From contig JAMOUT010000057.1 of NCBI GenBank assembly GCA_027061995.1, forward strand, positions 62,001-126,000: a DNA stretch of 64,000 nucleotides, given 5' to 3'. Below are positions 1 through 64,000 of this stretch, in pieces; positions within the stretch are counted from its first letter, which is position 1, and every line of letters starts with the position of its first letter. The notes under the pieces were generated by a model. It worked only from the letters and a program-made list of their open reading frames with translations. It was not told the DNA's origin and did no database searches. The DNA comes from Candidatus Aminicenantota bacterium. GTDB lineage: Bacteria; Acidobacteriota; Aminicenantia; JAMOAD01. The position numbers were made by a program, and so were the translations under genes.

Positions 1-45
1 TATGAAATTATAAAAATATTCGAAGAAATTAATTATCTTCCACCC

Positions 46-1032
46 ATGAAAAATAAAAAAATAAGATATTCGGATAAGAATCTTATTGAAAAGTATCTGT
101 TGGCAAGGAAATATTTTAATAAGAAACTTTATTTGAGAGCAATAAATGAATTAAAATCAAATAAAAAATCATTAAAATATATTGAGACTGTTTTTCTTTA
201 CGCACAGATAATGGATAGATTGGATCAACCGGAAAAAGCTATGGAACTGCTTGAAAGATTGGTGTTGGATTTTCCTTCCAATAAACTGTTATTGGATAAA
301 CTAACGGAATATTATATAAAATATAATAATAATGAAAGAGGTATAAGTTTCTTGGAATCTCTTGAAAAGAAAGCGGAAATAAAAGCTCCCATATTATCAA
401 ACTTAGGTAATATATATATGAATATTAATGATTTGAATAGGGCTGAAAAATATTATAAGGCTGTTCTTGAATATGACCCGTATAGTCCCGAAGAATTTTT
501 AAAATTAGGGATAATTAATTTCTCAAAAGGAAAGTATAACTCTGCTAAGGATTGGATTTTAAAGGCTATAAATTTAAGAAAACGAATTAAAAACGGTTAT
601 TTTTACCTCGGCTATCTCAGTGAAAAGGAGAAAGAATATAAAAAAGCTTTAAGTTATTATAAGATAGAATTATCTAATTTCCCGAATAACCCCGAACTAT
701 TTTACAGACTCGCTTTTTCATATGAAGCCATCGCTCAACCGATGAAAGCCATCTATTATTTAAAAGAATACATAAAGTTAAATAAAGATGATTATCTCGG
801 TTATTTTAAATTAGCTAAGCTCTATTTTCTATTAAAAATAAATCTTCAGGAAACAATCCCCCTTATTCTTCATAGTATTCAACTATGTAAAAATACGAAA
901 AAATTACCATCCATATATTATCTTTTATCTGATATTTATAAATATTGGGGGGATTTAAAGAAATCAAAATATTATCATAAATTGGGGAAAAAGATTGAAA
1001 AGTTCGGATTAACAAAAAGTCCCATTATTTAA
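46..1032 (+). CDS. TPR-repeat protein, possibly 5'-truncated by the window
   Basis: Made almost entirely of tetratricopeptide-type helical pairs (for example the A-x-x-Y-Y-K-A-V-L-E-Y-D-P unit near residue 140), so probably a protein-protein interaction scaffold. No signal peptide or membrane helix is seen after the annotated Met. No ribosome binding site precedes this ATG, and the frame stays open back to base 1 without a stop, so the true start may lie before the window. It converges on uvrC, the two stop regions overlapping by 8 bases. The specific role is unknown. Confidence 0.75.
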   Translation: MKNKKIRYSDKNLIEKYLLARKYFNKKLYLRAINELKSNKKSLKYIETVFLYAQIMDRLDQPEKAMELLERLVLDFPSNKLLLDKLTEYYIKYNNNERGISFLESLEKKAEIKAPILSNLGNIYMNINDLNRAEKYYKAVLEYDPYSPEEFLKLGIINFSKGKYNSAKDWILKAINLRKRIKNGYFYLGYLSEKEKEYKKALSYYKIELSNFPNNPELFYRLAFSYEAIAQPMKAIYYLKEYIKLNKDDYLGYFKLAKLYFLLKINLQETIPLILHSIQLCKNTKKLPSIYYLLSDIYKYWGDLKKSKYYHKLGKKIEKFGLTKSPII

Positions 1033-1037
1033 TGGGA
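1020..1037. terminator. Bidirectional hairpin at the convergent gene ends
   Basis: Eight-base arms TCCCATTA and TAATGGGA sit back to back over the overlapping stop codons of the TPR gene and uvrC. The dyad could end transcription from both sides, although the T-tracts are short and interrupted. Seen in sequence; the function is inferred. Confidence 0.45.
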
Positions 1038-2632
1038 AATCTTCTCATAATTCTTCTTCTCCTTTGATATTTAACGGCAAAACGATGAGCTTCATCTCTT
1101 ATTTTTTTTAAAAGGAAAAAACCCGAGGAATTGTCCTCTCTATATGTTCCACCATTAATAAAATGTAGTGTGTCTTTTTCCCCTTTTGATATGGATATGA
1201 TATTTATGTTAACATTCATCTCGTCCGCAGCTCTTTTAGCATAATTAAGCTGTGCTTTCCCTCCGTCTATCAGGAGGATATCCGGGATTCTGTCTTTTTC
1301 TGTTTTCGCGAGTCTTCGTTTAACGATGCGATAGATATTCTCAGGGTCATTAGGTTTGTCTCTGTTTTTAATATAGTATCTTCTATACAATGATTTCTCA
1401 GGCTCCCCTTTCAGAAAAGTGATTCTTGAAGCTACAATATCTTCTCCCGAGAGATGAGATATATCTATACATTCTATTTTATCGGGAATTATCTCTAATC
1501 CTGTTATCACTTTTATCTCATTTAAAGCTTTGTCATTAAGATACTCTTTAAGTTTTAGAACAGTGTTTAATTTTACATTATCTATTATCTCTTTATATTT
1601 TTTAACCTTTCCTTTTATTACCCTGACTCTCTTTCCCTTTAACGATGATAAAAATACTGAGAGAGATTTGAGGAGGGATTTATCCGAAATATCATTAATA
1701 ATGATAAGTTCGGGTAGAGTATATTTCATATAAAACTCCGAAAAAAAAGAGAGTGAAAATTCAGGAAACGGAAGTTCTCTTTTATGGTAAAAATATTCTT
1801 TTTTTTCTTTTATCTCTCCCTTGGTGTTAAATCTTATTAAAAAAAGCAAAGTGGAATCTTCATGAGATTGAATTCCCCATACATCCATATTACTATCGAA
1901 TTTCATTGTTTTATACCTTGAATCTTTAATACTCTCTATTGCATATATAGTATCTCTTATTTCAGCCGCTTTTTCATATTCAAGACTTTCGGATGCGTTT
2001 TTCATCTGTTCTTCAAGTTTATTTATAATCTTTTTGCTATCCCCTCTTAATAGTGCGATTGCATCATTCAAGTTTTTCTTATAATCTTTCTCCGATATAT
2101 AATTGACACAAGGTGCCGAGCATAATCCCAGAAAATAATCAAGACAAGGTTTTTCCCTTTTTATAAAATTTTTTTTGCAAGTTCTTATTTTAAAAACTTT
2201 TCCAATGATTTTTAAAAGTCTAAATGCATACGAAGAAGGAATAAACGGACCGAAATAGATATTTTCTTTTCCCCTTTTTTGCCTTTGTAAATCCATACGG
2301 GGAAATTTTTCACCGATATTGATTCTCAGGTAAAAGAAATTTTTATCATCTCTGAGTTTTATGTTATATTTTGGTTTTTTACTTTTTATTAAATCCCTTT
2401 CAAGAAGAAAAGCCTCCTTTTCATTACAAGTTATAATATATTCAAAAAATGAAACCAATTCGGGGAAAAAAATCCCTTGAGAAGATTTTCCTTTAATATA
2501 AGATAATAATCTTTTTTTAATATTTAGTGATTTGCCTATATAAATAACTTCTTTTTCCGAATTATATAAAAGATATACTCCGCTTTTTTCAGGGCTATGC
2601 TTTACATCTCTTTCATCGAATACATAAAGCAT
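1025..2632 (-). CDS. uvrC: Excinuclease ABC subunit C, short form
   Basis: UvrC makes both incisions around a DNA lesion during nucleotide excision repair, acting with UvrA and UvrB. The protein has an N-terminal GIY-YIG nuclease (G-V-Y-L-L then Y-I-G-K-S, residues about 18-40), a UvrB-interacting UVR motif near 200-235, and the UvrC RNase H-like domain with D-I-S-H near 390 and D-G-G-K-A-Q-L near 455. It stops soon after the E-A-H-R-F-A-V-x-Y-Q-R motif, at 535 residues against about 600 usual, so the C-terminal helix-hairpin-helix DNA-binding pair is absent. It is the last gene of the PASTA-rpe-bamD-DUF59 operon, 6 bases after its neighbour. Confidence 0.95.
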   Translation of the reverse strand: MLYVFDERDVKHSPEKSGVYLLYNSEKEVIYIGKSLNIKKRLLSYIKGKSSQGIFFPELVSFFEYIITCNEKEAFLLERDLIKSKKPKYNIKLRDDKNFFYLRINIGEKFPRMDLQRQKRGKENIYFGPFIPSSYAFRLLKIIGKVFKIRTCKKNFIKREKPCLDYFLGLCSAPCVNYISEKDYKKNLNDAIALLRGDSKKIINKLEEQMKNASESLEYEKAAEIRDTIYAIESIKDSRYKTMKFDSNMDVWGIQSHEDSTLLFLIRFNTKGEIKEKKEYFYHKRELPFPEFSLSFFSEFYMKYTLPELIIINDISDKSLLKSLSVFLSSLKGKRVRVIKGKVKKYKEIIDNVKLNTVLKLKEYLNDKALNEIKVITGLEIIPDKIECIDISHLSGEDIVASRITFLKGEPEKSLYRRYYIKNRDKPNDPENIYRIVKRRLAKTEKDRIPDILLIDGGKAQLNYAKRAADEMNVNINIISISKGEKDTLHFINGGTYREDNSSGFFLLKKIRDEAHRFAVKYQRRRRIMRRFPIK

Positions 2633-2638
2633 TTATAA

Positions 2639-2944
2639 TTAAGTTTCTATTCCCAGTCTTTTTTTTGCCTCATCACTTAACATTTCCGGTTTCCACGGAG
2701 GATCCCATACGAGTTTTACATCCACTTCTCCGACTCCCTCTATTTTAGATATTTCATTTTTTACAGACAAAGGGATGGTGGTCATAAGAGGACATCCCGG
2801 GGTTGTAAGAGTCATCTCTATAAAAACATCCCCATTGTCTTTTATGTCGGTTTTATATATTAAACCTAAGTCCCAAACACTTATATGAAGTTCGGGATCG
2901 AGAATTTCCTTAAGTTTTTCTATTAACTGCTCTTTAGTAATCAT
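2639..2944 (-). CDS. MIP18/DUF59 family Fe-S assembly-type protein
   Basis: A 101-residue single-domain member of the family that includes SufT, PaaD and eukaryotic MIP18, linked to iron-sulfur cluster assembly or transfer. Typical features are D-P-E-L near residue 16, the D-L-G-L-I-Y segment, and T-T-P-G-C-P-L with the conserved reactive cysteine near residue 51. The C-terminal V-W-D-P-P-W also fits. It overlaps the bamD stop by 4 bases, so it is translationally coupled. No other Fe-S assembly genes are adjacent, so the client is unknown. Confidence 0.85.
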   Translation of the reverse strand: MITKEQLIEKLKEILDPELHISVWDLGLIYKTDIKDNGDVFIEMTLTTPGCPLMTTIPLSVKNEISKIEGVGEVDVKLVWDPPWKPEMLSDEAKKRLGIET

Positions 2945-3744
2945 TTTTCCTCCTTAATTTTCGATCTGATAAAATCCCCTTTTTTCTTTAAAAAAGCAAG
3001 TGATTTATAACCGTATTTTGTATGTTTAAACTCTGTTGCAGCTTTATTCAGATAATCAAGAGCTTTTTTATATTGTTTTGTTTTCAGGTATAATTGTCCG
3101 AGATACCAATAAATTTTATCTCTGTTTATATAATTGGGATATTTATCGATGATTTGAAGAAAGCGAATCTTTGCGGCATGATAATTTTTAGTTCTGTAAT
3201 AATAGTGGCCTATTAAAAAAATATGCTCTGCGAGATTCGTTTCGCATTTTCTAATGAATTTTTTAGCTTTCTTAGCTTGCATTGTCAACGGATACATAGA
3301 GACAAGTTTTTTGAATTCAATCAGTGCTTTTTTAGTATTATCCTGATCCCTTCCCGGCTTTCTCATCATTCTATAATAGGAAAAAGCCAGAAAATACTGA
3401 GCCTGAGGTGCAAGAGGGTGAGACGGATACAAAGAAACAAAATCTCTGAATTCCTGAATAGCCATCAGATAATTATCAAAACCTCTTTGTTTAAAATACG
3501 AATAACCTATTTGATACTTGGCTTCGGGTGCATAACTTGAATTCGGAAAAAGTTGAACAATCTCTCTAAAATATTTTCTCGCTTTTTCAGGATGTTTTTT
3601 CATCATAGTAATTGCTTTTTGAAATAATATTTTCGCACTTATTCCTTTCTTTATTTGTAATTCATTTTTATGTGAACTGCAAGAATAAAAAAGAAAAGAA
3701 GAGATGATTAATATAAGTATTTTCACTATTATCTTTTTTCCCAT
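2941..3744 (-). CDS. bamD: BamD-like outer membrane assembly lipoprotein
   Basis: Signal peptide with lipobox F-Y-S-C (Cys22), followed by about five TPR-like repeats. Repeats such as F-P-N-S-S-Y-A-P-E-A-K-Y-Q-I-G-Y are typical of BamD/YfiO, the lipoprotein that works with BamA to insert beta-barrels into the outer membrane. It overlaps rpe by 16 bases and DUF59 by 4. An alternative is a YbgF/CpoB-like TPR lipoprotein; the spacing and length (267 residues) favour BamD. Confidence 0.8.
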   Translation of the reverse strand: MGKKIIVKILILIISSFLFYSCSSHKNELQIKKGISAKILFQKAITMMKKHPEKARKYFREIVQLFPNSSYAPEAKYQIGYSYFKQRGFDNYLMAIQEFRDFVSLYPSHPLAPQAQYFLAFSYYRMMRKPGRDQDNTKKALIEFKKLVSMYPLTMQAKKAKKFIRKCETNLAEHIFLIGHYYYRTKNYHAAKIRFLQIIDKYPNYINRDKIYWYLGQLYLKTKQYKKALDYLNKAATEFKHTKYGYKSLAFLKKKGDFIRSKIKEEK

Positions 3745-4388
3745 TTTAACAACTCCTTTATTTTTTTTAACTTTTCAGACGGATTGGCATCTTTGAAAAT
3801 ATAGCTTCCCGCAACAAAAATATCAACTCCGGCTTTTTTAAGAGAAATTATCTTTGTATCATTTATTCCTCCGTCAATCTCTATTAAGAAATTCAGCTTT
3901 CTTTCCTTCCTAATCTTATCCAATCGAACAATTTTTTCAATCGTCGAAGGGATAAATTTTTGACCTCCGAACCCTGGTGATACACTCATAATCAATACAT
4001 AATCCACATAATGAACAGCATCCTCTATTATACTTACAGGTGTCAGAGGATTTAAGGCTATTCCCGCTTTTTTCCCCGTCCTTTTTATGTTTGCAATTGT
4101 TCTGAAAGGGGTGGGTGTAGCTTCCATATGAAAAGAGATCATATCAGCTCCAGCTTCGGCAAACTGTTTTATCAAGAGATCCGGGTGTTTTACCATAAGA
4201 TGAACATCGAACGGTAATTCGGATATTTTCCTTATTGATTTGACTACGGGTGTTCCTATGGTTAATTGAGGGACAAATATACCATCCATTACATCTATGT
4301 GCAAAAGATCGGCTCCCCCTTTTTCAACCGTTTTTATTTCTTCTCCTAATTTTGAAAAATCAGCTGATAATATTGATGGTGCTATCAT
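3729..4388 (-). CDS. rpe: Ribulose-phosphate 3-epimerase
   Basis: Interconverts ribulose 5-phosphate and xylulose 5-phosphate in the pentose phosphate pathway. The TIM-barrel landmarks are all present: A-P-S-I-L-S-A-D-F at residue 3, H-I-D-V-M-D-G near 30, the V-H-L-M-V strand near 63, M-S-V-S-P-G-F-G-G-Q near 135-145 and E-I-D-G-G-I near 170. The length of 219 is normal. It shares an ATGA overlap with the upstream PASTA gene and overlaps bamD downstream. Confidence 0.97.
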   Translation of the reverse strand: MIAPSILSADFSKLGEEIKTVEKGGADLLHIDVMDGIFVPQLTIGTPVVKSIRKISELPFDVHLMVKHPDLLIKQFAEAGADMISFHMEATPTPFRTIANIKRTGKKAGIALNPLTPVSIIEDAVHYVDYVLIMSVSPGFGGQKFIPSTIEKIVRLDKIRKERKLNFLIEIDGGINDTKIISLKKAGVDIFVAGSYIFKDANPSEKLKKIKELLKWEKR

Positions 4389-5113
4389 TTTACAATATCC
4401 AATGTTATTATATTACCTTTTTTTATTTTATAACCTGACATAGGGTTTTGTCGAACGATTGTTCCCGAGGGTATCCCTTGATATTCAACTTTTCTTATTC
4501 CCTCTATTTTAAATCCTTTTTTTTCCATAAAATGAATAACTTGAACAATGTTTTTTCCTATTAAATCCGGCATAACATAAGCAAGTTTTCTCGGGCCATC
4601 CGATATAAGAAGATTTAAGCCCGCTTTTTTAAATGATTCTTTGCCAGGGGAAGGATCTTGCTCGATTATATCTCCTGTTTTATATTTATAGTGTATTGAG
4701 GCTATATTAATGATTGGTATGGAATACTGTTTTAATTCTATTTCCGCTGTTTTGATACTTTTATGCCTTAAATCAGGGACAGTAACTCTTTCTCCTCCGA
4801 GACTTATATTTACAATGACAAAATGATTCTTTTTTATTTTTACCCCCGGTTCCGGTTTTTGACTTACTATCACTCCTTCGGGATATTTCAAACTGAACAC
4901 CTCTTTTCTTTTTGTAAGATAAAGATTATTTTTTGTTAAAATTTTGATTGCTTCTTTTTCGGTTTTTCCTATAAGATTCGGTGTTTGAATTGTCTCCCCT
5001 TTTACCAATATAAACATTGTAATAAACGCTGAAATTAAAAAAAGCGAAATATAGAAAGATGTCCAAAGAAATATTTTTATTATTTTTTTCTTATTTATTT
5101 TTAATCTTAACAT
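4385..5113 (-). CDS. Membrane-anchored triple-PASTA protein
   Basis: One N-terminal transmembrane helix (about residues 11-36) is followed by three PASTA domains (about 42-107, 110-174 and 177-241), each with the P-D-L or P-N-L-x-G start and a G-x-x-V-x-x-Q-x-P-x-x-G turn. PASTA domains bind peptidoglycan fragments or beta-lactams. There is no kinase domain, so this is not a PknB. It is probably an envelope protein that senses or binds the cell wall. It heads the operon with rpe, bamD, DUF59 and uvrC. The promoter at 5122-5150 lies so close to the ATG that the mRNA would be nearly leaderless. Confidence 0.85.
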   Translation of the reverse strand: MLRLKINKKKIIKIFLWTSFYISLFLISAFITMFILVKGETIQTPNLIGKTEKEAIKILTKNNLYLTKRKEVFSLKYPEGVIVSQKPEPGVKIKKNHFVIVNISLGGERVTVPDLRHKSIKTAEIELKQYSIPIINIASIHYKYKTGDIIEQDPSPGKESFKKAGLNLLISDGPRKLAYVMPDLIGKNIVQVIHFMEKKGFKIEGIRKVEYQGIPSGTIVRQNPMSGYKIKKGNIITLDIVK

Positions 5114-5121
5114 AACAGTGT

Positions 5122-5150
5122 TTTATAACATAAATACCCGTTTTTATCAA
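5122..5150 (-). promoter_or_regulatory. Sigma-70-type promoter, near-leaderless, for the PASTA-uvrC operon
   Basis: On the minus strand TTGATA (5150-5145), 17 bases, TATAAA (5127-5122), then only 8 bases to the ATG at 5113. No Shine-Dalgarno sequence is present. Transcription should start at about base 5115. Confidence 0.65.
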
Positions 5151-5250
5151 GTTGAGTTGTTTGCAATGAACCTTGAATAATATGGATTATTGATTCATGA
5201 TATCAATTAAGGCGGTGATGTTGAAATAATTCACATTCAGCATTTATTAT

Positions 5251-5361
5251 TCATAATTATTATTTATTTTCTTACCGATTCATCACTCATAATTCAGAAT
5301 TCATAATTATTATTTATTTTCTTACCGATTCATCACTCATAATTCAGAATTCATAATTATT
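5251..5361. repeat. Two perfect 50-bp tandem copies plus an 11-base partial
   Basis: Bases 5251-5300 and 5301-5350 are identical, and 5351-5361 begins a third copy, which runs into the stop codon of the transporter gene. The unit contains short internal echoes of TCATAATT. It is not CRISPR-like, since there are no spacers. It looks like a recent replication-slippage duplication. Confidence 0.95.
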
Positions 5362-6811
5362 AATTTACCCTTTTTTTCAAACTTAAAGTGATTCCTCCCA
5401 AGCCGACAAGAAGCAAAATAGAACTTTGGAGAATCCTTTTCCAAATTATCCCTGTTGGGGAAAAAGAGTTATAAACAAAAAGTAAACCGAGAAAGGTTAT
5501 CAGGATATAAAAGCCGAACATCACGATATAAGCTCTCCTGTTTGTTTTCTCATTATCCTGCATAAAGAATTTATTATATAAAACCAAACCTATGGAGCTT
5601 AATATCCCCAGAATAAAGAAAAGCATAAAAAAGAGTTTGGGATTATTCCCTTTTTTAGCGATTTCTTCATATAATGTGGCTCCTATGGAACTTCCGAAGA
5701 GAGAGCCTATAACTCCGTATATAAATGCATATCCCATATATACCGCGACTTTATCTTTTGGTGCGATTAACCCTATATATGAATAATACTTGGGATGGGT
5801 AGTCATCTCTCCGATTGAGAAAACCGCAATACCGAGAATAAAAAGCCATGCACTTTTAGTTAAAGCGAGAATTAAAAAACCGGAGGAACCTATCAGTATT
5901 CCTGTAATCATTGTGGGAAGAGGTTTTATCTTTTTTACCAATCTGCTTATTAAGACTTGAAGGAGAATTATTGTCCCTGCGTTAATAACGGTAACATGCT
6001 CAACATCAAATACAAAATTTATGTTTAAACCTATCGAATGAAAAAAATTTGTAATGGAATTGGATATTACGGATCTATTGATAAAATCTCTCAGATACCA
6101 GAGAACACTACCGAAATTCTGGAAATATATGATCCAGAAAAAAGAGTATATGAAAATCAAAAGCATGAATCTTGAATCGCCGAGGACAATAACAATATTT
6201 TTCAAACTTTCTTTCAAGCTTTTATCTTTATCTCTTCCTTCAGGCTCTTTATATAAAAAAATGGAGGGGAAAAGCATTAGAAAAGCCCAAGCTGCGGAAG
6301 CCATGAAAACATATCTCCATGAAAATCCTTTAAGGTATGATACGAGAAGAGGAGCGATAAAAGCTCCGAGATTAATCATCCAATAATAAATACCGAAACC
6401 GAAGCCGCTTGTTTCTTCATCCGTTGTTCTTGCTATTGTGCTTGAAATGATAGGTTTAAATAAACCTGAACCTACACCTACAAGTAAAAGACATGTGAAA
6501 ATGATACCGTATGTTGTAAAATTTCCGGCTGCAAAATAACCGAAGGACAAAAAGGAGAAAGCGATAATTAACATCTTTTTGTAACCGTATTTTTCAGCAA
6601 GAGCACCGCCTACAATAGGCACAATATAAGTTAATGCATAAACTATTGCTTGTAAGAATCCGACACTTTCGTGTTGAAAATGTAGTTTATCGGTCAGATA
6701 AACAGCGAGGACGGAATTCATCCCATAGTATGCCGCCCTTTCAAAAAGTTCCATAACATTAGCAAGCCAGAAAACAGGTTTAAATTTTGATAATATCCCT
6801 TTTTTACTCAT
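5360..6811 (-). CDS. POT/PTR-family proton-coupled peptide transporter
   Basis: A 483-residue, roughly 12-14-helix major facilitator protein. Its first helix carries the E-x-x-E-R motif of proton:oligopeptide symporters (E-L-F-E-R-A-A-Y-Y-G, about residues 21-30). G-G-A-L-A-E-K-Y-G-Y-K-K in loop 2-3 is the usual MFS signature. The family imports di- and tripeptides across the inner membrane. The start is set by AGGAG nine bases upstream. The stop codon lies within the tail of the 50-bp tandem repeat. The gene stands alone with its own promoter. Substrate specificity is inferred from the family only. Confidence 0.85.
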   Translation of the reverse strand: MSKKGILSKFKPVFWLANVMELFERAAYYGMNSVLAVYLTDKLHFQHESVGFLQAIVYALTYIVPIVGGALAEKYGYKKMLIIAFSFLSFGYFAAGNFTTYGIIFTCLLLVGVGSGLFKPIISSTIARTTDEETSGFGFGIYYWMINLGAFIAPLLVSYLKGFSWRYVFMASAAWAFLMLFPSIFLYKEPEGRDKDKSLKESLKNIVIVLGDSRFMLLIFIYSFFWIIYFQNFGSVLWYLRDFINRSVISNSITNFFHSIGLNINFVFDVEHVTVINAGTIILLQVLISRLVKKIKPLPTMITGILIGSSGFLILALTKSAWLFILGIAVFSIGEMTTHPKYYSYIGLIAPKDKVAVYMGYAFIYGVIGSLFGSSIGATLYEEIAKKGNNPKLFFMLFFILGILSSIGLVLYNKFFMQDNEKTNRRAYIVMFGFYILITFLGLLFVYNSFSPTGIIWKRILQSSILLLVGLGGITLSLKKRVN

Positions 6812-6844
6812 TATTCTCCTCTTGTTTGAAGTTTTTGAAAATAA

Positions 6845-6873
6845 AAATTATCATATAAACAAACGAGTGTCAA
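6845..6873 (-). promoter_or_regulatory. Sigma-70-type promoter of the peptide transporter
   Basis: TTGACA (6873-6868), 17 bases, TAATTT (6850-6845) on the minus strand, followed by a leader that carries a Shine-Dalgarno AGGAG. Confidence 0.6.
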
Positions 6874-6983
6874 ACAATATTATAAATATCTCGGAAAATC
6901 AAATAATAACGGTATAAAAAAGAGTTGCGAATGTAAGGAGAATATTGTCTTTATAAATATTATTTAATGAGGACTAAGATCTC

Positions 6984-7012
6984 TTTAATATTCTTTTCAT
7001 TTTTAGTATAAT
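6984..7012 (+). promoter_or_regulatory. Leaderless promoter of the exchanger-uvrA pair
   Basis: A perfect TATAAT at 7007-7012 with a weak -35 (TTTAAT, 6984-6989) 17 bases upstream. Only 5 bases separate the -10 from the ATG at 7018, and there is no Shine-Dalgarno sequence. Confidence 0.6.
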
Positions 7013-7017
7013 CCTTT

Positions 7018-7983
7018 ATGATTTATTTGTGGTGGTTAATATTTGCAATAATACTGGGATTGATTTTTATCTCAGGTGAAAAAGTATCTGTTCTCGGAGA
7101 AAAACTCGCTTTAAGAATAGGTATAACAGAGGGACTGATAGGGGTTACGCTGATATCCGCCATTACCTCTTTTCCCGAACTTTTTACGGGAATAAGCGCT
7201 GTTTCAATCGTTAAGGATCATAATATGATGTTCGGAGAGATTCTCGGTAGTTGCATATTTAATCTGACGATAGTTTCTTTGATGAGCTTAATGTTTAAAA
7301 GAGTAAATCTTTTTAAGGTTATCTCCGAAAGATTCAGAATAACCTCTTTTCTCTCCGGTGTATTGTTTTTGATAGTGGCTTTTTTCCTGAAAGTCAGATT
7401 ACCGTCTCTCTTTTTTATAGGGATTCCCTCTTTAATAATAATCGGACTCTATTTTATAATATTAAAAATAATTTATGATAAAGAATTCAAACCAAAACGG
7501 GAAGAGGAAAAAACGGATGATAATCTCAGTGCGATTGTTGTAAAATTTTCTTTTTTTTCATTAATTATAATAGGCACGGGATTGTATCTTCCGATTCTTG
7601 CGAAAAAGATAGCGGTTGAGATGAATTGGTCATCAACATTTATGGGGATGCTTTTCATAGCGATTGTTACATCAATGCCCGAATTAATCGTATCTTTTGC
7701 GGCTGCAAAAAGGGGACTTTACGGTATAGCCGTTGGAAATATTTTCGGTAGTATCATATTTAATATCCTTATTATTGCTATTATTGATTTTGTTTATATA
7801 AAAGGAACCATATGGCAAGTTGAGAGCTGGGCGAACTTTTGGACTGCTATTGTTGTGGCCGTTATCTCTTTTATTGCTGTTCTTTCGGGAAAATTCGCAA
7901 AAAACAGATTTATGAATATAATATTATCATTGCTTATTGTTGCTGCATATGTATCTGTTTTATTTTTATCTTTCAAATTATAA
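7018..7983 (+). CDS. Sodium/calcium exchanger-family (CaCA) membrane protein
   Basis: A 321-residue polytopic protein of the cation/Ca2+ exchanger superfamily, YrbG-like. Both inverted alpha-repeats are visible: G-V-T-L-I-S-A-I-T-S-F-P-E-L near residue 41 and G-M-L-F-I-A-I-V-T-S-M-P-E-L near 211. Each is followed by the G-x-I-x-G-S-x-I-F-N segment. The paired Glu residues bind the cation. It probably exports Ca2+ in exchange for Na+ or H+ across the inner membrane. uvrA starts 3 bases after its stop, so the two are co-transcribed, with no evident functional link. Confidence 0.9.
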   Translation: MIYLWWLIFAIILGLIFISGEKVSVLGEKLALRIGITEGLIGVTLISAITSFPELFTGISAVSIVKDHNMMFGEILGSCIFNLTIVSLMSLMFKRVNLFKVISERFRITSFLSGVLFLIVAFFLKVRLPSLFFIGIPSLIIIGLYFIILKIIYDKEFKPKREEEKTDDNLSAIVVKFSFFSLIIIGTGLYLPILAKKIAVEMNWSSTFMGMLFIAIVTSMPELIVSFAAAKRGLYGIAVGNIFGSIIFNILIIAIIDFVYIKGTIWQVESWANFWTAIVVAVISFIAVLSGKFAKNRFMNIILSLLIVAAYVSVLFLSFKL

Positions 7984-7986
7984 TTT

Positions 7987-10677
7987 ATGGGCAAACAGGA
8001 ATTTATAAAGATAAAAAACTGTTATCAAAATAATCTTAAGAACATAGATATTGATATCCCTCTCGGAGAATTTGTGGTATTTACGGGTGTATCCGGTGCG
8101 GGAAAATCCTCCCTTGTTTTTGATACTATTTATGCGGAGAGCCAGAGAAGATTTTTTCTGTCATTATCAACCTTTGCAAGACAATTTTTTGAAAGAATTC
8201 CCCCTCCCGCCGTTGAAGAGATAGAGGGACTTCAACCTTCAATAGCGATACTGAGAAAAGGGGTGGTTAAAAATCCCCGTTCCACAGTTGCAACAATAAC
8301 TGAGATATACGATTTTCTAAGGGTGCTATATTCAAAAATATCCGAATTGTATTGTCCCGAATGCGGGAGAAAAATTGTAAAGTATGATGAAGAATCTTTA
8401 AAAAAGTTTATAATGAACGAATATAAGAACAGAAAAATCACTATCGGTTTTATAACTGAAAAAGAGCTTAAAGAGATATATAAAGGGGGATTTGTTTATG
8501 CGCTTATAGACGGGAAAAAAGAAACTGTGTTTAAAGCAAAAGATGGGATAAAACATATTATTATCGATACTCTGATTGTTAATGATGAAGAGAGAATATT
8601 CGAGGATATAAAAACAGGTTTTAATTGGAGTGATAAGATTTTTGTTCGTGATGAGAATGGTATCTCTCTTTTCTCAAACAAGTATTATTGTCCATACTGT
8701 TCACTGAATTTTAGTGAACCAGTTCCCGAGCTTTTCTCTTTTAATTCTTCAAGAGGAGCTTGCCCGCGGTGTAAAGGTTTCGGAGATATTATTACTGTTG
8801 ATGAAAAAAAAGTTATACCTGATGAAACTGTTTCAATAGAAAACGGGGCAATAGAGATTTTCAAGACCCCGAAAGCAAAGGAGCTGTATAATGAACTTCT
8901 CGGTTTTTGTAAGAGGAAAGGGATAAAGACGGATGTTCCCGTAAAAAAACTTTCCGTTAAGCATAAAAAACTTTTATTTGAGGGGGATGAAGAATATTAT
9001 GGAATAAACAGTTTTTTTGAATGGCTTGAGAGGAAAAAATATAAAACTCATGTCAGAGTTTTCCTGAGCAGATACAGGAAATATTCGCAGTGCCCCGTAT
9101 GTCTCGGAGGAAGATTAAATAGAGAGGCTCTCTCATATAGGGTGGAAGGTAAAAATATAGCGGAACTCAATAGTATGGAGATAAATGAGTTTTCGGAATT
9201 TATAAAAAAAATAGAGAAAAAATACAAAAATAATAAAGCTGTTAAAATTCTTCTTCAAGAGTTAAGAGAGAGAGTTGATTATCTTATTGCCGTTGGTTTG
9301 GGATATCTCTCCTTGAATCGAAAAACTTTTACATTATCAAGGGGGGAGGCTCAGAGAATATCCTTAACTTCGGTTCTCGGTTCTACGCTTACGGATACAA
9401 TGATTCTTATAGATGAACCTTCCAAAGGACTACATCTGAAGGATTTTAATACTTTGATAAAAGCAATTAAAAAAATCAATGGGGCAGGAAACACTATTAT
9501 TATGATAGAGCATCTTGAAAAGGTTTTTAAAATAGCTAACAGAATTATTGAGATAGGTCCTGGAGCGGGTGAATCGGGAGGAGAAATCATATTTTCCGGT
9601 GCGTTTAATGATTATAAGAAAACAAAAACATATAAAAACACGCAAAAATTAATAAAAACGATTAAAATAAAGAAAGACAATGATAAAATAGGCTATTTTA
9701 TAAAAATTAATAAAGCTGAAAAATATAATTTAAAAAAGATTGATATTAAAATCCCGCTTAATAAAATTACGAGTATTACAGGGGTTTCGGGAGCCGGTAA
9801 GAGCACTCTATTATATGAGATTCTTTATAAAGGGTTAAGAGGAGAGGAAAAAAATTATAAGAATATAACAGGAATTGAAAAATTTGCAAAAGATAATGTT
9901 ATTTATATAGATGATTCACCCCCTTCAAGAAGTTCGAGGGCTGTGGTGGGAACATATCTCAAACTTCTCGATCCTATAAGAAAATTGTTTTCGGAATTGC
10001 CTGAAAGCAAAAGGAGAGGGTTTACAAGCTCTCACTTTTCTTACAACAGGAAAGAGGGGCAGTGTTTTGATTGTAAAGGGGAGGGTTATGTTAAAATTGA
10101 GATGCAGTTTTTGTCCGATATTAAACTTATTTGCGATGGTTGCGGAGGTAAAAGATTTAAAGATGAGGTTTTAAAGATAAAATTCGGAAATCTGAATATA
10201 TATGATATTTTTGAACTCACTTTAAATGAGGTTGGTGAGATTTTCAGAAAAGAGATTCCGACAATATCCGATAAAATCACTATATTGAATAAAATGGGGG
10301 TCGGATATCTCAAATTAGGGCAAACTCTTTCCACTCTTTCGGGAGGAGAGAGTCAAAGAATTAAACTTGCAAAACATATGCTTTATAATAATAAAGGGAA
10401 TCAACTGTTTTTAATAGATGAGCCTACAACAGGACTTCATCCTCTCGATATATCAAAGATAATAGGAACTATGAGAGATTTTATTGATTATGGAGCGACT
10501 ATTGTTGTAGTGGAGCATAATCCTTTGTTTATTATCAATTCCGATTATATTATTGATCTCGGACCTTCGGGGGGAAACAGAGGGGGAAAAATTGTTTTCC
10601 AAGGGGATATTTCCGAATTTCTTCTTTCGAAAGAATCAATAACAGCCATCACTCTGAGAGATTATTATTCACTCTGA
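7987..10677 (+). CDS. uvrA: UvrA-family DNA-damage-recognition ATPase, divergent
   Basis: An 896-residue double ABC-ATPase. Walker A motifs G-V-S-G-A-G-K-S lie near residues 34 and 599. The signatures are L-S-R-G-E-A-Q-R (about 450) and L-S-G-G-E-S-Q-R (about 783), and the Walker B/D-loops D-E-P-S-K-G-L-H (about 477) and D-E-P-T-T-G-L-H (about 812). Zinc-knuckle C-x-x-C pairs are retained in both halves. UvrA scans DNA for bulky lesions and loads UvrB. Here the UvrB-binding insertion between the first C-x-x-C pairs is shorter (about 115 residues against about 155 in E. coli), and S-R-G replaces S-G-G in the first signature. It could be the housekeeping UvrA of this lineage or a UvrA paralogue; the window does not say which. 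Confidence 0.85.
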
Positions 10678-10943
10678 ATAATATTTCCGAAATTCTGTTG
10701 TTTAGAGTTATAAAAAGTAAATAAAAAATTAAAACTAATTATAAAAATATAGGAACAATGCGGAAGCTACAAAAACAGGATAATATTATTAAGATAATAA
10801 ACTGTAAAACCAACATAAAACAGTTATTCGGAAGTGCGGAGAAACTATAAAACCAATGTCATACAAAGAAAAATAGGGGGTATGAAAAAAACATTTTCTT
10901 TAGTTTTCATGATTTATATCCTTTTGTAATATTTTATATAATG
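10678..10943. other. Intergenic region, convergent gene ends
   Basis: 266 bases between the uvrA stop and the stop of the membrane protein on the other strand. AT-rich. I find no ORF, RNA motif or convincing hairpin terminator. Confidence 0.5.
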
Positions 10944-12560
10944 TCAATTTCTAACTTTTAATGATAAGAACAAACCTGTAAACAAAAAGCCGGATAAAAG
11001 TTGCACGGAGTAAAAAACAGTATTATTAAAATAAAACAGGAGGAGAGCAAGTAGAAGAAAAGGGATTAACAAGAGTATGGTTATCTTAAATTTTGAAACA
11101 ATAATATCATTAAGAATCAAATAACCGCTCCAAACACCGATAAAAAACAGTGTGAAAATCAATGGCGAATTATCGTATAATTCAAAATTATTTTTTATAT
11201 ATATATTTAAGGAAAAAAAGGTGAACAAAAATAGTAAAGCCGGGGAGATTAATAAATTAAAACCTCTTTTTTTAAGAATAAAAAGCGGGGTAATCAATAA
11301 AAAGATTGACAATAACAGGATAAACAATTTTTTTAAAATATTTTTGTTCTTAAGATTCATAAGTTTCAAAATAATATTTTTATCTTTTTTTAGAATAAAA
11401 ATATTTTTTGAAATTTTATCAAAAAAAGGTGGAGGGGATTTATCTTTTTCTCCGATTGACAAGATTTTTCCGTATTGTTTTAATTTTCCCGAAAGATATA
11501 AAAGATTATCTGTTTCATGGAAATATTTAGAGAATATCTCATGCTCATTGTATTTCGGAAGTAATATCAAATCATATTTTTTATTAACGGGAGTTTTAAA
11601 TTTACCGTGAAATATTTTTACATTGGATTCTAACAAAGCTCTTATGATTTCGGGAAAATCATAAGCTATTTCATAATAAAATTTTTCTTCCCCGATATAA
11701 TAATCAATATTAAAAATGCCTATCCTAATAAATTCGTTTACTATGGCGGGATTATTATTTAATATTAAGATATCCCCGAATTTCATTCCGGTTTCAGTTA
11801 AAAAAGTTTTAAAATTTTTATTTTTAAAAGGGAATTTGAAAACAGTTTTAAAATTTCGTATGAAATAAACTCTTTTATTTTTATCCGCAACAAAATATTG
11901 CCCTGTTTCAGTTTCAAAATATTTTATCGGATGAAAACCGGTTGTTTCTTTTTTTATAATATTATTATTTGCAAGAATGAAGAATGCAAATATGGGGACA
12001 ATAAATAGTATTGATATTATTCTGCTTTTCCCTTTTTCTATGAAAATAAGAAGGATACCTATGTATAATATTCCGAGTGTCATTACAATAAACCAATTAT
12101 TTAACCCCGAACGGATTAACAGATATATTAGAAACGGAGAAAGAGATATACCGAAAAACAGAATATTATATGGATAGCGAACCTCAGATGCGGATTTTAT
12201 AATCAGTTTTATCTTTAAACTTAGAATAAACGGGGTAAAGATGATTAAGAAAAATAATAGAAACAGGGTTATAGGAGAGGGGGAACTTATTATTCTCTCG
12301 CTGAGTTTAAAAAAATATAAGATAACCGTTATGAATAGAAAAATCCAAAGAATAATATTTTTCAGGTTATTTTCCATATTAATCGTTGAATTTTTATCAA
12401 ACACAAAGCCGGTATATGTTCCTATAATCCAAAATATTGGTAAGGAGCTGATTATCAAAGGTGAAGTATAAAATAAAACAAAGAGTTCTCTGAAAATAAT
12501 CGTGAGAAATCCCCCGTAAAAAAAAGCTGTTATGAATATATAAATATTTTTATTGCTCAT
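10944..12560 (-). CDS. Polytopic membrane protein with a degenerate spermidine-synthase-like centre
   Basis: A 538-residue protein with about six N-terminal helices, a soluble middle (about 200-400) and about five C-terminal helices. The layout resembles bacterial membrane proteins fused to a spermidine synthase-like fold. The middle has D-I-L-I-L-N-N-N-P-A-I-V-N-E and later K-Y-D-L-I-L-L-P, matching the positions of the nucleotide-binding strand and the D-x-I strand of that fold. The glycine-rich G-G-G-D/E-G motif is missing, so catalysis is doubtful. It lies 32 bases downstream of the beta-barrel gene of the secA-guaB group. The assignment is tentative. Confidence 0.45.
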   Translation of the reverse strand: MSNKNIYIFITAFFYGGFLTIIFRELFVLFYTSPLIISSLPIFWIIGTYTGFVFDKNSTINMENNLKNIILWIFLFITVILYFFKLSERIISSPSPITLFLLFFLIIFTPFILSLKIKLIIKSASEVRYPYNILFFGISLSPFLIYLLIRSGLNNWFIVMTLGILYIGILLIFIEKGKSRIISILFIVPIFAFFILANNNIIKKETTGFHPIKYFETETGQYFVADKNKRVYFIRNFKTVFKFPFKNKNFKTFLTETGMKFGDILILNNNPAIVNEFIRIGIFNIDYYIGEEKFYYEIAYDFPEIIRALLESNVKIFHGKFKTPVNKKYDLILLPKYNEHEIFSKYFHETDNLLYLSGKLKQYGKILSIGEKDKSPPPFFDKISKNIFILKKDKNIILKLMNLKNKNILKKLFILLLSIFLLITPLFILKKRGFNLLISPALLFLFTFFSLNIYIKNNFELYDNSPLIFTLFFIGVWSGYLILNDIIVSKFKITILLLIPFLLLALLLFYFNNTVFYSVQLLSGFLFTGLFLSLKVRN

Positions 12561-12592
12561 TGGTAGTTAATCGGGAAAGGACTATTATAGTA

Positions 12593-13192
12593 TTAGAAAT
12601 TGTATGATATTCCCCATGAGATGTAAAAACCGTTTTCAAAACCACCCTCGAGTTCCACCTCTATTTCATCGTTAAATCTGAAGGATAAACCAACGGGAAG
12701 TTTTACAATGGGGATGAGAGTTTGATAATTATACAGATCATTATGCTCTTTCCATTTATCTCTGTAATACGCCTCCGCATTAAGGACAGCCACGCCGACT
12801 CCTATTCCTATCCCAATATAAGGGGTAACTTTAAAAGAGGGGATAAGATTTAAAATAGCGGAATATGTGAATGCAACCTGTTTCATCTTTAAAAATCCCT
12901 GAATTCTGTAATCATCCGCGCTTGCTCTCCAAAATCCGCCCGCTCTGTATTCAAATATTCTTAATGAATAAACAGAGTAAAATGTGCTTTTTATCCCGTC
13001 TTCACCATATTTTTTTATTTTTAACCCTATTCCGTTTCCGGATATGGCGGGGTATTCATTAAGGGCTGAGTTCAAGATACTGTTTATGAACCCGAATTTC
13101 CCGTAATTTATGTTAATGGAATTTTTAATTTGAGCAAAACCTGTAATCGTAAATAAAAGCAAAAACACTATTATAAAATATCTTTTTTTCAT
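12593..13192 (-). CDS. Secreted outer-membrane beta-barrel protein
   Basis: A clear N-terminal signal peptide (cleavage expected after G-F-A near residue 20) is followed by alternating hydrophobic and polar strands rich in Gly and aromatics, ending in S-W-G-I-S-Y-N-F. A terminal Phe is the usual BAM recognition signal. At 199 residues it would form a small 8-10-strand barrel of the OmpA/OmpW-like kind. Its start overlaps the guaB stop by 4 bases. No specific family is recognised. Confidence 0.7.
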
Positions 13193-14655
13193 TCCATCCT
13201 GTAATTGGGAGCCTCTTTTGTTATGATAACATCATGAACATGAGACTCTCTCAGCCCGGCACTTGTAATCTTAATAAACCTGGCTTTGGATTTCAACTCT
13301 TGTATGTCAATTGCTCCTATATATCCCATGCCCGAGCGAAGTCCACCTGTCATTGTATTGATTATATGGATAACCGAACCTCTGTATGGAACTCTTCCTT
13401 CAACACCTTCCGGAACAAGTTTAGCTTCGGATAATTGTTCCTCCTGAAAATATCTGTCCCTGCTTCCTTTCTTCATAGCTCCGAGAGAACCCATCCCTCT
13501 GTATTGTTTATATGATCTGCCTTGAAAAAGGATTATCTCTCCAGGGCTTTCATCTGTTCCCGCAAACAAACTTCCGATCATGACCGAGCTTGCACCTGCG
13601 GCTATAGCTTTAACAACATCTCCCGAGAATTTTATTCCTCCGTCAGCTATTACGGGAATATCATGTTCTTTTGCAATATTGTAAACATCCGATATGGCTG
13701 TTATCTGCGGGACACCTATACCGGTAACAACTCTTGTTGTGCATATTGAACCGGGCCCAACACCCACTTTAATCGCATCGGCTCCTCTGTCGATAAGAGC
13801 TTTTGCAGCTTCCCCCGTTGCAATATTACCGGCGATAATATCAATATCTGGAAATTCGGCTCTGAGTTTTTCAAGTGTCTTTAAAACTTTGATGGAGTGT
13901 CCGTGTGCTGTATCTATCACTAATACATCAACCTTTCTTTCAACAAGTGTTTTCGCTCTTTCAAGAGTATCTTTTCCCACACCGACGGCCGCCGCAACAA
14001 GAAGTCTCCCCAACTTGTCTTTTGATGCATTGGGAAATTGTTTTCTTTTTGAGATATCCTTGACTGTGATTAATCCTTTAAGATTAAAATCATTATCAAC
14101 CACAAGGAGTTTTTCTATCCTGTTAACATGCAATATTTTTTCGGCATCTTCAAGTGTGGTTCCCACGGGAACTGTTATCAGGTTCTCTTTTGTCATTAAT
14201 TCGGAAACTTTTTTATCCATATCTTTTTCAAATCTGAGATCTCTGTTTGTTATTATCCCCACTAATTTACCGAATTCATTTACAACAGGGATGCCGGATA
14301 TCTTGTATTTACCCATTATTGCAAGAGCCTCGTAGATTTTAGCTTCGGGTTTTATCGTTATGGGATCCACAATCATTCCGCTTTCCGATCTTTTTACTTT
14401 ATCTATCTCCTCGGCTTGTTGTTCTATCGAAAGATTTTTGTGAATGACTCCGATTCCACCCACCTGAGCCATAGCTATGGCCATTTTGGCTTCGGTAACA
14501 GTATCCATGGCTGCGGCTGATATGGGAACATTAATTCGGACATTTTTTGAAAATCTCGTTTGTATATTAACTTCTGCGGGAAGAACCTCTGATTTTTGCG
14601 GGAGTAATAGAACATCATCAAAGGTTAAACCCTCTTTTATCGGTAATTCAACCAT
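13189..14655 (-). CDS. guaB: Inosine-5'-monophosphate dehydrogenase
   Basis: Oxidises IMP to XMP with NAD+, the committed step of GMP synthesis. The 488-residue protein has the N-terminal barrel start T-F-D-D-V-L-L-L-P, tandem CBS domains (about 95-205), the catalytic loop G-S-I-C-T-T with Cys305, and the flap G-S-R-D-R-Y near 410. It starts 1 base after the secA stop and is translationally coupled to the downstream barrel protein. All residues needed for activity that I can check are present. Confidence 0.98.
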
Positions 14656-14656
14656 A

Positions 14657-17359
14657 TTACCTCCTCTTTTTCTTCTTTTTCTTTGGTATTGAACCTTTTA
14701 TTTTAAATTTCGGTTTCATCTCTCTTTTTATCTCTTCTTCAGGGACGGGGGTGAATGAAAACAGTATTTTCAAAGATTCCTCTTCTATTATATTTATTGT
14801 GTGTTGAAACATATCAAACCCCTCTCTTTTATATTCCACAAGAGGATCTCTCTGTCCGTAGCCTCTCAGTCCTATTCCCTCTTTAAGGTGGTCCATTGCA
14901 AGAAGATGTTCTTTCCATCGGGTATCAATTGTCTGAAGAAGTATGACTCTCTCTATCTCTCTCATCTGTTCATTGCCGACCAAATTCTCTTTTTCTTCAT
15001 ATATTTCATGTAATTTTTTCAAAACCTCTTCAAGATATTCATTTCCGTCAAAACCCTCTTTTTCTATATCAAGCATATCGGGATCAACAAAAAATTGCGC
15101 TCTCATTCTTGTTTTAAATCTATCCCAATCCCAATCTTCAAAAAAGGTTTCTCTGTTCATATTAGTTTCTTCACCTATTTGAAACAGGATATCTTCGGTT
15201 AATTGATTAAAGTATTCTTTTTGAGATTTTCCCTCGAGAATAGCTTTTCTCATTGCATAGATAACTTCTCTCTGTTTGTTCATAACATCATCATATTCAA
15301 GAAGATGTTTTCTTATGGAGAAGTTTTGTGCTTCTATCTGTTTTTGAGCTCTTTCTATTGCATTTGAAACCATCTTATGTTTGATAGGTTCTCCCTCTTG
15401 AAGCCCGCTTAATTGCATAATTCTTGATAATCTGTCCGCTCCCCAGATTCTCATAAGATCATCTCCGAGAGAGAGAAAGAATTTTGACATACCGGGATCC
15501 CCCTGCCTTCCGCATCTTCCCCTTAACTGATTATCGATTCTTCTTGCTTCATGTCTTTCTGTTCCTATGACATATAAACCGCCTAATTCAAGAACTTTAT
15601 CGTGTTCCATTTTTGTTTTATCTTCAAAATCCTTAAGAGTTTTTTCCCATTCTTCGGGACTGATATCTTCAATCTTTTTCCCTTTCTTTTTAAAATATTC
15701 TCTTGTCAAAAATTCGGGATTACCGCCGAGAAGTATATCCGTTCCTCTTCCCGCCATATTTGTGGCGATTGTAACAGCTCCTATTCTTCCCGCTTGAGCG
15801 ACAATTTCCGCCTCTTTTTCATGGAATTTGGCATTCAGGACCACATGTTTCACCTTTCTTCTTTTTAATAATCTTGATAATTTTTCCGATTTTTCTATTG
15901 AAACAGTTCCCACAAGCATGGGTTGCCCTCTGTCATTATGTTTTTTTATCTCTTCGACAACAGCATCCCATTTTTCTTCGGGTGTTCTGTATATCTCATC
16001 ATCAAACTCTTTTCTTATAAGTTTTTTATTTGTGGGAATAACAAGAACGGGGAGTTTGTAAATTTCAAGAAATTCGGCTGCTTCTGTCTCGGCTGTTCCC
16101 GTCATACCCGAGAGTTTTCTATACATTCTGAAATAATTCTGAAAAGTTATTGATGCAAGTGTTTGATACTCTTCCTGAACTCTAACCCCCTCTTTTGCTT
16201 CAAGTGCCTGATGAAGCCCTTCGGAGTATCTTCTACCGGGCATCAATCTTCCCGTAAATTCATCTACAATAACAACCTGTCCGTCTTTAACCATATAATC
16301 AACATCTCTTTCAAAAAGGGAGTGAGCTTTAAGAGCTTGATTTATTGCGCTTACAAGTTCCATATGTTTAATATCATATATATTTTCCATTTTAAAATAT
16401 TTTTCCGCTTTGGCAATCCCCTCTTCGGTTAGGGCAACTGTTTTGGATTTTTCATCCACCTCATAATCCCCTTCCTGTTTTCGAGGTTCCTTTTTTTGAG
16501 CAAACATTGATGAAACCTGCTCTTTATTTGTTATAATTGATTTTCTAAGAGGTCTGACAAATCTGTCAACTTTATAATATAAATCAACATTTTCTTCCGT
16601 AGGTCCCGAGATTATGAGAGGTGTTCTCGCTTCATCTATTAATATACTGTCAACTTCATCAACAATGGCGAAATTATGCCCTCTTTGAACAAGCTCTTCA
16701 ATATAATATTTCATATTGTCTCTGAGATAGTCGAAACCGAACTCATTGTTTGTTCCATAGGTTATATCACAATTATAAGCGGCTTGTCTGTCCTTGTCCT
16801 CCATCTCATGCTGGATGAATCCGACGGTTAGCCCGAGAAATTCAAAAATCTTACCCATCCATTCTCTATCCCTTTTTGCAAGATAATCATTAACAGTTAC
16901 AATATGAACCCCTCTGTTTTTTCTCGGATTTCCGTTTTCATCTATGGAATCAAGAGCATTAAGGTAAGCTGGCAGGGTTGCCACAAGAGTCTTTCCTTCC
17001 CCTGTTTTCATCTCAGCGATATTCCCCTTATGAAGGATAATACCCCCGAGAATCTGGACATCGAAATGTCGCATATTCACGACTCTTCTGCCGGTTTCTC
17101 TTACAACCGCGAAAGCTTCCGGTAATATATCGTCAAGATAATCCTTGACCCTTTCTTCAACTATTTTATCATCTTCATATTGATTATAAATCTCATTTAT
17201 CTTTTCTCTGTAAATTGCGGTTTTCCCTTTTAATTCATCATCACTTAGTTTAACAATATCTGGTTCAAGTTCAGAGATTTTGCGAACAAGCGGATAATAT
17301 TTTTTTAATTCCCTCTCATTCTTTGTTCCGAAAAATTTTTGCACAATCCAATCAAACAT
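14657..17359 (-). CDS. secA: Protein translocase motor subunit SecA
   Basis: The ATPase that drives preproteins through SecYEG. Walker A is G-E-G-K-T near residue 120 and Walker B is V-D-E-V-D-S near 200. The helicase-like motif T-N-M-A-G-R-G-T-D and G-R-C-G-R-Q-G-D-P are also intact. I place the start at ATG 17359 (M-F-D-W), not at the TTG six bases earlier: M-F is the usual SecA start, and a promoter ends 5 bases upstream. The protein ends in a run of Lys/Arg after G-S-I-P. The zinc-binding SEC-C tail that contacts SecB is absent. guaB follows after 1 base. Confidence 0.98.
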
Positions 17360-17364
17360 ATCCA

Positions 17365-17393
17365 ATTTTATATGTTTTATCTTATTTAGTCAA
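17365..17393 (-). promoter_or_regulatory. Leaderless promoter of secA-guaB
   Basis: TTGACT (17393-17388), 17 bases, TAAAAT (17370-17365) on the minus strand, then 5 bases to the ATG at 17359. No Shine-Dalgarno sequence is present. It supports the start chosen for secA. Confidence 0.7.
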
Positions 17394-17709
17394 TCGGACT
17401 TTTTTTACCTGAAACAGAAAATAAGGGAGAATAGAAAAGAACAAAGGTGAAAAAATGAAGTTATAACGGATGTTCTAAAAGAAAACCGGAAAATATCATG
17501 ATAAAAAATATCCTCAACAGATGTAAGCTGGCTTAAAACAGAGATAATTTTCTGTTTTAAATCAACCGCTCCCTTTGAAATTAAGCCGCCTTTTAACTTT
17601 GAGTTATTTTCCCCTCATTATTTTATCTTCTTTATATTTAACTTTTGGAAAATATTTTTGTCCGCTTTGGTAGAAAATGCGGTTGGGTTTTCGGGGCAAT
17701 TTCTGTCTA
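17394..17709. other. Divergent intergenic region with one strong dyad
   Basis: The gene-free region between secA and rfbB (17360-17744 in all). Apart from the two promoters at its edges it holds a hairpin at 17533-17560 (ten-base arms TTAAAACAGA and TCTGTTTTAA, eight-base loop). No T-tract follows on either side, so it is not an obvious terminator. It could be an operator or a remnant. No ORF or known RNA is seen. Confidence 0.5.
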
Positions 17710-17738
17710 TTGACTATGAGCAAAGAAAAAATTATCAT
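17710..17738 (+). promoter_or_regulatory. Leaderless promoter of the rfbB operon
   Basis: TTGACT (17710-17715), 17 bases, TATCAT (17733-17738), then 6 bases to ATG 17745. It lies inside the longer open frame that begins at 17658, which argues that the extra 29 codons are not translated. Confidence 0.7.
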
Positions 17739-17744
17739 ATCTTT

Positions 17745-18770
17745 ATGAAAATAGAAGAATTAAAATCTGTTTTGATCACAGGTGGTTATGGTTTCATAGG
17801 CTCAAATTTTATAAGATTATTAAGGGAAAAGAATCCTTCCGTTAAAATATATAATTTTGATAAATTGACCTATGCCGCAAATATAGAAAATCTTAAGGAT
17901 TTTGAAAATGATTCTAACTATACATTTATAAGAGGGGATATTAAGGATGGTTCCATGCTTGATATAATTTTCCCCAAGGTGGAACTTGTCGTTCATTTTG
18001 CCGCTGAAACACATGTTGATCGTTCCATACATAATCCGGGTGAGTTTGTTTTAACCGATGTTTACGGCACTTTTTCACTTCTTGAAAAGATGAAACAACA
18101 TAAAAATGTCAAACTTTTCATTCATATATCAACGGATGAAGTTTACGGAAGTATTAAAAAGGGGAGTTTTACCGAGGATTCCCCCATGAATCCCTCTTCT
18201 CCCTATTCAGCAAGTAAAACGGGTGCTGACAGACTTGCTTATTCCTATTTTAAAACTTATGAATTGCCGATAATTATTGTTCGACCGTCAAATAATTACG
18301 GCCCGTATCAACATGTTGAAAAATTCATCCCTCTGTTTATAACAAATGTTATCGAGGAAAGAAGTTTACCCCTTTACGGAACCGGAGAAAATATAAGAGA
18401 TTGGCTTTTTGTTGAAGATAATTGCAAAGCGATAATGACTGTAATTGAAAAAGGAAAAACGGGAGAAGCTTATAATATAGGGGCGTCACAGGAGAAAAAA
18501 AACATTGAAGTTGTTGATATGATTTTGAATTATTTTAATAAAAGCAGAGACATTCTTGATTTTGTTGATGATAGAAGAGCTCATGATTTCAGATATTCTT
18601 TGAATTGGGATAAAATCGGTAAACTTGGTTGGAAACCCGAGGTAAATTTTGATGAGGGGCTTAAAAGGACTATAGAATGGTATATAAATAACAGAAATTG
18701 GTGGGAGAAGGTAAAAAAGGGGGAATTCAGTAATTTTTACCAAAAAAATTATAAAAAGGAATTACAATGA
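17745..18770 (+). CDS. rfbB: dTDP-glucose 4,6-dehydratase (RmlB)
   Basis: Extended short-chain dehydrogenase that converts dTDP-glucose to dTDP-4-keto-6-deoxyglucose, a precursor of rhamnose and other surface sugars. It has the NAD-binding motif T-G-G-Y-G-F-I-G-S-N-F near residue 13, S-T-D-E-V-Y-G near 127, the catalytic Y-S-A-S-K (Tyr154, Lys158), S-N-N-Y-G-P-Y-Q near 180 and R-D-W-L-F-V-E-D-N near 215. These are diagnostic of RmlB rather than a general epimerase. The next gene overlaps its stop by 4 bases. RmlA, C and D are not in the window. Confidence 0.92.
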   Translation: MKIEELKSVLITGGYGFIGSNFIRLLREKNPSVKIYNFDKLTYAANIENLKDFENDSNYTFIRGDIKDGSMLDIIFPKVELVVHFAAETHVDRSIHNPGEFVLTDVYGTFSLLEKMKQHKNVKLFIHISTDEVYGSIKKGSFTEDSPMNPSSPYSASKTGADRLAYSYFKTYELPIIIVRPSNNYGPYQHVEKFIPLFITNVIEERSLPLYGTGENIRDWLFVEDNCKAIMTVIEKGKTGEAYNIGASQEKKNIEVVDMILNYFNKSRDILDFVDDRRAHDFRYSLNWDKIGKLGWKPEVNFDEGLKRTIEWYINNRNWWEKVKKGEFSNFYQKNYKKELQ

Positions 18771-19696
18771 AAGCATTTATAACAGGGGTTACGGGTTTTG
18801 CGGGAACATATCTTGCGGATATACTGAAAAATAACGGGTATGAAATTTACGGAGTCTCTCTTGAAGATAGTGATGATAAAAACATATACAAGGGGGATAT
18901 AAATAATAAAGAGTATCTATATTCGCTTCTTGATAAAATATCTCCAGATATTATTTATCATCTTGCGGCTACAACATCCGTCAGAAGATCTTGGGAGATA
19001 CCGACCGAAACAATTAATAATAATTTTATCGTCAGTTTAAATATAATGGACTGGGTTAAAAGCAGAAAGGGAGTAAAACTTTTTATAATGGGCAGTGGTG
19101 AAACTTACGGAAACAGAAACTCATTCCCCATAAAAGAGAGTGATTTAATAGAGCCGCTTACCCCTTACTCTTTATCAAAATATCTTGCGGAGGAAACCGC
19201 TGTTTTCTTCAGTAAGAATCTCGGAACAAAGATTTATCTTTCAAGAGCTTTTAATTTCACAGGTCCGGGTCAAAGAGCTGTTTTTGTAATTCCCTCGTTT
19301 TCCAAACAATTGGCTGAGATGGAATTGGGATTAAGGGAAAAAATTTTAAAAGTGGGAAATCTTAAAGCTATCAGAGATTTTACCGATGTCAGGGACACTG
19401 CAAAAGCGATATATTTGATAACTGAAAAGGGTAGGTCGGGAGAGCCCTACAATATAGCGAGCGGCAGTTCGTATTCTATTGAGCAACTTTTATCAATTCT
19501 TCTCGAATTTGTTGATTTTAAGGTGGATATAATAAGAAATGAGAGTGAATTCAGAAAAAATGATATATTAAAACTTGAAGGTTCTTATGAAAAATTGTTT
19601 AATGATACAGGTTGGAAACCTGAAATAGATATTAAAACAACTTTAAAAGATAGTTTGGATTATTGGCGAAAAAAGTTAAGTGAAAAAAAATCTTGA
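18767..19696 (+). CDS. rmd: GDP-4-keto-6-deoxy-D-mannose reductase-like SDR
   Basis: A 309-residue extended SDR. It has T-G-V-T-G-F-A-G-T-Y-L at the N-terminus, catalytic Y-S-L-S-K (Tyr134, Lys138), R-A-F-N-F-T-G-P-G-Q near 160 and V-G-N-L-x-A-x-R-D-F-T-D-V-R-D near 200. The last two motifs are characteristic of Rmd, which makes GDP-D-rhamnose, and of GDP-mannose 4,6-dehydratase relatives. It is coupled to rfbB upstream and overlaps the DUF92 gene by 17 bases. No gmd is in the window, so the natural substrate could also be a dTDP-sugar delivered by RfbB. Confidence 0.7.
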   Translation: MKAFITGVTGFAGTYLADILKNNGYEIYGVSLEDSDDKNIYKGDINNKEYLYSLLDKISPDIIYHLAATTSVRRSWEIPTETINNNFIVSLNIMDWVKSRKGVKLFIMGSGETYGNRNSFPIKESDLIEPLTPYSLSKYLAEETAVFFSKNLGTKIYLSRAFNFTGPGQRAVFVIPSFSKQLAEMELGLREKILKVGNLKAIRDFTDVRDTAKAIYLITEKGRSGEPYNIASGSSYSIEQLLSILLEFVDFKVDIIRNESEFRKNDILKLEGSYEKLFNDTGWKPEIDIKTTLKDSLDYWRKKLSEKKS

Positions 19697-20996
19697 GATT
19701 AAAAGAAAGATAATTCATGTTTTTTTCGGGCTTCCCGTTATTTTATACAGATTTATCCCTTTTGAATGTGTAATGGCAATCGCTATTATTGCCATTGTGC
19801 ATAATCTTTTTATTGCCCCTTTTTACATGCGTTCTGTTTTTAAAAAAGAGAAAAAGATTGACATTGGAATTGTGATATATCCCATAGCGGTTCTAATATC
19901 CATAATTGTTTTTAAAAATAATCCTGTTTATGCATCCTTTATCTGGTTAACCCTGTCTTTCGGAGACGGTTTTTCAGGTTTAATCGGGGTTATATTCGGT
20001 AAAAAAAAATTAAAATATAATCCCGATAAAACTCTTGAAGGATTTTTGGCAGGTTTTATATCTTCTTCAACAGGGATGATTTTAATATATCTTTTATTAA
20101 GAAACAGATTTCCGCAAACACTTAATCCTAATGAAATCTTTTTCATGATTTTTTTACTCTCTTTTTCAACCTCTTTTGTGGAAACACTTCCTTTTAAAAT
20201 CAATGATAATATCACTGTTCCGATAACAGGTTTTATTATCACTTTTATCTTTATAAATTCAAGCGGAATCTCTCTTTTTATTAATACGGATAAAAATCAT
20301 ATAATATATTCCATTTTACTTTTTCTGTTTGCCGCAGCATCTTATATCCTTAAATTTCTTAATCTTTCGGGGAGCATATCAGCTTTTGTCATAGGATTTT
20401 CCATTTTATGCTTATCGGGAATTTATTCCCTCGGACTTTTAATAATATTTTTTATTTTATCGATTGCCGCCACAAAATTCAGGGACGATTATAAAAGAAT
20501 CATGGAGATTTCGGAAGAAAACAATGGAATCAGAGGGTTGACAAGTGTTTTACCTAAGGGGATTGTTCCCCTTTATGTCTCTCTTCTTATCGCTTTTCAT
20601 CCGAGTATGATTTATTTTAAGATTATATACCTTGTTGTGATAGGAACAGCTCTTTTTGATACTGTCAGTAGTGAGATAGGGAAAGGGTATGCGGGGCAAA
20701 CATTCTCACTGTTAAAACTCAGAAGGGTTTATCCGGGAGAAAGAGGGGGAATATCCGTCGAAGGAACTGTTGCTGGTTTTATCTCTCTGTTTATCCTTTA
20801 TTATATAGGGTATTATTTTAATATGTTGAGAGTTGAATATTTGGGGATAATGATATTGGCCCCTCTTATCTCAAATATTTTGGAGCCTTATTTTTATTTT
20901 ATTGTAAAAGGGGAAGAGAGGATAAAAAAAGCGATTGTAAATTCACTTAATTTATTATCAGCTGTTTTTATAATGATTATTTTTATTTATCTGTAA
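19680..20996 (+). CDS. Fused isoprenoid-alcohol kinase-like and DUF92 membrane protein
   Basis: A 438-residue polytopic protein starting with GTG inside the rmd gene. The first half carries K-R-K-I-I-H and F-G-D-G-F-S-G-L-I-G-x-x-F-G-K-K-K plus K-T-L-E-G-F-L-A-G-F, the CTP-dependent dolichol/phytol kinase (SEC59/VTE5) pattern. The second half, from about residue 215, is a DUF92/VTE6 domain with A-A-T-K-F-R-D-D-Y, I-R-G-L-T-S-V-L-P-K-G, D-T-V-S-S-E-I-G and P-G-E-R-G-G-I-S-V-E-G-T. In plants these are consecutive enzymes that turn phytol into phytyl diphosphate. Here one chain may salvage a prenyl alcohol. Activity is inferred. Confidence 0.75.
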   Translation: MKKNLEIKRKIIHVFFGLPVILYRFIPFECVMAIAIIAIVHNLFIAPFYMRSVFKKEKKIDIGIVIYPIAVLISIIVFKNNPVYASFIWLTLSFGDGFSGLIGVIFGKKKLKYNPDKTLEGFLAGFISSSTGMILIYLLLRNRFPQTLNPNEIFFMIFLLSFSTSFVETLPFKINDNITVPITGFIITFIFINSSGISLFINTDKNHIIYSILLFLFAAASYILKFLNLSGSISAFVIGFSILCLSGIYSLGLLIIFFILSIAATKFRDDYKRIMEISEENNGIRGLTSVLPKGIVPLYVSLLIAFHPSMIYFKIIYLVVIGTALFDTVSSEIGKGYAGQTFSLLKLRRVYPGERGGISVEGTVAGFISLFILYYIGYYFNMLRVEYLGIMILAPLISNILEPYFYFIVKGEERIKKAIVNSLNLLSAVFIMIIFIYL

Positions 20997-21459
20997 AAAA
21001 AGAGGCTACCCCTATTGAGATAGCATCGGATTCATCCTCTTTCATCTTGTTTGTATCAACCTTGATAAAATATTTAAGAGCCTCTTTTACTTGGGATTTT
21101 TGTGCTCTTCCGTATCCTGTGATTATATTTTTTACATCGGTAGGGGATATTGAAATTGTTTTAAGATTATTTTCAAAACCAAGATATATCAAAGCGCCCC
21201 TGAGATGAGCAAGGAGAAAAGAGCTTCTGACATTTATTCCCGTGAAAATATCCTCTATGATTATTTTATCAACTTGATATTGTTTTAAGATTTGTTTTAT
21301 CTCTGTTGTTATTATGAAAATTCTTTCTTCAAAAGAAAGTGTTTTATCGGTTGATATTATTCCGCTTTTTATAAGGGTTAATTCATCGCCGTTTTTTTCT
21401 ATGACGGCAAAACCGGTTCTATTTAATCCCGGGTCAATACCTATTACCCGTTTGCAAAT
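20983..21459 (-). CDS. ruvC: Holliday junction endonuclease RuvC, ATT start
   Basis: Cleaves four-way junctions during recombination, with RuvAB. The full 158-residue product is encoded. The four catalytic acids are present with normal spacing: Asp9 in G-I-D-P-G, Glu69 in I-I-I-E-D, and Asp142/Asp145 in D-E-S-D-A. A central F-T-G-I-N-V-R-S-S segment and S-P-T-D-V-K also fit. No ATG, GTG or TTG occurs in frame before Leu90, and an upstream in-frame TGA limits the start. ATT at 21459-21457, 8 bases after AGGAG, is the only well-placed start. It overlaps the yebC stop by 16 bases and the convergent DUF92 gene by 14. Confidence 0.93.
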
Positions 21460-22196
21460 TTGTCTATCTCCTCATCGCTAATATCAAAATTAGCCCAAAC
21501 ATTCTGAATATCATCATGATCTTCAAGAACTTCCATAAGTTTTAACATCTGATTCGCTTGTTTACCTTCGAGTTTAACAAATGTTTGGGGGATTAGTCCC
21601 ACTTTCGCATCATCATATTCAACGCCATTTTCTTTAAAAGCATTGACAACGGTATCAAAATCTTCGGGTGTCGTATAAACAACGAAATTGGATTCCTCCT
21701 CCTGCATATCCTCTGCGCCCGAATTTATAACGAGCTCCATAAGTTTTTCCTCATCTATTTTATCTTTAGGAACTATTATGAAACCTTTCCTGTGAAACAT
21801 CCATGCGACACAGCCTGATTCTCCCAAATTCCCGCCGTGTTTTGAAAAAATATGTCTTAATTCGGCAACCGTTCTGTTTTTGTTGTCGGTTACTGTTTCA
21901 AGATAAACTGCAACCCCTCCCGGTCCGTATCCTTCATATTTTATCTCTTCATAATTTACCCCTTCTATTTCACCGGTTCCCCTTTTAATAGCTTTTTCTA
22001 TATTATCTTTGGGCATGTTTGCTTGCTTTGCGTCTGCTATTGCTTTTCTTAATCTTGAATTTTTCTCGGGATCTCCCCCTCCCTCTCTTGCTGCAATTTG
22101 AAGTTCCCTGATAAGCCTTGTGAATATTTTACCCCTTTTTGCATCAACCGCAGCTTTTTTATGTTTTATCGAATGCCATTTGGAATGTCCTGACAT
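21444..22196 (-). CDS. yebC: YebC/PmpR/TACO1-family protein
   Basis: Starts [14 protein letters not shown], the hallmark of this family, with 250 residues as usual. Members are DNA-binding regulators or, as shown more recently for some bacteria, ribosome-associated factors that relieve stalling on proline stretches. A strong AGGAGG precedes the start. ruvC follows with overlapping frames, and yebC-ruvC is a conserved neighbourhood in many bacteria, usually followed by ruvA and ruvB, which are not here. Confidence 0.96.
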
Positions 22197-22255
22197 ATCA
22201 ACCTCCTTAGTATTGAATATTGAATTTTATCACATAGAATTTATTCTTTCAAATA

Positions 22256-23398
22256 TTATTTTTTTCCGATAAAAACAGAGATTGATTGTTTTACTTTTGA
22301 AAGATATTTTTCATAACTGAAGTTTTCTTCAGCGAATTTTTTCCCTTTTTCCCCCGCTTTTATCCCCTCTTGGGATAATCCTCTGTTTATCCCTTCCGCT
22401 ATCCCTTCCGGGGTAGGGGGGATTAGAACAGAGATTTCATCCGTTAAAATCTGAGTATGGCTCAGTATATTTGTTGCAACTATCGGTTTTCCCGATTTTA
22501 GATAACTGTATATTTTAAGCGGGGTATTTGTTCCCTCTTTTCGCGGAGACAAAAGTAAATCGGCTGCTTTAATATAATTTATTATCTCTTTCTTAGGAAC
22601 CTGTTTTATAAATTTTATTTTACTGTCATCGGGTTTATAATTATTTTTGATTTTTGCTATCTGCTCCTCATCTCCGCCGACAACCAAAATTTTAACATCA
22701 TCTTTTAAAAGTTCGGATGCTTTTACAAGAAGATCTATCCCTTGGTAGTGTTCAAGAGTTCCCGCATAAAGAGCTATTTTTTTATCGGGAAACATATTTT
22801 TAATCTCTTTTATCTTTGTTTTATCGGGCTCATACTCTTCATCCAAAAAATTTTCAATTAATATAATGGTTGAGTTTTCGAATTTCGATTTCACATGGTT
22901 AAAGAGTTCGGGGCAAATCGTTATTATTGAATCCGAGTTTTTAAGGACAAAGTTTTCAAGAATGGTGAGAGTTTTGATAATTGTTTTTGATTTTGTGAAA
23001 TTGAAATTTGTCATTTGTTGAGGGAGTGAAGAATGCATATCATAAAGATGGGGTTTTTTAAAAAATTTATTCAAAAAAGCACCGAGATATCCCCCCTCCT
23101 CATGAGTATGAATGATGTCATATCTTTTAAAAACAGCATAATAGAATGCTTTGGGAAACAAAAACATATCAAGTATGATTTTTTTTAAAGAGGGACCTAT
23201 CTTCACTTTTTTAATAAAGGGAACTTTGAAACTTCTTATGATTCTCAGGTTTTTGATTTCAACATCCTCCCCTATCGGGTATGTGATAATATCGATTTTA
23301 TGTCCTAATTCGGATAATGCTTTTATTCGATAAAATTCACTGAAAGGGGTTCCTCTCGGTTCAAAAAAAGGCTCGGGGGCTATCATTAATATTTTCAT
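22256..23398 (-). CDS. GT4-family glycosyltransferase
   Basis: A 380-residue GT-B fold enzyme. The N-terminal domain begins M-K-I-L-M-I-A-P-E-P-F-F-E-P-R-G-T-P with an H-T-H-E-E near 95. The C-terminal domain has I-A-L-Y-A-G-T-L near 210 and P-R-K-E-G-T-N-T-P-L-K-I-Y-S-Y near 290, the GT4 E-x7-E nucleotide-sugar site. It would transfer a hexose, probably to a glycolipid or surface polysaccharide. It lies 59 bases upstream of yebC on the same strand and near the rfbB/rmd genes. Acceptor and sugar are unknown. Confidence 0.85.
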   Translation of the reverse strand: MKILMIAPEPFFEPRGTPFSEFYRIKALSELGHKIDIITYPIGEDVEIKNLRIIRSFKVPFIKKVKIGPSLKKIILDMFLFPKAFYYAVFKRYDIIHTHEEGGYLGAFLNKFFKKPHLYDMHSSLPQQMTNFNFTKSKTIIKTLTILENFVLKNSDSIITICPELFNHVKSKFENSTIILIENFLDEEYEPDKTKIKEIKNMFPDKKIALYAGTLEHYQGIDLLVKASELLKDDVKILVVGGDEEQIAKIKNNYKPDDSKIKFIKQVPKKEIINYIKAADLLLSPRKEGTNTPLKIYSYLKSGKPIVATNILSHTQILTDEISVLIPPTPEGIAEGINRGLSQEGIKAGEKGKKFAEENFSYEKYLSKVKQSISVFIGKK

Positions 23399-23547
23399 TT
23401 TATTTCCTTAATAAATATTTAAGATTGAGATTTTAACATTTATAACCTTATTATTCAACCTTATCCTCTTAAACATGTTGAATAGAGTTGATTTTATCTG
23501 TTAAAAAATGATATTCTACCCTTTAATAAATTGAAACGGAGAAAAAA

Positions 23548-23880
23548 ATGGAGATAATAATAAAATCAAAAGATGAGTTAAAAGAAAGATTGGAAAAGGA
23601 TACGGCTCAGCTTTTATATTTTTCCACCCCTACTTGTAATGTTTGTAAAATATTAAAACCTAAAATTATTAAAATGCTTGAAGAAAAATATCCTGAGATG
23701 GGATTTTATTATATAGATGTTGAGGAACATAAAGAAATAGCCGCGGAAAATTCGGTTTTTACAATACCTACAATTCTTGTATTTTTCGATAATAAAGAGA
23801 CAATAAGAAAGAGCAGATATGTCGGGGTAAAAGAGTTAGAAGAGCTTATTCGTCGCCCTTATTCAATGTTTTTTGAATAG
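23548..23880 (+). CDS. Thioredoxin-family protein with a C-N-V-C site
   Basis: A 110-residue single thioredoxin fold: F-S-T-P-T-C-N-V-C-K (Cys30, Cys33), a D-V-E-E-H strand, and the cis-proline loop F-T-I-P-T. The usual W-C-G-P-C is replaced by C-N-V-C, so the redox potential and partner may differ from ordinary thioredoxin. No signal peptide, so cytoplasmic. CGGAGA provides the Shine-Dalgarno. The trxB-like gene at 50512 is far away. Confidence 0.85.
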   Translation: MEIIIKSKDELKERLEKDTAQLLYFSTPTCNVCKILKPKIIKMLEEKYPEMGFYYIDVEEHKEIAAENSVFTIPTILVFFDNKETIRKSRYVGVKELEELIRRPYSMFFE

Positions 23881-23884
23881 TATA

Positions 23885-23905
23885 ATAAATAAATCTTTTA
23901 TTTAT
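23885..23905. terminator. AT-only hairpin between convergent genes
   Basis: Nine-base perfect arms ATAAATAAA and TTTATTTAT with a three-base loop, lying right after the thioredoxin stop and across the stop of the convergent SDR gene. The position suits a bidirectional terminator, but the stem holds no G or C. Confidence 0.4.
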
Positions 23906-24867
23906 AATAATCCCTGTTTTTTATACCAAGCTATTGTTATTTTCATCCCCTCTTTGAATTTTATTTTAGGGGAATAATTAAAGAGCTTTTTGGCTTTTTC
24001 TATTGAAAGAGGTTTGCTTCTCTCAAAAAAAGCAAGACTTGATGATGTTAACGGGAGAGTTATTCCGAGAGGTTTGGAGATTGCATCAAGAGATTTTGCC
24101 AGAAGTTTGAGTGGAAGAAGCGGGATTTTAAAAGGGAGAATCTTTTTATTAAGAGTTTTGGCAATGGTTTTTACCATCTCTTCTATTGTTAAAATTTCAT
24201 CCGAGCTCATATTAAATATCTCTCCCGAAGGGATGTTTTTTGATTTCATTAAGAGGATTATTCCTTCTGCAATATCTTCAACGAAAACAGGGGTTTGTTT
24301 ACCATCCCCTTTCCCGGCTATAAAAAAATATCCTTTATTTATTGTTCTGAAAAGTTTAAGTGTTCTTTTATCCTCGGGACCATATATCCAACCCGGCCGG
24401 ATAATCTTTATGTTTATTTTATCTTTGAATTTTAATACAGCTTTTTCCCCTTCATATTTTGTTTTTTCATAATTATCTTCAGGGGTGGGAGGAAAGTTTT
24501 CATCAATAACCCCTTGTTTTGTCCCTTTCCCGTAAACTCCAGCGGAGCTTATGTATATGAAATTTTTTATTCCGGAAGAAATTGCCGCTTTAACCATATT
24601 TTCGGGAAAAAGAGTGTTTATTTTATAATAATAATCATAATCAGCTTTTGTCCATCCGAGAGCAGCAGCCATATGAATGATTGTATCAGCTCCGGCTATA
24701 ATTTGTTTTAGAAAATCAAAGGATATATTATCTGTTTTTATCTCTTTTACCCCTTTGATTTTTGAACTTGTTTTATTGATAAGATTTACAGTTTCATACC
24801 CTTCATCAACAAGTTTTCGTAAAACGAATTTTCCCAAAAAACCGGAACCACCTGTAACAATTATCAT
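23902..24867 (-). CDS. NAD-dependent epimerase/dehydratase-family protein
   Basis: A 321-residue extended SDR: T-G-G-S-G-F-L-G at residue 5, H-M-A-A-A near 66, I-S-S-A-G-V-Y-G near 105, catalytic Y-E-K-T-K near 132 and I-R-P-G-W-I-Y-G-P near 156. The C-terminal half resembles sterol or sugar-nucleotide dehydrogenases rather than a defined epimerase. A leaderless promoter precedes the ATG. Substrate unknown. Confidence 0.8.
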   Translation of the reverse strand: MIIVTGGSGFLGKFVLRKLVDEGYETVNLINKTSSKIKGVKEIKTDNISFDFLKQIIAGADTIIHMAAALGWTKADYDYYYKINTLFPENMVKAAISSGIKNFIYISSAGVYGKGTKQGVIDENFPPTPEDNYEKTKYEGEKAVLKFKDKINIKIIRPGWIYGPEDKRTLKLFRTINKGYFFIAGKGDGKQTPVFVEDIAEGIILLMKSKNIPSGEIFNMSSDEILTIEEMVKTIAKTLNKKILPFKIPLLPLKLLAKSLDAISKPLGITLPLTSSSLAFFERSKPLSIEKAKKLFNYSPKIKFKEGMKITIAWYKKQGLL

Positions 24868-24872
24868 TTGAG

Positions 24873-24901
24873 ATGATATAATAATTATAAAAACCGGTCA
24901 A
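24873..24901 (-). promoter_or_regulatory. Leaderless promoter of the SDR gene
   Basis: TTGACC (24901-24896), 17 bases, TATCAT (24878-24873), then 5 bases to the ATG at 24867. No Shine-Dalgarno sequence. Confidence 0.6.
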
Positions 24902-24994
24902 TTATTTTTTTTCCATAAAATACGAATAAGAAGGAAAAACGAATTATAAAAGAGGATTAAAATATATGTTAGGAAGCCATGTAATTGCTTGGTT

Positions 24995-26425
24995 TTATAA
25001 TTGGGTTTTAAAAACAAAAATATGTTTTATTAGATTTCGAGGAATGATTACTATTGTTTCTCCATTTTCTATGGTTGATTTAAGCTTTTCACCCGATAGT
25101 GTTCTGAATATCGAGTTTGCGGGAAATATTTTTTTAAGAGAGATTCTTTTTGTATTATTATTATCGGGAAAATGAAATATATGGACAGTATCAGCTTTTT
25201 TATTGAATCTTATATTCCCGAAACCATATATTTTAAAAGTTGTTGTTCCATAAATAGCTTCTCCGTTAATTTTAAGCCATTCACCAATCTCCTTCAGTAT
25301 TTTGTAAGCTTCGGGATCCCAATCACCTTCGGGTGAGGGAGCGATATTTAAAAGGAGATTTCCCCCTTTTGATACTATATCAATAAGCATTCGGATAATT
25401 TGCTCTGATGATTTATATATCGGTTTTTTAACAAAAGACCAACTTTGAGACATAGGAATACAGGATTCCCAAGGGTAGGGAATAATATTCTCGGGGACAG
25501 TATTTTCTGGAGTCAGATAATTTTGATTCTTCCCTTCGACAGATCTGTCAACAACTATCATATCTGGCTGTTTTTCTCTGATTCTATCAACTAATTCATC
25601 CATCTTTATATCTTGTGATACTATTCTGTGCTTAATAAAGCCTGTTTTTGATTCTTTGGCTTTTTCTTTATAAAAGTTTTCAATATCCTGTTTTGAACTC
25701 TTTGCAACCCAGCCACCGTCAAGCCATATAATATCAATCTTTCCGTAATTACTCACAAGCTCCATAATCTGATTATGGGTAAATCTGACAAATTTATTCC
25801 AAAGCGACGGATAAGTAGCGGGATCATAATTCACATTCCTATCGAACGGTGGGAAAGAGGGGTTCCAATAGTATTCTGAGTGCCAATCGGGTTTTGAAAA
25901 ATAAGCACCCACCCAAAGCCCCTTCTTCCTGAAACTATTAAAAATCTCTTTTGTTATATCGGCTCTTTTATTTTTACCGAAGGGGCAATCTTTAGCCGTT
26001 ATCTTATAATCAGTGTATTTTGTATCAAACATGCAAAATCCGTCATGGTGTTTTGTGGTAAAGATAAGGTATTTCATGCCCGCCTGTTTCGCAGCTTTTG
26101 CCCATTTGTCGGGATTAAATTTCACAGGATTAAAACTGTTTTTAAGAGATTCATACTCCTTTTTGTATTTGAAATAGTTTTCGGGATTTTTGCCGGTTGT
26201 TCTTTTACACCATTCATAATCTTCGGGAACAAGGGACCAAGATTCCACTATTCCCCACTGACTGTATATGCCCCAGTGCATCAAAAGACCGAATTTCAGA
26301 TTTTGCCATTTTTTGATTTTTTCTCTTACGAGAGGGTTTGAATCTGTGATATATCTATATTGTTTTGCATAAGATACGATTAAAACAGATAAAAAAATAA
26401 GGATGATGAAATATTTTTTTTTCAT
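24995..26425 (-). CDS. Secreted alpha-L-fucosidase, GH29 family
   Basis: Removes alpha-linked L-fucose from glycans. The 476-residue protein has an N-terminal signal peptide, then F-G-L-L-M-H-W-G-I-Y-S near residue 45, T-K-H-H-D-G-F near 125, and the nucleophile strand I-I-W-L-D-G-G-W with Asp236. Later there is G-G-N-L-L-L-N-I-A-P-S-P-E-G-D-W near 360, a GH29 signature. It acts outside the inner membrane, suggesting use of fucosylated polysaccharide or glycoprotein. It is monocistronic under a leaderless promoter. Confidence 0.93.
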   Translation of the reverse strand: MKKKYFIILIFLSVLIVSYAKQYRYITDSNPLVREKIKKWQNLKFGLLMHWGIYSQWGIVESWSLVPEDYEWCKRTTGKNPENYFKYKKEYESLKNSFNPVKFNPDKWAKAAKQAGMKYLIFTTKHHDGFCMFDTKYTDYKITAKDCPFGKNKRADITKEIFNSFRKKGLWVGAYFSKPDWHSEYYWNPSFPPFDRNVNYDPATYPSLWNKFVRFTHNQIMELVSNYGKIDIIWLDGGWVAKSSKQDIENFYKEKAKESKTGFIKHRIVSQDIKMDELVDRIREKQPDMIVVDRSVEGKNQNYLTPENTVPENIIPYPWESCIPMSQSWSFVKKPIYKSSEQIIRMLIDIVSKGGNLLLNIAPSPEGDWDPEAYKILKEIGEWLKINGEAIYGTTTFKIYGFGNIRFNKKADTVHIFHFPDNNNTKRISLKKIFPANSIFRTLSGEKLKSTIENGETIVIIPRNLIKHIFVFKTQL

Positions 26426-26431
26426 TAAATG

Positions 26432-26460
26432 ATAATAGCCTTGAAACCTTGTTTTGTCAA
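26432..26460 (-). promoter_or_regulatory. Leaderless promoter of the fucosidase
   Basis: Perfect TTGACA (26460-26455), 17 bases, TATTAT (26437-26432), then 6 bases to the ATG at 26425. No Shine-Dalgarno sequence. Confidence 0.7.
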
Positions 26461-26807
26461 GGAGTTTACAGATAAAAAAAGCGCTTGCTTGGAATGGACG
26501 GAAGAGAAAAGGGGGAAAGCAAGGGGTGTTGTATATCTCTTTATAAATTTCTATTGCTGTATATATAGGGAAGTTTATTTTGTGTGAATCTTTTCATGTC
26601 GTCATCTTGTATTTTATTAATCCTGTTTTTTTTATTATTCGATTTTTATAATAAAAACTCTAAAGTCTCGGCCTGTAAAAATTATAAATTGCAAATGGAT
26701 ATTATCGGAGCAAAAAATAAGCGGTAAAATCTTCCGATTTTATGCATCTTATGCCGATTTATTGACATATTACTGATAAAAAGTCCCATGAATACTTAAT
26801 TATAGAA
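26461..26807. other. Long divergent intergenic region upstream of the flagellar operon
   Basis: The gene-free stretch between the fucosidase and flgF (26426-26848 in all). No ORF and no recognised riboswitch. It presumably holds the control region of the 9-kb flagellar operon. GCCGAT at about 26752-26757 recalls a sigma-28 -10 core but has no matching TAAA at the required distance. Confidence 0.5.
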
Positions 26808-26822
26808 TGGCATAATATTTGA
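26808..26822 (+). promoter_or_regulatory. Possible sigma-54-like promoter of the flagellar operon
   Basis: TGGC at 26808-26811 and TTGA at 26819-26822 have the spacing of -24/-12 elements, but the near-invariant GC of the -12 box is GA here. It sits about 26 bases before flgF. Weak evidence. Confidence 0.3.
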
Positions 26823-26848
26823 TAATTAATTTTAATAAGGAGGTTTAT

Positions 26849-27601
26849 ATGTGGAATGGATATTATACCGCGGCATCGGGAATGCTTTCAACGATAAGAC
26901 AACTTGATATTGTTTCAAATAATCTTGCCAATATATCAACCTCGGCTTATAAAAAGGATAAGATGAGTATTGAAACGATTAAGTTTAAAAACCCTTCAGC
27001 CCAATCCGATAGTTTTGATGAAATCCTGAATAATCAGGCAAGAATAGCCGGAGTATCGATTGATTTTGAGCCCGGTTCCATAAAAACCACGACAAGAGAG
27101 CTTGATATAGCTCTTCTGAATCCCAAAGGTTTTTTTGCAGTTAAAACTGAAAACGGGATAAGATATACGAGAGACGGAGAATTTTATATCAATGATAAAG
27201 GGGTGCTGACAAATAAAAACGGATACATTGTTATGTCAAAATCGGATAAACCGATAAAAATAATCGGAACTAATAATAAAGTTAGTTTTAGTGAAAAAGG
27301 GGATGTTTATATAGGTGAAAATCTTATCTCCACGCTGAAAATCGTTGATTTTAAAAACAGAGTGAATTTGAGAAAAGAGGGTAAATCTTTGTTTGTCTAT
27401 AATGGTAAAAAAAATGAGATATTTGAGGTGAAAGATCCTCAAGTGAGAACCGGAGCTCTTGAAAGATCCAATGTATCAATTGCAGATGCAATGGTGGATA
27501 TGATAAAAATAACAAGGATGTATGAATTTCAGCAAAGAGTGATGGACACAATTTTGACTGATATTGCCAAAAAAACAACGGATGAAGTTGGAAAACCATA
27601 A
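26849..27601 (+). CDS. flgF: Flagellar rod protein FlgF
   Basis: Proximal rod subunit secreted through the flagellar type III apparatus. The N-terminus M-W-N-G-Y-Y-T-A-A-S-G-M-L and N-N-L-A-N-I-S-T-S-A-Y-K are the conserved rod/hook D0 motif. The C-terminus M-V-D-M-I-K-I-T-R-M-Y-E-F-Q is its pair. At 250 residues, and directly before flgG, it is FlgF rather than FlgG. I start it at 26849, 5 bases after AAGGAGG, not at the open frame's first Met ten codons earlier. It is the first gene of the operon through csrA. Confidence 0.92.
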   Translation: MWNGYYTAASGMLSTIRQLDIVSNNLANISTSAYKKDKMSIETIKFKNPSAQSDSFDEILNNQARIAGVSIDFEPGSIKTTTRELDIALLNPKGFFAVKTENGIRYTRDGEFYINDKGVLTNKNGYIVMSKSDKPIKIIGTNNKVSFSEKGDVYIGENLISTLKIVDFKNRVNLRKEGKSLFVYNGKKNEIFEVKDPQVRTGALERSNVSIADAMVDMIKITRMYEFQQRVMDTILTDIAKKTTDEVGKP

Positions 27602-27616
27602 ATATAGGAGGAAAGA

Positions 27617-28405
27617 ATGTTAAGAAGTTTATTTTCGGCGGCTTCCGGAATGCAAGCACAAGCTTTGAATATTGATGTTATCTCCCATAATCTTGCAAAT
27701 GTTAATACTGTTGGTTTTAAAAAATCAAGAACTGAGTTTGAAGATTTATTATATAATACTGTCAGAGAGCCGGGGGCAAAATCAACGATAAACACTGAGA
27801 TTCCAACCGGAATTCAGGTTGGTCTCGGTTCGAGAATAATAGGTGTAAACAGAGTTTTTTCCCAAGGGAATTTTAAAAGAACGGGAAATGCTCTTGATCT
27901 TGTTATAGAGGGGGACGGTTTTTTTCAAGTTACACTCCCCGATGGCTCAATAGCTTATACAAGAAGCGGAAATTTTTCAAAAGATTCGACCGGAAGGGTT
28001 GTTACCCCCGAAGGATATCCTCTTGAACCTCCTTTGAATATACCTGCTGATGCCATAAGTGTTACTATCGGAAATGACGGAACTGTTTCTGTTATAAGTG
28101 CGGGCTCGAATACAGCCACTGAGATAGGAACCATTCAACTTGCAAAATTTATTAATCCGGCGGGTTTAAAAAGCATAGGTAAAAATATGTATACTCAAAC
28201 AACATCATCGGGGGATCCTATTTTGGGAACACCCGGACTTGAAGGTTTCGGAACTTTGGCACAAGGCTTTCAGGAACTTTCAAATGTTGATATTGTCGAA
28301 GAGCTTGTTGAGATGATTATAGCTCAAAGAGCTTATGAGACAAATGCAAGATCGATTAGAACGGCGGATGAGATGCTTAACAGAGCGATAAATCTCGGAA
28401 GGTAA
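27617..28405 (+). CDS. flgG: Flagellar distal rod protein FlgG
   Basis: Forms the distal rod. [15 protein letters not shown], then [14 protein letters not shown]. The 262-residue length is typical. Internal [11 protein letters not shown] and C-terminal F-G-T-L-A-Q-G-F-x-E-x-S-N-V are FlgG signatures. AGGAGG precedes the ATG. It lies 15 bases after flgF and 3 before flgA. Confidence 0.97.
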
Positions 28406-28408
28406 ATA

Positions 28409-29344
28409 ATGAGATTTAAAACATTGTTTTTTATTTTTATTTTTTTAATCTCCGTGGTTTTACTGAATTCTCGGGTTATGGTTCAACTTCACAGTAAAGC
28501 TGTAATCAAATCCGATATTATATATATGAAAGATATTGCCTCCATTTATTCAAACTACAGTAATCTTAAGGATAAAGTGGAAAAAATAATTATCTCGAAA
28601 GGGAAAAGTATTGATAGTGTTGATAGAAAAACAATTTATATGAAACTTATCAATAACGGGATAAACGGATTTAAAGTTGTTGGTGCAAAACAAGTTGAAA
28701 TATTAAAAGGGAAAAAGAGAGTATCTAATTCTTTAATGAAAAAAAAGATAGAAAATTATATAAGATCTCGGTTCGGTTATGCTTCCGATATTAAAATAAT
28801 ATATCAGAAAATCCCCGATATAAAACTTCCTTCGGGAGGTAAAATAGTTTTGCAAAGATATGGAAAAGGGTTTTCAAACTCCTATCTTCTGAAAGTGCTG
28901 TTAATTAAAAACGGTAAGATTATAAAACAGGATTTTGCACAAGTATATGTGAAAATTTGGGCGAAAATTCCTGTTGCGACTAAATTTATCCGAAGGGGGA
29001 AGATATTAACGAGTAGTGATTTCAGATGGGAAATCAGGGAGATTAATTATGGAAATTATGATTTTGCTGGAAATTCATCCCAAATAATAGGTAAAAAAGC
29101 TCTTTATTCCATAGGCTCGGGAAATGTTATAAGAAACAAGGTATTAAGTAACAAAATATCTGTAAAAAGAGGTGAAATTATAAGAATAATGGTTAGAATG
29201 AATGGTATTAGCATATCTACCATAGGAAAAGCTTTAACTTCAGGTATTAAAGGACAGATGATTAAAGTTGTAAATCTGAAATCAAAGAAAAAACTTGAAG
29301 GTAAAGTTATAGGGGAAAATCTTGTGGAGGTATTCGTATTATGA
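28409..29344 (+). CDS. flgA: Flagellar P-ring assembly chaperone FlgA
   Basis: Periplasmic chaperone that helps FlgI build the P ring. The 311-residue protein has an N-terminal signal peptide, a variable middle and the C-terminal SAF/FlgA domain: R-R-G-K-I-L-T-S-S-D-F near 195, I-G-K-K-A near 228, the V-K-R-G-E-I-I near 251 and the closing G-x-x-I-x-V-x-N. It overlaps flgH by 4 bases. The length is above the usual 220-240 because of a longer N-terminal half. Confidence 0.88.
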   Translation: MRFKTLFFIFIFLISVVLLNSRVMVQLHSKAVIKSDIIYMKDIASIYSNYSNLKDKVEKIIISKGKSIDSVDRKTIYMKLINNGINGFKVVGAKQVEILKGKKRVSNSLMKKKIENYIRSRFGYASDIKIIYQKIPDIKLPSGGKIVLQRYGKGFSNSYLLKVLLIKNGKIIKQDFAQVYVKIWAKIPVATKFIRRGKILTSSDFRWEIREINYGNYDFAGNSSQIIGKKALYSIGSGNVIRNKVLSNKISVKRGEIIRIMVRMNGISISTIGKALTSGIKGQMIKVVNLKSKKKLEGKVIGENLVEVFVL

Positions 29345-29970
29345 AAAAGACACTGTTTTTTATTATATTTTTATATGGTTCATTAATATTGTTTGCTCAA
29401 GATGCTCCTGGGCATAGAACTTCCCTTTGGGATAATTCAAAATCCCTTTTTAATGACCCTAAAGCAAAAGCAATAAATGATATAGTCATAATAAAAGTAG
29501 AAGAAAGCACAAAAGCTGAAAATTCGGCGGAAACAAAAACCAAAAAAGGTTCTTCGAGTTCTCTCGGGATTAATACATTTTTGGGGTTTGAAAAATCTCT
29601 TGCGGGAAAAATGAATCCCAATTTTGACCCCACATCAATGTTCGGTCATAGTGTTTCAAAAAAAGATGAAGGGGCGGGCTCTACAAAATCCACGACAAAG
29701 ATTCAAGGATATATAGCCGCAAAAGTTGTTGAGGTGATACCGAACGGAAATCTTATAATAGAGGCGAAAAAAGAGATAATAGTTAATAATGAAAAACAAA
29801 CAATGATTTTACGAGGGATGGTGAGGCCGAGAGATATAGATTATAACAATTTTGTATCTTCAAATGCGGTTGCTGATGTTCAGATTATGATAAAAGGTAA
29901 AGGAGCTGTTGCGGAACAACAGAGAAGAGGATGGTTATCATGGCTTTTAAGTATTGTTTGGCCGTTTTAA
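29341..29970 (+). CDS. flgH: Flagellar L-ring protein FlgH, apparently not a lipoprotein
   Basis: Forms the outer-membrane L ring around the rod. S-L-W-D near residue 28, N-D-I-V-I-I-K-V-E-E-S-T near 46, and the C-terminal half G-Y-I-A-A-K-V-V-E-V-I-P-N-G-N-L and R-G-M-V-R-P-R-D-I are family-typical. The N-terminus is a signal peptide, L-I-L-F-A-Q-D-A, with no cysteine anywhere near it, so the usual lipobox is missing. 209 residues is normal. It shares ATGA with flgA, and flgI begins 12 bases after. Confidence 0.9.
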   Translation: MKKTLFFIIFLYGSLILFAQDAPGHRTSLWDNSKSLFNDPKAKAINDIVIIKVEESTKAENSAETKTKKGSSSSLGINTFLGFEKSLAGKMNPNFDPTSMFGHSVSKKDEGAGSTKSTTKIQGYIAAKVVEVIPNGNLIIEAKKEIIVNNEKQTMILRGMVRPRDIDYNNFVSSNAVADVQIMIKGKGAVAEQQRRGWLSWLLSIVWPF

Positions 29971-29981
29971 GGAGAGGAAAG

Positions 29982-31073
29982 ATGAAAAAAAGGATTTTAC
30001 CTGTTATTTTTTTATTTATAACAATATCCTTAATCTCCATGGAAGTAAGATTAAAAGATATCTCAACTTTCGAAGGGGTCAGGGATAATGAATTGATAGG
30101 TTATGGAATAGTTGTGGGGCTTAATGGAACAGGGGATACAACACAAAATAAATTTACATTTCAAGCCATAGCGAATATGCTTGATAAAATGGGAGTTACC
30201 GTGGATCCCAAACAATTTCAATTAAGAAATGTTGCCTCGGTTATGGTAACGGGAAAACTTCCGATGTTTGCAAGATCAGGTTCCAAAATAGATGTAACTG
30301 TTTCCTCTATGGGTAGTGCCAAGAGTATTCAGGGGGGGATATTATTAATGACTCCGCTTAAAGCTGCAAACGGTCAGGTTTATGCGGTAGCTCAAGGCCC
30401 TGTATCAATAGGGGGATATAATGAAGGTGGTGGTGGCGGTAATGTTCGTAAAAACCATCCTACGGTCGGAATTATACCCGGAGGGGGAATCGTGGAAAAA
30501 GAGGTTCCTTTCTCCTTTTCAAATGAGGGATATTTGAATCTTTTACTTTATAATCCGGATTTTACAACAGCATCAAGGGTGGCTGAAAGAATTAACAGTG
30601 TTTTGGGATTAAAGAGCGCAAAAGCTCTTGATTCCTCCACGATAAAAATAGATGTCCCCCCCTCTTTCCGGGGAAAAACGGTGAAACTTGCATCAGTTAT
30701 AGAAAATATAAATATAACCCCTGATTCAAAAGCTGTTATCATAATAAACGAGAGAACGGGAACAATTGTATTCGGTGAAAATGCAAAGATAAGTAAAGTT
30801 GCAATAGCACACGGAAGCCTAACAGTGGCAATTCAAACTCAACAATTTGCCTCCCAACCTCCTCCGATGTCTGGAGGACAAACCGTGGTTATGCAAAATC
30901 AAAAAACGGATGTAACCGAAGAGCAAGCATCTTTTATGATGATGGAGGGGCCTACTGTCGGTGATTTGATAAAAGCTCTAAATTCCATAGGAGCAACACC
31001 GAGGGATATAATAGCCATACTTGAAGCTATAAAAAGAGCTGGTGCCATTAATGCGGAGTTAAAGATAATATGA
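29982..31073 (+). CDS. flgI: Flagellar P-ring protein FlgI
   Basis: Secreted protein that polymerises in the peptidoglycan layer as the P ring. After a signal peptide: R-L-K-D-I-S, L-I-G-Y-G-I-V-V-G-L-N-G-T-G-D near 40, G-S-A-K-S-I-Q-G-G near 110, and the C-terminal P-T-V-G-D-L-I-K-A-L-N-x-x-G-A-x-P-R-D. A start at 29982 is chosen because GGAGAGG lies just upstream and the signal peptide begins there; the frame extends 17 codons further up into flgH. It overlaps flgJ by 4 bases. Confidence 0.96.
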   Translation: MKKRILPVIFLFITISLISMEVRLKDISTFEGVRDNELIGYGIVVGLNGTGDTTQNKFTFQAIANMLDKMGVTVDPKQFQLRNVASVMVTGKLPMFARSGSKIDVTVSSMGSAKSIQGGILLMTPLKAANGQVYAVAQGPVSIGGYNEGGGGGNVRKNHPTVGIIPGGGIVEKEVPFSFSNEGYLNLLLYNPDFTTASRVAERINSVLGLKSAKALDSSTIKIDVPPSFRGKTVKLASVIENINITPDSKAVIIINERTGTIVFGENAKISKVAIAHGSLTVAIQTQQFASQPPPMSGGQTVVMQNQKTDVTEEQASFMMMEGPTVGDLIKALNSIGATPRDIIAILEAIKRAGAINAELKII

Positions 31074-31918
31074 GTATAGGATTCGGGAAAATTCCGGTAA
31101 TAGATCCATTCCTTTTGACTAATCAATCGGAAAAACTGAATTCAGTGGATTTTTCCAAACTTTCGGATAAAGAGAAAAGAGCAAAATTAAAATTAATAGC
31201 TTCTCAGTTTGAGGAGATTATGGTAAACACCCTTTTGAAAACTTCCACCGAAGCAAACAAAGTTTTCGCAAAAGGGGATAATGAGAATTACGGATTGAAT
31301 ATGGGCTTTTATAAAGATATGAATAACTATTATTTAAGCCAAAGTATAGTGGCTGAAGGGGGGCTCGGACTTCAAGATCTTATCGTGGAACAATTGATGG
31401 ACAAATTAAATATAAAAAATAAAAATATTGTAGATAAACAAAATAATAATTTAATAAAAAAGGGATTAAAGTTTAATCATGAAAAATTATCTTTTTCTCA
31501 GCCTGTTAAAGGGAGAATATCATCGGATTTCGGTTGGAGAATAGATCCTTTTGACGGAAAAAAAAGGTTTCATAATGGGGTTGATATAGCGGCTCCCGAG
31601 GGAACACCCGTCCAATCGGTTGAAACAGGGAAAGTTGTATTTGCAGGGAGAGAAAAAGGGTATGGAAATTTAATAATCTTAGAGCATATAAATGGTTATA
31701 AAACATATTATGCTCATTTAAAGGAGGTGAAAGTAAAAGAGGGTGATATAATAGGAAAAGACGAGATTATAGGTAATGTTGGGAAGACAGGGAGAGCGAC
31801 GGGTCCGCATCTTCATTTTGAAATCCGAAAAGGCAGATATGTTTTAAACCCCGAGGATAAGGTTTTATCTATTAAGTTTATGAAGAATCTTCCGATAAAG
31901 AAAACGGATGGAGGTTAG
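31070..31918 (+). CDS. flgJ: FlgJ rod-cap domain fused to an M23 peptidoglycan endopeptidase
   Basis: Residues about 35-110 form the rod-binding FlgJ N-domain (A-S-Q-F-E-E-I-M-V-N-T-L and a G-L-G-L-Q-D-L-I motif). Residues about 145-265 are a LytM/M23 zinc endopeptidase with all ligands: His168 and Asp172 in H-N-G-V-D, His216 in Y-A-H-L, and His247/His249 in H-L-H-F-E. FlgJ caps the growing rod and opens the wall for it. In enterobacteria the second domain is a GH73 glucosaminidase; here a peptidase cutting crosslinks takes its place. Coupled to flgI. Confidence 0.93.
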   Translation: MSIGFGKIPVIDPFLLTNQSEKLNSVDFSKLSDKEKRAKLKLIASQFEEIMVNTLLKTSTEANKVFAKGDNENYGLNMGFYKDMNNYYLSQSIVAEGGLGLQDLIVEQLMDKLNIKNKNIVDKQNNNLIKKGLKFNHEKLSFSQPVKGRISSDFGWRIDPFDGKKRFHNGVDIAAPEGTPVQSVETGKVVFAGREKGYGNLIILEHINGYKTYYAHLKEVKVKEGDIIGKDEIIGNVGKTGRATGPHLHFEIRKGRYVLNPEDKVLSIKFMKNLPIKKTDGG

Positions 31919-31920
31919 TG

Positions 31921-32232
31921 ATGATAAAGATATTTAAAACAACCGATATTAAGAACAATGGAATAACCGATAAATCTGTAAAAGATTCCAAAAACAAGAA
32001 TGATAATTTAAAAACGGGAAATTTTTTAAACCCGAACAATGATATAGTGGATATCTCAGGTCTGAGTGAAATTTTTTCCACTGCAAAAAAAGAGATGGAA
32101 AACATACCGGATATACGGGAAGATAAAATCAATCTTTTAAAACAAAAGATAGAAAACGGTGAATATAATATAGATGAAACCAAAGTAGCGGATAAAATTA
32201 TAGAAAATCATATAATTGATGAACTTGTATAG
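31921..32232 (+). CDS. flgM: Anti-sigma-28 factor FlgM
   Basis: Binds FliA (sigma-28) until the hook is complete, then is exported. Pattern: N-D-I-V-D-I-S near residue 40, P-D-I-R-E-D-K-I near 64, then L-K-Q-K-I-E-N-G-E-Y-N-I-D. This matches the FlgM core D-x-V-x-L-S...P-D-x-R-x-x-K-V...I-x-x-G-x-Y. GGAGG ends 6 bases before ATG 31921; a GTG one codon earlier overlaps the flgJ stop and is less likely. About 103 residues. It supports sigma-28 control of the fliC promoter in this window. Confidence 0.88.
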   Translation: MIKIFKTTDIKNNGITDKSVKDSKNKNDNLKTGNFLNPNNDIVDISGLSEIFSTAKKEMENIPDIREDKINLLKQKIENGEYNIDETKVADKIIENHIIDELV

Positions 32233-32241
32233 AGGTAAAAC

Positions 32242-32562
32242 ATGTCTGATGTTGGAAAAGTTAGTAGAAATACACCGAAACCTTTTCCGACCATAAGAAA
32301 ATCAAATGACCCTTTAAAACCTGAAACAGGTGAGGTCGAATTCTCCCAATATATGGCTGAAACGGATGAAATAAAGAGGAAAGTCGTTGAAAGTGCTGCG
32401 GAAACAGAAGGTTCCGTAATAAGAGAAGAAGAGAGAAGAAAAAAATTAAGATTAAAATCCAAAAAAAAGGATACTGAAGATGACAAAGAGATGGAAGAAT
32501 ATGAAACAGAAGGAGATGATGAAAATGATGATGAAGGAAAGATTGTGGATTTAGAGGTATAA
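32242..32562 (+). CDS. Hypothetical highly charged protein in the flagellar operon
   Basis: 106 residues, not recognised. The N-terminal half has T-P-K-P-F-P-T-I-R and E-V-E-F-S-Q-Y-M; the middle is a basic patch (R-R-K-K-L-R-L-K-S-K-K-K); the last third is very acidic (D-D-K-E-M-E-E-Y onward). Probably largely disordered. The position between flgM and flgN, spaced 9 bases and 1 base from them, implies a flagellar role, for instance an export substrate or a small regulator. GAGGTAAA precedes the ATG. Confidence 0.7.
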   Translation: MSDVGKVSRNTPKPFPTIRKSNDPLKPETGEVEFSQYMAETDEIKRKVVESAAETEGSVIREEERRKKLRLKSKKKDTEDDKEMEEYETEGDDENDDEGKIVDLEV

Positions 32563-32563
32563 A

Positions 32564-33043
32564 ATGGAAGAAAAAATATTTAAAGAATTGTATCTTTTTA
32601 TGAAAGATTATTTGAAAGTTTTAATAGAATCTTATGAGGAGAGTTTAAATTTAAGAAAGATTTTAAGAGAGAATAAAATAGAGAGAATTGAAAGAATGAT
32701 TCCGAGAATAGAAAATTTTGACATTAAAATTAAGATGCTTGAAAATACAAAAAACAGTTTACTGTCAAAACTCGCTAAAGCACTAAATATAAATGTCGGA
32801 AGCATAGATTGGGAACTTGTCGGAAACAGAGGGGGGAAGGAGATAGCAGAACTCGGTAAATTAATCGAAGAAAAAGTAAAGAATCTTGTAGATGCTAATA
32901 TTGTGAATAAAATAATTATCGAAAGACTGATAATGTTTAACAGTTCTCTTCTTAATGTTATAAGAAATGACGGGGATTCATTATACAGTTCCGACGGTAA
33001 TATTAACTCTTCTCATGAGAATTCGATGTTAGAGGAGGTTTGA
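32564..33043 (+). CDS. flgN: FlgN-type hook-junction export chaperone
   Basis: A 159-residue, all-alpha, coiled-coil protein directly upstream of flgK and flgL, whose products are the FlgN clients. Composition and heptads (L-R-K-I-L-R-E-N-K-I-E-R-I-E) match the FlgN family, which has low sequence conservation. It starts one base after the hypothetical gene and ends one base before flgK. The assignment rests on context plus fold-like features. Confidence 0.8.
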   Translation: MEEKIFKELYLFMKDYLKVLIESYEESLNLRKILRENKIERIERMIPRIENFDIKIKMLENTKNSLLSKLAKALNINVGSIDWELVGNRGGKEIAELGKLIEEKVKNLVDANIVNKIIIERLIMFNSSLLNVIRNDGDSLYSSDGNINSSHENSMLEEV

Positions 33044-33044
33044 T

Positions 33045-34484
33045 ATGGTAGGATTATTTAGTTCTCTTGAACTTGCTAAAAAGAGTCTTATGACTCATCA
33101 GTTTGTTTTTCATGTTATAGGGCATAATATAGCTAATGTTAATACACCTGAGTATTCAAGGCAAAGAGTTGAACTCGGAGTTGTCAGACCTTTTCGACTC
33201 GGAGAAAGGACTGTTGGTGTTGGAGTTGATGTTCTCGGTGTTCATGGTGTCCGAGATAAATATCTTGAATACCAAATACAAAAAGAGGTTCAGGGAAGGG
33301 GTGAAGCTTCATATATGTCGGGAAGTTATAAAATAATAGAATCAATTTTTCAAGAACAAACGGATACCGGAATTTCAAAGATAATGGGGAATTTTTTTAA
33401 TTCATGGAATGATTTAACCGTGAATCCGACGGGTCTTCCCGAAAGATCGACCGTTTTAAATAATGGTAAGGTTCTTGCGGACAAAATAAAAGAGGCTTAC
33501 AGAAGATTAAAGGAACAACAGGCGGTTGAAAACGGAGATGTTTCATCAATGGTAAAAGATATTAATGAGACCGGAAAGGAGATAGCAAAACTTAATATGG
33601 AGATAGCGAGCGGAGAAGCCGGCGGAGAAGAGATGAATGATTTAAGAGACAGAAGAAACAAACTTTTGCAGGATTTGGGAGAAAAAGTCGGAATTAATGT
33701 TTATGAAAATGAGATGCATCAGGTAACAGTTGAAATAGCTTCAAGACCTTTTATCGTTGGAAACAATTTAAATGAGCTTTCCGTTCAAAGGAATGCAAGC
33801 AATTCAAATTATTATGATATATATATTAATGAATCGGGTCATGTTGTGAATATAACCAATCAGATAGACGGTGGAGCAATGAAAGGTCTTATAACAATGA
33901 GAGATTCGAGAATCCCCGAATATCTGACAAAATTGGATAATCTTGCTTATGGTTTGATTACAAATGTCAACAATCTTCATAGCGGAGGGTTTGATTTAAA
34001 CGGTAATACCGGAGTTAATTTTTTCACCCCCTTTGTTCCTACTACCCCCGGAGATTACACCGGAGCAGCCGCTCTTATTGAGGTAAATCCCGCTATTGCA
34101 TCTGATCCCGAAGCTGTTGCAGCTTCTTCTGTCGCGGGGGAAATCGGTAATAATACCGTAGCTCTTCAAATAGCTGATCTTGAAAGAGCGTATAATACGG
34201 TTGATAGTGATAATGACGGAACTTTTGATTATGGGACATTCCATGATTATTATCATCAACTTGTAACAAGTGTGGGAGCCGAGGCATTAAACTCTTATAC
34301 GAGAGAAACAGCGGAGGGCGAAATAATAACAAATCTTCAGGATAGAAGAAGTGAAGTCTCATCGGTTTCTCTTGATGAAGAGAGTGCCACACTTATTCAG
34401 TTTCAAAAAGCTTATCAAGTGATGGCAAGATTTATGGGGGTCGTGGATAAAATGACCGATATAATGATTAATCTCGGGAGGTAA
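33045..34484 (+). CDS. flgK: Hook-filament junction protein FlgK
   Basis: First junction protein between hook and filament. N-terminus G-L-F-S-S-L-E-L-A-K-K-S-L and H-N-I-A-N-V-N-T-P-E-Y-S-R-Q. The middle has N-D-L-R-D-R-R-N-K-L-L near 200. The C-terminus V-S-L-D-E-E-S-A-T-L-I-Q-F-Q-K-A-Y-Q closes the D0 bundle. 479 residues is a normal size. GAGGTTTG precedes the ATG. flgL follows after 3 bases. Confidence 0.96.
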   Translation: MVGLFSSLELAKKSLMTHQFVFHVIGHNIANVNTPEYSRQRVELGVVRPFRLGERTVGVGVDVLGVHGVRDKYLEYQIQKEVQGRGEASYMSGSYKIIESIFQEQTDTGISKIMGNFFNSWNDLTVNPTGLPERSTVLNNGKVLADKIKEAYRRLKEQQAVENGDVSSMVKDINETGKEIAKLNMEIASGEAGGEEMNDLRDRRNKLLQDLGEKVGINVYENEMHQVTVEIASRPFIVGNNLNELSVQRNASNSNYYDIYINESGHVVNITNQIDGGAMKGLITMRDSRIPEYLTKLDNLAYGLITNVNNLHSGGFDLNGNTGVNFFTPFVPTTPGDYTGAAALIEVNPAIASDPEAVAASSVAGEIGNNTVALQIADLERAYNTVDSDNDGTFDYGTFHDYYHQLVTSVGAEALNSYTRETAEGEIITNLQDRRSEVSSVSLDEESATLIQFQKAYQVMARFMGVVDKMTDIMINLGR

Positions 34485-34487
34485 AAA

Positions 34488-35375
34488 ATGAGAGCAAACG
34501 AGAGTATATGGTATAGGGATGCATTGTTTTATATTAATTTAACCAAATTAAGATATGATAAGGCAATACAAGAGACAACTTCCGGCAAAAAGATACATAA
34601 AATTTCGGATGATCCTTCCGGAGCCGCTTTTGCTCTCGGATTAAAGGATAGAAGGGGGCAGATTGAACAATTTACAAAAAACCTTGATACTGCGAGAATA
34701 TATCTTTCCAATGCCGAGGATGTGTTAAACAAAGTTCAAAATGTTTTAAATAAAGTTGTAACAGATGCAAGTGAGGGAGCAACGGACACTATGGATCTCT
34801 CTCAAAAACAATTAATTGCAAATGATATAGACCAATTGAGAACTCAAATAATGGATCTTGCCAATACAAGGGTTATGAACAGATATCTTTTTTCGGGAAC
34901 TCTGATTGATACCCAACCTTTTACTGAGACAGGAGGGGTTGTGGGATACAATGGAAATACAAATAATATAGATGTTCAAATAGGATATTCCATAAGAGTT
35001 ACTACAAATCTACCCGGAGATCAGGTTTTTACAAATGGTGCGGATGATGTTTTTCAAGTCCTTGCGGATATAAGAGATCATTTGAATGCAAATGATTCTG
35101 TTGCCGTGTCAAATGATATACCGAGGCTCGGGAGCATCCTTGATAATATGGCACATCAAAGAGGGATAATTGGTAACAGGATGCATGAGCTTGATATTAT
35201 GAGAGATAGCCTTAAGGAATTTTCAAATAATCTTCAGGAGAAGATCTCCGAGATAGAGGATGCAAATATGCCGGAAGCGATATCAAATCTCATGAAAGAG
35301 GAGACAGGTTTAAGAGTAACTCTTCAAGCCGCATCAAGAATTCAAAGGATTACATTATTTGATTATTTAGGGTAA
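34488..35375 (+). CDS. flgL: Hook-filament junction protein FlgL
   Basis: Second junction protein, flagellin-like. T-S-G-K-K-I-H-K-I-S-D-D-P-S-G-A near residue 32 corresponds to the flagellin N-terminal domain. Then T-R-V-M-N-R-Y-L-F-S-G near 132. The C-terminal helix ends in A-S-R-I-Q-R-I-T-L-F-D-Y-L. 295 residues. The downstream fliW gene begins 8 bases later. Confidence 0.95.
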   Translation: MRANESIWYRDALFYINLTKLRYDKAIQETTSGKKIHKISDDPSGAAFALGLKDRRGQIEQFTKNLDTARIYLSNAEDVLNKVQNVLNKVVTDASEGATDTMDLSQKQLIANDIDQLRTQIMDLANTRVMNRYLFSGTLIDTQPFTETGGVVGYNGNTNNIDVQIGYSIRVTTNLPGDQVFTNGADDVFQVLADIRDHLNANDSVAVSNDIPRLGSILDNMAHQRGIIGNRMHELDIMRDSLKEFSNNLQEKISEIEDANMPEAISNLMKEETGLRVTLQAASRIQRITLFDYLG

Positions 35376-35383
35376 AATACGGT

Positions 35384-35854
35384 ATGAAAATAAAATCAAG
35401 AAGTTTCGGAGAACTTGAATTTAAAGAGGAGTCAATAGTCAATTTCCCCGAAGGGATAATAGGTTTTGAGAACCTTAAAAAATGGATTCTGATTGAAAAT
35501 CAATCCATGGAACCTTTTAAATGGATTCAATCCATAGAAGACGGGAATATCGCTCTTATGGTTATTGACCCCCATCTTATAAGAAGCAATTATAAGATGG
35601 CGATTCCATCAATTGAACATCAAAAGATAGGGTTGGAAAATTTGGAAAAAAGGGATGATTGGATAAGTTTTTGTGTTGTTGTTCCGAAAGAGGATATTAA
35701 AAATTCAATCGTTAATTTGAAAGCACCCATATTAATCAATTTGAAAGAAAAAACAGGTAAACAAATAATTCTGTTGAATGATGATTATGATGTGGAGGAA
35801 AAGTTTTTTTCGGAAGAAACAGTTCGTATGAAGATGGAGCAGGAGAAAGGATAG
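35384..35854 (+). CDS. fliW: Flagellar assembly factor FliW
   Basis: Binds either flagellin or CsrA. When flagellin is exported, freed FliW sequesters CsrA and so lifts repression of flagellin translation. Diagnostic motifs: F-P-E-G-I-I-G-F-E near residue 21, L-M-V-I-D-P near 58 and the closing K-A-P-I-L-I-N near 112. 156 residues. csrA begins directly at the stop codon. The predicted target is the fliC leader at 50411-50470. Confidence 0.95.
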   Translation: MKIKSRSFGELEFKEESIVNFPEGIIGFENLKKWILIENQSMEPFKWIQSIEDGNIALMVIDPHLIRSNYKMAIPSIEHQKIGLENLEKRDDWISFCVVVPKEDIKNSIVNLKAPILINLKEKTGKQIILLNDDYDVEEKFFSEETVRMKMEQEKG

Positions 35855-36088
35855 GTGCTTGTTTTAACCAGAAAGAAAGGGCAATCCATAATTATAGGTG
35901 ATAATATAAAGATTAAAATAGTGTCAATAAACCCGTCAGGTGTTGAAATAGGGATTGAAGCACCGAGAGATATAAATATTGTCAGGGAGGAACTTCTTGA
36001 AAAAGTAAAATCATTGAATATGGAAGCGGCAAACCTGAAGATAGAAAAGGATTCCTTAAACAAACTAAAAAAAATACTTAAAAAATAG
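35855..36088 (+). CDS. csrA: Carbon storage/flagellin translation regulator CsrA
   Basis: A 77-residue RNA-binding dimer that blocks ribosome access at GGA motifs. L-V-L-T-R-K-K-G-Q-S-I-I-I-G-D and G-V-E-I-G-I-E-A-P-R-D-I-N-I-V-R-E-E carry the conserved RNA-contacting Arg residues (R6 and R43). The start is GTG immediately after the fliW stop, with AGGAGAAAGG upstream. The C-terminal extension is lysine-rich. Last gene of the flagellar operon. Confidence 0.97.
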   Translation: MLVLTRKKGQSIIIGDNIKIKIVSINPSGVEIGIEAPRDINIVREELLEKVKSLNMEAANLKIEKDSLNKLKKILKK

Positions 36089-36102
36089 AATTAAAACTAT
36101 TT
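36083..36102. terminator. Weak dyad between csrA and the convergent CPBP gene
   Basis: Six-base arms AAATAG and CTATTT around an eight-base loop, covering both stop codons. Short and AT-rich; a possible terminator for the flagellar operon. Confidence 0.25.
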
Positions 36103-36726
36103 AATCGGTGAAAGGATAAAAATCATAATATCCCAAAATATGTGAGAAAGAATAACAAGTGACGGATTTTTTGTTTTCATATATAAAAATCCCCAAAATA
36201 ATCCGCAAGTTAAAGCAGCGAGAATAAGAATAGGATTAAATGATATCAGATGAACGGCTGTGTATAATATAGCCGTTAATAATAATGCAAAATATTTCTT
36301 CATATGATTTTCCAAACTTTTTTGTATGAAACCTCTCCAAAATACCTCCTCACCGAAAGCTATGGGAAAAATGAGCAGAACAGAGATTACAAGAGGTGAT
36401 AGACCTGTTTTATTAGCGTATATATTATCAAGGAATATCCATCTGTCATTTAGAATATTAAATTTCAGATTAATCAGGATTAAAATTTTATTTCCGACAA
36501 AAAAGATAAAATAGAGAAATAAAGCGGATATAAAGGAATAGAGAATATTTGTATAACTGATTCGTATCTCATCAAATACCGATTTATCAAAAAGAAAAAC
36601 AATGAAGATTAAAAGAGAAACCGCAAGGCTCATAGAGAGCCAAAAATTGAAAGGTTTTAAACCGAAAACAATCCCCCATAATATAAAGGCAAAAAATAAT
36701 GATATGTAAATTTTATTAATATTCAA
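36097..36726 (-). CDS. CPBP-family intramembrane protease
   Basis: A 209-residue polytopic protein with the family's catalytic motifs: E-E-V-F-W-R-G (E-E-x-x-x-R), the single His in A-V-H-L near 160, and H-I-F-W-D near the C-terminus. The family includes eukaryotic Rce1 and bacterial immunity or maturation proteins. It starts with TTG one base after the ubiA-type stop and seems translationally coupled. Substrate unknown. Confidence 0.85.
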   Translation of the reverse strand: MNINKIYISLFFAFILWGIVFGLKPFNFWLSMSLAVSLLIFIVFLFDKSVFDEIRISYTNILYSFISALFLYFIFFVGNKILILINLKFNILNDRWIFLDNIYANKTGLSPLVISVLLIFPIAFGEEVFWRGFIQKSLENHMKKYFALLLTAILYTAVHLISFNPILILAALTCGLFWGFLYMKTKNPSLVILSHIFWDIMIFILSPIK

Positions 36727-36727
36727 A

Positions 36728-37642
36728 TTATTTTACATATAATTTGATTAATATTCCTACGATAAATAAGATACTGAAAACCATATGAAATTGGGAAGTG
36801 AAAGCATCGATCATTGCGAACTTTTTTTCCTCTGTTTTTTCTTTGTTTTTAACAAGGTTGATAAGTCTTAATGACACGGGAAGAGAAAAGAATATAATCA
36901 GAGTAAACCACGGGAGCTTATATAAAAGAACTAAAGTAATGACCGATAGATATGAAAGCATTATTAAGGAATAATACATTGTTTTTGCTTTGTTTAATCC
37001 CAAGTTTATTGCAACTGTTTTTATGTTTGCCGCTTTATCATTTTCCATATCCCTTATATTATTTCCGTGTAAAATTGCAACAACAATAAAAGCAATAGGT
37101 AGAGCGTAAAGGACGGGTGTCCATGAGAATATATGAGTTTGAATAAAATACGCCCCGAGAACCATTGCGGGACCAAAAGCTATAAAAACAGCGATATCTC
37201 CGAGGGCTTTGTATTTTAATGCTACAGGGCCTGCGGTATAAAAAAAACCGAGAAACCCTCCGGTGAGAATAATCATAAGAAAGGTTATTTTATTCGGTAA
37301 AACAGCAAGAAAATACAAGCCGATTGCCATAGATAGAAGAAAAAGGATAATAGCTCCTTTTAATAGTGTTTTCGGAGTTAATATTTTCTCGACAAGCAGT
37401 CCGCTTGAACCATAGGTTCCCTCTCTGTCAACATTCTTTTTATAATCAAAATAATCATTGAACATATTTGATGCAGCGTGAATACTAACCGAACCGATTA
37501 AAGCCATAATAAGATAAAGCCAATTAAAATTTATTTCGGGAAACTCCATAACAGCTATAATACTACCCAAAATAGGGGGGATAATACTAACCGTAAACGC
37601 GAAAGGTCTTGTCGCTCTCCACCATATTTTAAGGTTCTTCAT
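36728..37642 (-). CDS. UbiA-family prenyltransferase, MenA-like
   Basis: An integral membrane enzyme (about nine helices, 304 residues) that joins a polyprenyl diphosphate to an aromatic acceptor. The two Asp-rich motifs are N-x-F-N-D-Y-F-D-Y near residue 60 and D-M-E-N-D-K near 198. N-D-Y-F-D-Y-K-K followed by a V-D-R-E loop and I-K-T-V-A resembles MenA, which makes demethylmenaquinone. No other men genes are nearby, so the acceptor is inferred. AGGAGG sets the start; an operator-like dyad lies over its promoter. Confidence 0.85.
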   Translation of the reverse strand: MKNLKIWWRATRPFAFTVSIIPPILGSIIAVMEFPEINFNWLYLIMALIGSVSIHAASNMFNDYFDYKKNVDREGTYGSSGLLVEKILTPKTLLKGAIILFLLSMAIGLYFLAVLPNKITFLMIILTGGFLGFFYTAGPVALKYKALGDIAVFIAFGPAMVLGAYFIQTHIFSWTPVLYALPIAFIVVAILHGNNIRDMENDKAANIKTVAINLGLNKAKTMYYSLIMLSYLSVITLVLLYKLPWFTLIIFFSLPVSLRLINLVKNKEKTEEKKFAMIDAFTSQFHMVFSILFIVGILIKLYVK

Positions 37643-37658
37643 AATAACACCTCCTTAC

Positions 37659-37698
37659 AATAGAACTTTATTCTATTATAGTATCATTTAATAGTCAA
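37659..37698 (-). promoter_or_regulatory. Promoter of the prenyltransferase-CPBP pair with overlapping dyad
   Basis: TTGACT (37698-37693), 17 bases, TAGAAT (37675-37670) on the minus strand. A perfect 19-base inverted repeat (arms AATAGAA and TTCTATT, 37659-37677) covers the -10 and start site, where a repressor could sit. Confidence 0.55.
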
Positions 37699-37723
37699 TA
37701 TTTTAGGGAGAAGGATGAAATCC

Positions 37724-37752
37724 TTGAAAGATAGATGAATATATTTTATAAT
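37724..37752 (+). promoter_or_regulatory. Near-leaderless promoter of the HDOD-kinase/ppdK operon
   Basis: TTGAAA (37724-37729), 17 bases, perfect TATAAT (37747-37752), then 9 bases to ATG 37762. No Shine-Dalgarno sequence. Confidence 0.6.
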
Positions 37753-37761
37753 AAATAAATC

Positions 37762-40335
37762 ATGATAAAAAGTTTAAACCTTGATCAAATCCCGATTATT
37801 TCAAAAACAATAATTGATATTTTTAAATATGAAAGAAAAAATCAGATAGAATTTTCTCAAACATTATCGGAGATTATTGCTAAAGATCCAGGATTGTCAT
37901 CTAAAATATTAAAATTTGCCAATTCCCCTTATTATGGGTTTATGGGGAAAATATCCACCGTTAGACATGCTATTAATCTCTTGGGAGTTGAAACAGTAAA
38001 AAACATAGTATTAAGGTCATCAATAACCGATATTTTTCTGAAACTTAAAAATGATAAAATATTAAAAAATATTTATACATATTTTCTGAAAAGGGGTTTA
38101 ATTGCCGGTGTTGTTAGTAAAATATTGTGTGAAACACTTGGCTTGGGAACTCCGGAGAGTTTTTTGTTGAGAGGAACTTTACTTAAAATCGGTAATATAG
38201 CTTTGATAATGAATTTTGAAGAAAAATATGATTTTGTTGTGGAAAAATTGTATGACAATGATTTATTAGACGAGGAAAGGAGAAGATTCGGGACTGATTC
38301 TGTTGAAGTTGGTAAATACCTTGTTGAACAATGGAATTTCCCTTATGAATTCTATCAGTCAATTGACAACCACATTGAGATTAAAAACAATGATTATATT
38401 TCAAAAGTTGCTTATATCTCAAATCTGTTTTCCGAATTATTGTTATTGAAGGATGAAACAAAAAGGGACCTATTGATGGATAGATTTAAAGTTAAATTAA
38501 AAGAGATATTTAATTTAAGCTTTTCGGATATAGATGTATTTAAAGGGGAGTTAGAGCTTGAAATAAAATTGTTTATAGAAGGTGCCCCCGAATTTAGTGA
38601 TAATTGTAAAGAGGTGTTGGAGCTTTTCGATAATATACAGAAAAAACTTGTGGAAGAGATTAATGACCTCGAAGAGATTAATAAAAAACTAAATAAATTG
38701 AAGAATCAAATTGCCTTGGAAAAAAAATACCTTAAACTAAATCTTAGATTCGCAAAAAGCTTATCATGGATTAGTGAACCTCAATATCTTATAAACAAAA
38801 TATTACATCAGATAAATTATTTAACTCAAAAAGCCGAAGCAAAATTTATATTTTGGGATATTAACTCAAAGCAATTTTATGCTTATAAATTAAATGATTC
38901 AAAAAATAATGTTTACATATATGATTTAAAAAAAGCTCCGCTTTATGAGAGAAGTTATAAATTAAGAGAGATTCAAATTAAAAATTTTGATGATAGTATA
39001 TTGGTTGTTATCCCTGTCTTTTATGAAACAACATCCTATGGTATTATCCCGATTTTATTTGAAAATAAAAAAGATTATTCATCGGAATTGATAAGTGCTA
39101 TTGAGACAGCTGCAAATATTGTGGCTAATGCTTTTAATAATTATTATTCAAATGAGAGGGTAAAAAAAGAGATAATAAAAAAATATGTAATGTTTGATGA
39201 AATTAAAAACGGGATGTTTAATAATCAGAGGATGAAAGAGATAATAAAAGAACTGCAATTGTATAATATTCACAAATATATATTAAGAAGTATTATACAT
39301 AAATTAAATAATAAATTAACACCGGTGATAGGGTATGCTCAGATGATTGAGGGAAAATCCGCAGATGAAAAGATGAATGAGAGAGTTTCGATAATAAGGA
39401 AAAATTCGGATGAAGTGGTTCAAATCTTAAATCGTTTATTTGAGCAATTCTCAGCTCCTGTTCTTCAAAAAGAGATTATTAATCTGAATATGTTGATTAA
39501 AGAGAAGATACAATTGATAGATTATAAGATAAAAGAGGAGGGGATTAAAGTTGAATTTGAACTTGAAAACGGATTGCCGGATATATATTTTTCAAGGGTT
39601 CAACTTGGAGATGTAATAATGAATCTGATTGTGAATTCAATTGAAGCTGTGGAACGGACAGATAAAGCTGAGAAAAGACTAAAGGTGAAAACCTATTATG
39701 ATTCCCTGAATTTTTATATTGAGGTTAGTGATAATGGGGTAGGGATAGATGAAAAGATACAGGAAAAAATATTCGAACCGTTTTTTACAACTTATGATAA
39801 TAAAAACGGATTAGGGTTAAATTTTGTTCATGGTTTTGTTAATGCAAATCAGGGTTCAATAGATATAAAAAGTAAAGTTGGGGTCGGAACAACAATAACA
39901 ATATCTTTTTATGCGAAAACCATTAAACAACCTAAGAAAGAAAAAATAGATAAGGGTAATTTTAAAATATTGATTGTGGATGATGAAGAGAGTTTGGTTG
40001 AATTACTTACCGAATTTTTGAATTATGAGGGATTAAACAATATAAGCACGGCAAAAGACGGAGAGAAAGCTATTAATTTGATTAAAAAGAATCAATATAA
40101 TCTTATTATTACCGATATAAGGATGCCGAAAGTATCAGGAATAGAGCTTTACAGGTGGTTGAAGAGTGAGAAAAAAGATGTTGATGTGATTTTTATAACA
40201 GCTGAGATTTCTTCGGAAGAATTGAATAAAATTATTAATAATGATAAAATCCCGATATTACAAAAACCTTTCTCCTTAATGGAATTTACAGGGTTGATTT
40301 ATGAATTTATAAGTAAGAAATATATGGAGGTATAA
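37762..40335 (+). CDS. Hybrid signalling protein: HDOD, GAF-like, histidine kinase, receiver
   Basis: An 857-residue cytoplasmic protein. HDOD domain at about 5-200 ([19 protein letters not shown]). A sensor-like region spans about 320-460. A dimerisation helix with [13 protein letters not shown] follows (His near 513). The HATPase has N-S-I-E-A near 625, D-N-G-V-G-I-D near 658 and N-G-L-G-L-N near 684. A C-terminal receiver has Asp785 in I-T-D-I-R-M-P-K. All phosphotransfer residues are present. ppdK begins one base after its stop. Confidence 0.88.
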
Positions 40336-40336
40336 T

Positions 40337-43096
40337 ATGAAAAAATATGTTTATCTTTTTGGTAATGGAAAGGCTGAAGGAAACAGTTCGATGAAAAATT
40401 TACTTGGAGGAAAAGGAGCGAATCTTGCCGAGATGGCGAATCTCGGAATTCCTGTTCCCCCGGGTTTTACTATTTCTACGGAAGTATGCACCTACTATTA
40501 TAAGAACAAAACTTATCCGGAAGGGTTAAAGGATGAAGTTCTTAATGCTTTGAAAAATGTTGAAAAAATGGTGGAGAAAAAGTTTGGTGATGAGAAAAAC
40601 CCTCTTCTTGTATCTGTCAGATCGGGAGCGAGAGTTTCTATGCCCGGGATGATGGATACTGTTTTAAATCTCGGGATTAATGACACAACTGTTAATGGTT
40701 TGGCTGCCCTTACAAATAATGAAAGATTTGCGTGGGATAGTTATAGAAGATTTATACAGATGTTCGGTAATGTTGTCATGGGGATTGATTCCTCGAAATT
40801 CGAACATATTTTATCGGGGTTAAAAAAGGAAAAGGGGGTGGAATATGATACTGAACTTGATGCTGATGATTTGAAGAAATTAGTCGATTTATATAAAGAG
40901 TTTGTCCGAAAAGAAAAAGGGGAAGATTTTCCTCAGGATCCTTATAAACAGATGTGGATGGCGATTGATGCGGTTTTTAAATCTTGGGATAATGAAAGAG
41001 CTATTGCCTATAGGAGGATGCATCAAATATCCGATGATTGGGGAACAGCTGTTAATGTTGTGGCTATGGTTTACGGTAATATGGGCGATAATAGTGGGAC
41101 CGGTGTTGCATTTACAAGGGATCCTGCAACAGGGGAGAAAAAATTCTTCGGAGAGTTTTTGATTAATGCTCAGGGAGAAGATGTTGTTGCCGGAATTAGA
41201 ACCCCTCAAGCCATTACTCTTAAAGATTCTCGAAAATGGGCGAAGGAACACAATATTTCCGAAGAGGAAAGGAGAACAAAATATCCCTCTCTTGAAGAAT
41301 ATATGCCTGAAGTTTATAAACAGCTTGTTGAAATATATCAAAAACTTGAAAAACATTATAGGGATATGCAGGATCTTGAGTTTACAATTGAACGGGGAAA
41401 ATTATGGATGCTTCAAACAAGAACAGGTAAAAGAACAGGTTTTGCAGCTGTTAATATTGCAATAGATATGGTGGATGAAGGTTTGATTACAGAGAAAGAG
41501 GCTTTATTAAGAATAGAGGGTGAACATCTTACTCAATTGATGAACCCGATATTCGACCCCGAAGATGTTAAAAAAGCGAAAGGGGAAGGAAGAATTGTTG
41601 CGAAGGGATTACCGGCGGGCCCGGGAGCTGCGACCGGTAAAATAGTGTTTTATGCAGAAGATGCGGAAGCATGGGCGGAAAAAGGGGAAAAAGTCATTTT
41701 AGTCAGAGATGAAACTTCTCCCGAGGATATTAAAGGGATGGATTCCGCCGAAGGTATTTTGACCGCTCGAGGTGGTATGACATCTCATGCTGCCGTTGTT
41801 GCGAGAGGAATGGGCAAAACATGTGTTGTTGGCTGCGGTGCCCTTGATATAGATTATGATAAAAAGGAGATGAAAGTTAGCGGTAAAGTATTAAAAGAGG
41901 GAGATTGGATTTCCATAGATGGTAATACGGGCGAAGTTATTCAGGGAAAAGTTAAGGTAAAACCTTCCGAAGTTGTTCAAGTAATGATTGAGAAAACTCT
42001 TGATCCCGAGAATGCTCCGGTTTACAAAAAATTTGAAAAACTTATGAAATGGGCAGATAAATATAGGAAGTTAGGTGTCAGAACAAATGCGGATACTCCT
42101 AAGGATAGCGGAGTAGCAAGAAAATTCGGAGCGGAAGGAATAGGGTTGTGTAGAACGGAGCATATGTTTTTTGAGGGGGAAAGAATACAAGCGGTCAGAG
42201 AGATGATTCTCGCTGAAAATCTTGAAAATAGAAAAAAAGCTTTAGAAAAGATTTTACCGATGCAAAAGGAGGATTTTATCGGCATATTTAAAGCGATGGC
42301 GGGATTTCCGGTAACAATAAGACTTCTTGATCCCCCGCTTCACGAGTTTTTACCTCATGAAGAGGAAGATATAAAAGAACTCTCAAATGAGATGGGCGTT
42401 GATTTTGAGACCTTAAAATCAAAAGTGGAATCCCTTAAAGAGATGAATCCTATGTTGGGTCATCGAGGTTGTAGGCTTGGAATATCTTATCCGGAGATTA
42501 CGGAGATGCAGACAAGAGCGATTATTGAAGCTGCTCTTGAAGTTAAAAAACAGGGGATTGAGGTGAAACCCGAAATAATGATTCCTCTCGTAGGACATTA
42601 TAAGGAGTTTGAATTACAGAAGGATATAGTTGATAGAACTGCAAAAGAGGTGATGGAAGAGAGAGGAGAAACAATAGATTATCTTGTGGGAACAATGATA
42701 GAACTTCCGAGGGCAGCCTTAACAGCCGATGAAATAGCACAAAATGCTGAATTTTTCTCTTTCGGAACAAATGATTTGACTCAAACAACTTTCGGATTGT
42801 CCAGAGATGATGCCGGAAAATTTTTACCCGAATATATTGAAAAAGGGATATATAGTGTGGATCCTTTTGTTGCAATTGATCAAAAGGGGTTGGGTGAGTT
42901 GATGAAAATCGGGGTTGAAAAAGGCAGAAGCACAAGAAAAGATATTAAAATCGGAATCTGTGGCGAACACGGTGGTGAGCCATCTTCAGTTAAATTTTGC
43001 CATAGAATTGGATTTAACTATGTTAGTTGTTCCCCTTACAGGGTCCCTATCGCAAGATTATCCGCAGCTCAGGCAGTTATTGAAGAGGAAAATTAA
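40337..43096 (+). CDS. ppdK: Pyruvate, phosphate dikinase
   Basis: Reversibly converts pyruvate, ATP and phosphate to PEP, AMP and PPi. The 919 residues include the ATP-grasp domain start [10 protein letters not shown] near 25, [14 protein letters not shown] near 93, the phosphohistidine loop [10 protein letters not shown] (His near 484) and the C-terminal barrel with F-G-T-N-D-L-T-Q near 810 and Cys875 in C-G-E-H-G-G. It probably serves PPi-linked glycolysis or gluconeogenesis. Preceded by GGAGG inside the kinase gene's end. A strong terminator follows. Confidence 0.97.
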
Positions 43097-43111
43097 TAAA
43101 TTGATAAAAAA

Positions 43112-43140
43112 AAAGGGAGAATTTAAAAAATTCTCCCTTT
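43112..43140. terminator. Strong rho-independent terminator, bidirectional
   Basis: Thirteen-base perfect arms (AAAGGGAGAATTT and its complement) around a three-base loop, with A-runs before and T-runs after, so it works on both strands. It ends ppdK on the plus strand and the beta-barrel gene on the minus strand. Confidence 0.92.
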
Positions 43141-43161
43141 TTTTATTTAAACTTATTGTCA

Positions 43162-43914
43162 TCAGAAAGTATAAGCTATACCTCCTTTAACCATAAAACC
43201 ATTCCAAATACCACCATCGACAAAAACAGAACCATTCTGAATTATTTCAACTCTGATTCCGAAATTTATTATTAAAACCGGGAGGTATGATATTTTTATA
43301 TCCTCAATCTCGGTTAAATCCTCTGATTCGTTTATTGTATAGCTACCCTTTTTTTTATTATGCGAGTAGTAAGCACCAATAGCATTATAATTCAAATTTC
43401 CTTTAAGGGGTGAGATACCTCCGCCGAATGATATATACGGGTGGATTTTTCCTTCAACCAAAAGATCCCATTTTAAATCAACCACAAAGGCGGAATAATT
43501 TATAATTAAATTTCCCTCTGCATTTGATGATATGTAATCACCCGATACAAAATTCTGTCTGACATGTCCTGATATAATTATTTTGGAATCTATGCGAAAG
43601 TAGGAAAAACCGAGAGAAAAACTCCCTTTTTCACCACCCGGATAAATTCTTATCTGGAAATTAACTCCACCCCCAGAGGAATCAAAGTTTACATCCTGGG
43701 AGTAATCTCCCAGGGTTTGTGCGGGGTAATCATTTTTAATATTGTCTTGCAAATTATCTTTAAGCAAATCATTTAATTTATCCTCTATTGTGTTTTTTAA
43801 AAGATTCAATGACCAATTACCATAACCTACGGATATGTAATATTTTGGATTTGAAAAACCAAATGATATGATTAAAATCATGTAAAAAAACATAAAAATC
43901 ATTTTTTTTATCAT
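43162..43914 (-). CDS. Secreted outer-membrane beta-barrel protein
   Basis: 250 residues with a signal peptide (cleavage after G-F-S near 20), a charged segment (about 35-70), then amphipathic strands such as F-S-L-G-F-S-Y-F-R-I and the terminal G-G-I-A-Y-T-F. A final Phe is the typical BAM signal. It overlaps the Maf gene by 4 bases and is last of the yjbQ-maf group. The general architecture resembles the barrel at 12593, but the two are not obviously close relatives. Confidence 0.7.
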   Translation of the reverse strand: MIKKMIFMFFYMILIISFGFSNPKYYISVGYGNWSLNLLKNTIEDKLNDLLKDNLQDNIKNDYPAQTLGDYSQDVNFDSSGGGVNFQIRIYPGGEKGSFSLGFSYFRIDSKIIISGHVRQNFVSGDYISSNAEGNLIINYSAFVVDLKWDLLVEGKIHPYISFGGGISPLKGNLNYNAIGAYYSHNKKKGSYTINESEDLTEIEDIKISYLPVLIINFGIRVEIIQNGSVFVDGGIWNGFMVKGGIAYTF

Positions 43915-45701
43915 TTTTTACCCTCCTTTTTTATTTTTATATTATACAATGATGAATTAAAATCATCTATTATCTCTTTGATTAATGACAGCATCTTAGT
44001 ATAATAGGTTATATAACTTGTCTTAAAATTATTGAAATTACCATCTTTTTTATATTTGTTCTGGTCCTTTAAAAACTGATATATCGGCTCTTGGGTATAA
44101 TTTTCGATTATTTCCGCTGTTTCCGGGTTGGAATAGATATAATTGTATCCTTTTGATAAATCATCAATGGACAGGTTGTCCTTTTTAAGAAGTTTTAAAT
44201 TTTCTTCTATATTCAAAAGGATGTTTTTGAAATTTTTTATATATATTTTAAGAAATCGCTTGATTTTTTTCCATTTATCTTTTGTAATGCTATTTGAATG
44301 AATTTTACCTATCTCTTTGAAAAACTCCCTTTTGCTTGCTTTAAGTTTAAGAACTTCAAACCATGATTGTGAATTATATATTGAGTCAAAAAAACCACCC
44401 TCTGTAATATTGATATATTTTTCATCCTTTTTAAGGATGGAACTTATATATTCTTTGTATTTCTCAAGTTTATAATTTGTTAATATATATCTTCCGAATA
44501 TATCCCGAACGGTTTTATTCTCTTTTGTATTTATTATCGAGTGTCTTTTGGCTGAAATATAAGTTTGATTATTCCTTTTATAAATCCAATCATTATCATA
44601 TATTGTTTCCCTCGTATATTTCAGATTATACGGGAAGGAAAGGTCCTGACCGATGAATAGGATAGGGGAGGCTCCCATAAAATGGGCAACTTCAAGCGCA
44701 AGGGATGCAACAGTTCCCCAAGTGTTAAGGTGTGATATCTCGCCTATGAAATTTTCAAGTAATTCAAGAAGGGGTTTGTCAAAGATAGTAAGGAAAACTT
44801 TATCTTTAAATTCATCAAAAACTCTCGAATCAACCGATGGTTCTGTTATCAGATATGTTTTTTTTGTTTTAATGTTTTTAAGGTGAAGATAATTAAAATA
44901 GGAGGGATCTCCCGCAACAACAAAATGGGGTTCAATATTTAAACTTAGCAATGGTTTTAATGCGGTATCAGTGGAGATTATTATCCCTCTTTTTTCCATA
45001 TCTTTTAAATAGAGTATGTTTTTATCAAGAGAGGGGCCTGCCGAAACTATTATAGCGGGAACATCGCTGAAAAGATTTCTTAATCTGTTTATCGGGGGTG
45101 ATTTTGTAATGATTTCAAGATTATTTAAAATATTTTTTTGAACTCTTCTGCCATCCTTCATCCTTGTAACAAAATCATAAACCAATTGAAGAGCGGTATT
45201 ATTTATCTTCTCCAAGATAGTATCTATCTCTGTTTTTAAGAGATTATTAATTATGGGATGAATTATATAATCTATCTTATCAAGTTTGACAATATCAATC
45301 CCCTCTTGTATCTTTTGTTCAAAATCATTCTTTTGCGGTATTATCATTGTGAAAAAATCAAAATGATTGATATATTCGTCCATATTAAGATTTTTTACCG
45401 CAAATGATAGAAGTTCGGGGTAGGGTTCTATGTAAAACACCCTCTTCCCCTTATCTATTTTATTTAATACTTCTTTTAAAAAATAGGGGCTTCCTCCACC
45501 TATGATAACAATGTGGTCCTCTTTAATCGATATGTTTTCAGCCTGTCTTTCCCCCTCTTTAACAGGGTTATATTTAGAAAACAGGTAGGTGGGATTTCCG
45601 TTTCTTTCTATTATGAGAATGGGGTTATTGTCTTTTGCTTTTGCTTCGAAAAATCGGAGTATATTATTCGGAGGGGTATTATCCGGCTCCATCTGATTCA
45701 T
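43911..45701 (-). CDS. Maf-type flagellin glycosyltransferase (DUF115/MptE-like)
   Basis: 596 residues. The core from about 215 has P-A-I-I-V-S-A-G-P-S-L-D-K-N, S-T-D-T-A-L-K-P-L-L, H-F-V-V-A-G-D and, later, G-T-V-A-S-L-A-L-E-V-A and I-L-F-I-G-Q-D-L-S-F-P. These are the signature of motility accessory factors that attach nonulosonic acids to flagellin. The N-terminal region (about 60-160) looks like an accessory Rossmann domain. AGGAG precedes ATG 45701 by nine bases. The filament genes lie just upstream on the same strand, so FliC is the likely substrate. Sugar-synthesis genes are not in the window. Confidence 0.85.
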   Translation of the reverse strand: MNQMEPDNTPPNNILRFFEAKAKDNNPILIIERNGNPTYLFSKYNPVKEGERQAENISIKEDHIVIIGGGSPYFLKEVLNKIDKGKRVFYIEPYPELLSFAVKNLNMDEYINHFDFFTMIIPQKNDFEQKIQEGIDIVKLDKIDYIIHPIINNLLKTEIDTILEKINNTALQLVYDFVTRMKDGRRVQKNILNNLEIITKSPPINRLRNLFSDVPAIIVSAGPSLDKNILYLKDMEKRGIIISTDTALKPLLSLNIEPHFVVAGDPSYFNYLHLKNIKTKKTYLITEPSVDSRVFDEFKDKVFLTIFDKPLLELLENFIGEISHLNTWGTVASLALEVAHFMGASPILFIGQDLSFPYNLKYTRETIYDNDWIYKRNNQTYISAKRHSIINTKENKTVRDIFGRYILTNYKLEKYKEYISSILKKDEKYINITEGGFFDSIYNSQSWFEVLKLKASKREFFKEIGKIHSNSITKDKWKKIKRFLKIYIKNFKNILLNIEENLKLLKKDNLSIDDLSKGYNYIYSNPETAEIIENYTQEPIYQFLKDQNKYKKDGNFNNFKTSYITYYTKMLSLIKEIIDDFNSSLYNIKIKKEGKK

Positions 45702-45705
45702 ACTA

Positions 45706-46125
45706 TCACTCTCCTATAATTTGTATTAATATCTCTCTGTCTCTGTCTCTCTCATCAAAGTTTAATACGATTATCTGTTGCCAGGTTCCGAGAAAAAGTT
45801 TACCGTTAACAAAAGGGATGGATAATGATGTCTTCTGGAGAGAAGAGCGAAGGTGGGAAAATCCATTATAATCTCCCCATGTTTTTGTATGATGGTAAGG
45901 TTTGTCTGAAGGGGCGATTTTTTCCATTAATTCTTCATAATCTTTCATTAGATTGGGTTCATATTCTATGGTTGTGATTCCTCCTGTTGAACCTTTGATA
46001 CTGATTATTACGATTCCTGCGGAAAAATTTTCTTCCATGATAAAATTTTGAACCTCGGAAGTTATATCGACACTTCCGATTTTAGCCTTTAAAAAACTTG
46101 ATAATAATCTGCTTTTTACCCTCAT
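45706..46125 (-). CDS. yjbQ: YjbQ/UPF0047-family protein
   Basis: 139 residues with the family hallmarks: G-S-T-G-G-I near 45, H-H-T-K-T-W-G-D-Y-N-G-F-S-H-L-R-S-S near 77, and G-T-W-Q-Q-I-I near 113, followed by R-D-R-D-R-E-I-L. Members show weak thiamine-phosphate synthase activity in vitro, but the cellular role is not settled. It has its own leaderless promoter and is followed after 4 bases by the Maf gene. Confidence 0.92.
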   Translation of the reverse strand: MRVKSRLLSSFLKAKIGSVDITSEVQNFIMEENFSAGIVIISIKGSTGGITTIEYEPNLMKDYEELMEKIAPSDKPYHHTKTWGDYNGFSHLRSSLQKTSLSIPFVNGKLFLGTWQQIIVLNFDERDRDREILIQIIGE

Positions 46126-46130
46126 AAAAT

Positions 46131-46159
46131 AATATATTTTAAAATATGATTTTAGTCAA
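46131..46159 (-). promoter_or_regulatory. Leaderless promoter of yjbQ-maf-barrel
   Basis: TTGACT (46159-46154), 17 bases, TATATT (46136-46131) on the minus strand, 5 bases before the ATG at 46125. No Shine-Dalgarno sequence. It separates this group from the flagellar filament operon upstream. Confidence 0.65.
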
Positions 46160-46302
46160 TAGTGAAGGGATTAAATAATAAAATTAATAGCATGAACTGT
46201 GGTAATAAAGGAATAAAAAATCTATTAATAATTATAAGTGTAAAAACAAGAAAATCCTGCGAATTTATAATAAAAGATACTATCTGTTGTCCTTAATAAT
46301 AA

Positions 46303-46638
46303 TTATTTATTTTCGTCTATGAAATAGGACGGTTGATCGGTTTTAGTAAATAGATTATTAAGATTTGAGCTTGTATTTTGAAGAAAACCTATTTTTTTTT
46401 GAATATTTGTGATTTTATCATTTAGGAACTCTCTCAATTCCATAATTTTATTTACCATGTTTTGTAATAACACTTTTTCTTCATCAGATTTAATCTGTCT
46501 TAACAATAATCTTTTAATTAATTTATCATTATCTTTTATAATTTTATCTACTAATTTCCAATTTCCCTCTAAAATTGCTTTTCTTTCTTCTTCTATATTA
46601 TTAGTAAGTTTTGCTATGGTGTCTTCGATATTATCCAT
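46303..46638 (-). CDS. Small coiled-coil protein, FliT/FlgN-like chaperone candidate
   Basis: About 111 residues from ATG 46638, all-helical with long heptads (I-A-K-L-T-N-N-I-E-E-E-R and later M-V-N-K-I-M-E-L-R). It comes right after fliS, where FliT, the FliD chaperone, usually lies. The chosen start overlaps the fliS stop (ATG within the final fliS codons), giving tight coupling; the open frame reaches 46671 but has no better start. The sequence alone is not diagnostic. The 177 bases after it hold only the yjbQ promoter. Confidence 0.6.
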   Translation of the reverse strand: MDNIEDTIAKLTNNIEEERKAILEGNWKLVDKIIKDNDKLIKRLLLRQIKSDEEKVLLQNMVNKIMELREFLNDKITNIQKKIGFLQNTSSNLNNLFTKTDQPSYFIDENK

Positions 46639-47080
46639 ATATCTCAACTCTTTTTTCACGAAGATTATCACTGAAATTTATCTCGTTTTGATCTGAATTT
46701 TTTAGGTATTCCCCCTTTTTCTTTTTTATCATCTCATTCCATGCACTCAATAACTCTTTGAATATATTTTCCACCGAAATAATTTTTGTTATATCGTTTG
46801 AAAAATTTGAATCCGTTAATTCCTTGATGGAAAACAGATATAAATTATTAAGATTCTTTGATATGACTCCACCTTTATCATAATCAAGAATTGAACGGAG
46901 GTAAGAGATAACATCTATGGCTTTATTTATCCAATTAATTTTTTCCGACGGATTATTTTGTTCAATACTTTTCTTTATCTTCTCGAGATAATCAAGAAGT
47001 CCTCTGTAAATAAAGGAGATTAACTCATCATTGTTAAGGCTTAAAATCTCATTTTCAACATAATTTGTTTCAAAAGCCAT
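46631..47080 (-). CDS. fliS: Flagellin export chaperone FliS
   Basis: Keeps flagellin soluble and unpolymerised before export. It is a 149-residue helical bundle. The N-terminal region E-T-N-Y-V-E-N-E-I-L-S-L-N-N-D-E-L near residue 3 and L-D-Y-D-K-G-G-V-I-S-K-N-L-N-N-L-Y near 66 match the family core (L-D-x-x-x-G-G-x-x-A-x-N-L-x-x-L-Y). It follows fliD by 9 bases. The C-terminus is longer than usual, 30-odd charged residues after the S-A-W-N-E-M helix. Confidence 0.92.
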   Translation of the reverse strand: MAFETNYVENEILSLNNDELISFIYRGLLDYLEKIKKSIEQNNPSEKINWINKAIDVISYLRSILDYDKGGVISKNLNNLYLFSIKELTDSNFSNDITKIISVENIFKELLSAWNEMIKKKKGEYLKNSDQNEINFSDNLREKRVEIYG

Positions 47081-47089
47081 TTTATTCTC

Positions 47090-49003
47090 CTATGAAAGAT
47101 TTATACCGCTAAAATTACTTTGCAGACTCTGTAATAATTGCTGCATCTGTGCCATAGCCCTGTTTGCCGCATCAAATTCCTGAAATAATCGTTGTCTCTC
47201 ATCTTCAAGTTGATCTTTAAAAGATTCTATCTTCTCATTTATAGTTTCAATGTTTTTATCAAGATTATTTAACTCTTTTACCAATTGACCTTCATTATTG
47301 ATGTCAGTGCTCATTAATGATTCAAGTTTGTTATTTAAATTGGAAACAACACCATAACTCAATTGAACATTACCAAATGAACCGGAGGAACTCATTGTTC
47401 CGTATATTTTAAGACCTTTTACAGGACCTTCTGTCCCGGTTAGAGTTCTTCCTTCTCCGGTAGCTGCGTATCCTCCGATTGTGCCTGCTATATCTGTTCC
47501 CGTATCTGTCAATGCTGTTGTTCCTACTCCAGTGCCATTTGCGGTGGCTGCAATATCGGATACAACGGATAATGTTTCTGATGATCCGTAATTATCTGTT
47601 TCAAAAACAAGATAGTTTCCGTTGCTTGTCGCTGTAATCGGGATATTATTATCATCCATTTCAGTATTTATTTTATCCATGATATCGGTTAGAGTGTCAT
47701 TTTCGGAAAGATTAACAGTGTAATTTTTTGATTTATATGTTATGGTAAGTGTCTCATCCTGAGCAATACCTCCCGAAGGAACCTCTTCACTTCCTTGAAC
47801 TTTGGCGATTTCAGCCGCTTGAGTTATATTCACAGAATAAGTTCCCGCTTGAGTATCTTCTGTCCTTAAAAGGTATGTAACATTATCATTGGTGGTAGAG
47901 CCTATTTCCTCAAACACTTTTTTTACACCTTGGTAATCATTTTGCAAGGCTGTTTCAAGTTTGTCGGTATCAAGATATATGGTTCCGTCATTGTTCATTT
48001 TGATTCCGATATCGATTAATGATTTATAGGTATCAGAGCTATTACTCCCTTCAATTTGTGATGTTATCATGGATTGGATGGAAGATTGAACCGAAAGAGC
48101 GGCTGAATTACCTGACAAAATTCCCGCTTTGCCCGCTGCTGAATTATATGTGAATTGTTTATTAAGATAACCGATGATATCATTATATTTGGAGATAAAA
48201 TCATTTAATTTTGATTCGACATTGGAAAAATCGTTAGAAATCTTGAGAGTGACGGTTTTACTTGCATCAGCCTCTTTTAAATTAAGGGTAACTCCTTCAA
48301 TTACATCTGAGATTGTATTTGATGATCTTGTTATTGCATCACCCGCATCCGTTGTATTAACATTTATAAGAGCATCTTGGGCGGAAATCTTTTCAGTCAT
48401 ATTTGTTCCTACGCTTGAATCGGATATTGTAAAAGCATAATCACTACCTGTTTCGGTTGAAGTGATTTGTAATTTATAATCCGAACCATCATAGATGATA
48501 GTTGCTCTGACATCAAGCTCATCAAGATTATTAATCGCATCCCTTAAACCCGTTAAAGAGCGGGTATCACCCGTTATATCAATATTTTTGGTTTTTCCGT
48601 TTTGTGTTATTGAGAAAGTTGTTCCATCAGTCAGAACATTATCACTCGGTGATGAAAAACCATCCGAGGAATCGGATTCCACGGTGGCAAGTTGACGAAC
48701 GATTATATAATAATCTCCGTTTTGAGCGCCGCTTTGGGTTGTCGCGGTTAATATATCTTCATTTGATACGGAGGCTGAGCCTGTTGAGATAGAATCAAAA
48801 TTTGCCAAATTTTCCGAAACAGATTGAAGTGATGATACTTTGGTGTTTAGTGTTTGAAGAGCTTTTTTCTCGGCTTCATAATTATATATCTCATTTTGAT
48901 AGGTGTTTAAAGGATAGCTTTTAGCATAAATTATTTTATTAACAAGATCATTTACATCAAGCGGTCCTGCCGCAAACATGCCGCTATAAATAGAGCTATC
49001 CAT
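47090..49003 (-). CDS. fliD: Flagellar filament cap protein FliD
   Basis: Pentameric cap that folds flagellin at the filament tip. The 637-residue protein has the FliD N-domain (G-L-D-V-N-type start A-A-G-P-L-D-V-N-D-L-V-N-K-I and a coiled-coil region), a variable middle rich in Thr, Ser and Asp, and a C-domain near 330-400 plus a terminal helix (I-E-S-F-K-D-Q-L-E-D-E-R-Q-R-L). It lies between flaG (12 bases) and fliS (9 bases). Confidence 0.93.
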   Translation of the reverse strand: MDSSIYSGMFAAGPLDVNDLVNKIIYAKSYPLNTYQNEIYNYEAEKKALQTLNTKVSSLQSVSENLANFDSISTGSASVSNEDILTATTQSGAQNGDYYIIVRQLATVESDSSDGFSSPSDNVLTDGTTFSITQNGKTKNIDITGDTRSLTGLRDAINNLDELDVRATIIYDGSDYKLQITSTETGSDYAFTISDSSVGTNMTEKISAQDALINVNTTDAGDAITRSSNTISDVIEGVTLNLKEADASKTVTLKISNDFSNVESKLNDFISKYNDIIGYLNKQFTYNSAAGKAGILSGNSAALSVQSSIQSMITSQIEGSNSSDTYKSLIDIGIKMNNDGTIYLDTDKLETALQNDYQGVKKVFEEIGSTTNDNVTYLLRTEDTQAGTYSVNITQAAEIAKVQGSEEVPSGGIAQDETLTITYKSKNYTVNLSENDTLTDIMDKINTEMDDNNIPITATSNGNYLVFETDNYGSSETLSVVSDIAATANGTGVGTTALTDTGTDIAGTIGGYAATGEGRTLTGTEGPVKGLKIYGTMSSSGSFGNVQLSYGVVSNLNNKLESLMSTDINNEGQLVKELNNLDKNIETINEKIESFKDQLEDERQRLFQEFDAANRAMAQMQQLLQSLQSNFSGINLS

Positions 49004-49015
49004 TATTACCTCCTT

Positions 49016-49531
49016 TTATATGTTTTCATTAATGAAAACACCTTTTAAATTATCTCCTTTGGACATATATTCTCTGTTATTATTAAGTTTATCATTTTTC
49101 TGATTGATTTTGTAGAGCTCCACTATAAATTTATAAAACTCTTCGGGTGGTATCTGTCTGATAACCTTTTTTGTCTTTTTATCAAGAATCTTAATGAGAT
49201 TTCTTTTTGTAATTTTGTCCTTTTCAAATTTTAGTTCGGTATTTTCAAGGTTATTAAGTTTTGCATTTAATTTTTCCAGATTTTCATTAAGAGGTTTGTT
49301 TTTGTCAAACGGTGTTTTTTCTTTATTGTTTAATTGAATCGGATTATCGGTGGACTTTATTTTGTCATTATCATTTTTGAAGATTTCGACCACATCGGAA
49401 TTATCCGAAGAATTGCGATCTCTGTATATTTTAGAAGAAGAATCGGAAGTATCGGGAGGGGAGATTTGTTCCCCTCCCTTATTAAGTACAGATAGTTCTT
49501 TATATTCTATATTTCCGGTTGTAACAAGCAT
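49016..49531 (-). CDS. flaG: FlaG-family filament-associated protein
   Basis: 171 residues. The C-terminal half has the FlaG core: L-E-N-T-E-L-K-F-E-K-D, then K-I-L-D-K-K-T-K-K-V-I-R-Q-I-P-P-E-E-F. The N-terminal half is low-complexity and charged. FlaG affects filament length in several species. It lies between fliC and fliD, its usual place. Its Shine-Dalgarno is inside the hairpin at 49539-49559. Confidence 0.88.
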   Translation of the reverse strand: MLVTTGNIEYKELSVLNKGGEQISPPDTSDSSSKIYRDRNSSDNSDVVEIFKNDNDKIKSTDNPIQLNNKEKTPFDKNKPLNENLEKLNAKLNNLENTELKFEKDKITKRNLIKILDKKTKKVIRQIPPEEFYKFIVELYKINQKNDKLNNNREYMSKGDNLKGVFINENI

Positions 49532-49538
49532 TTTTCAC

Positions 49539-49559
49539 CTCTCTTAAAAATAAAGAGAG
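49539..49559 (-). promoter_or_regulatory. Hairpin covering the flaG ribosome binding site
   Basis: Seven-base arms CTCTCTT and AAGAGAG (plus strand) with a seven-base loop. Read on the minus strand, the downstream arm contains the AGAG of the flaG Shine-Dalgarno AGAGGTG. It may dampen flaG-fliD translation or act as a partial terminator after fliC, giving more flagellin than cap protein. Confidence 0.45.
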
Positions 49560-49576
49560 TCAGTGTTCGTTAAATA

Positions 49577-50410
49577 TTACCTGAACAACCCTAATACCAT
49601 CTGTGAAGAAGCGTTTGCCTGTCCGAGTGATGCCATACCACTTTGTAGCAATATCTGGAATTTGGTTAAGTTAACCATCTCCTGAGCCATATTAGCATCT
49701 CTGATAATTGACTCAGCACCTTTCAGGTTGATTGCCTGTGTGTTGATAATAGCGATTGAGTTCTGTAATCTGTTTGATTGTGCTCCGAGGACACCTCTCC
49801 ATCTTGAGATAGAAGTTATGGCATTTCTTATCTCTGTTAAAGCTGATTGTGCTCCTGATGCAGTGCTCAAACTGCTTGTCAAACCAAGAGAACTTGTTGT
49901 CGCAGCTCCACCGATTGACAAAGTGATTGTGCTTTGAACATGTGTGTCTCCGACAAAGATTGTTTTTTGAACCGCACCTGAAGAACTGAAAAGATGTTCT
50001 CCCTTAAAGTTAACGGAACTGAAAACTCTGTCGATTTCAGCTTTAATTTGGCTATACTCGGTGTCGATTGTTTGTCTTTCGGTAGCACCGACTGTTCCTG
50101 ATGCTGATTCTTCGGCAAGTGTTACGGCTCTGTTTAAAAGATCGGTAACTTTTGCTAAAGCTCCATCAGCAATCTGGATGATACCGGATGCATCATTTGC
50201 ATTCCTGTAAGCTTGGTTCAGAGCATAGACATCAGCTTTTAAAAGGTTAGCAATAGCAAGACCTGCCGCATCATCTCCGGCATCAACAATACGATAACCG
50301 GATGAAATTCTTGCGATAGTCTTGTTCAAACCGATGTTTGAAGAATAAAGATTTTGCTGTGCATACAGCGATGAAACATTAGTGATAACACTAAAAGATT
50401 GTGCTCCCAT
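49577..50410 (-). CDS. fliC: Flagellin FliC
   Basis: Filament subunit, 277 residues. It has both conserved ends: A-R-I-S-S-G-Y-R-I near 40 with D-D-A-A-G-L-A-I-A-N, and the C-terminal R-D-A-N-M-A-Q-E-M-V-N-L-T-K-F-Q-I-L-L-Q-S. The middle is a short Ser/Thr-rich linker (about 150-200), so there is only a minimal D1/D0 filament without large D2/D3 domains; Ser/Thr are possible Maf glycosylation sites. The start is at 50410, right after GGAGGAGG; the frame extends 11 codons higher into the leader. Confidence 0.97.
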   Translation of the reverse strand: MGAQSFSVITNVSSLYAQQNLYSSNIGLNKTIARISSGYRIVDAGDDAAGLAIANLLKADVYALNQAYRNANDASGIIQIADGALAKVTDLLNRAVTLAEESASGTVGATERQTIDTEYSQIKAEIDRVFSSVNFKGEHLFSSSGAVQKTIFVGDTHVQSTITLSIGGAATTSSLGLTSSLSTASGAQSALTEIRNAITSISRWRGVLGAQSNRLQNSIAIINTQAINLKGAESIIRDANMAQEMVNLTKFQILLQSGMASLGQANASSQMVLGLFR

Positions 50411-50437
50411 AAAGCACCTCCTCCATAAGGTTTTTTC

Positions 50438-50451
50438 GGGCATCCATGCCC
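50438..50451 (-). promoter_or_regulatory. Candidate CsrA-binding hairpin in the fliC leader
   Basis: The minus-strand RNA reads GGGC-AUGGAU-GCCC: a GC stem with GGA in the loop, close to the CsrA consensus ACARGGAUGU. Eleven to thirteen bases downstream the ribosome binding site GGAGGAGG (50424-50417) offers further GGA motifs. This two-site layout is like the B. subtilis hag leader, where CsrA blocks translation until FliW removes it. Confidence 0.7.
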
Positions 50452-50460
50452 TGATTAAAT

Positions 50461-50487
50461 TTCAATTATTAAATCGTAATAATTGAA
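50461..50487. repeat. Perfect 27-bp inverted repeat over the fliC -10 region
   Basis: Eleven-base arms (TTCAATTATTA at 50461-50471 and its complement at 50477-50487) with a five-base centre that contains the CGAT of the -10 box. It could be an operator, or a hairpin near the 5' end of the mRNA. Confidence 0.85.
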
Positions 50488-50497
50488 AAAAACTTTA
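50471..50497 (-). promoter_or_regulatory. Sigma-28 (FliA) promoter of fliC
   Basis: TAAAGTTT (50497-50490), exactly 11 bases, then TACGATTT (50478-50471). The -35 is a perfect match to the sigma-28 consensus and the -10 keeps the CGAT core of GCCGATAA. The presence of FlgM in the window supports FliA control. Confidence 0.75.
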
Positions 50498-50511
50498 GGG
50501 TATTTTTTATT

Positions 50512-51432
50512 TTATTTTTTATTTTCAAGATATGAGATTAAACTCATTGCAGCGGTTACACCGCTTCCGGCCGCAATGACAACTTGTGAGTATTCGTTTT
50601 TGACGGAATCTCCGGCTGCATAAACTCCTTCGACACTCGTTTTCTTTGTATAATCGGTAATTATATACCCTCTTTCATCAAGTTCTATAAAACCTTTGAG
50701 AAAATTGGTATTAGGCGCATTTCCCACGAAAAGAAAAACTCCGTCAACTTTTATAAATTTTTCTTCTCCGGATTCTCTGTTTTTTATTCTGATTCCCTCT
50801 ATTTTATTATCTCCGACAATTTCCATAAGTTGGGTGTTTAAGAAAAATTCAACATTATCTTTTTCTTTTATCCTTTCCTGCAATATTTTCTCGGCATTGA
50901 TTTTGGGCAAGAATTCAATATATTTTATACTTCTGACAAAATTAAGGGCGAAAAGACCCTCCTGTATTCCTGAATTTCCGGCTCCGATTATTGCAATATC
51001 CTTATCTTTAAAAAAAGGTGCATCACAAGTTGCACAAAAAGCAACACCTTTACCAATAAACTTTTCCTCTCCCGGAACTCCGGTTCTTTTAGCGGAAGAA
51101 CCGACCGCAATTATTATTCCCCTCGCTTCATATTCATCCCAATCGGTTTTAATGAGAAATCCGTCATCTTTTTTTATAATCTCTTTAACTTCGTCAAACT
51201 CAAATTTGACACCGAAATTTTCAGCTTGTTTTTGCATATCATTAAGGAGATCGGTAGGATTAAGAGGTTTAGTGAAACCCGGATAATTTTCAATCACATC
51301 ACTTAATACTATTTGACCGCCGACAGCTGTTTTTTCTATAACAAGAGTTTTTAACAAACCTCTTGCGGTATAAATGGAAGCCGCGACACCAGCCGGGCCT
51401 CCACCTATTATAATTACATCATATTTTTCCAT
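50512..51432 (-). CDS. trxB: Thioredoxin reductase-like flavoprotein
   Basis: A 306-residue FAD/NAD(P)H disulfide reductase. FAD motif I-I-I-G-G-G-P-A-G-V-A-A near residue 7, redox pair C-A-T-C-D (Cys133, Cys136), second dinucleotide motif I-G-A-G-N-S-G near 152, and the closing Y-A-A-G-D-S near 272. It follows the protein disulfide oxidoreductase gene after 23 bases; this pairing is common in thermophiles, where the reductase reduces PDO. The partner here is probably PDO at 51456, not the distant thioredoxin. Its stop lies near the fliC promoter. Confidence 0.93.
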   Translation of the reverse strand: MEKYDVIIIGGGPAGVAASIYTARGLLKTLVIEKTAVGGQIVLSDVIENYPGFTKPLNPTDLLNDMQKQAENFGVKFEFDEVKEIIKKDDGFLIKTDWDEYEARGIIIAVGSSAKRTGVPGEEKFIGKGVAFCATCDAPFFKDKDIAIIGAGNSGIQEGLFALNFVRSIKYIEFLPKINAEKILQERIKEKDNVEFFLNTQLMEIVGDNKIEGIRIKNRESGEEKFIKVDGVFLFVGNAPNTNFLKGFIELDERGYIITDYTKKTSVEGVYAAGDSVKNEYSQVVIAAGSGVTAAMSLISYLENKK

Positions 51433-51455
51433 TTCTCACCTCTTGAAAACTCGAA

Positions 51456-52106
51456 TTATTTAACAGCTTCAAGAACATGTTTTACATATACTTTTTCAGG
51501 GACAGCACCTTCAAATTCTACACTGTCATTTACGATGCTCTTGGGAACTCCGTAAACATTATACTTTTGAGCTAACTCCTGATATTCCATAGATTCATAC
51601 ATTTTACCCGTAATATTTTTGTTAATAAACGCCAATTGATGTGCCAAAAATACGGCTTTGGGGCAGTATGGGCAGGTAGGGGTAACAAAAACCTTAATAT
51701 CTACGGGTTTTTCAATTTTTTTAATCTCTTCCACCGCTTTGTCGGAGAGTTGATGTTTTCCTGTTGAAATCATTATGATATCCTCTATGAAAGTGGAAAA
51801 TTCATAACCTGAGGGGATGCCGTAAAATCTGATTCCGGTATCACTACCATCCTCTTTAAGCATCGCTATTGCAGGAGAATCCTCTATCCCGTATTTTGCA
51901 GCTTCATCTTTACTATTGTGAAAATTGAATTCCGTTACCTCGATTTTGTCATCTAACTCTTTAACTTCGTCAAGAAGCATTTTAATCTCTTTGCAATATT
52001 GGCAATTCAATTCATTTGAGAAAAAAACTATCTTAACCTTTTTGTCTAATTCTTTTGAAAATTTCTCCTTTAAAAATTGTTTGTCTTTGTCTTCTAAAAG
52101 TCCCAT
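51456..52106 (-). CDS. Protein disulfide oxidoreductase with two thioredoxin folds
   Basis: 216 residues forming two fused thioredoxin-like units, each with its own active site: C-Q-Y-C (Cys35, Cys38) and C-P-Y-C (Cys145, Cys148), with cis-proline loops S-P-A-I near 77 and V-P-K-S near 190. This is the PDO/glutaredoxin-like family that forms, breaks or shuffles disulfides in the cytoplasm. It sits between an OsmC protein (1 base) and trxB in a redox operon. Confidence 0.9.
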   Translation of the reverse strand: MGLLEDKDKQFLKEKFSKELDKKVKIVFFSNELNCQYCKEIKMLLDEVKELDDKIEVTEFNFHNSKDEAAKYGIEDSPAIAMLKEDGSDTGIRFYGIPSGYEFSTFIEDIIMISTGKHQLSDKAVEEIKKIEKPVDIKVFVTPTCPYCPKAVFLAHQLAFINKNITGKMYESMEYQELAQKYNVYGVPKSIVNDSVEFEGAVPEKVYVKHVLEAVK

Positions 52107-52107
52107 T

Positions 52108-52542
52108 TTATTCCTCCTTTAATTTTTTATTTTCGATTTTATATTCATAGGATACTTCTGCGGTTTTACTTAACATTGCAGATATTGAGCAATATTTATC
52201 ATGTGATAATTTGATTGCTTTCGCAAATAATTTTTCATCAATATTATCACCTGTGATTTTAAACAATAATCTGATTTTCGTATATACTTTCGGATGCTTT
52301 GGTGCTCTCTCGTATTCAAGAATCGAAATTTCAAAATCATCCCATTCGACCTCCATCTTTCTCAGTATGGCAACAACATCCATTCCCGTGCAACCGAGAA
52401 GACTTATAAGGCATAATTCCATAGGTCTTGTTGCTGTATCTTCACCTCCTACTTCCGGTCCTGCATCCATAACAACACTATGACCGGAATCACCGTTACC
52501 AACGAATTTCATCCCGTCAACCCATTTAATCTTTACACTCAT
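52108..52542 (-). CDS. OsmC/Ohr-family protein
   Basis: About 144 residues from ATG 52542. OsmC-family features are the R-P-M-E-L-C-L-I-S-L-L-G-C-T-G-M-D region with two cysteines (peroxidatic candidates) and the A-I-K-L-S-H-D-K-Y-C-S-I-S-A-M-L segment near the C-terminus. Family members reduce organic hydroperoxides. The start is set by GGAGGTAAG; the open frame begins four codons higher but would put the Shine-Dalgarno inside the gene. It overlaps the rrf2 stop by 17 bases. Confidence 0.85.
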   Translation of the reverse strand: MSVKIKWVDGMKFVGNGDSGHSVVMDAGPEVGGEDTATRPMELCLISLLGCTGMDVVAILRKMEVEWDDFEISILEYERAPKHPKVYTKIRLLFKITGDNIDEKLFAKAIKLSHDKYCSISAMLSKTAEVSYEYKIENKKLKEE

Positions 52543-52942
52543 TCTTACCTCCAATTAAAAGTTTTTCCAGTGTTATCGAACTCAAATATTTGTTTATCAT
52601 ATTATTAAGATTATCCCATACGGGGTATATATAACAATTTTTTTTATAGATACAATCTTTTTTTAAATCCTCACAATGTATAACATCTATCCTTTTTTCA
52701 AGGCATACGATTATATCCTTAAGAGTCAGTTCATCTGTTTTTTTTGTAAGGGAATATCCCCCTTTAGGGCCCCTTTTACCTTTAACGATGCCACATGTTT
52801 CAAGATCGGAAAATATCCTTTCGAGATATTTTCTGGAAATAAGATATTTTTCCGATAACTCTCTTATCGAAACTGTTTTATCTTTCTCTTTAAACTCTCC
52901 GAGAGCTAATAATGCATATTTTGTTTTACTTGTTATTCTCAT
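52526..52942 (-). CDS. Rrf2-family transcriptional regulator with three cysteines
   Basis: A 138-residue winged-helix regulator: K-T-K-Y-A-L-L-A-L near residue 6, S-I-R-E-L-S-E-K-Y near 25, recognition helix L-E-R-I-F-S-D-L near 40, G-P-K-G-G-Y-S-L near 58. Cys90, Cys97 and Cys103 (C-x6-C-x5-C) resemble the [2Fe-2S] ligand set of IscR or NsrR. It leads the osmC-PDO-trxB operon and has a palindrome in its own promoter, so an Fe-S or redox-sensing autorepressor is likely. Confidence 0.9.
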   Translation of the reverse strand: MRITSKTKYALLALGEFKEKDKTVSIRELSEKYLISRKYLERIFSDLETCGIVKGKRGPKGGYSLTKKTDELTLKDIIVCLEKRIDVIHCEDLKKDCIYKKNCYIYPVWDNLNNMINKYLSSITLEKLLIGGKNECKD

Positions 52943-52950
52943 CTTAAAAT

Positions 52951-52967
52951 CCTACTTTAATAGTAGG
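52951..52967. promoter_or_regulatory. Rrf2-type operator palindrome
   Basis: Perfect six-base arms CCTACT and AGTAGG with a five-base centre, lying between the -10 box and the rrf2 start. It resembles IscR/Rrf2-type palindromic boxes. Probable autoregulatory site. Confidence 0.7.
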
Positions 52968-52968
52968 T

Positions 52969-52996
52969 ATTATAGCACAAAAAAATAAAATATCAA
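52969..52996 (-). promoter_or_regulatory. Promoter of the rrf2-osmC-PDO-trxB operon
   Basis: TTGATA (52996-52991), 16 bases, perfect TATAAT (52974-52969) on the minus strand. The operator begins 1 base downstream of the -10. Confidence 0.7.
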
Positions 52997-53027
52997 AATT
53001 TTTCGGATAAGGAATTCATGGAAAATA

Positions 53028-54341
53028 TTATAAGAAATTTTTCATCCAAAAATCAAATTGTTCGGCCGCCTTTTGGGAAAGATATCTCCTTCTGTCTCTT
53101 TTATCCTTTATTTTAATTCCGGGGGGTTCAAGCAAACCGAAAACAAATTTTGTGGGTTGAAAATTTTTATAATTAGCATTTTCAAGATAATATCCCAAAG
53201 CTCCGAGAGCTGTTGAGCGGGGAGGAGCAACAAGTTTTTCATTGTTAAGATGTTTTGCCATCATTATTCCAGCATAAAGACCTGAAGCAATAGCTTCAAC
53301 ATAACCTTCAAGACCTGAGAGTTGTCCCACTATAAATATATCTTTTATATCTTTTGATTGAAAAAAGCGGTTTAAAATCAAGGGAGCATTTATATATGAA
53401 TTTCTATGCATAACCCCGTATCTGACAAATTCAGCTTTCTCAAGCCCGGGAATAAGTCTGAACACCCTCTTTTGTTCACTCCATGTTAAACGGGTTTGAA
53501 AACCCACCAATTGATAGTGTTCCGCCGCCAAATTATCCTGTCGCAGTTGAACGACCGCATGAGGCATTTTACCTGTCCTGGGGTCGGTAAGCCCTATCGG
53601 TTTTAATGGTCCGAAAGCAAGTGTTCTTTCCCCCCTTGCGGCAAGTTCTTCTATCGGTAAACAAGCTTCGAAAAAAAGATGTTTTTCAAACTCTTTTAAA
53701 GGAACTTTTTCAGCATTTAAAAGTTCGGTGTAAAATCTTTTATATTCCTCTTCAGTAAAAGGGGCATTAAGATAATCTTCTCCCCCTCTGTCATATCTTG
53801 AGGCGGGAAAAACTATCTCTCTGTTTATGGAGGATACTTCAACAATAGGGGAGGTTGCATCATAAAAAAACAGATTCTCTCTTCCGGTAAATTTCATTAA
53901 ACTAAAAGATAATTCTTTTGATGTCAAAGGACCGGTAGCTATAATTACAGGGGAATCAAAAGGGATCTTGGTTATCTCTTTTCGGGTAATAGTTAAATTT
54001 TCAAATTTTTCAAGCTCTTCGGTTATTCTTTTTGAGAAAAGTTCTCTATCAACCGCAAGAGCGTGACCTGCCGGGATGCTTGATTTTTCTCCGATTTTTA
54101 ATAAAAGGGAATCCAAGAGTTTGAGCTCTCTTTTTAAGACTCCTCCCGAAGTATTCGGGTCACTTGAACCGAATGAATTGGAGCATACTATTTCAGCGAG
54201 ATAATCGGTTTTATGAGCCGGAGTCATGACCTCGGGGCGCATTTCGTATAAAACAACTTTAAATCCTCTTTTAAGAAGTTGGTAAGCGGCCTCGGAACCG
54301 GCTAATCCCCCTCCTATTATTGTAACAGTATTATTTTTCAT
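53028..54341 (-). CDS. trmFO: TrmFO, folate-dependent tRNA (uracil-54-C5) methyltransferase
   Basis: Makes ribothymidine-54 in tRNA using methylene-tetrahydrofolate and FADH2. From M-K-N-N-T-V-T-I, the FAD motif I-I-G-G-G-L-A-G-S-E-A-A and Y-E-M-R-P lie at the start. C-S-N-S-F and V-D-R-E-L-F-S follow, and G-Y-V-E-A-I-A-S-G-L-Y-A-G near 350 is family-typical. I start at 54341, which overlaps the topA stop by 11 bases; an open frame reaches 54434 but lies inside topA. About 437 residues, as usual. topA-trmFO is a common pair. Confidence 0.96.
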   Translation of the reverse strand: MKNNTVTIIGGGLAGSEAAYQLLKRGFKVVLYEMRPEVMTPAHKTDYLAEIVCSNSFGSSDPNTSGGVLKRELKLLDSLLLKIGEKSSIPAGHALAVDRELFSKRITEELEKFENLTITRKEITKIPFDSPVIIATGPLTSKELSFSLMKFTGRENLFFYDATSPIVEVSSINREIVFPASRYDRGGEDYLNAPFTEEEYKRFYTELLNAEKVPLKEFEKHLFFEACLPIEELAARGERTLAFGPLKPIGLTDPRTGKMPHAVVQLRQDNLAAEHYQLVGFQTRLTWSEQKRVFRLIPGLEKAEFVRYGVMHRNSYINAPLILNRFFQSKDIKDIFIVGQLSGLEGYVEAIASGLYAGIMMAKHLNNEKLVAPPRSTALGALGYYLENANYKNFQPTKFVFGLLEPPGIKIKDKRDRRRYLSQKAAEQFDFWMKNFL

Positions 54342-56520
54342 CTTTATTCTCTCTCTCGTATTTACAGGAAGGGCAGTAAATTTTATCTTTCTTTCTAAAC
54401 ATATAATCAAAACCGCATTCGGGACATTTTTCATCTATCGGAGTATCGGAAGTGATAAATTTACATTTCGGATAGAGTGAACATCCGTAAAAAAAACCTT
54501 TCCTTTTTTTATATCTTCTTTTTACAAGGACTCCTCCGTCTTTATTCGGGCAGATATATTTTGTTTTTTCACTATTCTTTTTGATATATTTACATTCGGG
54601 ATAGTTTGAACAAGCGAGAAAACTCCCGTATCTTCCCCTTCTCCAAACAAGGGGGGCTCCGCATTCGGGACATTTTTCATCGGTTATTTTCGGCTCGCTT
54701 TTTTTAACACTTTCAGTGTGCTTGCATTCATCATTTGTGCATCTGTAGTATTGTCCGAATCTTCCGTTTTTCAGAACCATCGGGCTTCCGCATTCGGGAC
54801 ATTTTTTTTCTGTCTGAACTCCGTTCTCTTTTGTTTCTTCCATATTTTTTTGAGCATTATCAAGTTGTTTTGAGAGTATTTTATAAAATTTATTAATTGA
54901 ATCCTGCCATACAAGCTTACCTTCGCTGATTTTATCAAGGTCATCTTCCATCTTAGCCGTAAATTCAATATCCATAAGAAGAGGGAAATGTTTTTCAAGT
55001 ATCTCTTCTATGAATAAACCCAACTCCGTGGGGATAAAAAACCGATTCTCTTTTATAACATAGGTTCTGTTCTGAAGGGTGGATATGATTGAACTGTATG
55101 TGGAAGGGCGCCCTATCCCTTTTTCTTCGAGTGTTTTTACGAGAGAACCCTCGGTAAATCTTGAAGGGGGTTGGGTAAAATTTTGTTTTAATTCTATTTT
55201 AAGAAGTTTAAGAATCATATCTTTTAATAATTCGGGTAATAATTTATCTTCGGGAACTCCAGCTATTTTAAGATATCCGTCAAATACAATTACTTGTCCC
55301 GAGGTTTTAAAAAGATAATCTTCCGCCTTAATCCAAACTTCGGTTTCCTCCAATTTTGCTGAAGCCATCTGTGTTTGTAGAAATCTTTTCCATATAAGAG
55401 AATAAAGTCTCAATTCATCATTTGAAAGAAAAGGTTTTAATTTATCGGGAGTCAAACTTATGTTTGTGGGTCTTATAGCTTCATGAGCATCTTGTGATTT
55501 TCCCTTTTTTTTGTAAAATCGAACATTTGGCGAAAGATAATTTTTACCGTATTCATTCTCAATGAAATTTCTCAATTCCTGATTGGCGGTTGAAGATATT
55601 CTAAGAGAATCCGTTCTCATATATGTTATTAATCCTGTTAATCCCTCTTTACCTATGTTTACCCCTTCATATAATTTTTGAGCGATCATCATAGTTTTTT
55701 TTACCGTGAATTTATAAACTTGAAAAGCGGCTTGTTGGAGAGATGATGTTATAAAAGGTGGGGGAGGATTTTTGGTTTTTTTCTTCTTTTTTATATCGAA
55801 AACTTTAAATTCCGATTTTTTTAATAAAGATTCCACCTGTTTTGCATCTTTTTCATTGGTTATCTCTATCTTTTTATTATTTTTTTTCTCAAGTTTGGCA
55901 ACTATTGATTCTTTTGTTTCCTCTTTTTCAAGATTAACTTTTATAGTCCAATATTCCTTTTGGACAAAAGCTTTAATCTCCTTTTCTCTGTCGCATATGA
56001 GTTTCAAGGCTATTGATTGAACTCTTCCGGCAGATAAACCTCCCATAACTTTTTTCCAAAGAATCGGGGAGATTTTATAACCTACAAGTCTGTCTAAGAC
56101 CCTTCTTGCTACTTGAGAATCAACTTTTTTCCTATCGATTTCAGTGGGATTTTTAAAAGCTTCCTTAATCCCTTTTTTGGTTATCTCATTCATTAAGACT
56201 CTTTTAATATTTGAATTGACTTTTGAAATCTCTTCATAAAGATGAAAGGAGATTGCCTCCCCTTCACGATCAGGGTCTGTTGCAAGATATATGTTTTTTG
56301 CTTTTGCCGCTTTTGCTTTTATCTTATTGATAACGGGAGCCTTACCTCTTATAATGATATATTTCGGTTCAAAATTATTTTCAATCTCAACTCCGAGTTT
56401 ACTCTTGGGGAGATCTTTAACATGCCCTTTGGAAGCTTCAACCGTGAAGGATTTACCGAGATATTTATTTATTGTTTTGGCTTTTGAAGGTGACTCAACT
56501 ATTACAAGATCTTTACTCAT
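54331..56520 (-). CDS. topA: DNA topoisomerase I
   Basis: Relaxes negative supercoils. Toprim domain: L-V-I-V-E-S-P-S-K-A-K-T-I at residue 5 and D-P-D-R-E-G-E-A-I near 82. Catalytic Tyr near 300 in G-L-I-T-Y-M-R-T-D-S. The C-terminus carries three zinc-knuckle-like repeats (C-P-E-C-G-S-P, C-P-E-C-G-A-P, then C-P-N and C-P-E-C-G-F pairs) that bind single-stranded DNA. 729 residues, normal. It starts 9 bases after the sulfotransferase stop. Confidence 0.97.
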   Translation of the reverse strand: MSKDLVIVESPSKAKTINKYLGKSFTVEASKGHVKDLPKSKLGVEIENNFEPKYIIIRGKAPVINKIKAKAAKAKNIYLATDPDREGEAISFHLYEEISKVNSNIKRVLMNEITKKGIKEAFKNPTEIDRKKVDSQVARRVLDRLVGYKISPILWKKVMGGLSAGRVQSIALKLICDREKEIKAFVQKEYWTIKVNLEKEETKESIVAKLEKKNNKKIEITNEKDAKQVESLLKKSEFKVFDIKKKKKTKNPPPPFITSSLQQAAFQVYKFTVKKTMMIAQKLYEGVNIGKEGLTGLITYMRTDSLRISSTANQELRNFIENEYGKNYLSPNVRFYKKKGKSQDAHEAIRPTNISLTPDKLKPFLSNDELRLYSLIWKRFLQTQMASAKLEETEVWIKAEDYLFKTSGQVIVFDGYLKIAGVPEDKLLPELLKDMILKLLKIELKQNFTQPPSRFTEGSLVKTLEEKGIGRPSTYSSIISTLQNRTYVIKENRFFIPTELGLFIEEILEKHFPLLMDIEFTAKMEDDLDKISEGKLVWQDSINKFYKILSKQLDNAQKNMEETKENGVQTEKKCPECGSPMVLKNGRFGQYYRCTNDECKHTESVKKSEPKITDEKCPECGAPLVWRRGRYGSFLACSNYPECKYIKKNSEKTKYICPNKDGGVLVKRRYKKRKGFFYGCSLYPKCKFITSDTPIDEKCPECGFDYMFRKKDKIYCPSCKYERENKDEK

Positions 56521-56529
56521 AACTTAAAA

Positions 56530-57213
56530 CTACCTGCAACTCTTTTTTTCTAACTCTTTCAGTTTTTTATAAACTTTCATCTCATCTTTGGTAACAATCA
56601 TTCCGCTGTTCTTTTGAGTTCTGTATATCTTTTTTATTCTGTTCAGATCTATGTTAAACCCTATTTTTTTAAAAGCATTTATTATACAGGGTTTTTTCTC
56701 CATCAGGGTTTCATAACTTATAACAATACTGTTCTTGATATTCTCATGAGCGGCGATTATCGCATTATTATTGTCAAACCAGCTGAGTTTGAATTGAGAG
56801 ATTCCTCTCCTGAGCATACTTGCTTTTGAATCAGCGGGATTCCTGAAAATAAAAACAGCTTTAAGATTTTTTCGACCTATATGTCTGTAGAAAAATATTG
56901 CCGGAGTTAAGACTATTTTCAGACCGCTCCAACCATCATTTTCATTTAAAAGTTTTACTATTTTATTTAAATCTCTGGTGTTTTCATCAGTCATGGCTTG
57001 CTCTATAAGTCTTTTTGAAAGTTCTTTTTCAAGAGAATATTCAAAATAACCCTCTTTATTGTAAATATCCGAACCTATATCAGATAAAAATTTAACTCCC
57101 GCACTCTCCAAAAGTTGACAAACAAGGGATGTTCCGCTTCTCGGATGTCCGCTTACAATTACTGTTTTTCCCATTTTTTCGGGAGTTAAATCATTTTTGT
57201 TTTCATCGCTCAT
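56530..57213 (-). CDS. Sulfotransferase-family protein
   Basis: 227 residues. The PAPS-binding P-loop-like motif V-S-G-H-P-R-S-G-T-S spans residues 20-29, and the 3'-phosphate motif is F-I-F-R-N-P-A-D-S near 128. I-S-Y-E-T-L-M near 180 also fits. Members move a sulfate from PAPS to an alcohol or amine, often on sugars. GGAGG precedes the ATG. It is upstream of topA with no functional link. Substrate unknown. Confidence 0.8.
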   Translation of the reverse strand: MSDENKNDLTPEKMGKTVIVSGHPRSGTSLVCQLLESAGVKFLSDIGSDIYNKEGYFEYSLEKELSKRLIEQAMTDENTRDLNKIVKLLNENDGWSGLKIVLTPAIFFYRHIGRKNLKAVFIFRNPADSKASMLRRGISQFKLSWFDNNNAIIAAHENIKNSIVISYETLMEKKPCIINAFKKIGFNIDLNRIKKIYRTQKNSGMIVTKDEMKVYKKLKELEKKSCR

Positions 57214-57451
57214 TAATATTCCTCCGTTTTTAAATGTAAAATTAAAGCTAATTATTATAACATAGAATAAATTGATTTGGAAAATTTAAAAACGGAAGAA
57301 AAATAATGTCCGATAATTAAATATTATAAATGATAGAGAGATATTAATCTTAAATTGTGTGGTGAATTTATAATTAATTGAGATGAAAATATCGGGAACT
57401 TTTTATTGTCTATTCCGTTAAATGTAAGTAAATTCAAAAAGGAGAAATTTT

Positions 57452-58582
57452 ATGAGAAAAGGATTAACAATTATTTTGGTTGTATTTTTTGTTTTAGCAA
57501 GTCTTTCTAATGGTAATAATCTGAAAAAAGAAAATCTCCGACTTGGTTATAAGGAGATAAAAGTTGAAATTAATGAGAATATTGAGACATTAAGCTTGAT
57601 ATATAGCCTTGCTGATGATGAGTTGATTAATGTTGATTTTGCCGAAAAAGCTCATCTGCTAAAACATTATTTAAAAGAGTTTGAAAAATTTAAAGATCAT
57701 CCAGCGGTTAAAAAAATGAAATTTCTTCTGAAAAAGGAGATATTTGGTGCTTCATGTGTTACATACGGACTTTTTTATACTGATTTCCCCGAATTTAAAG
57801 AAAAATATCCTTTTGATTTTTCAGTTTATAAAAAAGAGGAAAAAAATCAATTATTGGAGTTTTATCAATTAGCCAGAAAATTTTATAAAGATGTGAAATT
57901 ATCAAAATTTTTTATAAAACACCATACAGTATATGAAAGAATAAAAAATGAAGTAAAATCCGTTTTACCTTCGAACTCTTATATAAAAACATTGGAAAAA
58001 TTTCACGGAATATCAATGTTAGATTATGTAATAATTCCTTCGATTTTTGTTCCTAATTATTTTAATTACGGACCAACCATAAAAACCCGAAAAGGGATTA
58101 TCAATTATTATGTGATGGGTCCCGCTTACGATGTAAATATTAAATCCGGAGTGAAATTACCGGACAAATTGGGTTTTAATGCCAAGAGTTATATTTTTTC
58201 AATCGGAATACATGAATTCGGGCATACTTTTGTTAGATTTATTGATAAACCGAAAAATGCACGACTTATAAATTCCATATCGTATTTAAATACGGAAGAA
58301 TTAAGAAAAAAGATTTACCCTCAAGGATATGGTAATTGGAAAGGGGTTTTTGAGGAACATCTTGTAAGAGTTTGTGAGATAGAGATAGCAAAAATGATGA
58401 ACAACGAAAAATATAGCAAAATATTATATGAAGATAATGTAATCAAAAGAGGGTTTAAATATATTCCGTATATTCTTGATATAATCCCCCAATATGAAAA
58501 AAACAGAGACAAATATAAAACTTTTGAAGAATTTTTTCCATTAATTATAAAAAAGTTATCCGAGGTTAAAATTAAAAGATAA
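57452..58582 (+). CDS. Secreted HExxH metalloprotease-like protein (DUF4932-like)
   Basis: 376 residues with a signal peptide (about 1-21) followed by a helical domain. A zincin motif G-I-H-E-F-G-H (His254, Glu255, His258) and a later E-E-H-L-V-R segment near 303 may supply the third ligand. The layout resembles DUF4932-type bacterial proteins; I am sure only of the signal peptide and zinc motif. It would act in the periplasm or outside. GGAGAAA precedes the ATG. Monocistronic, convergent with a degenerate gene. Confidence 0.75.
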   Translation: MRKGLTIILVVFFVLASLSNGNNLKKENLRLGYKEIKVEINENIETLSLIYSLADDELINVDFAEKAHLLKHYLKEFEKFKDHPAVKKMKFLLKKEIFGASCVTYGLFYTDFPEFKEKYPFDFSVYKKEEKNQLLEFYQLARKFYKDVKLSKFFIKHHTVYERIKNEVKSVLPSNSYIKTLEKFHGISMLDYVIIPSIFVPNYFNYGPTIKTRKGIINYYVMGPAYDVNIKSGVKLPDKLGFNAKSYIFSIGIHEFGHTFVRFIDKPKNARLINSISYLNTEELRKKIYPQGYGNWKGVFEEHLVRVCEIEIAKMMNNEKYSKILYEDNVIKRGFKYIPYILDIIPQYEKNRDKYKTFEEFFPLIIKKLSEVKIKR

Positions 58583-58607
58583 ATCCTGATACAAAAAATA
58601 ATTTGAA

Positions 58608-58832
58608 TTAATTATAGTATATTGTAAATTTGCATTTTTCAATATTAATCTCAATTTTTTTTATCTCTGTTAACAAGACATTCAGATATAAAATATCATA
58701 TTCTCCCTCAGTATTAGTGTCGATATGTTTAACTTTTTCAATTGAGATTATTATATCGGAAGTCATTATTTTGTAGGAATTATTATATATAAATACTAAT
58801 AAAATAATAATATATATACTATGTTTTTTCAT
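58608..58832 (-). pseudogene. Shortened paralogue of the secreted protein at 61115
   Basis: 74 codons. The first 55 residues align closely with those of the 138-residue protein at 61115 (both have I-S-I-E-R/K-V-K and Y-D-I-x-Y-L-N-V-x-L-T-E). Then about 60 residues are missing, and K-F-T-I-Y-Y-N and the DNA after it (ATTATAGTATATTGTAAATTT in both, as reverse complement) match again. The flanking DNA upstream is also similar. It looks like a duplicate that lost its middle by deletion. It may still be expressed as a tiny secreted peptide. Confidence 0.75.
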
Positions 58833-58861
58833 ATATATATAATATTAATTATTATATATAT
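58833..58861. repeat. AT-only perfect inverted repeat
   Basis: Twelve-base arms around a five-base centre, immediately upstream of the degenerate gene's ATG and overlapping its candidate promoter. The matching region of the intact paralogue is similar but not palindromic. Confidence 0.7.
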
Positions 58862-58864
58862 CAA
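58836..58864 (-). promoter_or_regulatory. Possible leaderless promoter of the degenerate paralogue
   Basis: TTGATA (58864-58859), 17 bases, TATATA (58841-58836), 3 bases before the ATG. Equivalent in position to the better promoter of the gene at 61115. Low complexity makes it uncertain. Confidence 0.35.
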
Positions 58865-58950
58865 ATATACTTTTTGTAAAAAAACAAAAACTAAAAAAGT
58901 ATAAAAATATATTAATGTGTTAATTTGATTTTGCAGTAAAAAAACAGAAA

Positions 58951-59136
58951 TTAATCTATATTCTTTTTTAATAATTCGGAAGCTATTTTTTTTATTTTGT
59001 TGACATTATCCGCCGAATCTTCTATTGTAGCTGCTTCCTTCTTTGTGATTTTGCTCTTTTCTGCTAATTTTATTCGGCCCTCAAGCCCTAATTCATTCTC
59101 AACTATCTTAAAAATTGATAATATCTTATCGCCCAT
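58951..59136 (-). CDS. Small hypothetical protein of the Roadblock cassette
   Basis: 61 residues, helical and charged (I-V-E-N-E-L-G-L-E-G-R-I-K-L-A-E, then A-A-T-I-E-D-S-A-D-N-V-N-K-I-K-K-I-A). No family recognised. GGAGG lies just upstream of the ATG, so it is probably translated. It lies 19 bases after the Roadblock gene on the same strand and may be a partner or adaptor of it. Confidence 0.6.
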   Translation of the reverse strand: MGDKILSIFKIVENELGLEGRIKLAEKSKITKKEAATIEDSADNVNKIKKIASELLKKNID

Positions 59137-59155
59137 ATTATTCCTCCGTTTAAGG

Positions 59156-59530
59156 TTAATTACCTACAATAGCTTCTTCAAAAGCAGATGTTATCTTAGG
59201 TAAAATAATGCTTAAAAGCATTCCCAAAGGAACCTCTCTTGTATCAATCACCATACCCCATTGAAATTCACCAAGTGGCATAACTATTAGTGCTTTGTCG
59301 TCAACAAGGTCTAATAAATAATATTTATTCAAAGCCGGAAACTTTGCTCCGTCAAGAGCTTTTTTAACATATTCCGTAATTTTACCGAATAAGGCGCAAC
59401 CTTCGGGGCTACTGTTATAAGCGACAATAGGTTGTAAATCTTTTGATGAATAGATATCAGTTCCAATTAACCCTTGACCTGTCTCTTTTTTCAAGAGCTC
59501 CATTGCTTCTTTTAGCTTTTTTACATTCAT
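59156..59530 (-). CDS. Roadblock/LC7-domain protein
   Basis: 124 residues covering one Roadblock/LC7-like fold: G-L-I-G-T-D-I-Y near 20, P-I-V-A-Y-N near 34, Y-Y-L-L-D-L near 75, M-P-L-G-E-F-Q-W-G-M-V-I-D near 88, then L-L-S-I-I-L-P-K-I. In bacteria such proteins (MglB, for example) regulate Ras-like GTPases or polarity. No GTPase gene is in the window. The last 50 residues resemble the C-terminus of the receiver protein upstream (59540), so the two may co-assemble. GGAGG-type start signal. Confidence 0.75.
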   Translation of the reverse strand: MNVKKLKEAMELLKKETGQGLIGTDIYSSKDLQPIVAYNSSPEGCALFGKITEYVKKALDGAKFPALNKYYLLDLVDDKALIVMPLGEFQWGMVIDTREVPLGMLLSIILPKITSAFEEAIVGN

Positions 59531-59539
59531 TTTTTCCTC

Positions 59540-60607
59540 CTATGATTTAAGATTTTTTATTTTTATTTCCTTTGTAATTTTCGGAAGTATGATATTTAAA
59601 AATAAGCCGAGTTGAATTTTTGAAATATCTATGGTCATTCCTAATAAATAATTATTGATAGGAGAAATGATTATTATTATGAATTTTCCGGAATTAATCA
59701 AATAATAATCTCCCAAATGAGTATCCAAATATTTTGATAATTCTTTGTTAATCAATGAAGTTAATGATGAAAAATCCTTATAAGAGCCCTCGTCTATATT
59801 ATATTGAAAGATAGAGGAGTTGTCTGATAATGATATTAATTCGGCATTAATTATGGAATCATCTAAATCATCTTTAAATTTTTCAAAGAATTCATGAAAA
59901 ACTTTTGTATCTGAATTATTATTGTTACTATTATTATTATTGTTGTTTTCATCTATTTTTCTTACAGTTTCCAAAATACCGAATTCAATAGGAATTGAAA
60001 CATCATCGTTTTCCTCTATATAGGGTGTTTCCGTAAAAATATAATCATCTAATTTCTGAATTTCTTCCAATGCTTCCAATCCTTCCAATTTGCCGAATTT
60101 ACATTTTTTTAAAAATCCGTTTTTAACATTGATGATTCCATTTCCTTTTTTGGATTTTATTGATATTGAAGTTTTCTTATTGGAATATTTTAAAATTTGT
60201 AGTAATGTCATTATGTCAATGTTAATTTGTGCTATATTATTTTCTTTGTTTTTTAATGATTTCTCGATTAAATTCTCCAACCTGTCTATTGAGAATGGTT
60301 TTTCAAGAAGGTATTGTATTCCGAGAGATAAAAGCTCTTTATTATACATCATAGAGGGGAATCCCGTTATAACAATGAATTTTTTACCGGGGAATTTTTT
60401 CAGAACTTCTCTTATAAATTGAATACCATCCATTTCAGGCATATTGATATCTACTATGAATAAATCGATTTTTTTGATATTAATGCTTTTTAATGCTTTT
60501 AAAGGTGAATTAAATATTATTATTTCATAACGATTATTTAAACTGTCTTTAAGAAGTTTTAACAAATTTTTGTCATCATCTAAAATTAAGATATTCTTTT
60601 TTTTCAT
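59540..60607 (-). CDS. Response regulator with DUF4388-like and Roadblock-like domains
   Basis: 355 residues from ATG 60607. Residues about 1-120 are a receiver: I-L-I-L-D-D-D, phospho-acceptor Asp53 in I-V-D-I-N-M-P-E-M-D, and K-P-F near 102. Residues about 125-215 resemble the DUF4388/PATAN sensory-regulatory domain (L-L-Q-I-L-K-Y-S-N-K-K, G-I-I-N-V-K-N-G). A linker with 10 Asn follows near 230, then a Roadblock-like end (L-G-D-Y-Y-L-I-N, L-F-L-N-I-I-L-P-K-I). It has no DNA-binding domain, so output is likely by protein contact. A receiver-controlled Roadblock protein. Confidence 0.75.
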   Translation of the reverse strand: MKKKNILILDDDKNLLKLLKDSLNNRYEIIIFNSPLKALKSINIKKIDLFIVDINMPEMDGIQFIREVLKKFPGKKFIVITGFPSMMYNKELLSLGIQYLLEKPFSIDRLENLIEKSLKNKENNIAQINIDIMTLLQILKYSNKKTSISIKSKKGNGIINVKNGFLKKCKFGKLEGLEALEEIQKLDDYIFTETPYIEENDDVSIPIEFGILETVRKIDENNNNNNSNNNNSDTKVFHEFFEKFKDDLDDSIINAELISLSDNSSIFQYNIDEGSYKDFSSLTSLINKELSKYLDTHLGDYYLINSGKFIIIIISPINNYLLGMTIDISKIQLGLFLNIILPKITKEIKIKNLKS

Positions 60608-60629
60608 AATTCTTTTGCCATAACAACTT

Positions 60630-60658
60630 ATGTTATAAAAACTAATTCTTTTTGTCAA
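60630..60658 (-). promoter_or_regulatory. Promoter of the Roadblock cassette
   Basis: Perfect TTGACA (60658-60653), 17 bases, TAACAT (60635-60630). An inverted repeat (ATAACA and TGTTAT, 60620-60636) overlaps the -10 and may be an operator. Confidence 0.5.
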
Positions 60659-61114
60659 GTAAAATCGACCCTCCCCGTGGAAATAGCATAAGCAATGCAT
60701 GATAGAGGACAAAGTTGTTAAATTGAAAAAAAAAATAAATTGGATAAAACATAATATAATAATCTTGGTATTATTGTCGGAGATTACGAGTAAATTTCTA
60801 ATGGTATTAAATCTTAAAATAAATTATAAAAAGGTAAACACTATGCTTTAGTAAACCGCTGGAATAGACATTGTGGTATGGAAAACACAATAATATATTT
60901 TTCAGTATAAAGAGTTTTTCATTTGAGTTAAATAAGGAAGGGATAACGCGGACATATGATTAACTAATACAAAAAGTTGTGTTTTTATAGATTATAAACT
61001 TGATGCAACCCTTGTATCATCAAAGAGTGAAAATGAAACATACGGGATTATGGTGGAGGGATTATTTATAAAAGAGTGAAATGCCATAATCATAATTTAA
61101 ATGTTATAACAGAA
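60659..61114. other. Gene-free region upstream of the Roadblock cassette
   Basis: About 450 bases, AT-rich, between the cassette promoter and the stop of the secreted-protein gene. I see no ORF with a plausible start, no known RNA and no repeat. It may be eroded coding sequence, but nothing recognisable remains. Confidence 0.5.
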
Positions 61115-61531
61115 TCAAATTTTTATCTTTTTTGAATTCTTATAAGATTTTCCGTTTGAATTATAGTATATTGTAAATTTATATTTTGATGATTTTCTAT
61201 TATTATATCTAAGGTTAATTTTTATATTTGTAAAAGTATAAAGCCCGAAACCTGTAATTTTATAAACGGGAGGATTGTTCTCCGCATATTTGTAAATAAG
61301 TGTATCATTAGAATCATATACCTCATTCATATATTGTTCGATATTAAGATCAAGACCTTTTGTTTCTGTTAACATGACATTCAAATATATAATATCATAG
61401 CGACCATCACCGTTCGTATCAACATATTTAACTCTTTCAATTGAGATAAGGAGGTCGGGAGTTGTTTTCTTATCACACTTATTGTATAAAAACATTAACA
61501 AGATAATAATAAATACACTATATTTTTTCAT
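61115..61531 (-). CDS. Small secreted protein, intact paralogue of the gene at 58608
   Basis: 138 residues: a hydrophobic N-terminal segment (about 5-18), then Cys19 in Y-N-K-C, which is a poor lipobox, so either a weak lipoprotein or a signal anchor. The mature part has a D-T-N-G-D-G-R-Y-D loop, which resembles a calcium-binding (dockerin/EF-type) loop, and beta-rich segments. Family not recognised. Leaderless promoter upstream. Its deleted twin lies 2.3 kb away on the same strand. Confidence 0.65.
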   Translation of the reverse strand: MKKYSVFIIILLMFLYNKCDKKTTPDLLISIERVKYVDTNGDGRYDIIYLNVMLTETKGLDLNIEQYMNEVYDSNDTLIYKYAENNPPVYKITGFGLYTFTNIKINLRYNNRKSSKYKFTIYYNSNGKSYKNSKKIKI

Positions 61532-61537
61532 ATATTT

Positions 61538-61566
61538 ATTATATTAATAGTTTTGTTTAATATCAA
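61538..61566 (-). promoter_or_regulatory. Leaderless promoter of the secreted protein at 61115
   Basis: TTGATA (61566-61561), 17 bases, perfect TATAAT (61543-61538), then 6 bases to the ATG at 61531. No Shine-Dalgarno sequence. Confidence 0.7.
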
Positions 61567-61593
61567 GGGGAATTTGTAAGAATTAAATATTAG

Positions 61594-61622
61594 TTGACAA
61601 AATCAGATATTATGTTTAAAAT
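61594..61622 (+). promoter_or_regulatory. Promoter of the secreted TPR gene and ligA
   Basis: Perfect TTGACA (61594-61599), 17 bases, TAAAAT (61617-61622), followed by a leader with GGAGG before ATG 61661. Confidence 0.7.
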
Positions 61623-61660
61623 ACATAAATTAAAGCTTTAAATTTGCTGGAGGTTTATTT

Positions 61661-62746
61661 ATGAAAAAGAAAAATTCTGTTTTGATTGTGATGTTATTAG
61701 CTTTAGCTTTCTATTTAATTATGCCTAATATGATTTATGCAAGCGAAGCTACTTCTTATTTGGCTTTTATTGATGCCACAACAAATTATAGTGCAATGGT
61801 TAGAGCAAAAAAACCGGGGGAAGAGATAAAAGCGGCTCAAGCTAAAATGATAGCAGCCGGAGAAAAATATATAAAAAAATATGAAGACAAGGTTCCTGTG
61901 AATACATCTATTATATTGCAAAATCTTGTTCTTGTTTTTTATAATTTAAAAAAATATGATAAGGTGATCTATTACGGAGAAAAATTAGCTAAAAAACCCG
62001 GATTAAAAGATATTCAAAAGGCAAGTTTATTTCTTTTTCTTGCCGATTCATATATTTCAACGGGTAAAGATTATAAAAGAGGTGTTGATTTTGCAGAAGG
62101 GATTGAACTTATTGTCAATAATAATATAAACACAAGCACGGGTTTGCAAAAGAAAAGATGGCAGAATTTATTAGGGCAAGCGTTGAGACTCAAAGGAAAT
62201 GTATTTTATATTAAAAAAGATTATGATAATGCGGTTGCTAATTTTATTAAATCATATAATAATTATCCTTCTATGAGAACGCTAAAAGTCATAAGAGAAA
62301 TCGGAAGAAAATATTTTAAACAAAAGCAATACAAAAAAGCACTCGGAGTGTTTGAATTTGCATACAAAGAGTTAAGTAAAAAATCACCGAAAAGAGCTCA
62401 GGAGTGTTTGAAACTTCTTGGTAGAACTTATTCAAAACTTGGAATGATAGATAAGGCCATACAAACATTTTCAAAACTTTATTCAAAGAGGAAAAATGCT
62501 GAATTAGCTTATAGAATCGGGGCTTTGTATAACAAGAAATTTAAACAATCAGGTGGAAAGGATAAATCATTTCTTGAAAAAGCAAAACTTTATTGGGCTG
62601 AATCAGTTGTTTTAAAATCACCGGCTCTTTATTCAAAACAAGCGGAAAAAATTCTGAAAAATTATATGATAAGTATGGAAAAAGCCACTCTTCAGGAGTA
62701 TGAAGATATTTTAAAAGTAGCTAAAAAAAGATTAGGTTTGATTTAA
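61661..62746 (+). CDS. Secreted TPR-repeat protein
   Basis: 361 residues: signal peptide with cleavage expected after M-I-Y-A-S near 27, then TPR-like helical repeats (Y-F-K-Q-K-Q-Y-K-K-A-L-G-V-F and later L-G-R-T-Y-S-K-L-G-M-I-D-K-A). Probably periplasmic scaffold. GGAGG ends 7 bases before the ATG. ligA starts 9 bases later on the same strand, so the two may share a transcript. Function unknown. Confidence 0.75.
   Translation: MKKKNSVLIVMLLALAFYLIMPNMIYASEATSYLAFIDATTNYSAMVRAKKPGEEIKAAQAKMIAAGEKYIKKYEDKVPVNTSIILQNLVLVFYNLKKYDKVIYYGEKLAKKPGLKDIQKASLFLFLADSYISTGKDYKRGVDFAEGIELIVNNNINTSTGLQKKRWQNLLGQALRLKGNVFYIKKDYDNAVANFIKSYNNYPSMRTLKVIREIGRKYFKQKQYKKALGVFEFAYKELSKKSPKRAQECLKLLGRTYSKLGMIDKAIQTFSKLYSKRKNAELAYRIGALYNKKFKQSGGKDKSFLEKAKLYWAESVVLKSPALYSKQAEKILKNYMISMEKATLQEYEDILKVAKKRLGLI

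Positions 62747-64000
<1,254 letters not shown>

Follow-up and report, generated by a model that had tools for sequence, protein, structure and literature searches.

Many first genes of transcription units in this Candidatus Aminicenantota genome are predicted, with high confidence, to be transcribed from sigma-70-type promoters so close to the ATG that their mRNAs would be leaderless, or carry a leader of 0-3 nt, beside genes that rely on Shine-Dalgarno (SD) initiation. The prediction draws on four features established at the sequence level: the promoter geometry, its genome-wide enrichment, its conservation across genera and families, and the absence of an SD. The window, meaning the whole 64,000-nt stretch of DNA that was analysed, covers bases 62001-126000 of contig C57, from an assembly of 2.36 Mb in 104 contigs (95% complete). 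Genome-wide counts were made on a sample of 1.13 Mb of the same genome (GC 32.4%), in which 922 genes were called. The gene caller was a simple script of our own whose only inputs were coding potential and start-codon type, so starts were picked blind to promoters and SD sequences; it gives a wrong start for some genes.

Near-start promoters in the window

Nine first genes of the window had been proposed to lack an SD and to carry a -35/-10 pair with 17-bp spacing whose -10 ends 5-9 nt short of the ATG, and direct reading bore this out for all nine. The pairs are of the sigma-70 type with a spacing of exactly 17 bp in 9/9, the distances from the end of the -10 to the ATG are 5, 5, 5, 5, 6, 6, 6, 8 and 9 nt, and no SD lies upstream in 9/9, an absence that is partly forced because the -10 fills the SD position.

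On the forward strand, the Na/Ca exchanger gene (7018-7983; PF01699) has its promoter at 6984-7012, with a weak -35 (TTTAAT, 6984-6989) and a -10 (TATAAT, 7007-7012) 5 nt from the ATG. The promoter of the rfbB-like gene (17745-18770) occupies 17710-17738, with TTGACT at 17710-17715 and TATCAT at 17733-17738, 6 nt from the ATG; that of the HDOD/histidine-kinase gene (37762-40335; PF08668, PF02518) lies at 37724-37752, with TTGAAA and TATAAT and a distance of 9 nt. On the reverse strand, the PASTA-domain gene (4385-5113; PF03793) is preceded by a promoter at 5122-5150 (-35 TTGATA, 5145-5150; -10 TATAAA, 5122-5127; 8 nt to the ATG), and secA (14657-17359), identified by its SecA Pfam domains, by one at 17365-17393 (TTGACT, 17388-17393; TAAAAT, 17365-17370; 5 nt). 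The SDR/epimerase gene (23902-24867) has TTGACC and TATCAT within 24873-24901, 5 nt from the ATG; its score under the promoter matrix described below, 5.4, falls just below the 6-bit cut-off. The alpha-L-fucosidase gene (24995-26425; PF01120) has TTGACA and TATTAT within 26432-26460, at 6 nt, and yjbQ (UPF0047; 45706-46125; PF01894) has TTGACT and TATATT within 46131-46159, at 5 nt. Finally, a gene without a Pfam match (61115-61531) has its promoter at 61538-61566, with TTGATA at 61561-61566 and TATAAT at 61538-61543, 6 nt from the ATG. The first call for this gene had been a later ATG; a two-mode start model gives 61531, as the original prediction had.

Direct reading also confirmed the SD-led genes that had been named as a contrast: flgF (26849) is preceded by AAGGAGGT, fliC (57452) by AAGGAG and the TPR gene at 61661 by TGGAGGT.

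Several other features were seen in the window. At 5234-5376, between the promoter of the PASTA-domain gene and the end of a membrane-transporter-like gene (5360-6811), a 50-nt unit is repeated head to tail, as two copies 88% alike and a partial third. The reverse-strand gene 52526-52942 has a TATAAT ending 26 nt before its ATG, followed directly by CCTACTATTAAAGTAGG, which forms a small perfect hairpin within the predicted leader, and then by a weak AGGA. Another reverse-strand gene, 10944-12560, has a TATAAT ending 23 nt upstream of the start and no SD; as an SD-less leadered gene, it is a candidate for a third mode of initiation.

Genome-wide enrichment and two predicted modes of initiation

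To locate near-start boxes throughout the sample, a -10-like box was defined as a TATAAT-type hexamer with the TA and the final T fixed and one change permitted between them. Among 356 operon-first genes, boxes at spacers of 5, 6 and 7 nt numbered 30, 26 and 10, against an expectation of about 5 per position. Together, 66/356 first genes have a box 5-7 nt before the ATG (about 15 expected) versus 10/459 operon-internal genes (Fisher P ~3e-16), and the 459 internal genes show no peak at this distance. When 65 first genes were aligned on the -10, a TTGAca -35 emerged at exactly 17 bp, outside the selection criteria. A -35 with at least 5/6 matching bases stands at 17 bp in 19/65 genes and at any other spacing in 0-2, and control boxes gave a flat profile. 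The near-ATG -10 boxes are not a chance effect, and placement of this type is confined to the first genes of transcription units.

A cross-validated promoter matrix, trained without the window's contig and applied with a cut-off of at least 6 bits at 4-9 nt before the ATG, gave the same picture. On the window's contig, it found sites in 13/45 first genes, compared with 1-4 in other 6-nt blocks. In the whole sample, 77/191 first genes lacking an SD have a site at 4-9 nt, versus 4-11 per block elsewhere, and near-ATG sites occur in 5/459 operon-internal genes. Only 1/165 SD-led first genes has such a site, a scarcity that was given no weight because it is partly forced, as the -10 and the SD would share the same bases. 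In the SD-led first genes, the matrix instead places the -10 across a spread of 16-40 nt upstream, which leaves space for an SD leader. This spread, set beside the near-ATG peak in first genes, supports the two modes of initiation that had been proposed.

Re-calling of 344 first genes with the two-mode start model assigned 192 to the SD class, 88 to the leaderless class and 64 to neither, the last class including some wrongly called starts. The same calling with the promoter moved to decoy positions, at 40-45, 60-65 and 80-85 nt, gave 28, 15 and 25 calls, although some of these decoy matches are real promoters of leadered genes. On these counts, about 20-25% of first genes, and around a tenth of all sampled genes, are predicted to be leaderless.

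One alternative is that the near-ATG boxes are AT-rich coincidences in a genome of 32% GC and that true transcription starts lie upstream, giving SD-less leaders that are read, in the manner of Bacteroidetes, through an A-rich or Kozak-like signal. The first genes with neither signal are compatible with it, but it does not account for the positional peak, the emergent -35 at 17 bp or the absence of the boxes in operon-internal genes, nor for conservation of the arrangement from genus to genus and at SecA identities as low as 60%. A Bacteroidetes-type leader, with its promoter well upstream and an A-rich signal, was not what was seen, as the -10 is 5-9 nt away and the base at -1 is T-rich. We regard this explanation as very improbable.

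In the 88 leaderless calls, the base just before the start codon agrees with transcription from the ATG itself. It is T in 52% of these calls and A in 26%, as against 22% and 53% in operon-internal genes, which fits a pyrimidine(-1)-purine(+1) context if the A of the ATG is +1. The start codon is ATG in 86/88 of these calls versus 240/256 of the other first genes. The 5' ends of five coding regions showed no special structure. A further alternative is that the start codons are mis-assigned and the real, SD-led starts lie downstream; in 8/88 calls another in-frame start, preceded by an SD, does occur within 75 nt. These are the only such cases among the 88, an in-frame stop lies at most 13 codons upstream in 69/88, and in relatives the SecA N-terminus begins at the predicted ATG with the frame closed by TAG or TAA just upstream. 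General mis-assignment is therefore hardly credible.

The promoters would be ordinary housekeeping promoters whose natural start lies about 6-8 nt past the -10. At spacers of 5 or 6 nt (64/88 calls), +1 would coincide with the first base of the ATG, and at 7-9 nt a few nucleotides before it at most; at 8-9 nt (16/88), a leader of 1-3 nt would be as likely as none. Since the leader would be absent or 0-3 nt long, no SD would be possible on the mRNA. From this geometry we infer the exact transcription start and translation from that AUG on a leaderless mRNA. By analogy with other bacteria, the ribosome may start at the 5'-terminal AUG either as an intact 70S or as a 30S drawn by the 5'-AUG and the initiator tRNA. 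The cell would run two modes side by side, because downstream genes of the operons, like other first genes, are read by SD initiation.

The calls with spacers of 8-9 nt, together with family f5 of the class, where the secA spacer is mostly of this length, leave room for a variant in which the mRNAs are not strictly leaderless and the 30S binds unstructured A/T-rich 5' ends through short SD-less leaders of 1-5 nt. At the predominant spacers of 5-6 nt, such a leader would be possible only with an unusually short discriminator, and mRNAs of this kind are in any case generally classed as leaderless (up to 5 nt in PMC3898074). We consider the variant unlikely as a general description and retain leaderless initiation as the preferred reading.

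The translation machinery gave no indication of an altered ribosome, SD initiation is widely used in the same genome and IF3 is present. Loss of ribosomal protein S1 was considered as a cause and rejected, since bS1 is found in 38/40 class genomes, including four relatives in family f1, and is missing only from G000 and from G023, which is 83% complete. In G000, the search for a multi-domain ribosomal protein S1 found none, whereas the four relatives in its family carry such a protein of 575-583 aa; an assembly gap is the probable cause, with recent loss as the alternative.

Conservation of secA and of predicted initiation mode

The secA upstream regions of 29 relatives, drawn from nine families in the class, were compared. 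In families f1, f2, f3, f5, f6, f7, f8 and f9, the order is a TTG-type -35, a gap of 16-18 bp (mostly 17), a -10, 5-9 nt and an ATG without SD. The -10 is weak in some relatives (e.g. TAAAAA, AAAAAT), and a TAG or TAA often directly precedes the ATG; where it closes the frame just upstream, the conserved SecA N-termini start exactly at the predicted ATG. The geometry is kept down to 60% SecA identity. Family f4 has an SD-type leader with GGAG in 5/5 sampled members. Three further f1 genomes share the rfbB promoter geometry; outside this family, rfbB was uninformative as a conservation test, as the gene stands in another context. Because the start geometry of secA and rfbB is conserved, the leaderless reading is supported independently of the counts made within the genome.

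Matching of genes from this genome with those of other f1 genomes gave 11 leaderless/leaderless pairs, which by our own count represent seven distinct genes with secA and rfbB three times each, 25 SD/SD pairs and one discordant pair, which is a domain match only. The initiation mode of a gene thus appears, from sequence, to be shared nearly always among genera of the family. In G003, from another genus of the family, a box lies at 5-6 nt in 8/21 first genes without SD, with the -35 at exactly 17 in 4 of the 8, and in 0/18 SD-led first genes.

A possible history, to which we give slightly less than an even chance, is that leaderless secA is ancestral and was kept across a class that also uses leaderless starts for many other genes, with one family later changing to an SD leader. 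In one Rokuibacteriota and one Nitrospiraceae genome (L107, L122), secA likewise has a TATAAT-like box, which lies about 7-9 nt from the ATG, so that leaderless secA may extend more widely than this class.

The class was surveyed with a strict pattern, TTGA-N18..20-TATNAT-N5..7-ATG, using the reversed pattern and a placement at 11-13 nt as controls. The pattern exceeded its reversed control in 60/60 class genomes (1365 vs 150) and the 11-13 nt placement in 53/60 (1365 vs 737), and only the latter excess counts because the 11-13 nt placement likewise lies above its own reversed control. That placement was rejected as a clean null because real promoters that happen to be followed by an ATG inflate it. 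Families f4, f8, f5 and f1 have the strongest excess and none was seen in f2, f9 and f74, a ranking that is only rough because GC content affects the counts. The genome-wide enrichment of -10 boxes at this short distance from the ATG, which the original prediction had named as a check, was found in this genome, in G003 and in most class genomes.

Two genomes stood apart in the survey. In G005 (f2), unlike most of the class, promoter-like pairs number 35 at 11-13 nt versus 16 at 5-7 nt, possibly reflecting short SD-less leaders of about 5 nt. Outside the class, most genomes of the same phylum have few pattern matches, with exceptions such as G108 (f43, another class), whose 105 matches vs 20 in the control are the highest there; its lineage may be a second leaderless-rich lineage of the phylum. 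The 16S rRNA was not found in this assembly. In a SecA tree, for which distant named relatives were found by a contig scan with the SecA alignment, the class adjoins named Acidobacteriota, and an 'Acidobacteria bacterium' (L100) falls inside it. Taken with genome sizes and the range of GC content, this position makes Aminicenantia the probable identity of the class.

Relation to known leaderless systems

The leaderless mode, even its presence in the neighbouring phylum, is already known. Leptospira interrogans is a diderm spirochaete of about 35% GC. Its dRNA-seq map contains about 440 5'UTRs shorter than 10 nt, half of them shorter than 2 nt (PMC5243855), so leaderless mRNAs were mapped there, in an unrelated phylum, and are predicted here. 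Leaderless genes were predicted in 207/953 bacterial genomes by Zheng et al. 2011 (PMC3160421), including 3/3 Acidobacteria genomes, with 9.7-19.4% of genes; a later estimate puts predicted leaderless transcription in 21.6% of bacterial species (PMC9581028). The suggestion that such starts are less well described in low-GC diderms was thus overstated, given the Leptospira (PMC5243855) and Acidobacteria (PMC3160421) results.

The closest parallel is with the TA-led genes of the 2011 study (PMC3160421), which carry a -10-like signal (TAtAAT) some 10 bp before the start codon, lack an SD and are mixed with SD-led genes; the genes described here differ in their full -35, rigid 17-bp spacing and class-wide secA conservation. 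The class was very probably absent from that set, as only three Acidobacteria genomes were then included. In Mycobacterium tuberculosis, about a quarter of genes have a transcription start no more than 5 bp from the start codon, beside SD mRNAs, and a TANNNT -10 stands shortly before the transcription start, as here; that genome is of high GC and no conserved -35 was found in it (PMC3898074), whereas TTGAca at 17 bp is clear in the present one. The new elements are the lineage, a clear -35 at rigid spacing, and a predicted leaderless secA that is conserved from family to family, with a switch to SD in one of them. In a partial library, a literature search found no paper linking leaderless genes with Aminicenantes, and a title and abstract search for leaderless and secA found none on such conservation.

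With these results, an uncultured class adjoining the Acidobacteriota, represented here by genomes alone, joins the lineages in which leaderless initiation is predicted to be abundant, and conservation at the level of individual genes makes the prediction testable. They also indicate that start calling blind to leaderless promoters misplaces some start codons, as at 61531. SecA is the essential secretion ATPase, and its gene provides a natural case, within a single class, in which families differ by a switch from leaderless to SD initiation. If leaderless secA is indeed ancestral and retained, secretion capacity would respond to conditions that move ribosomes between SD and leaderless initiation.
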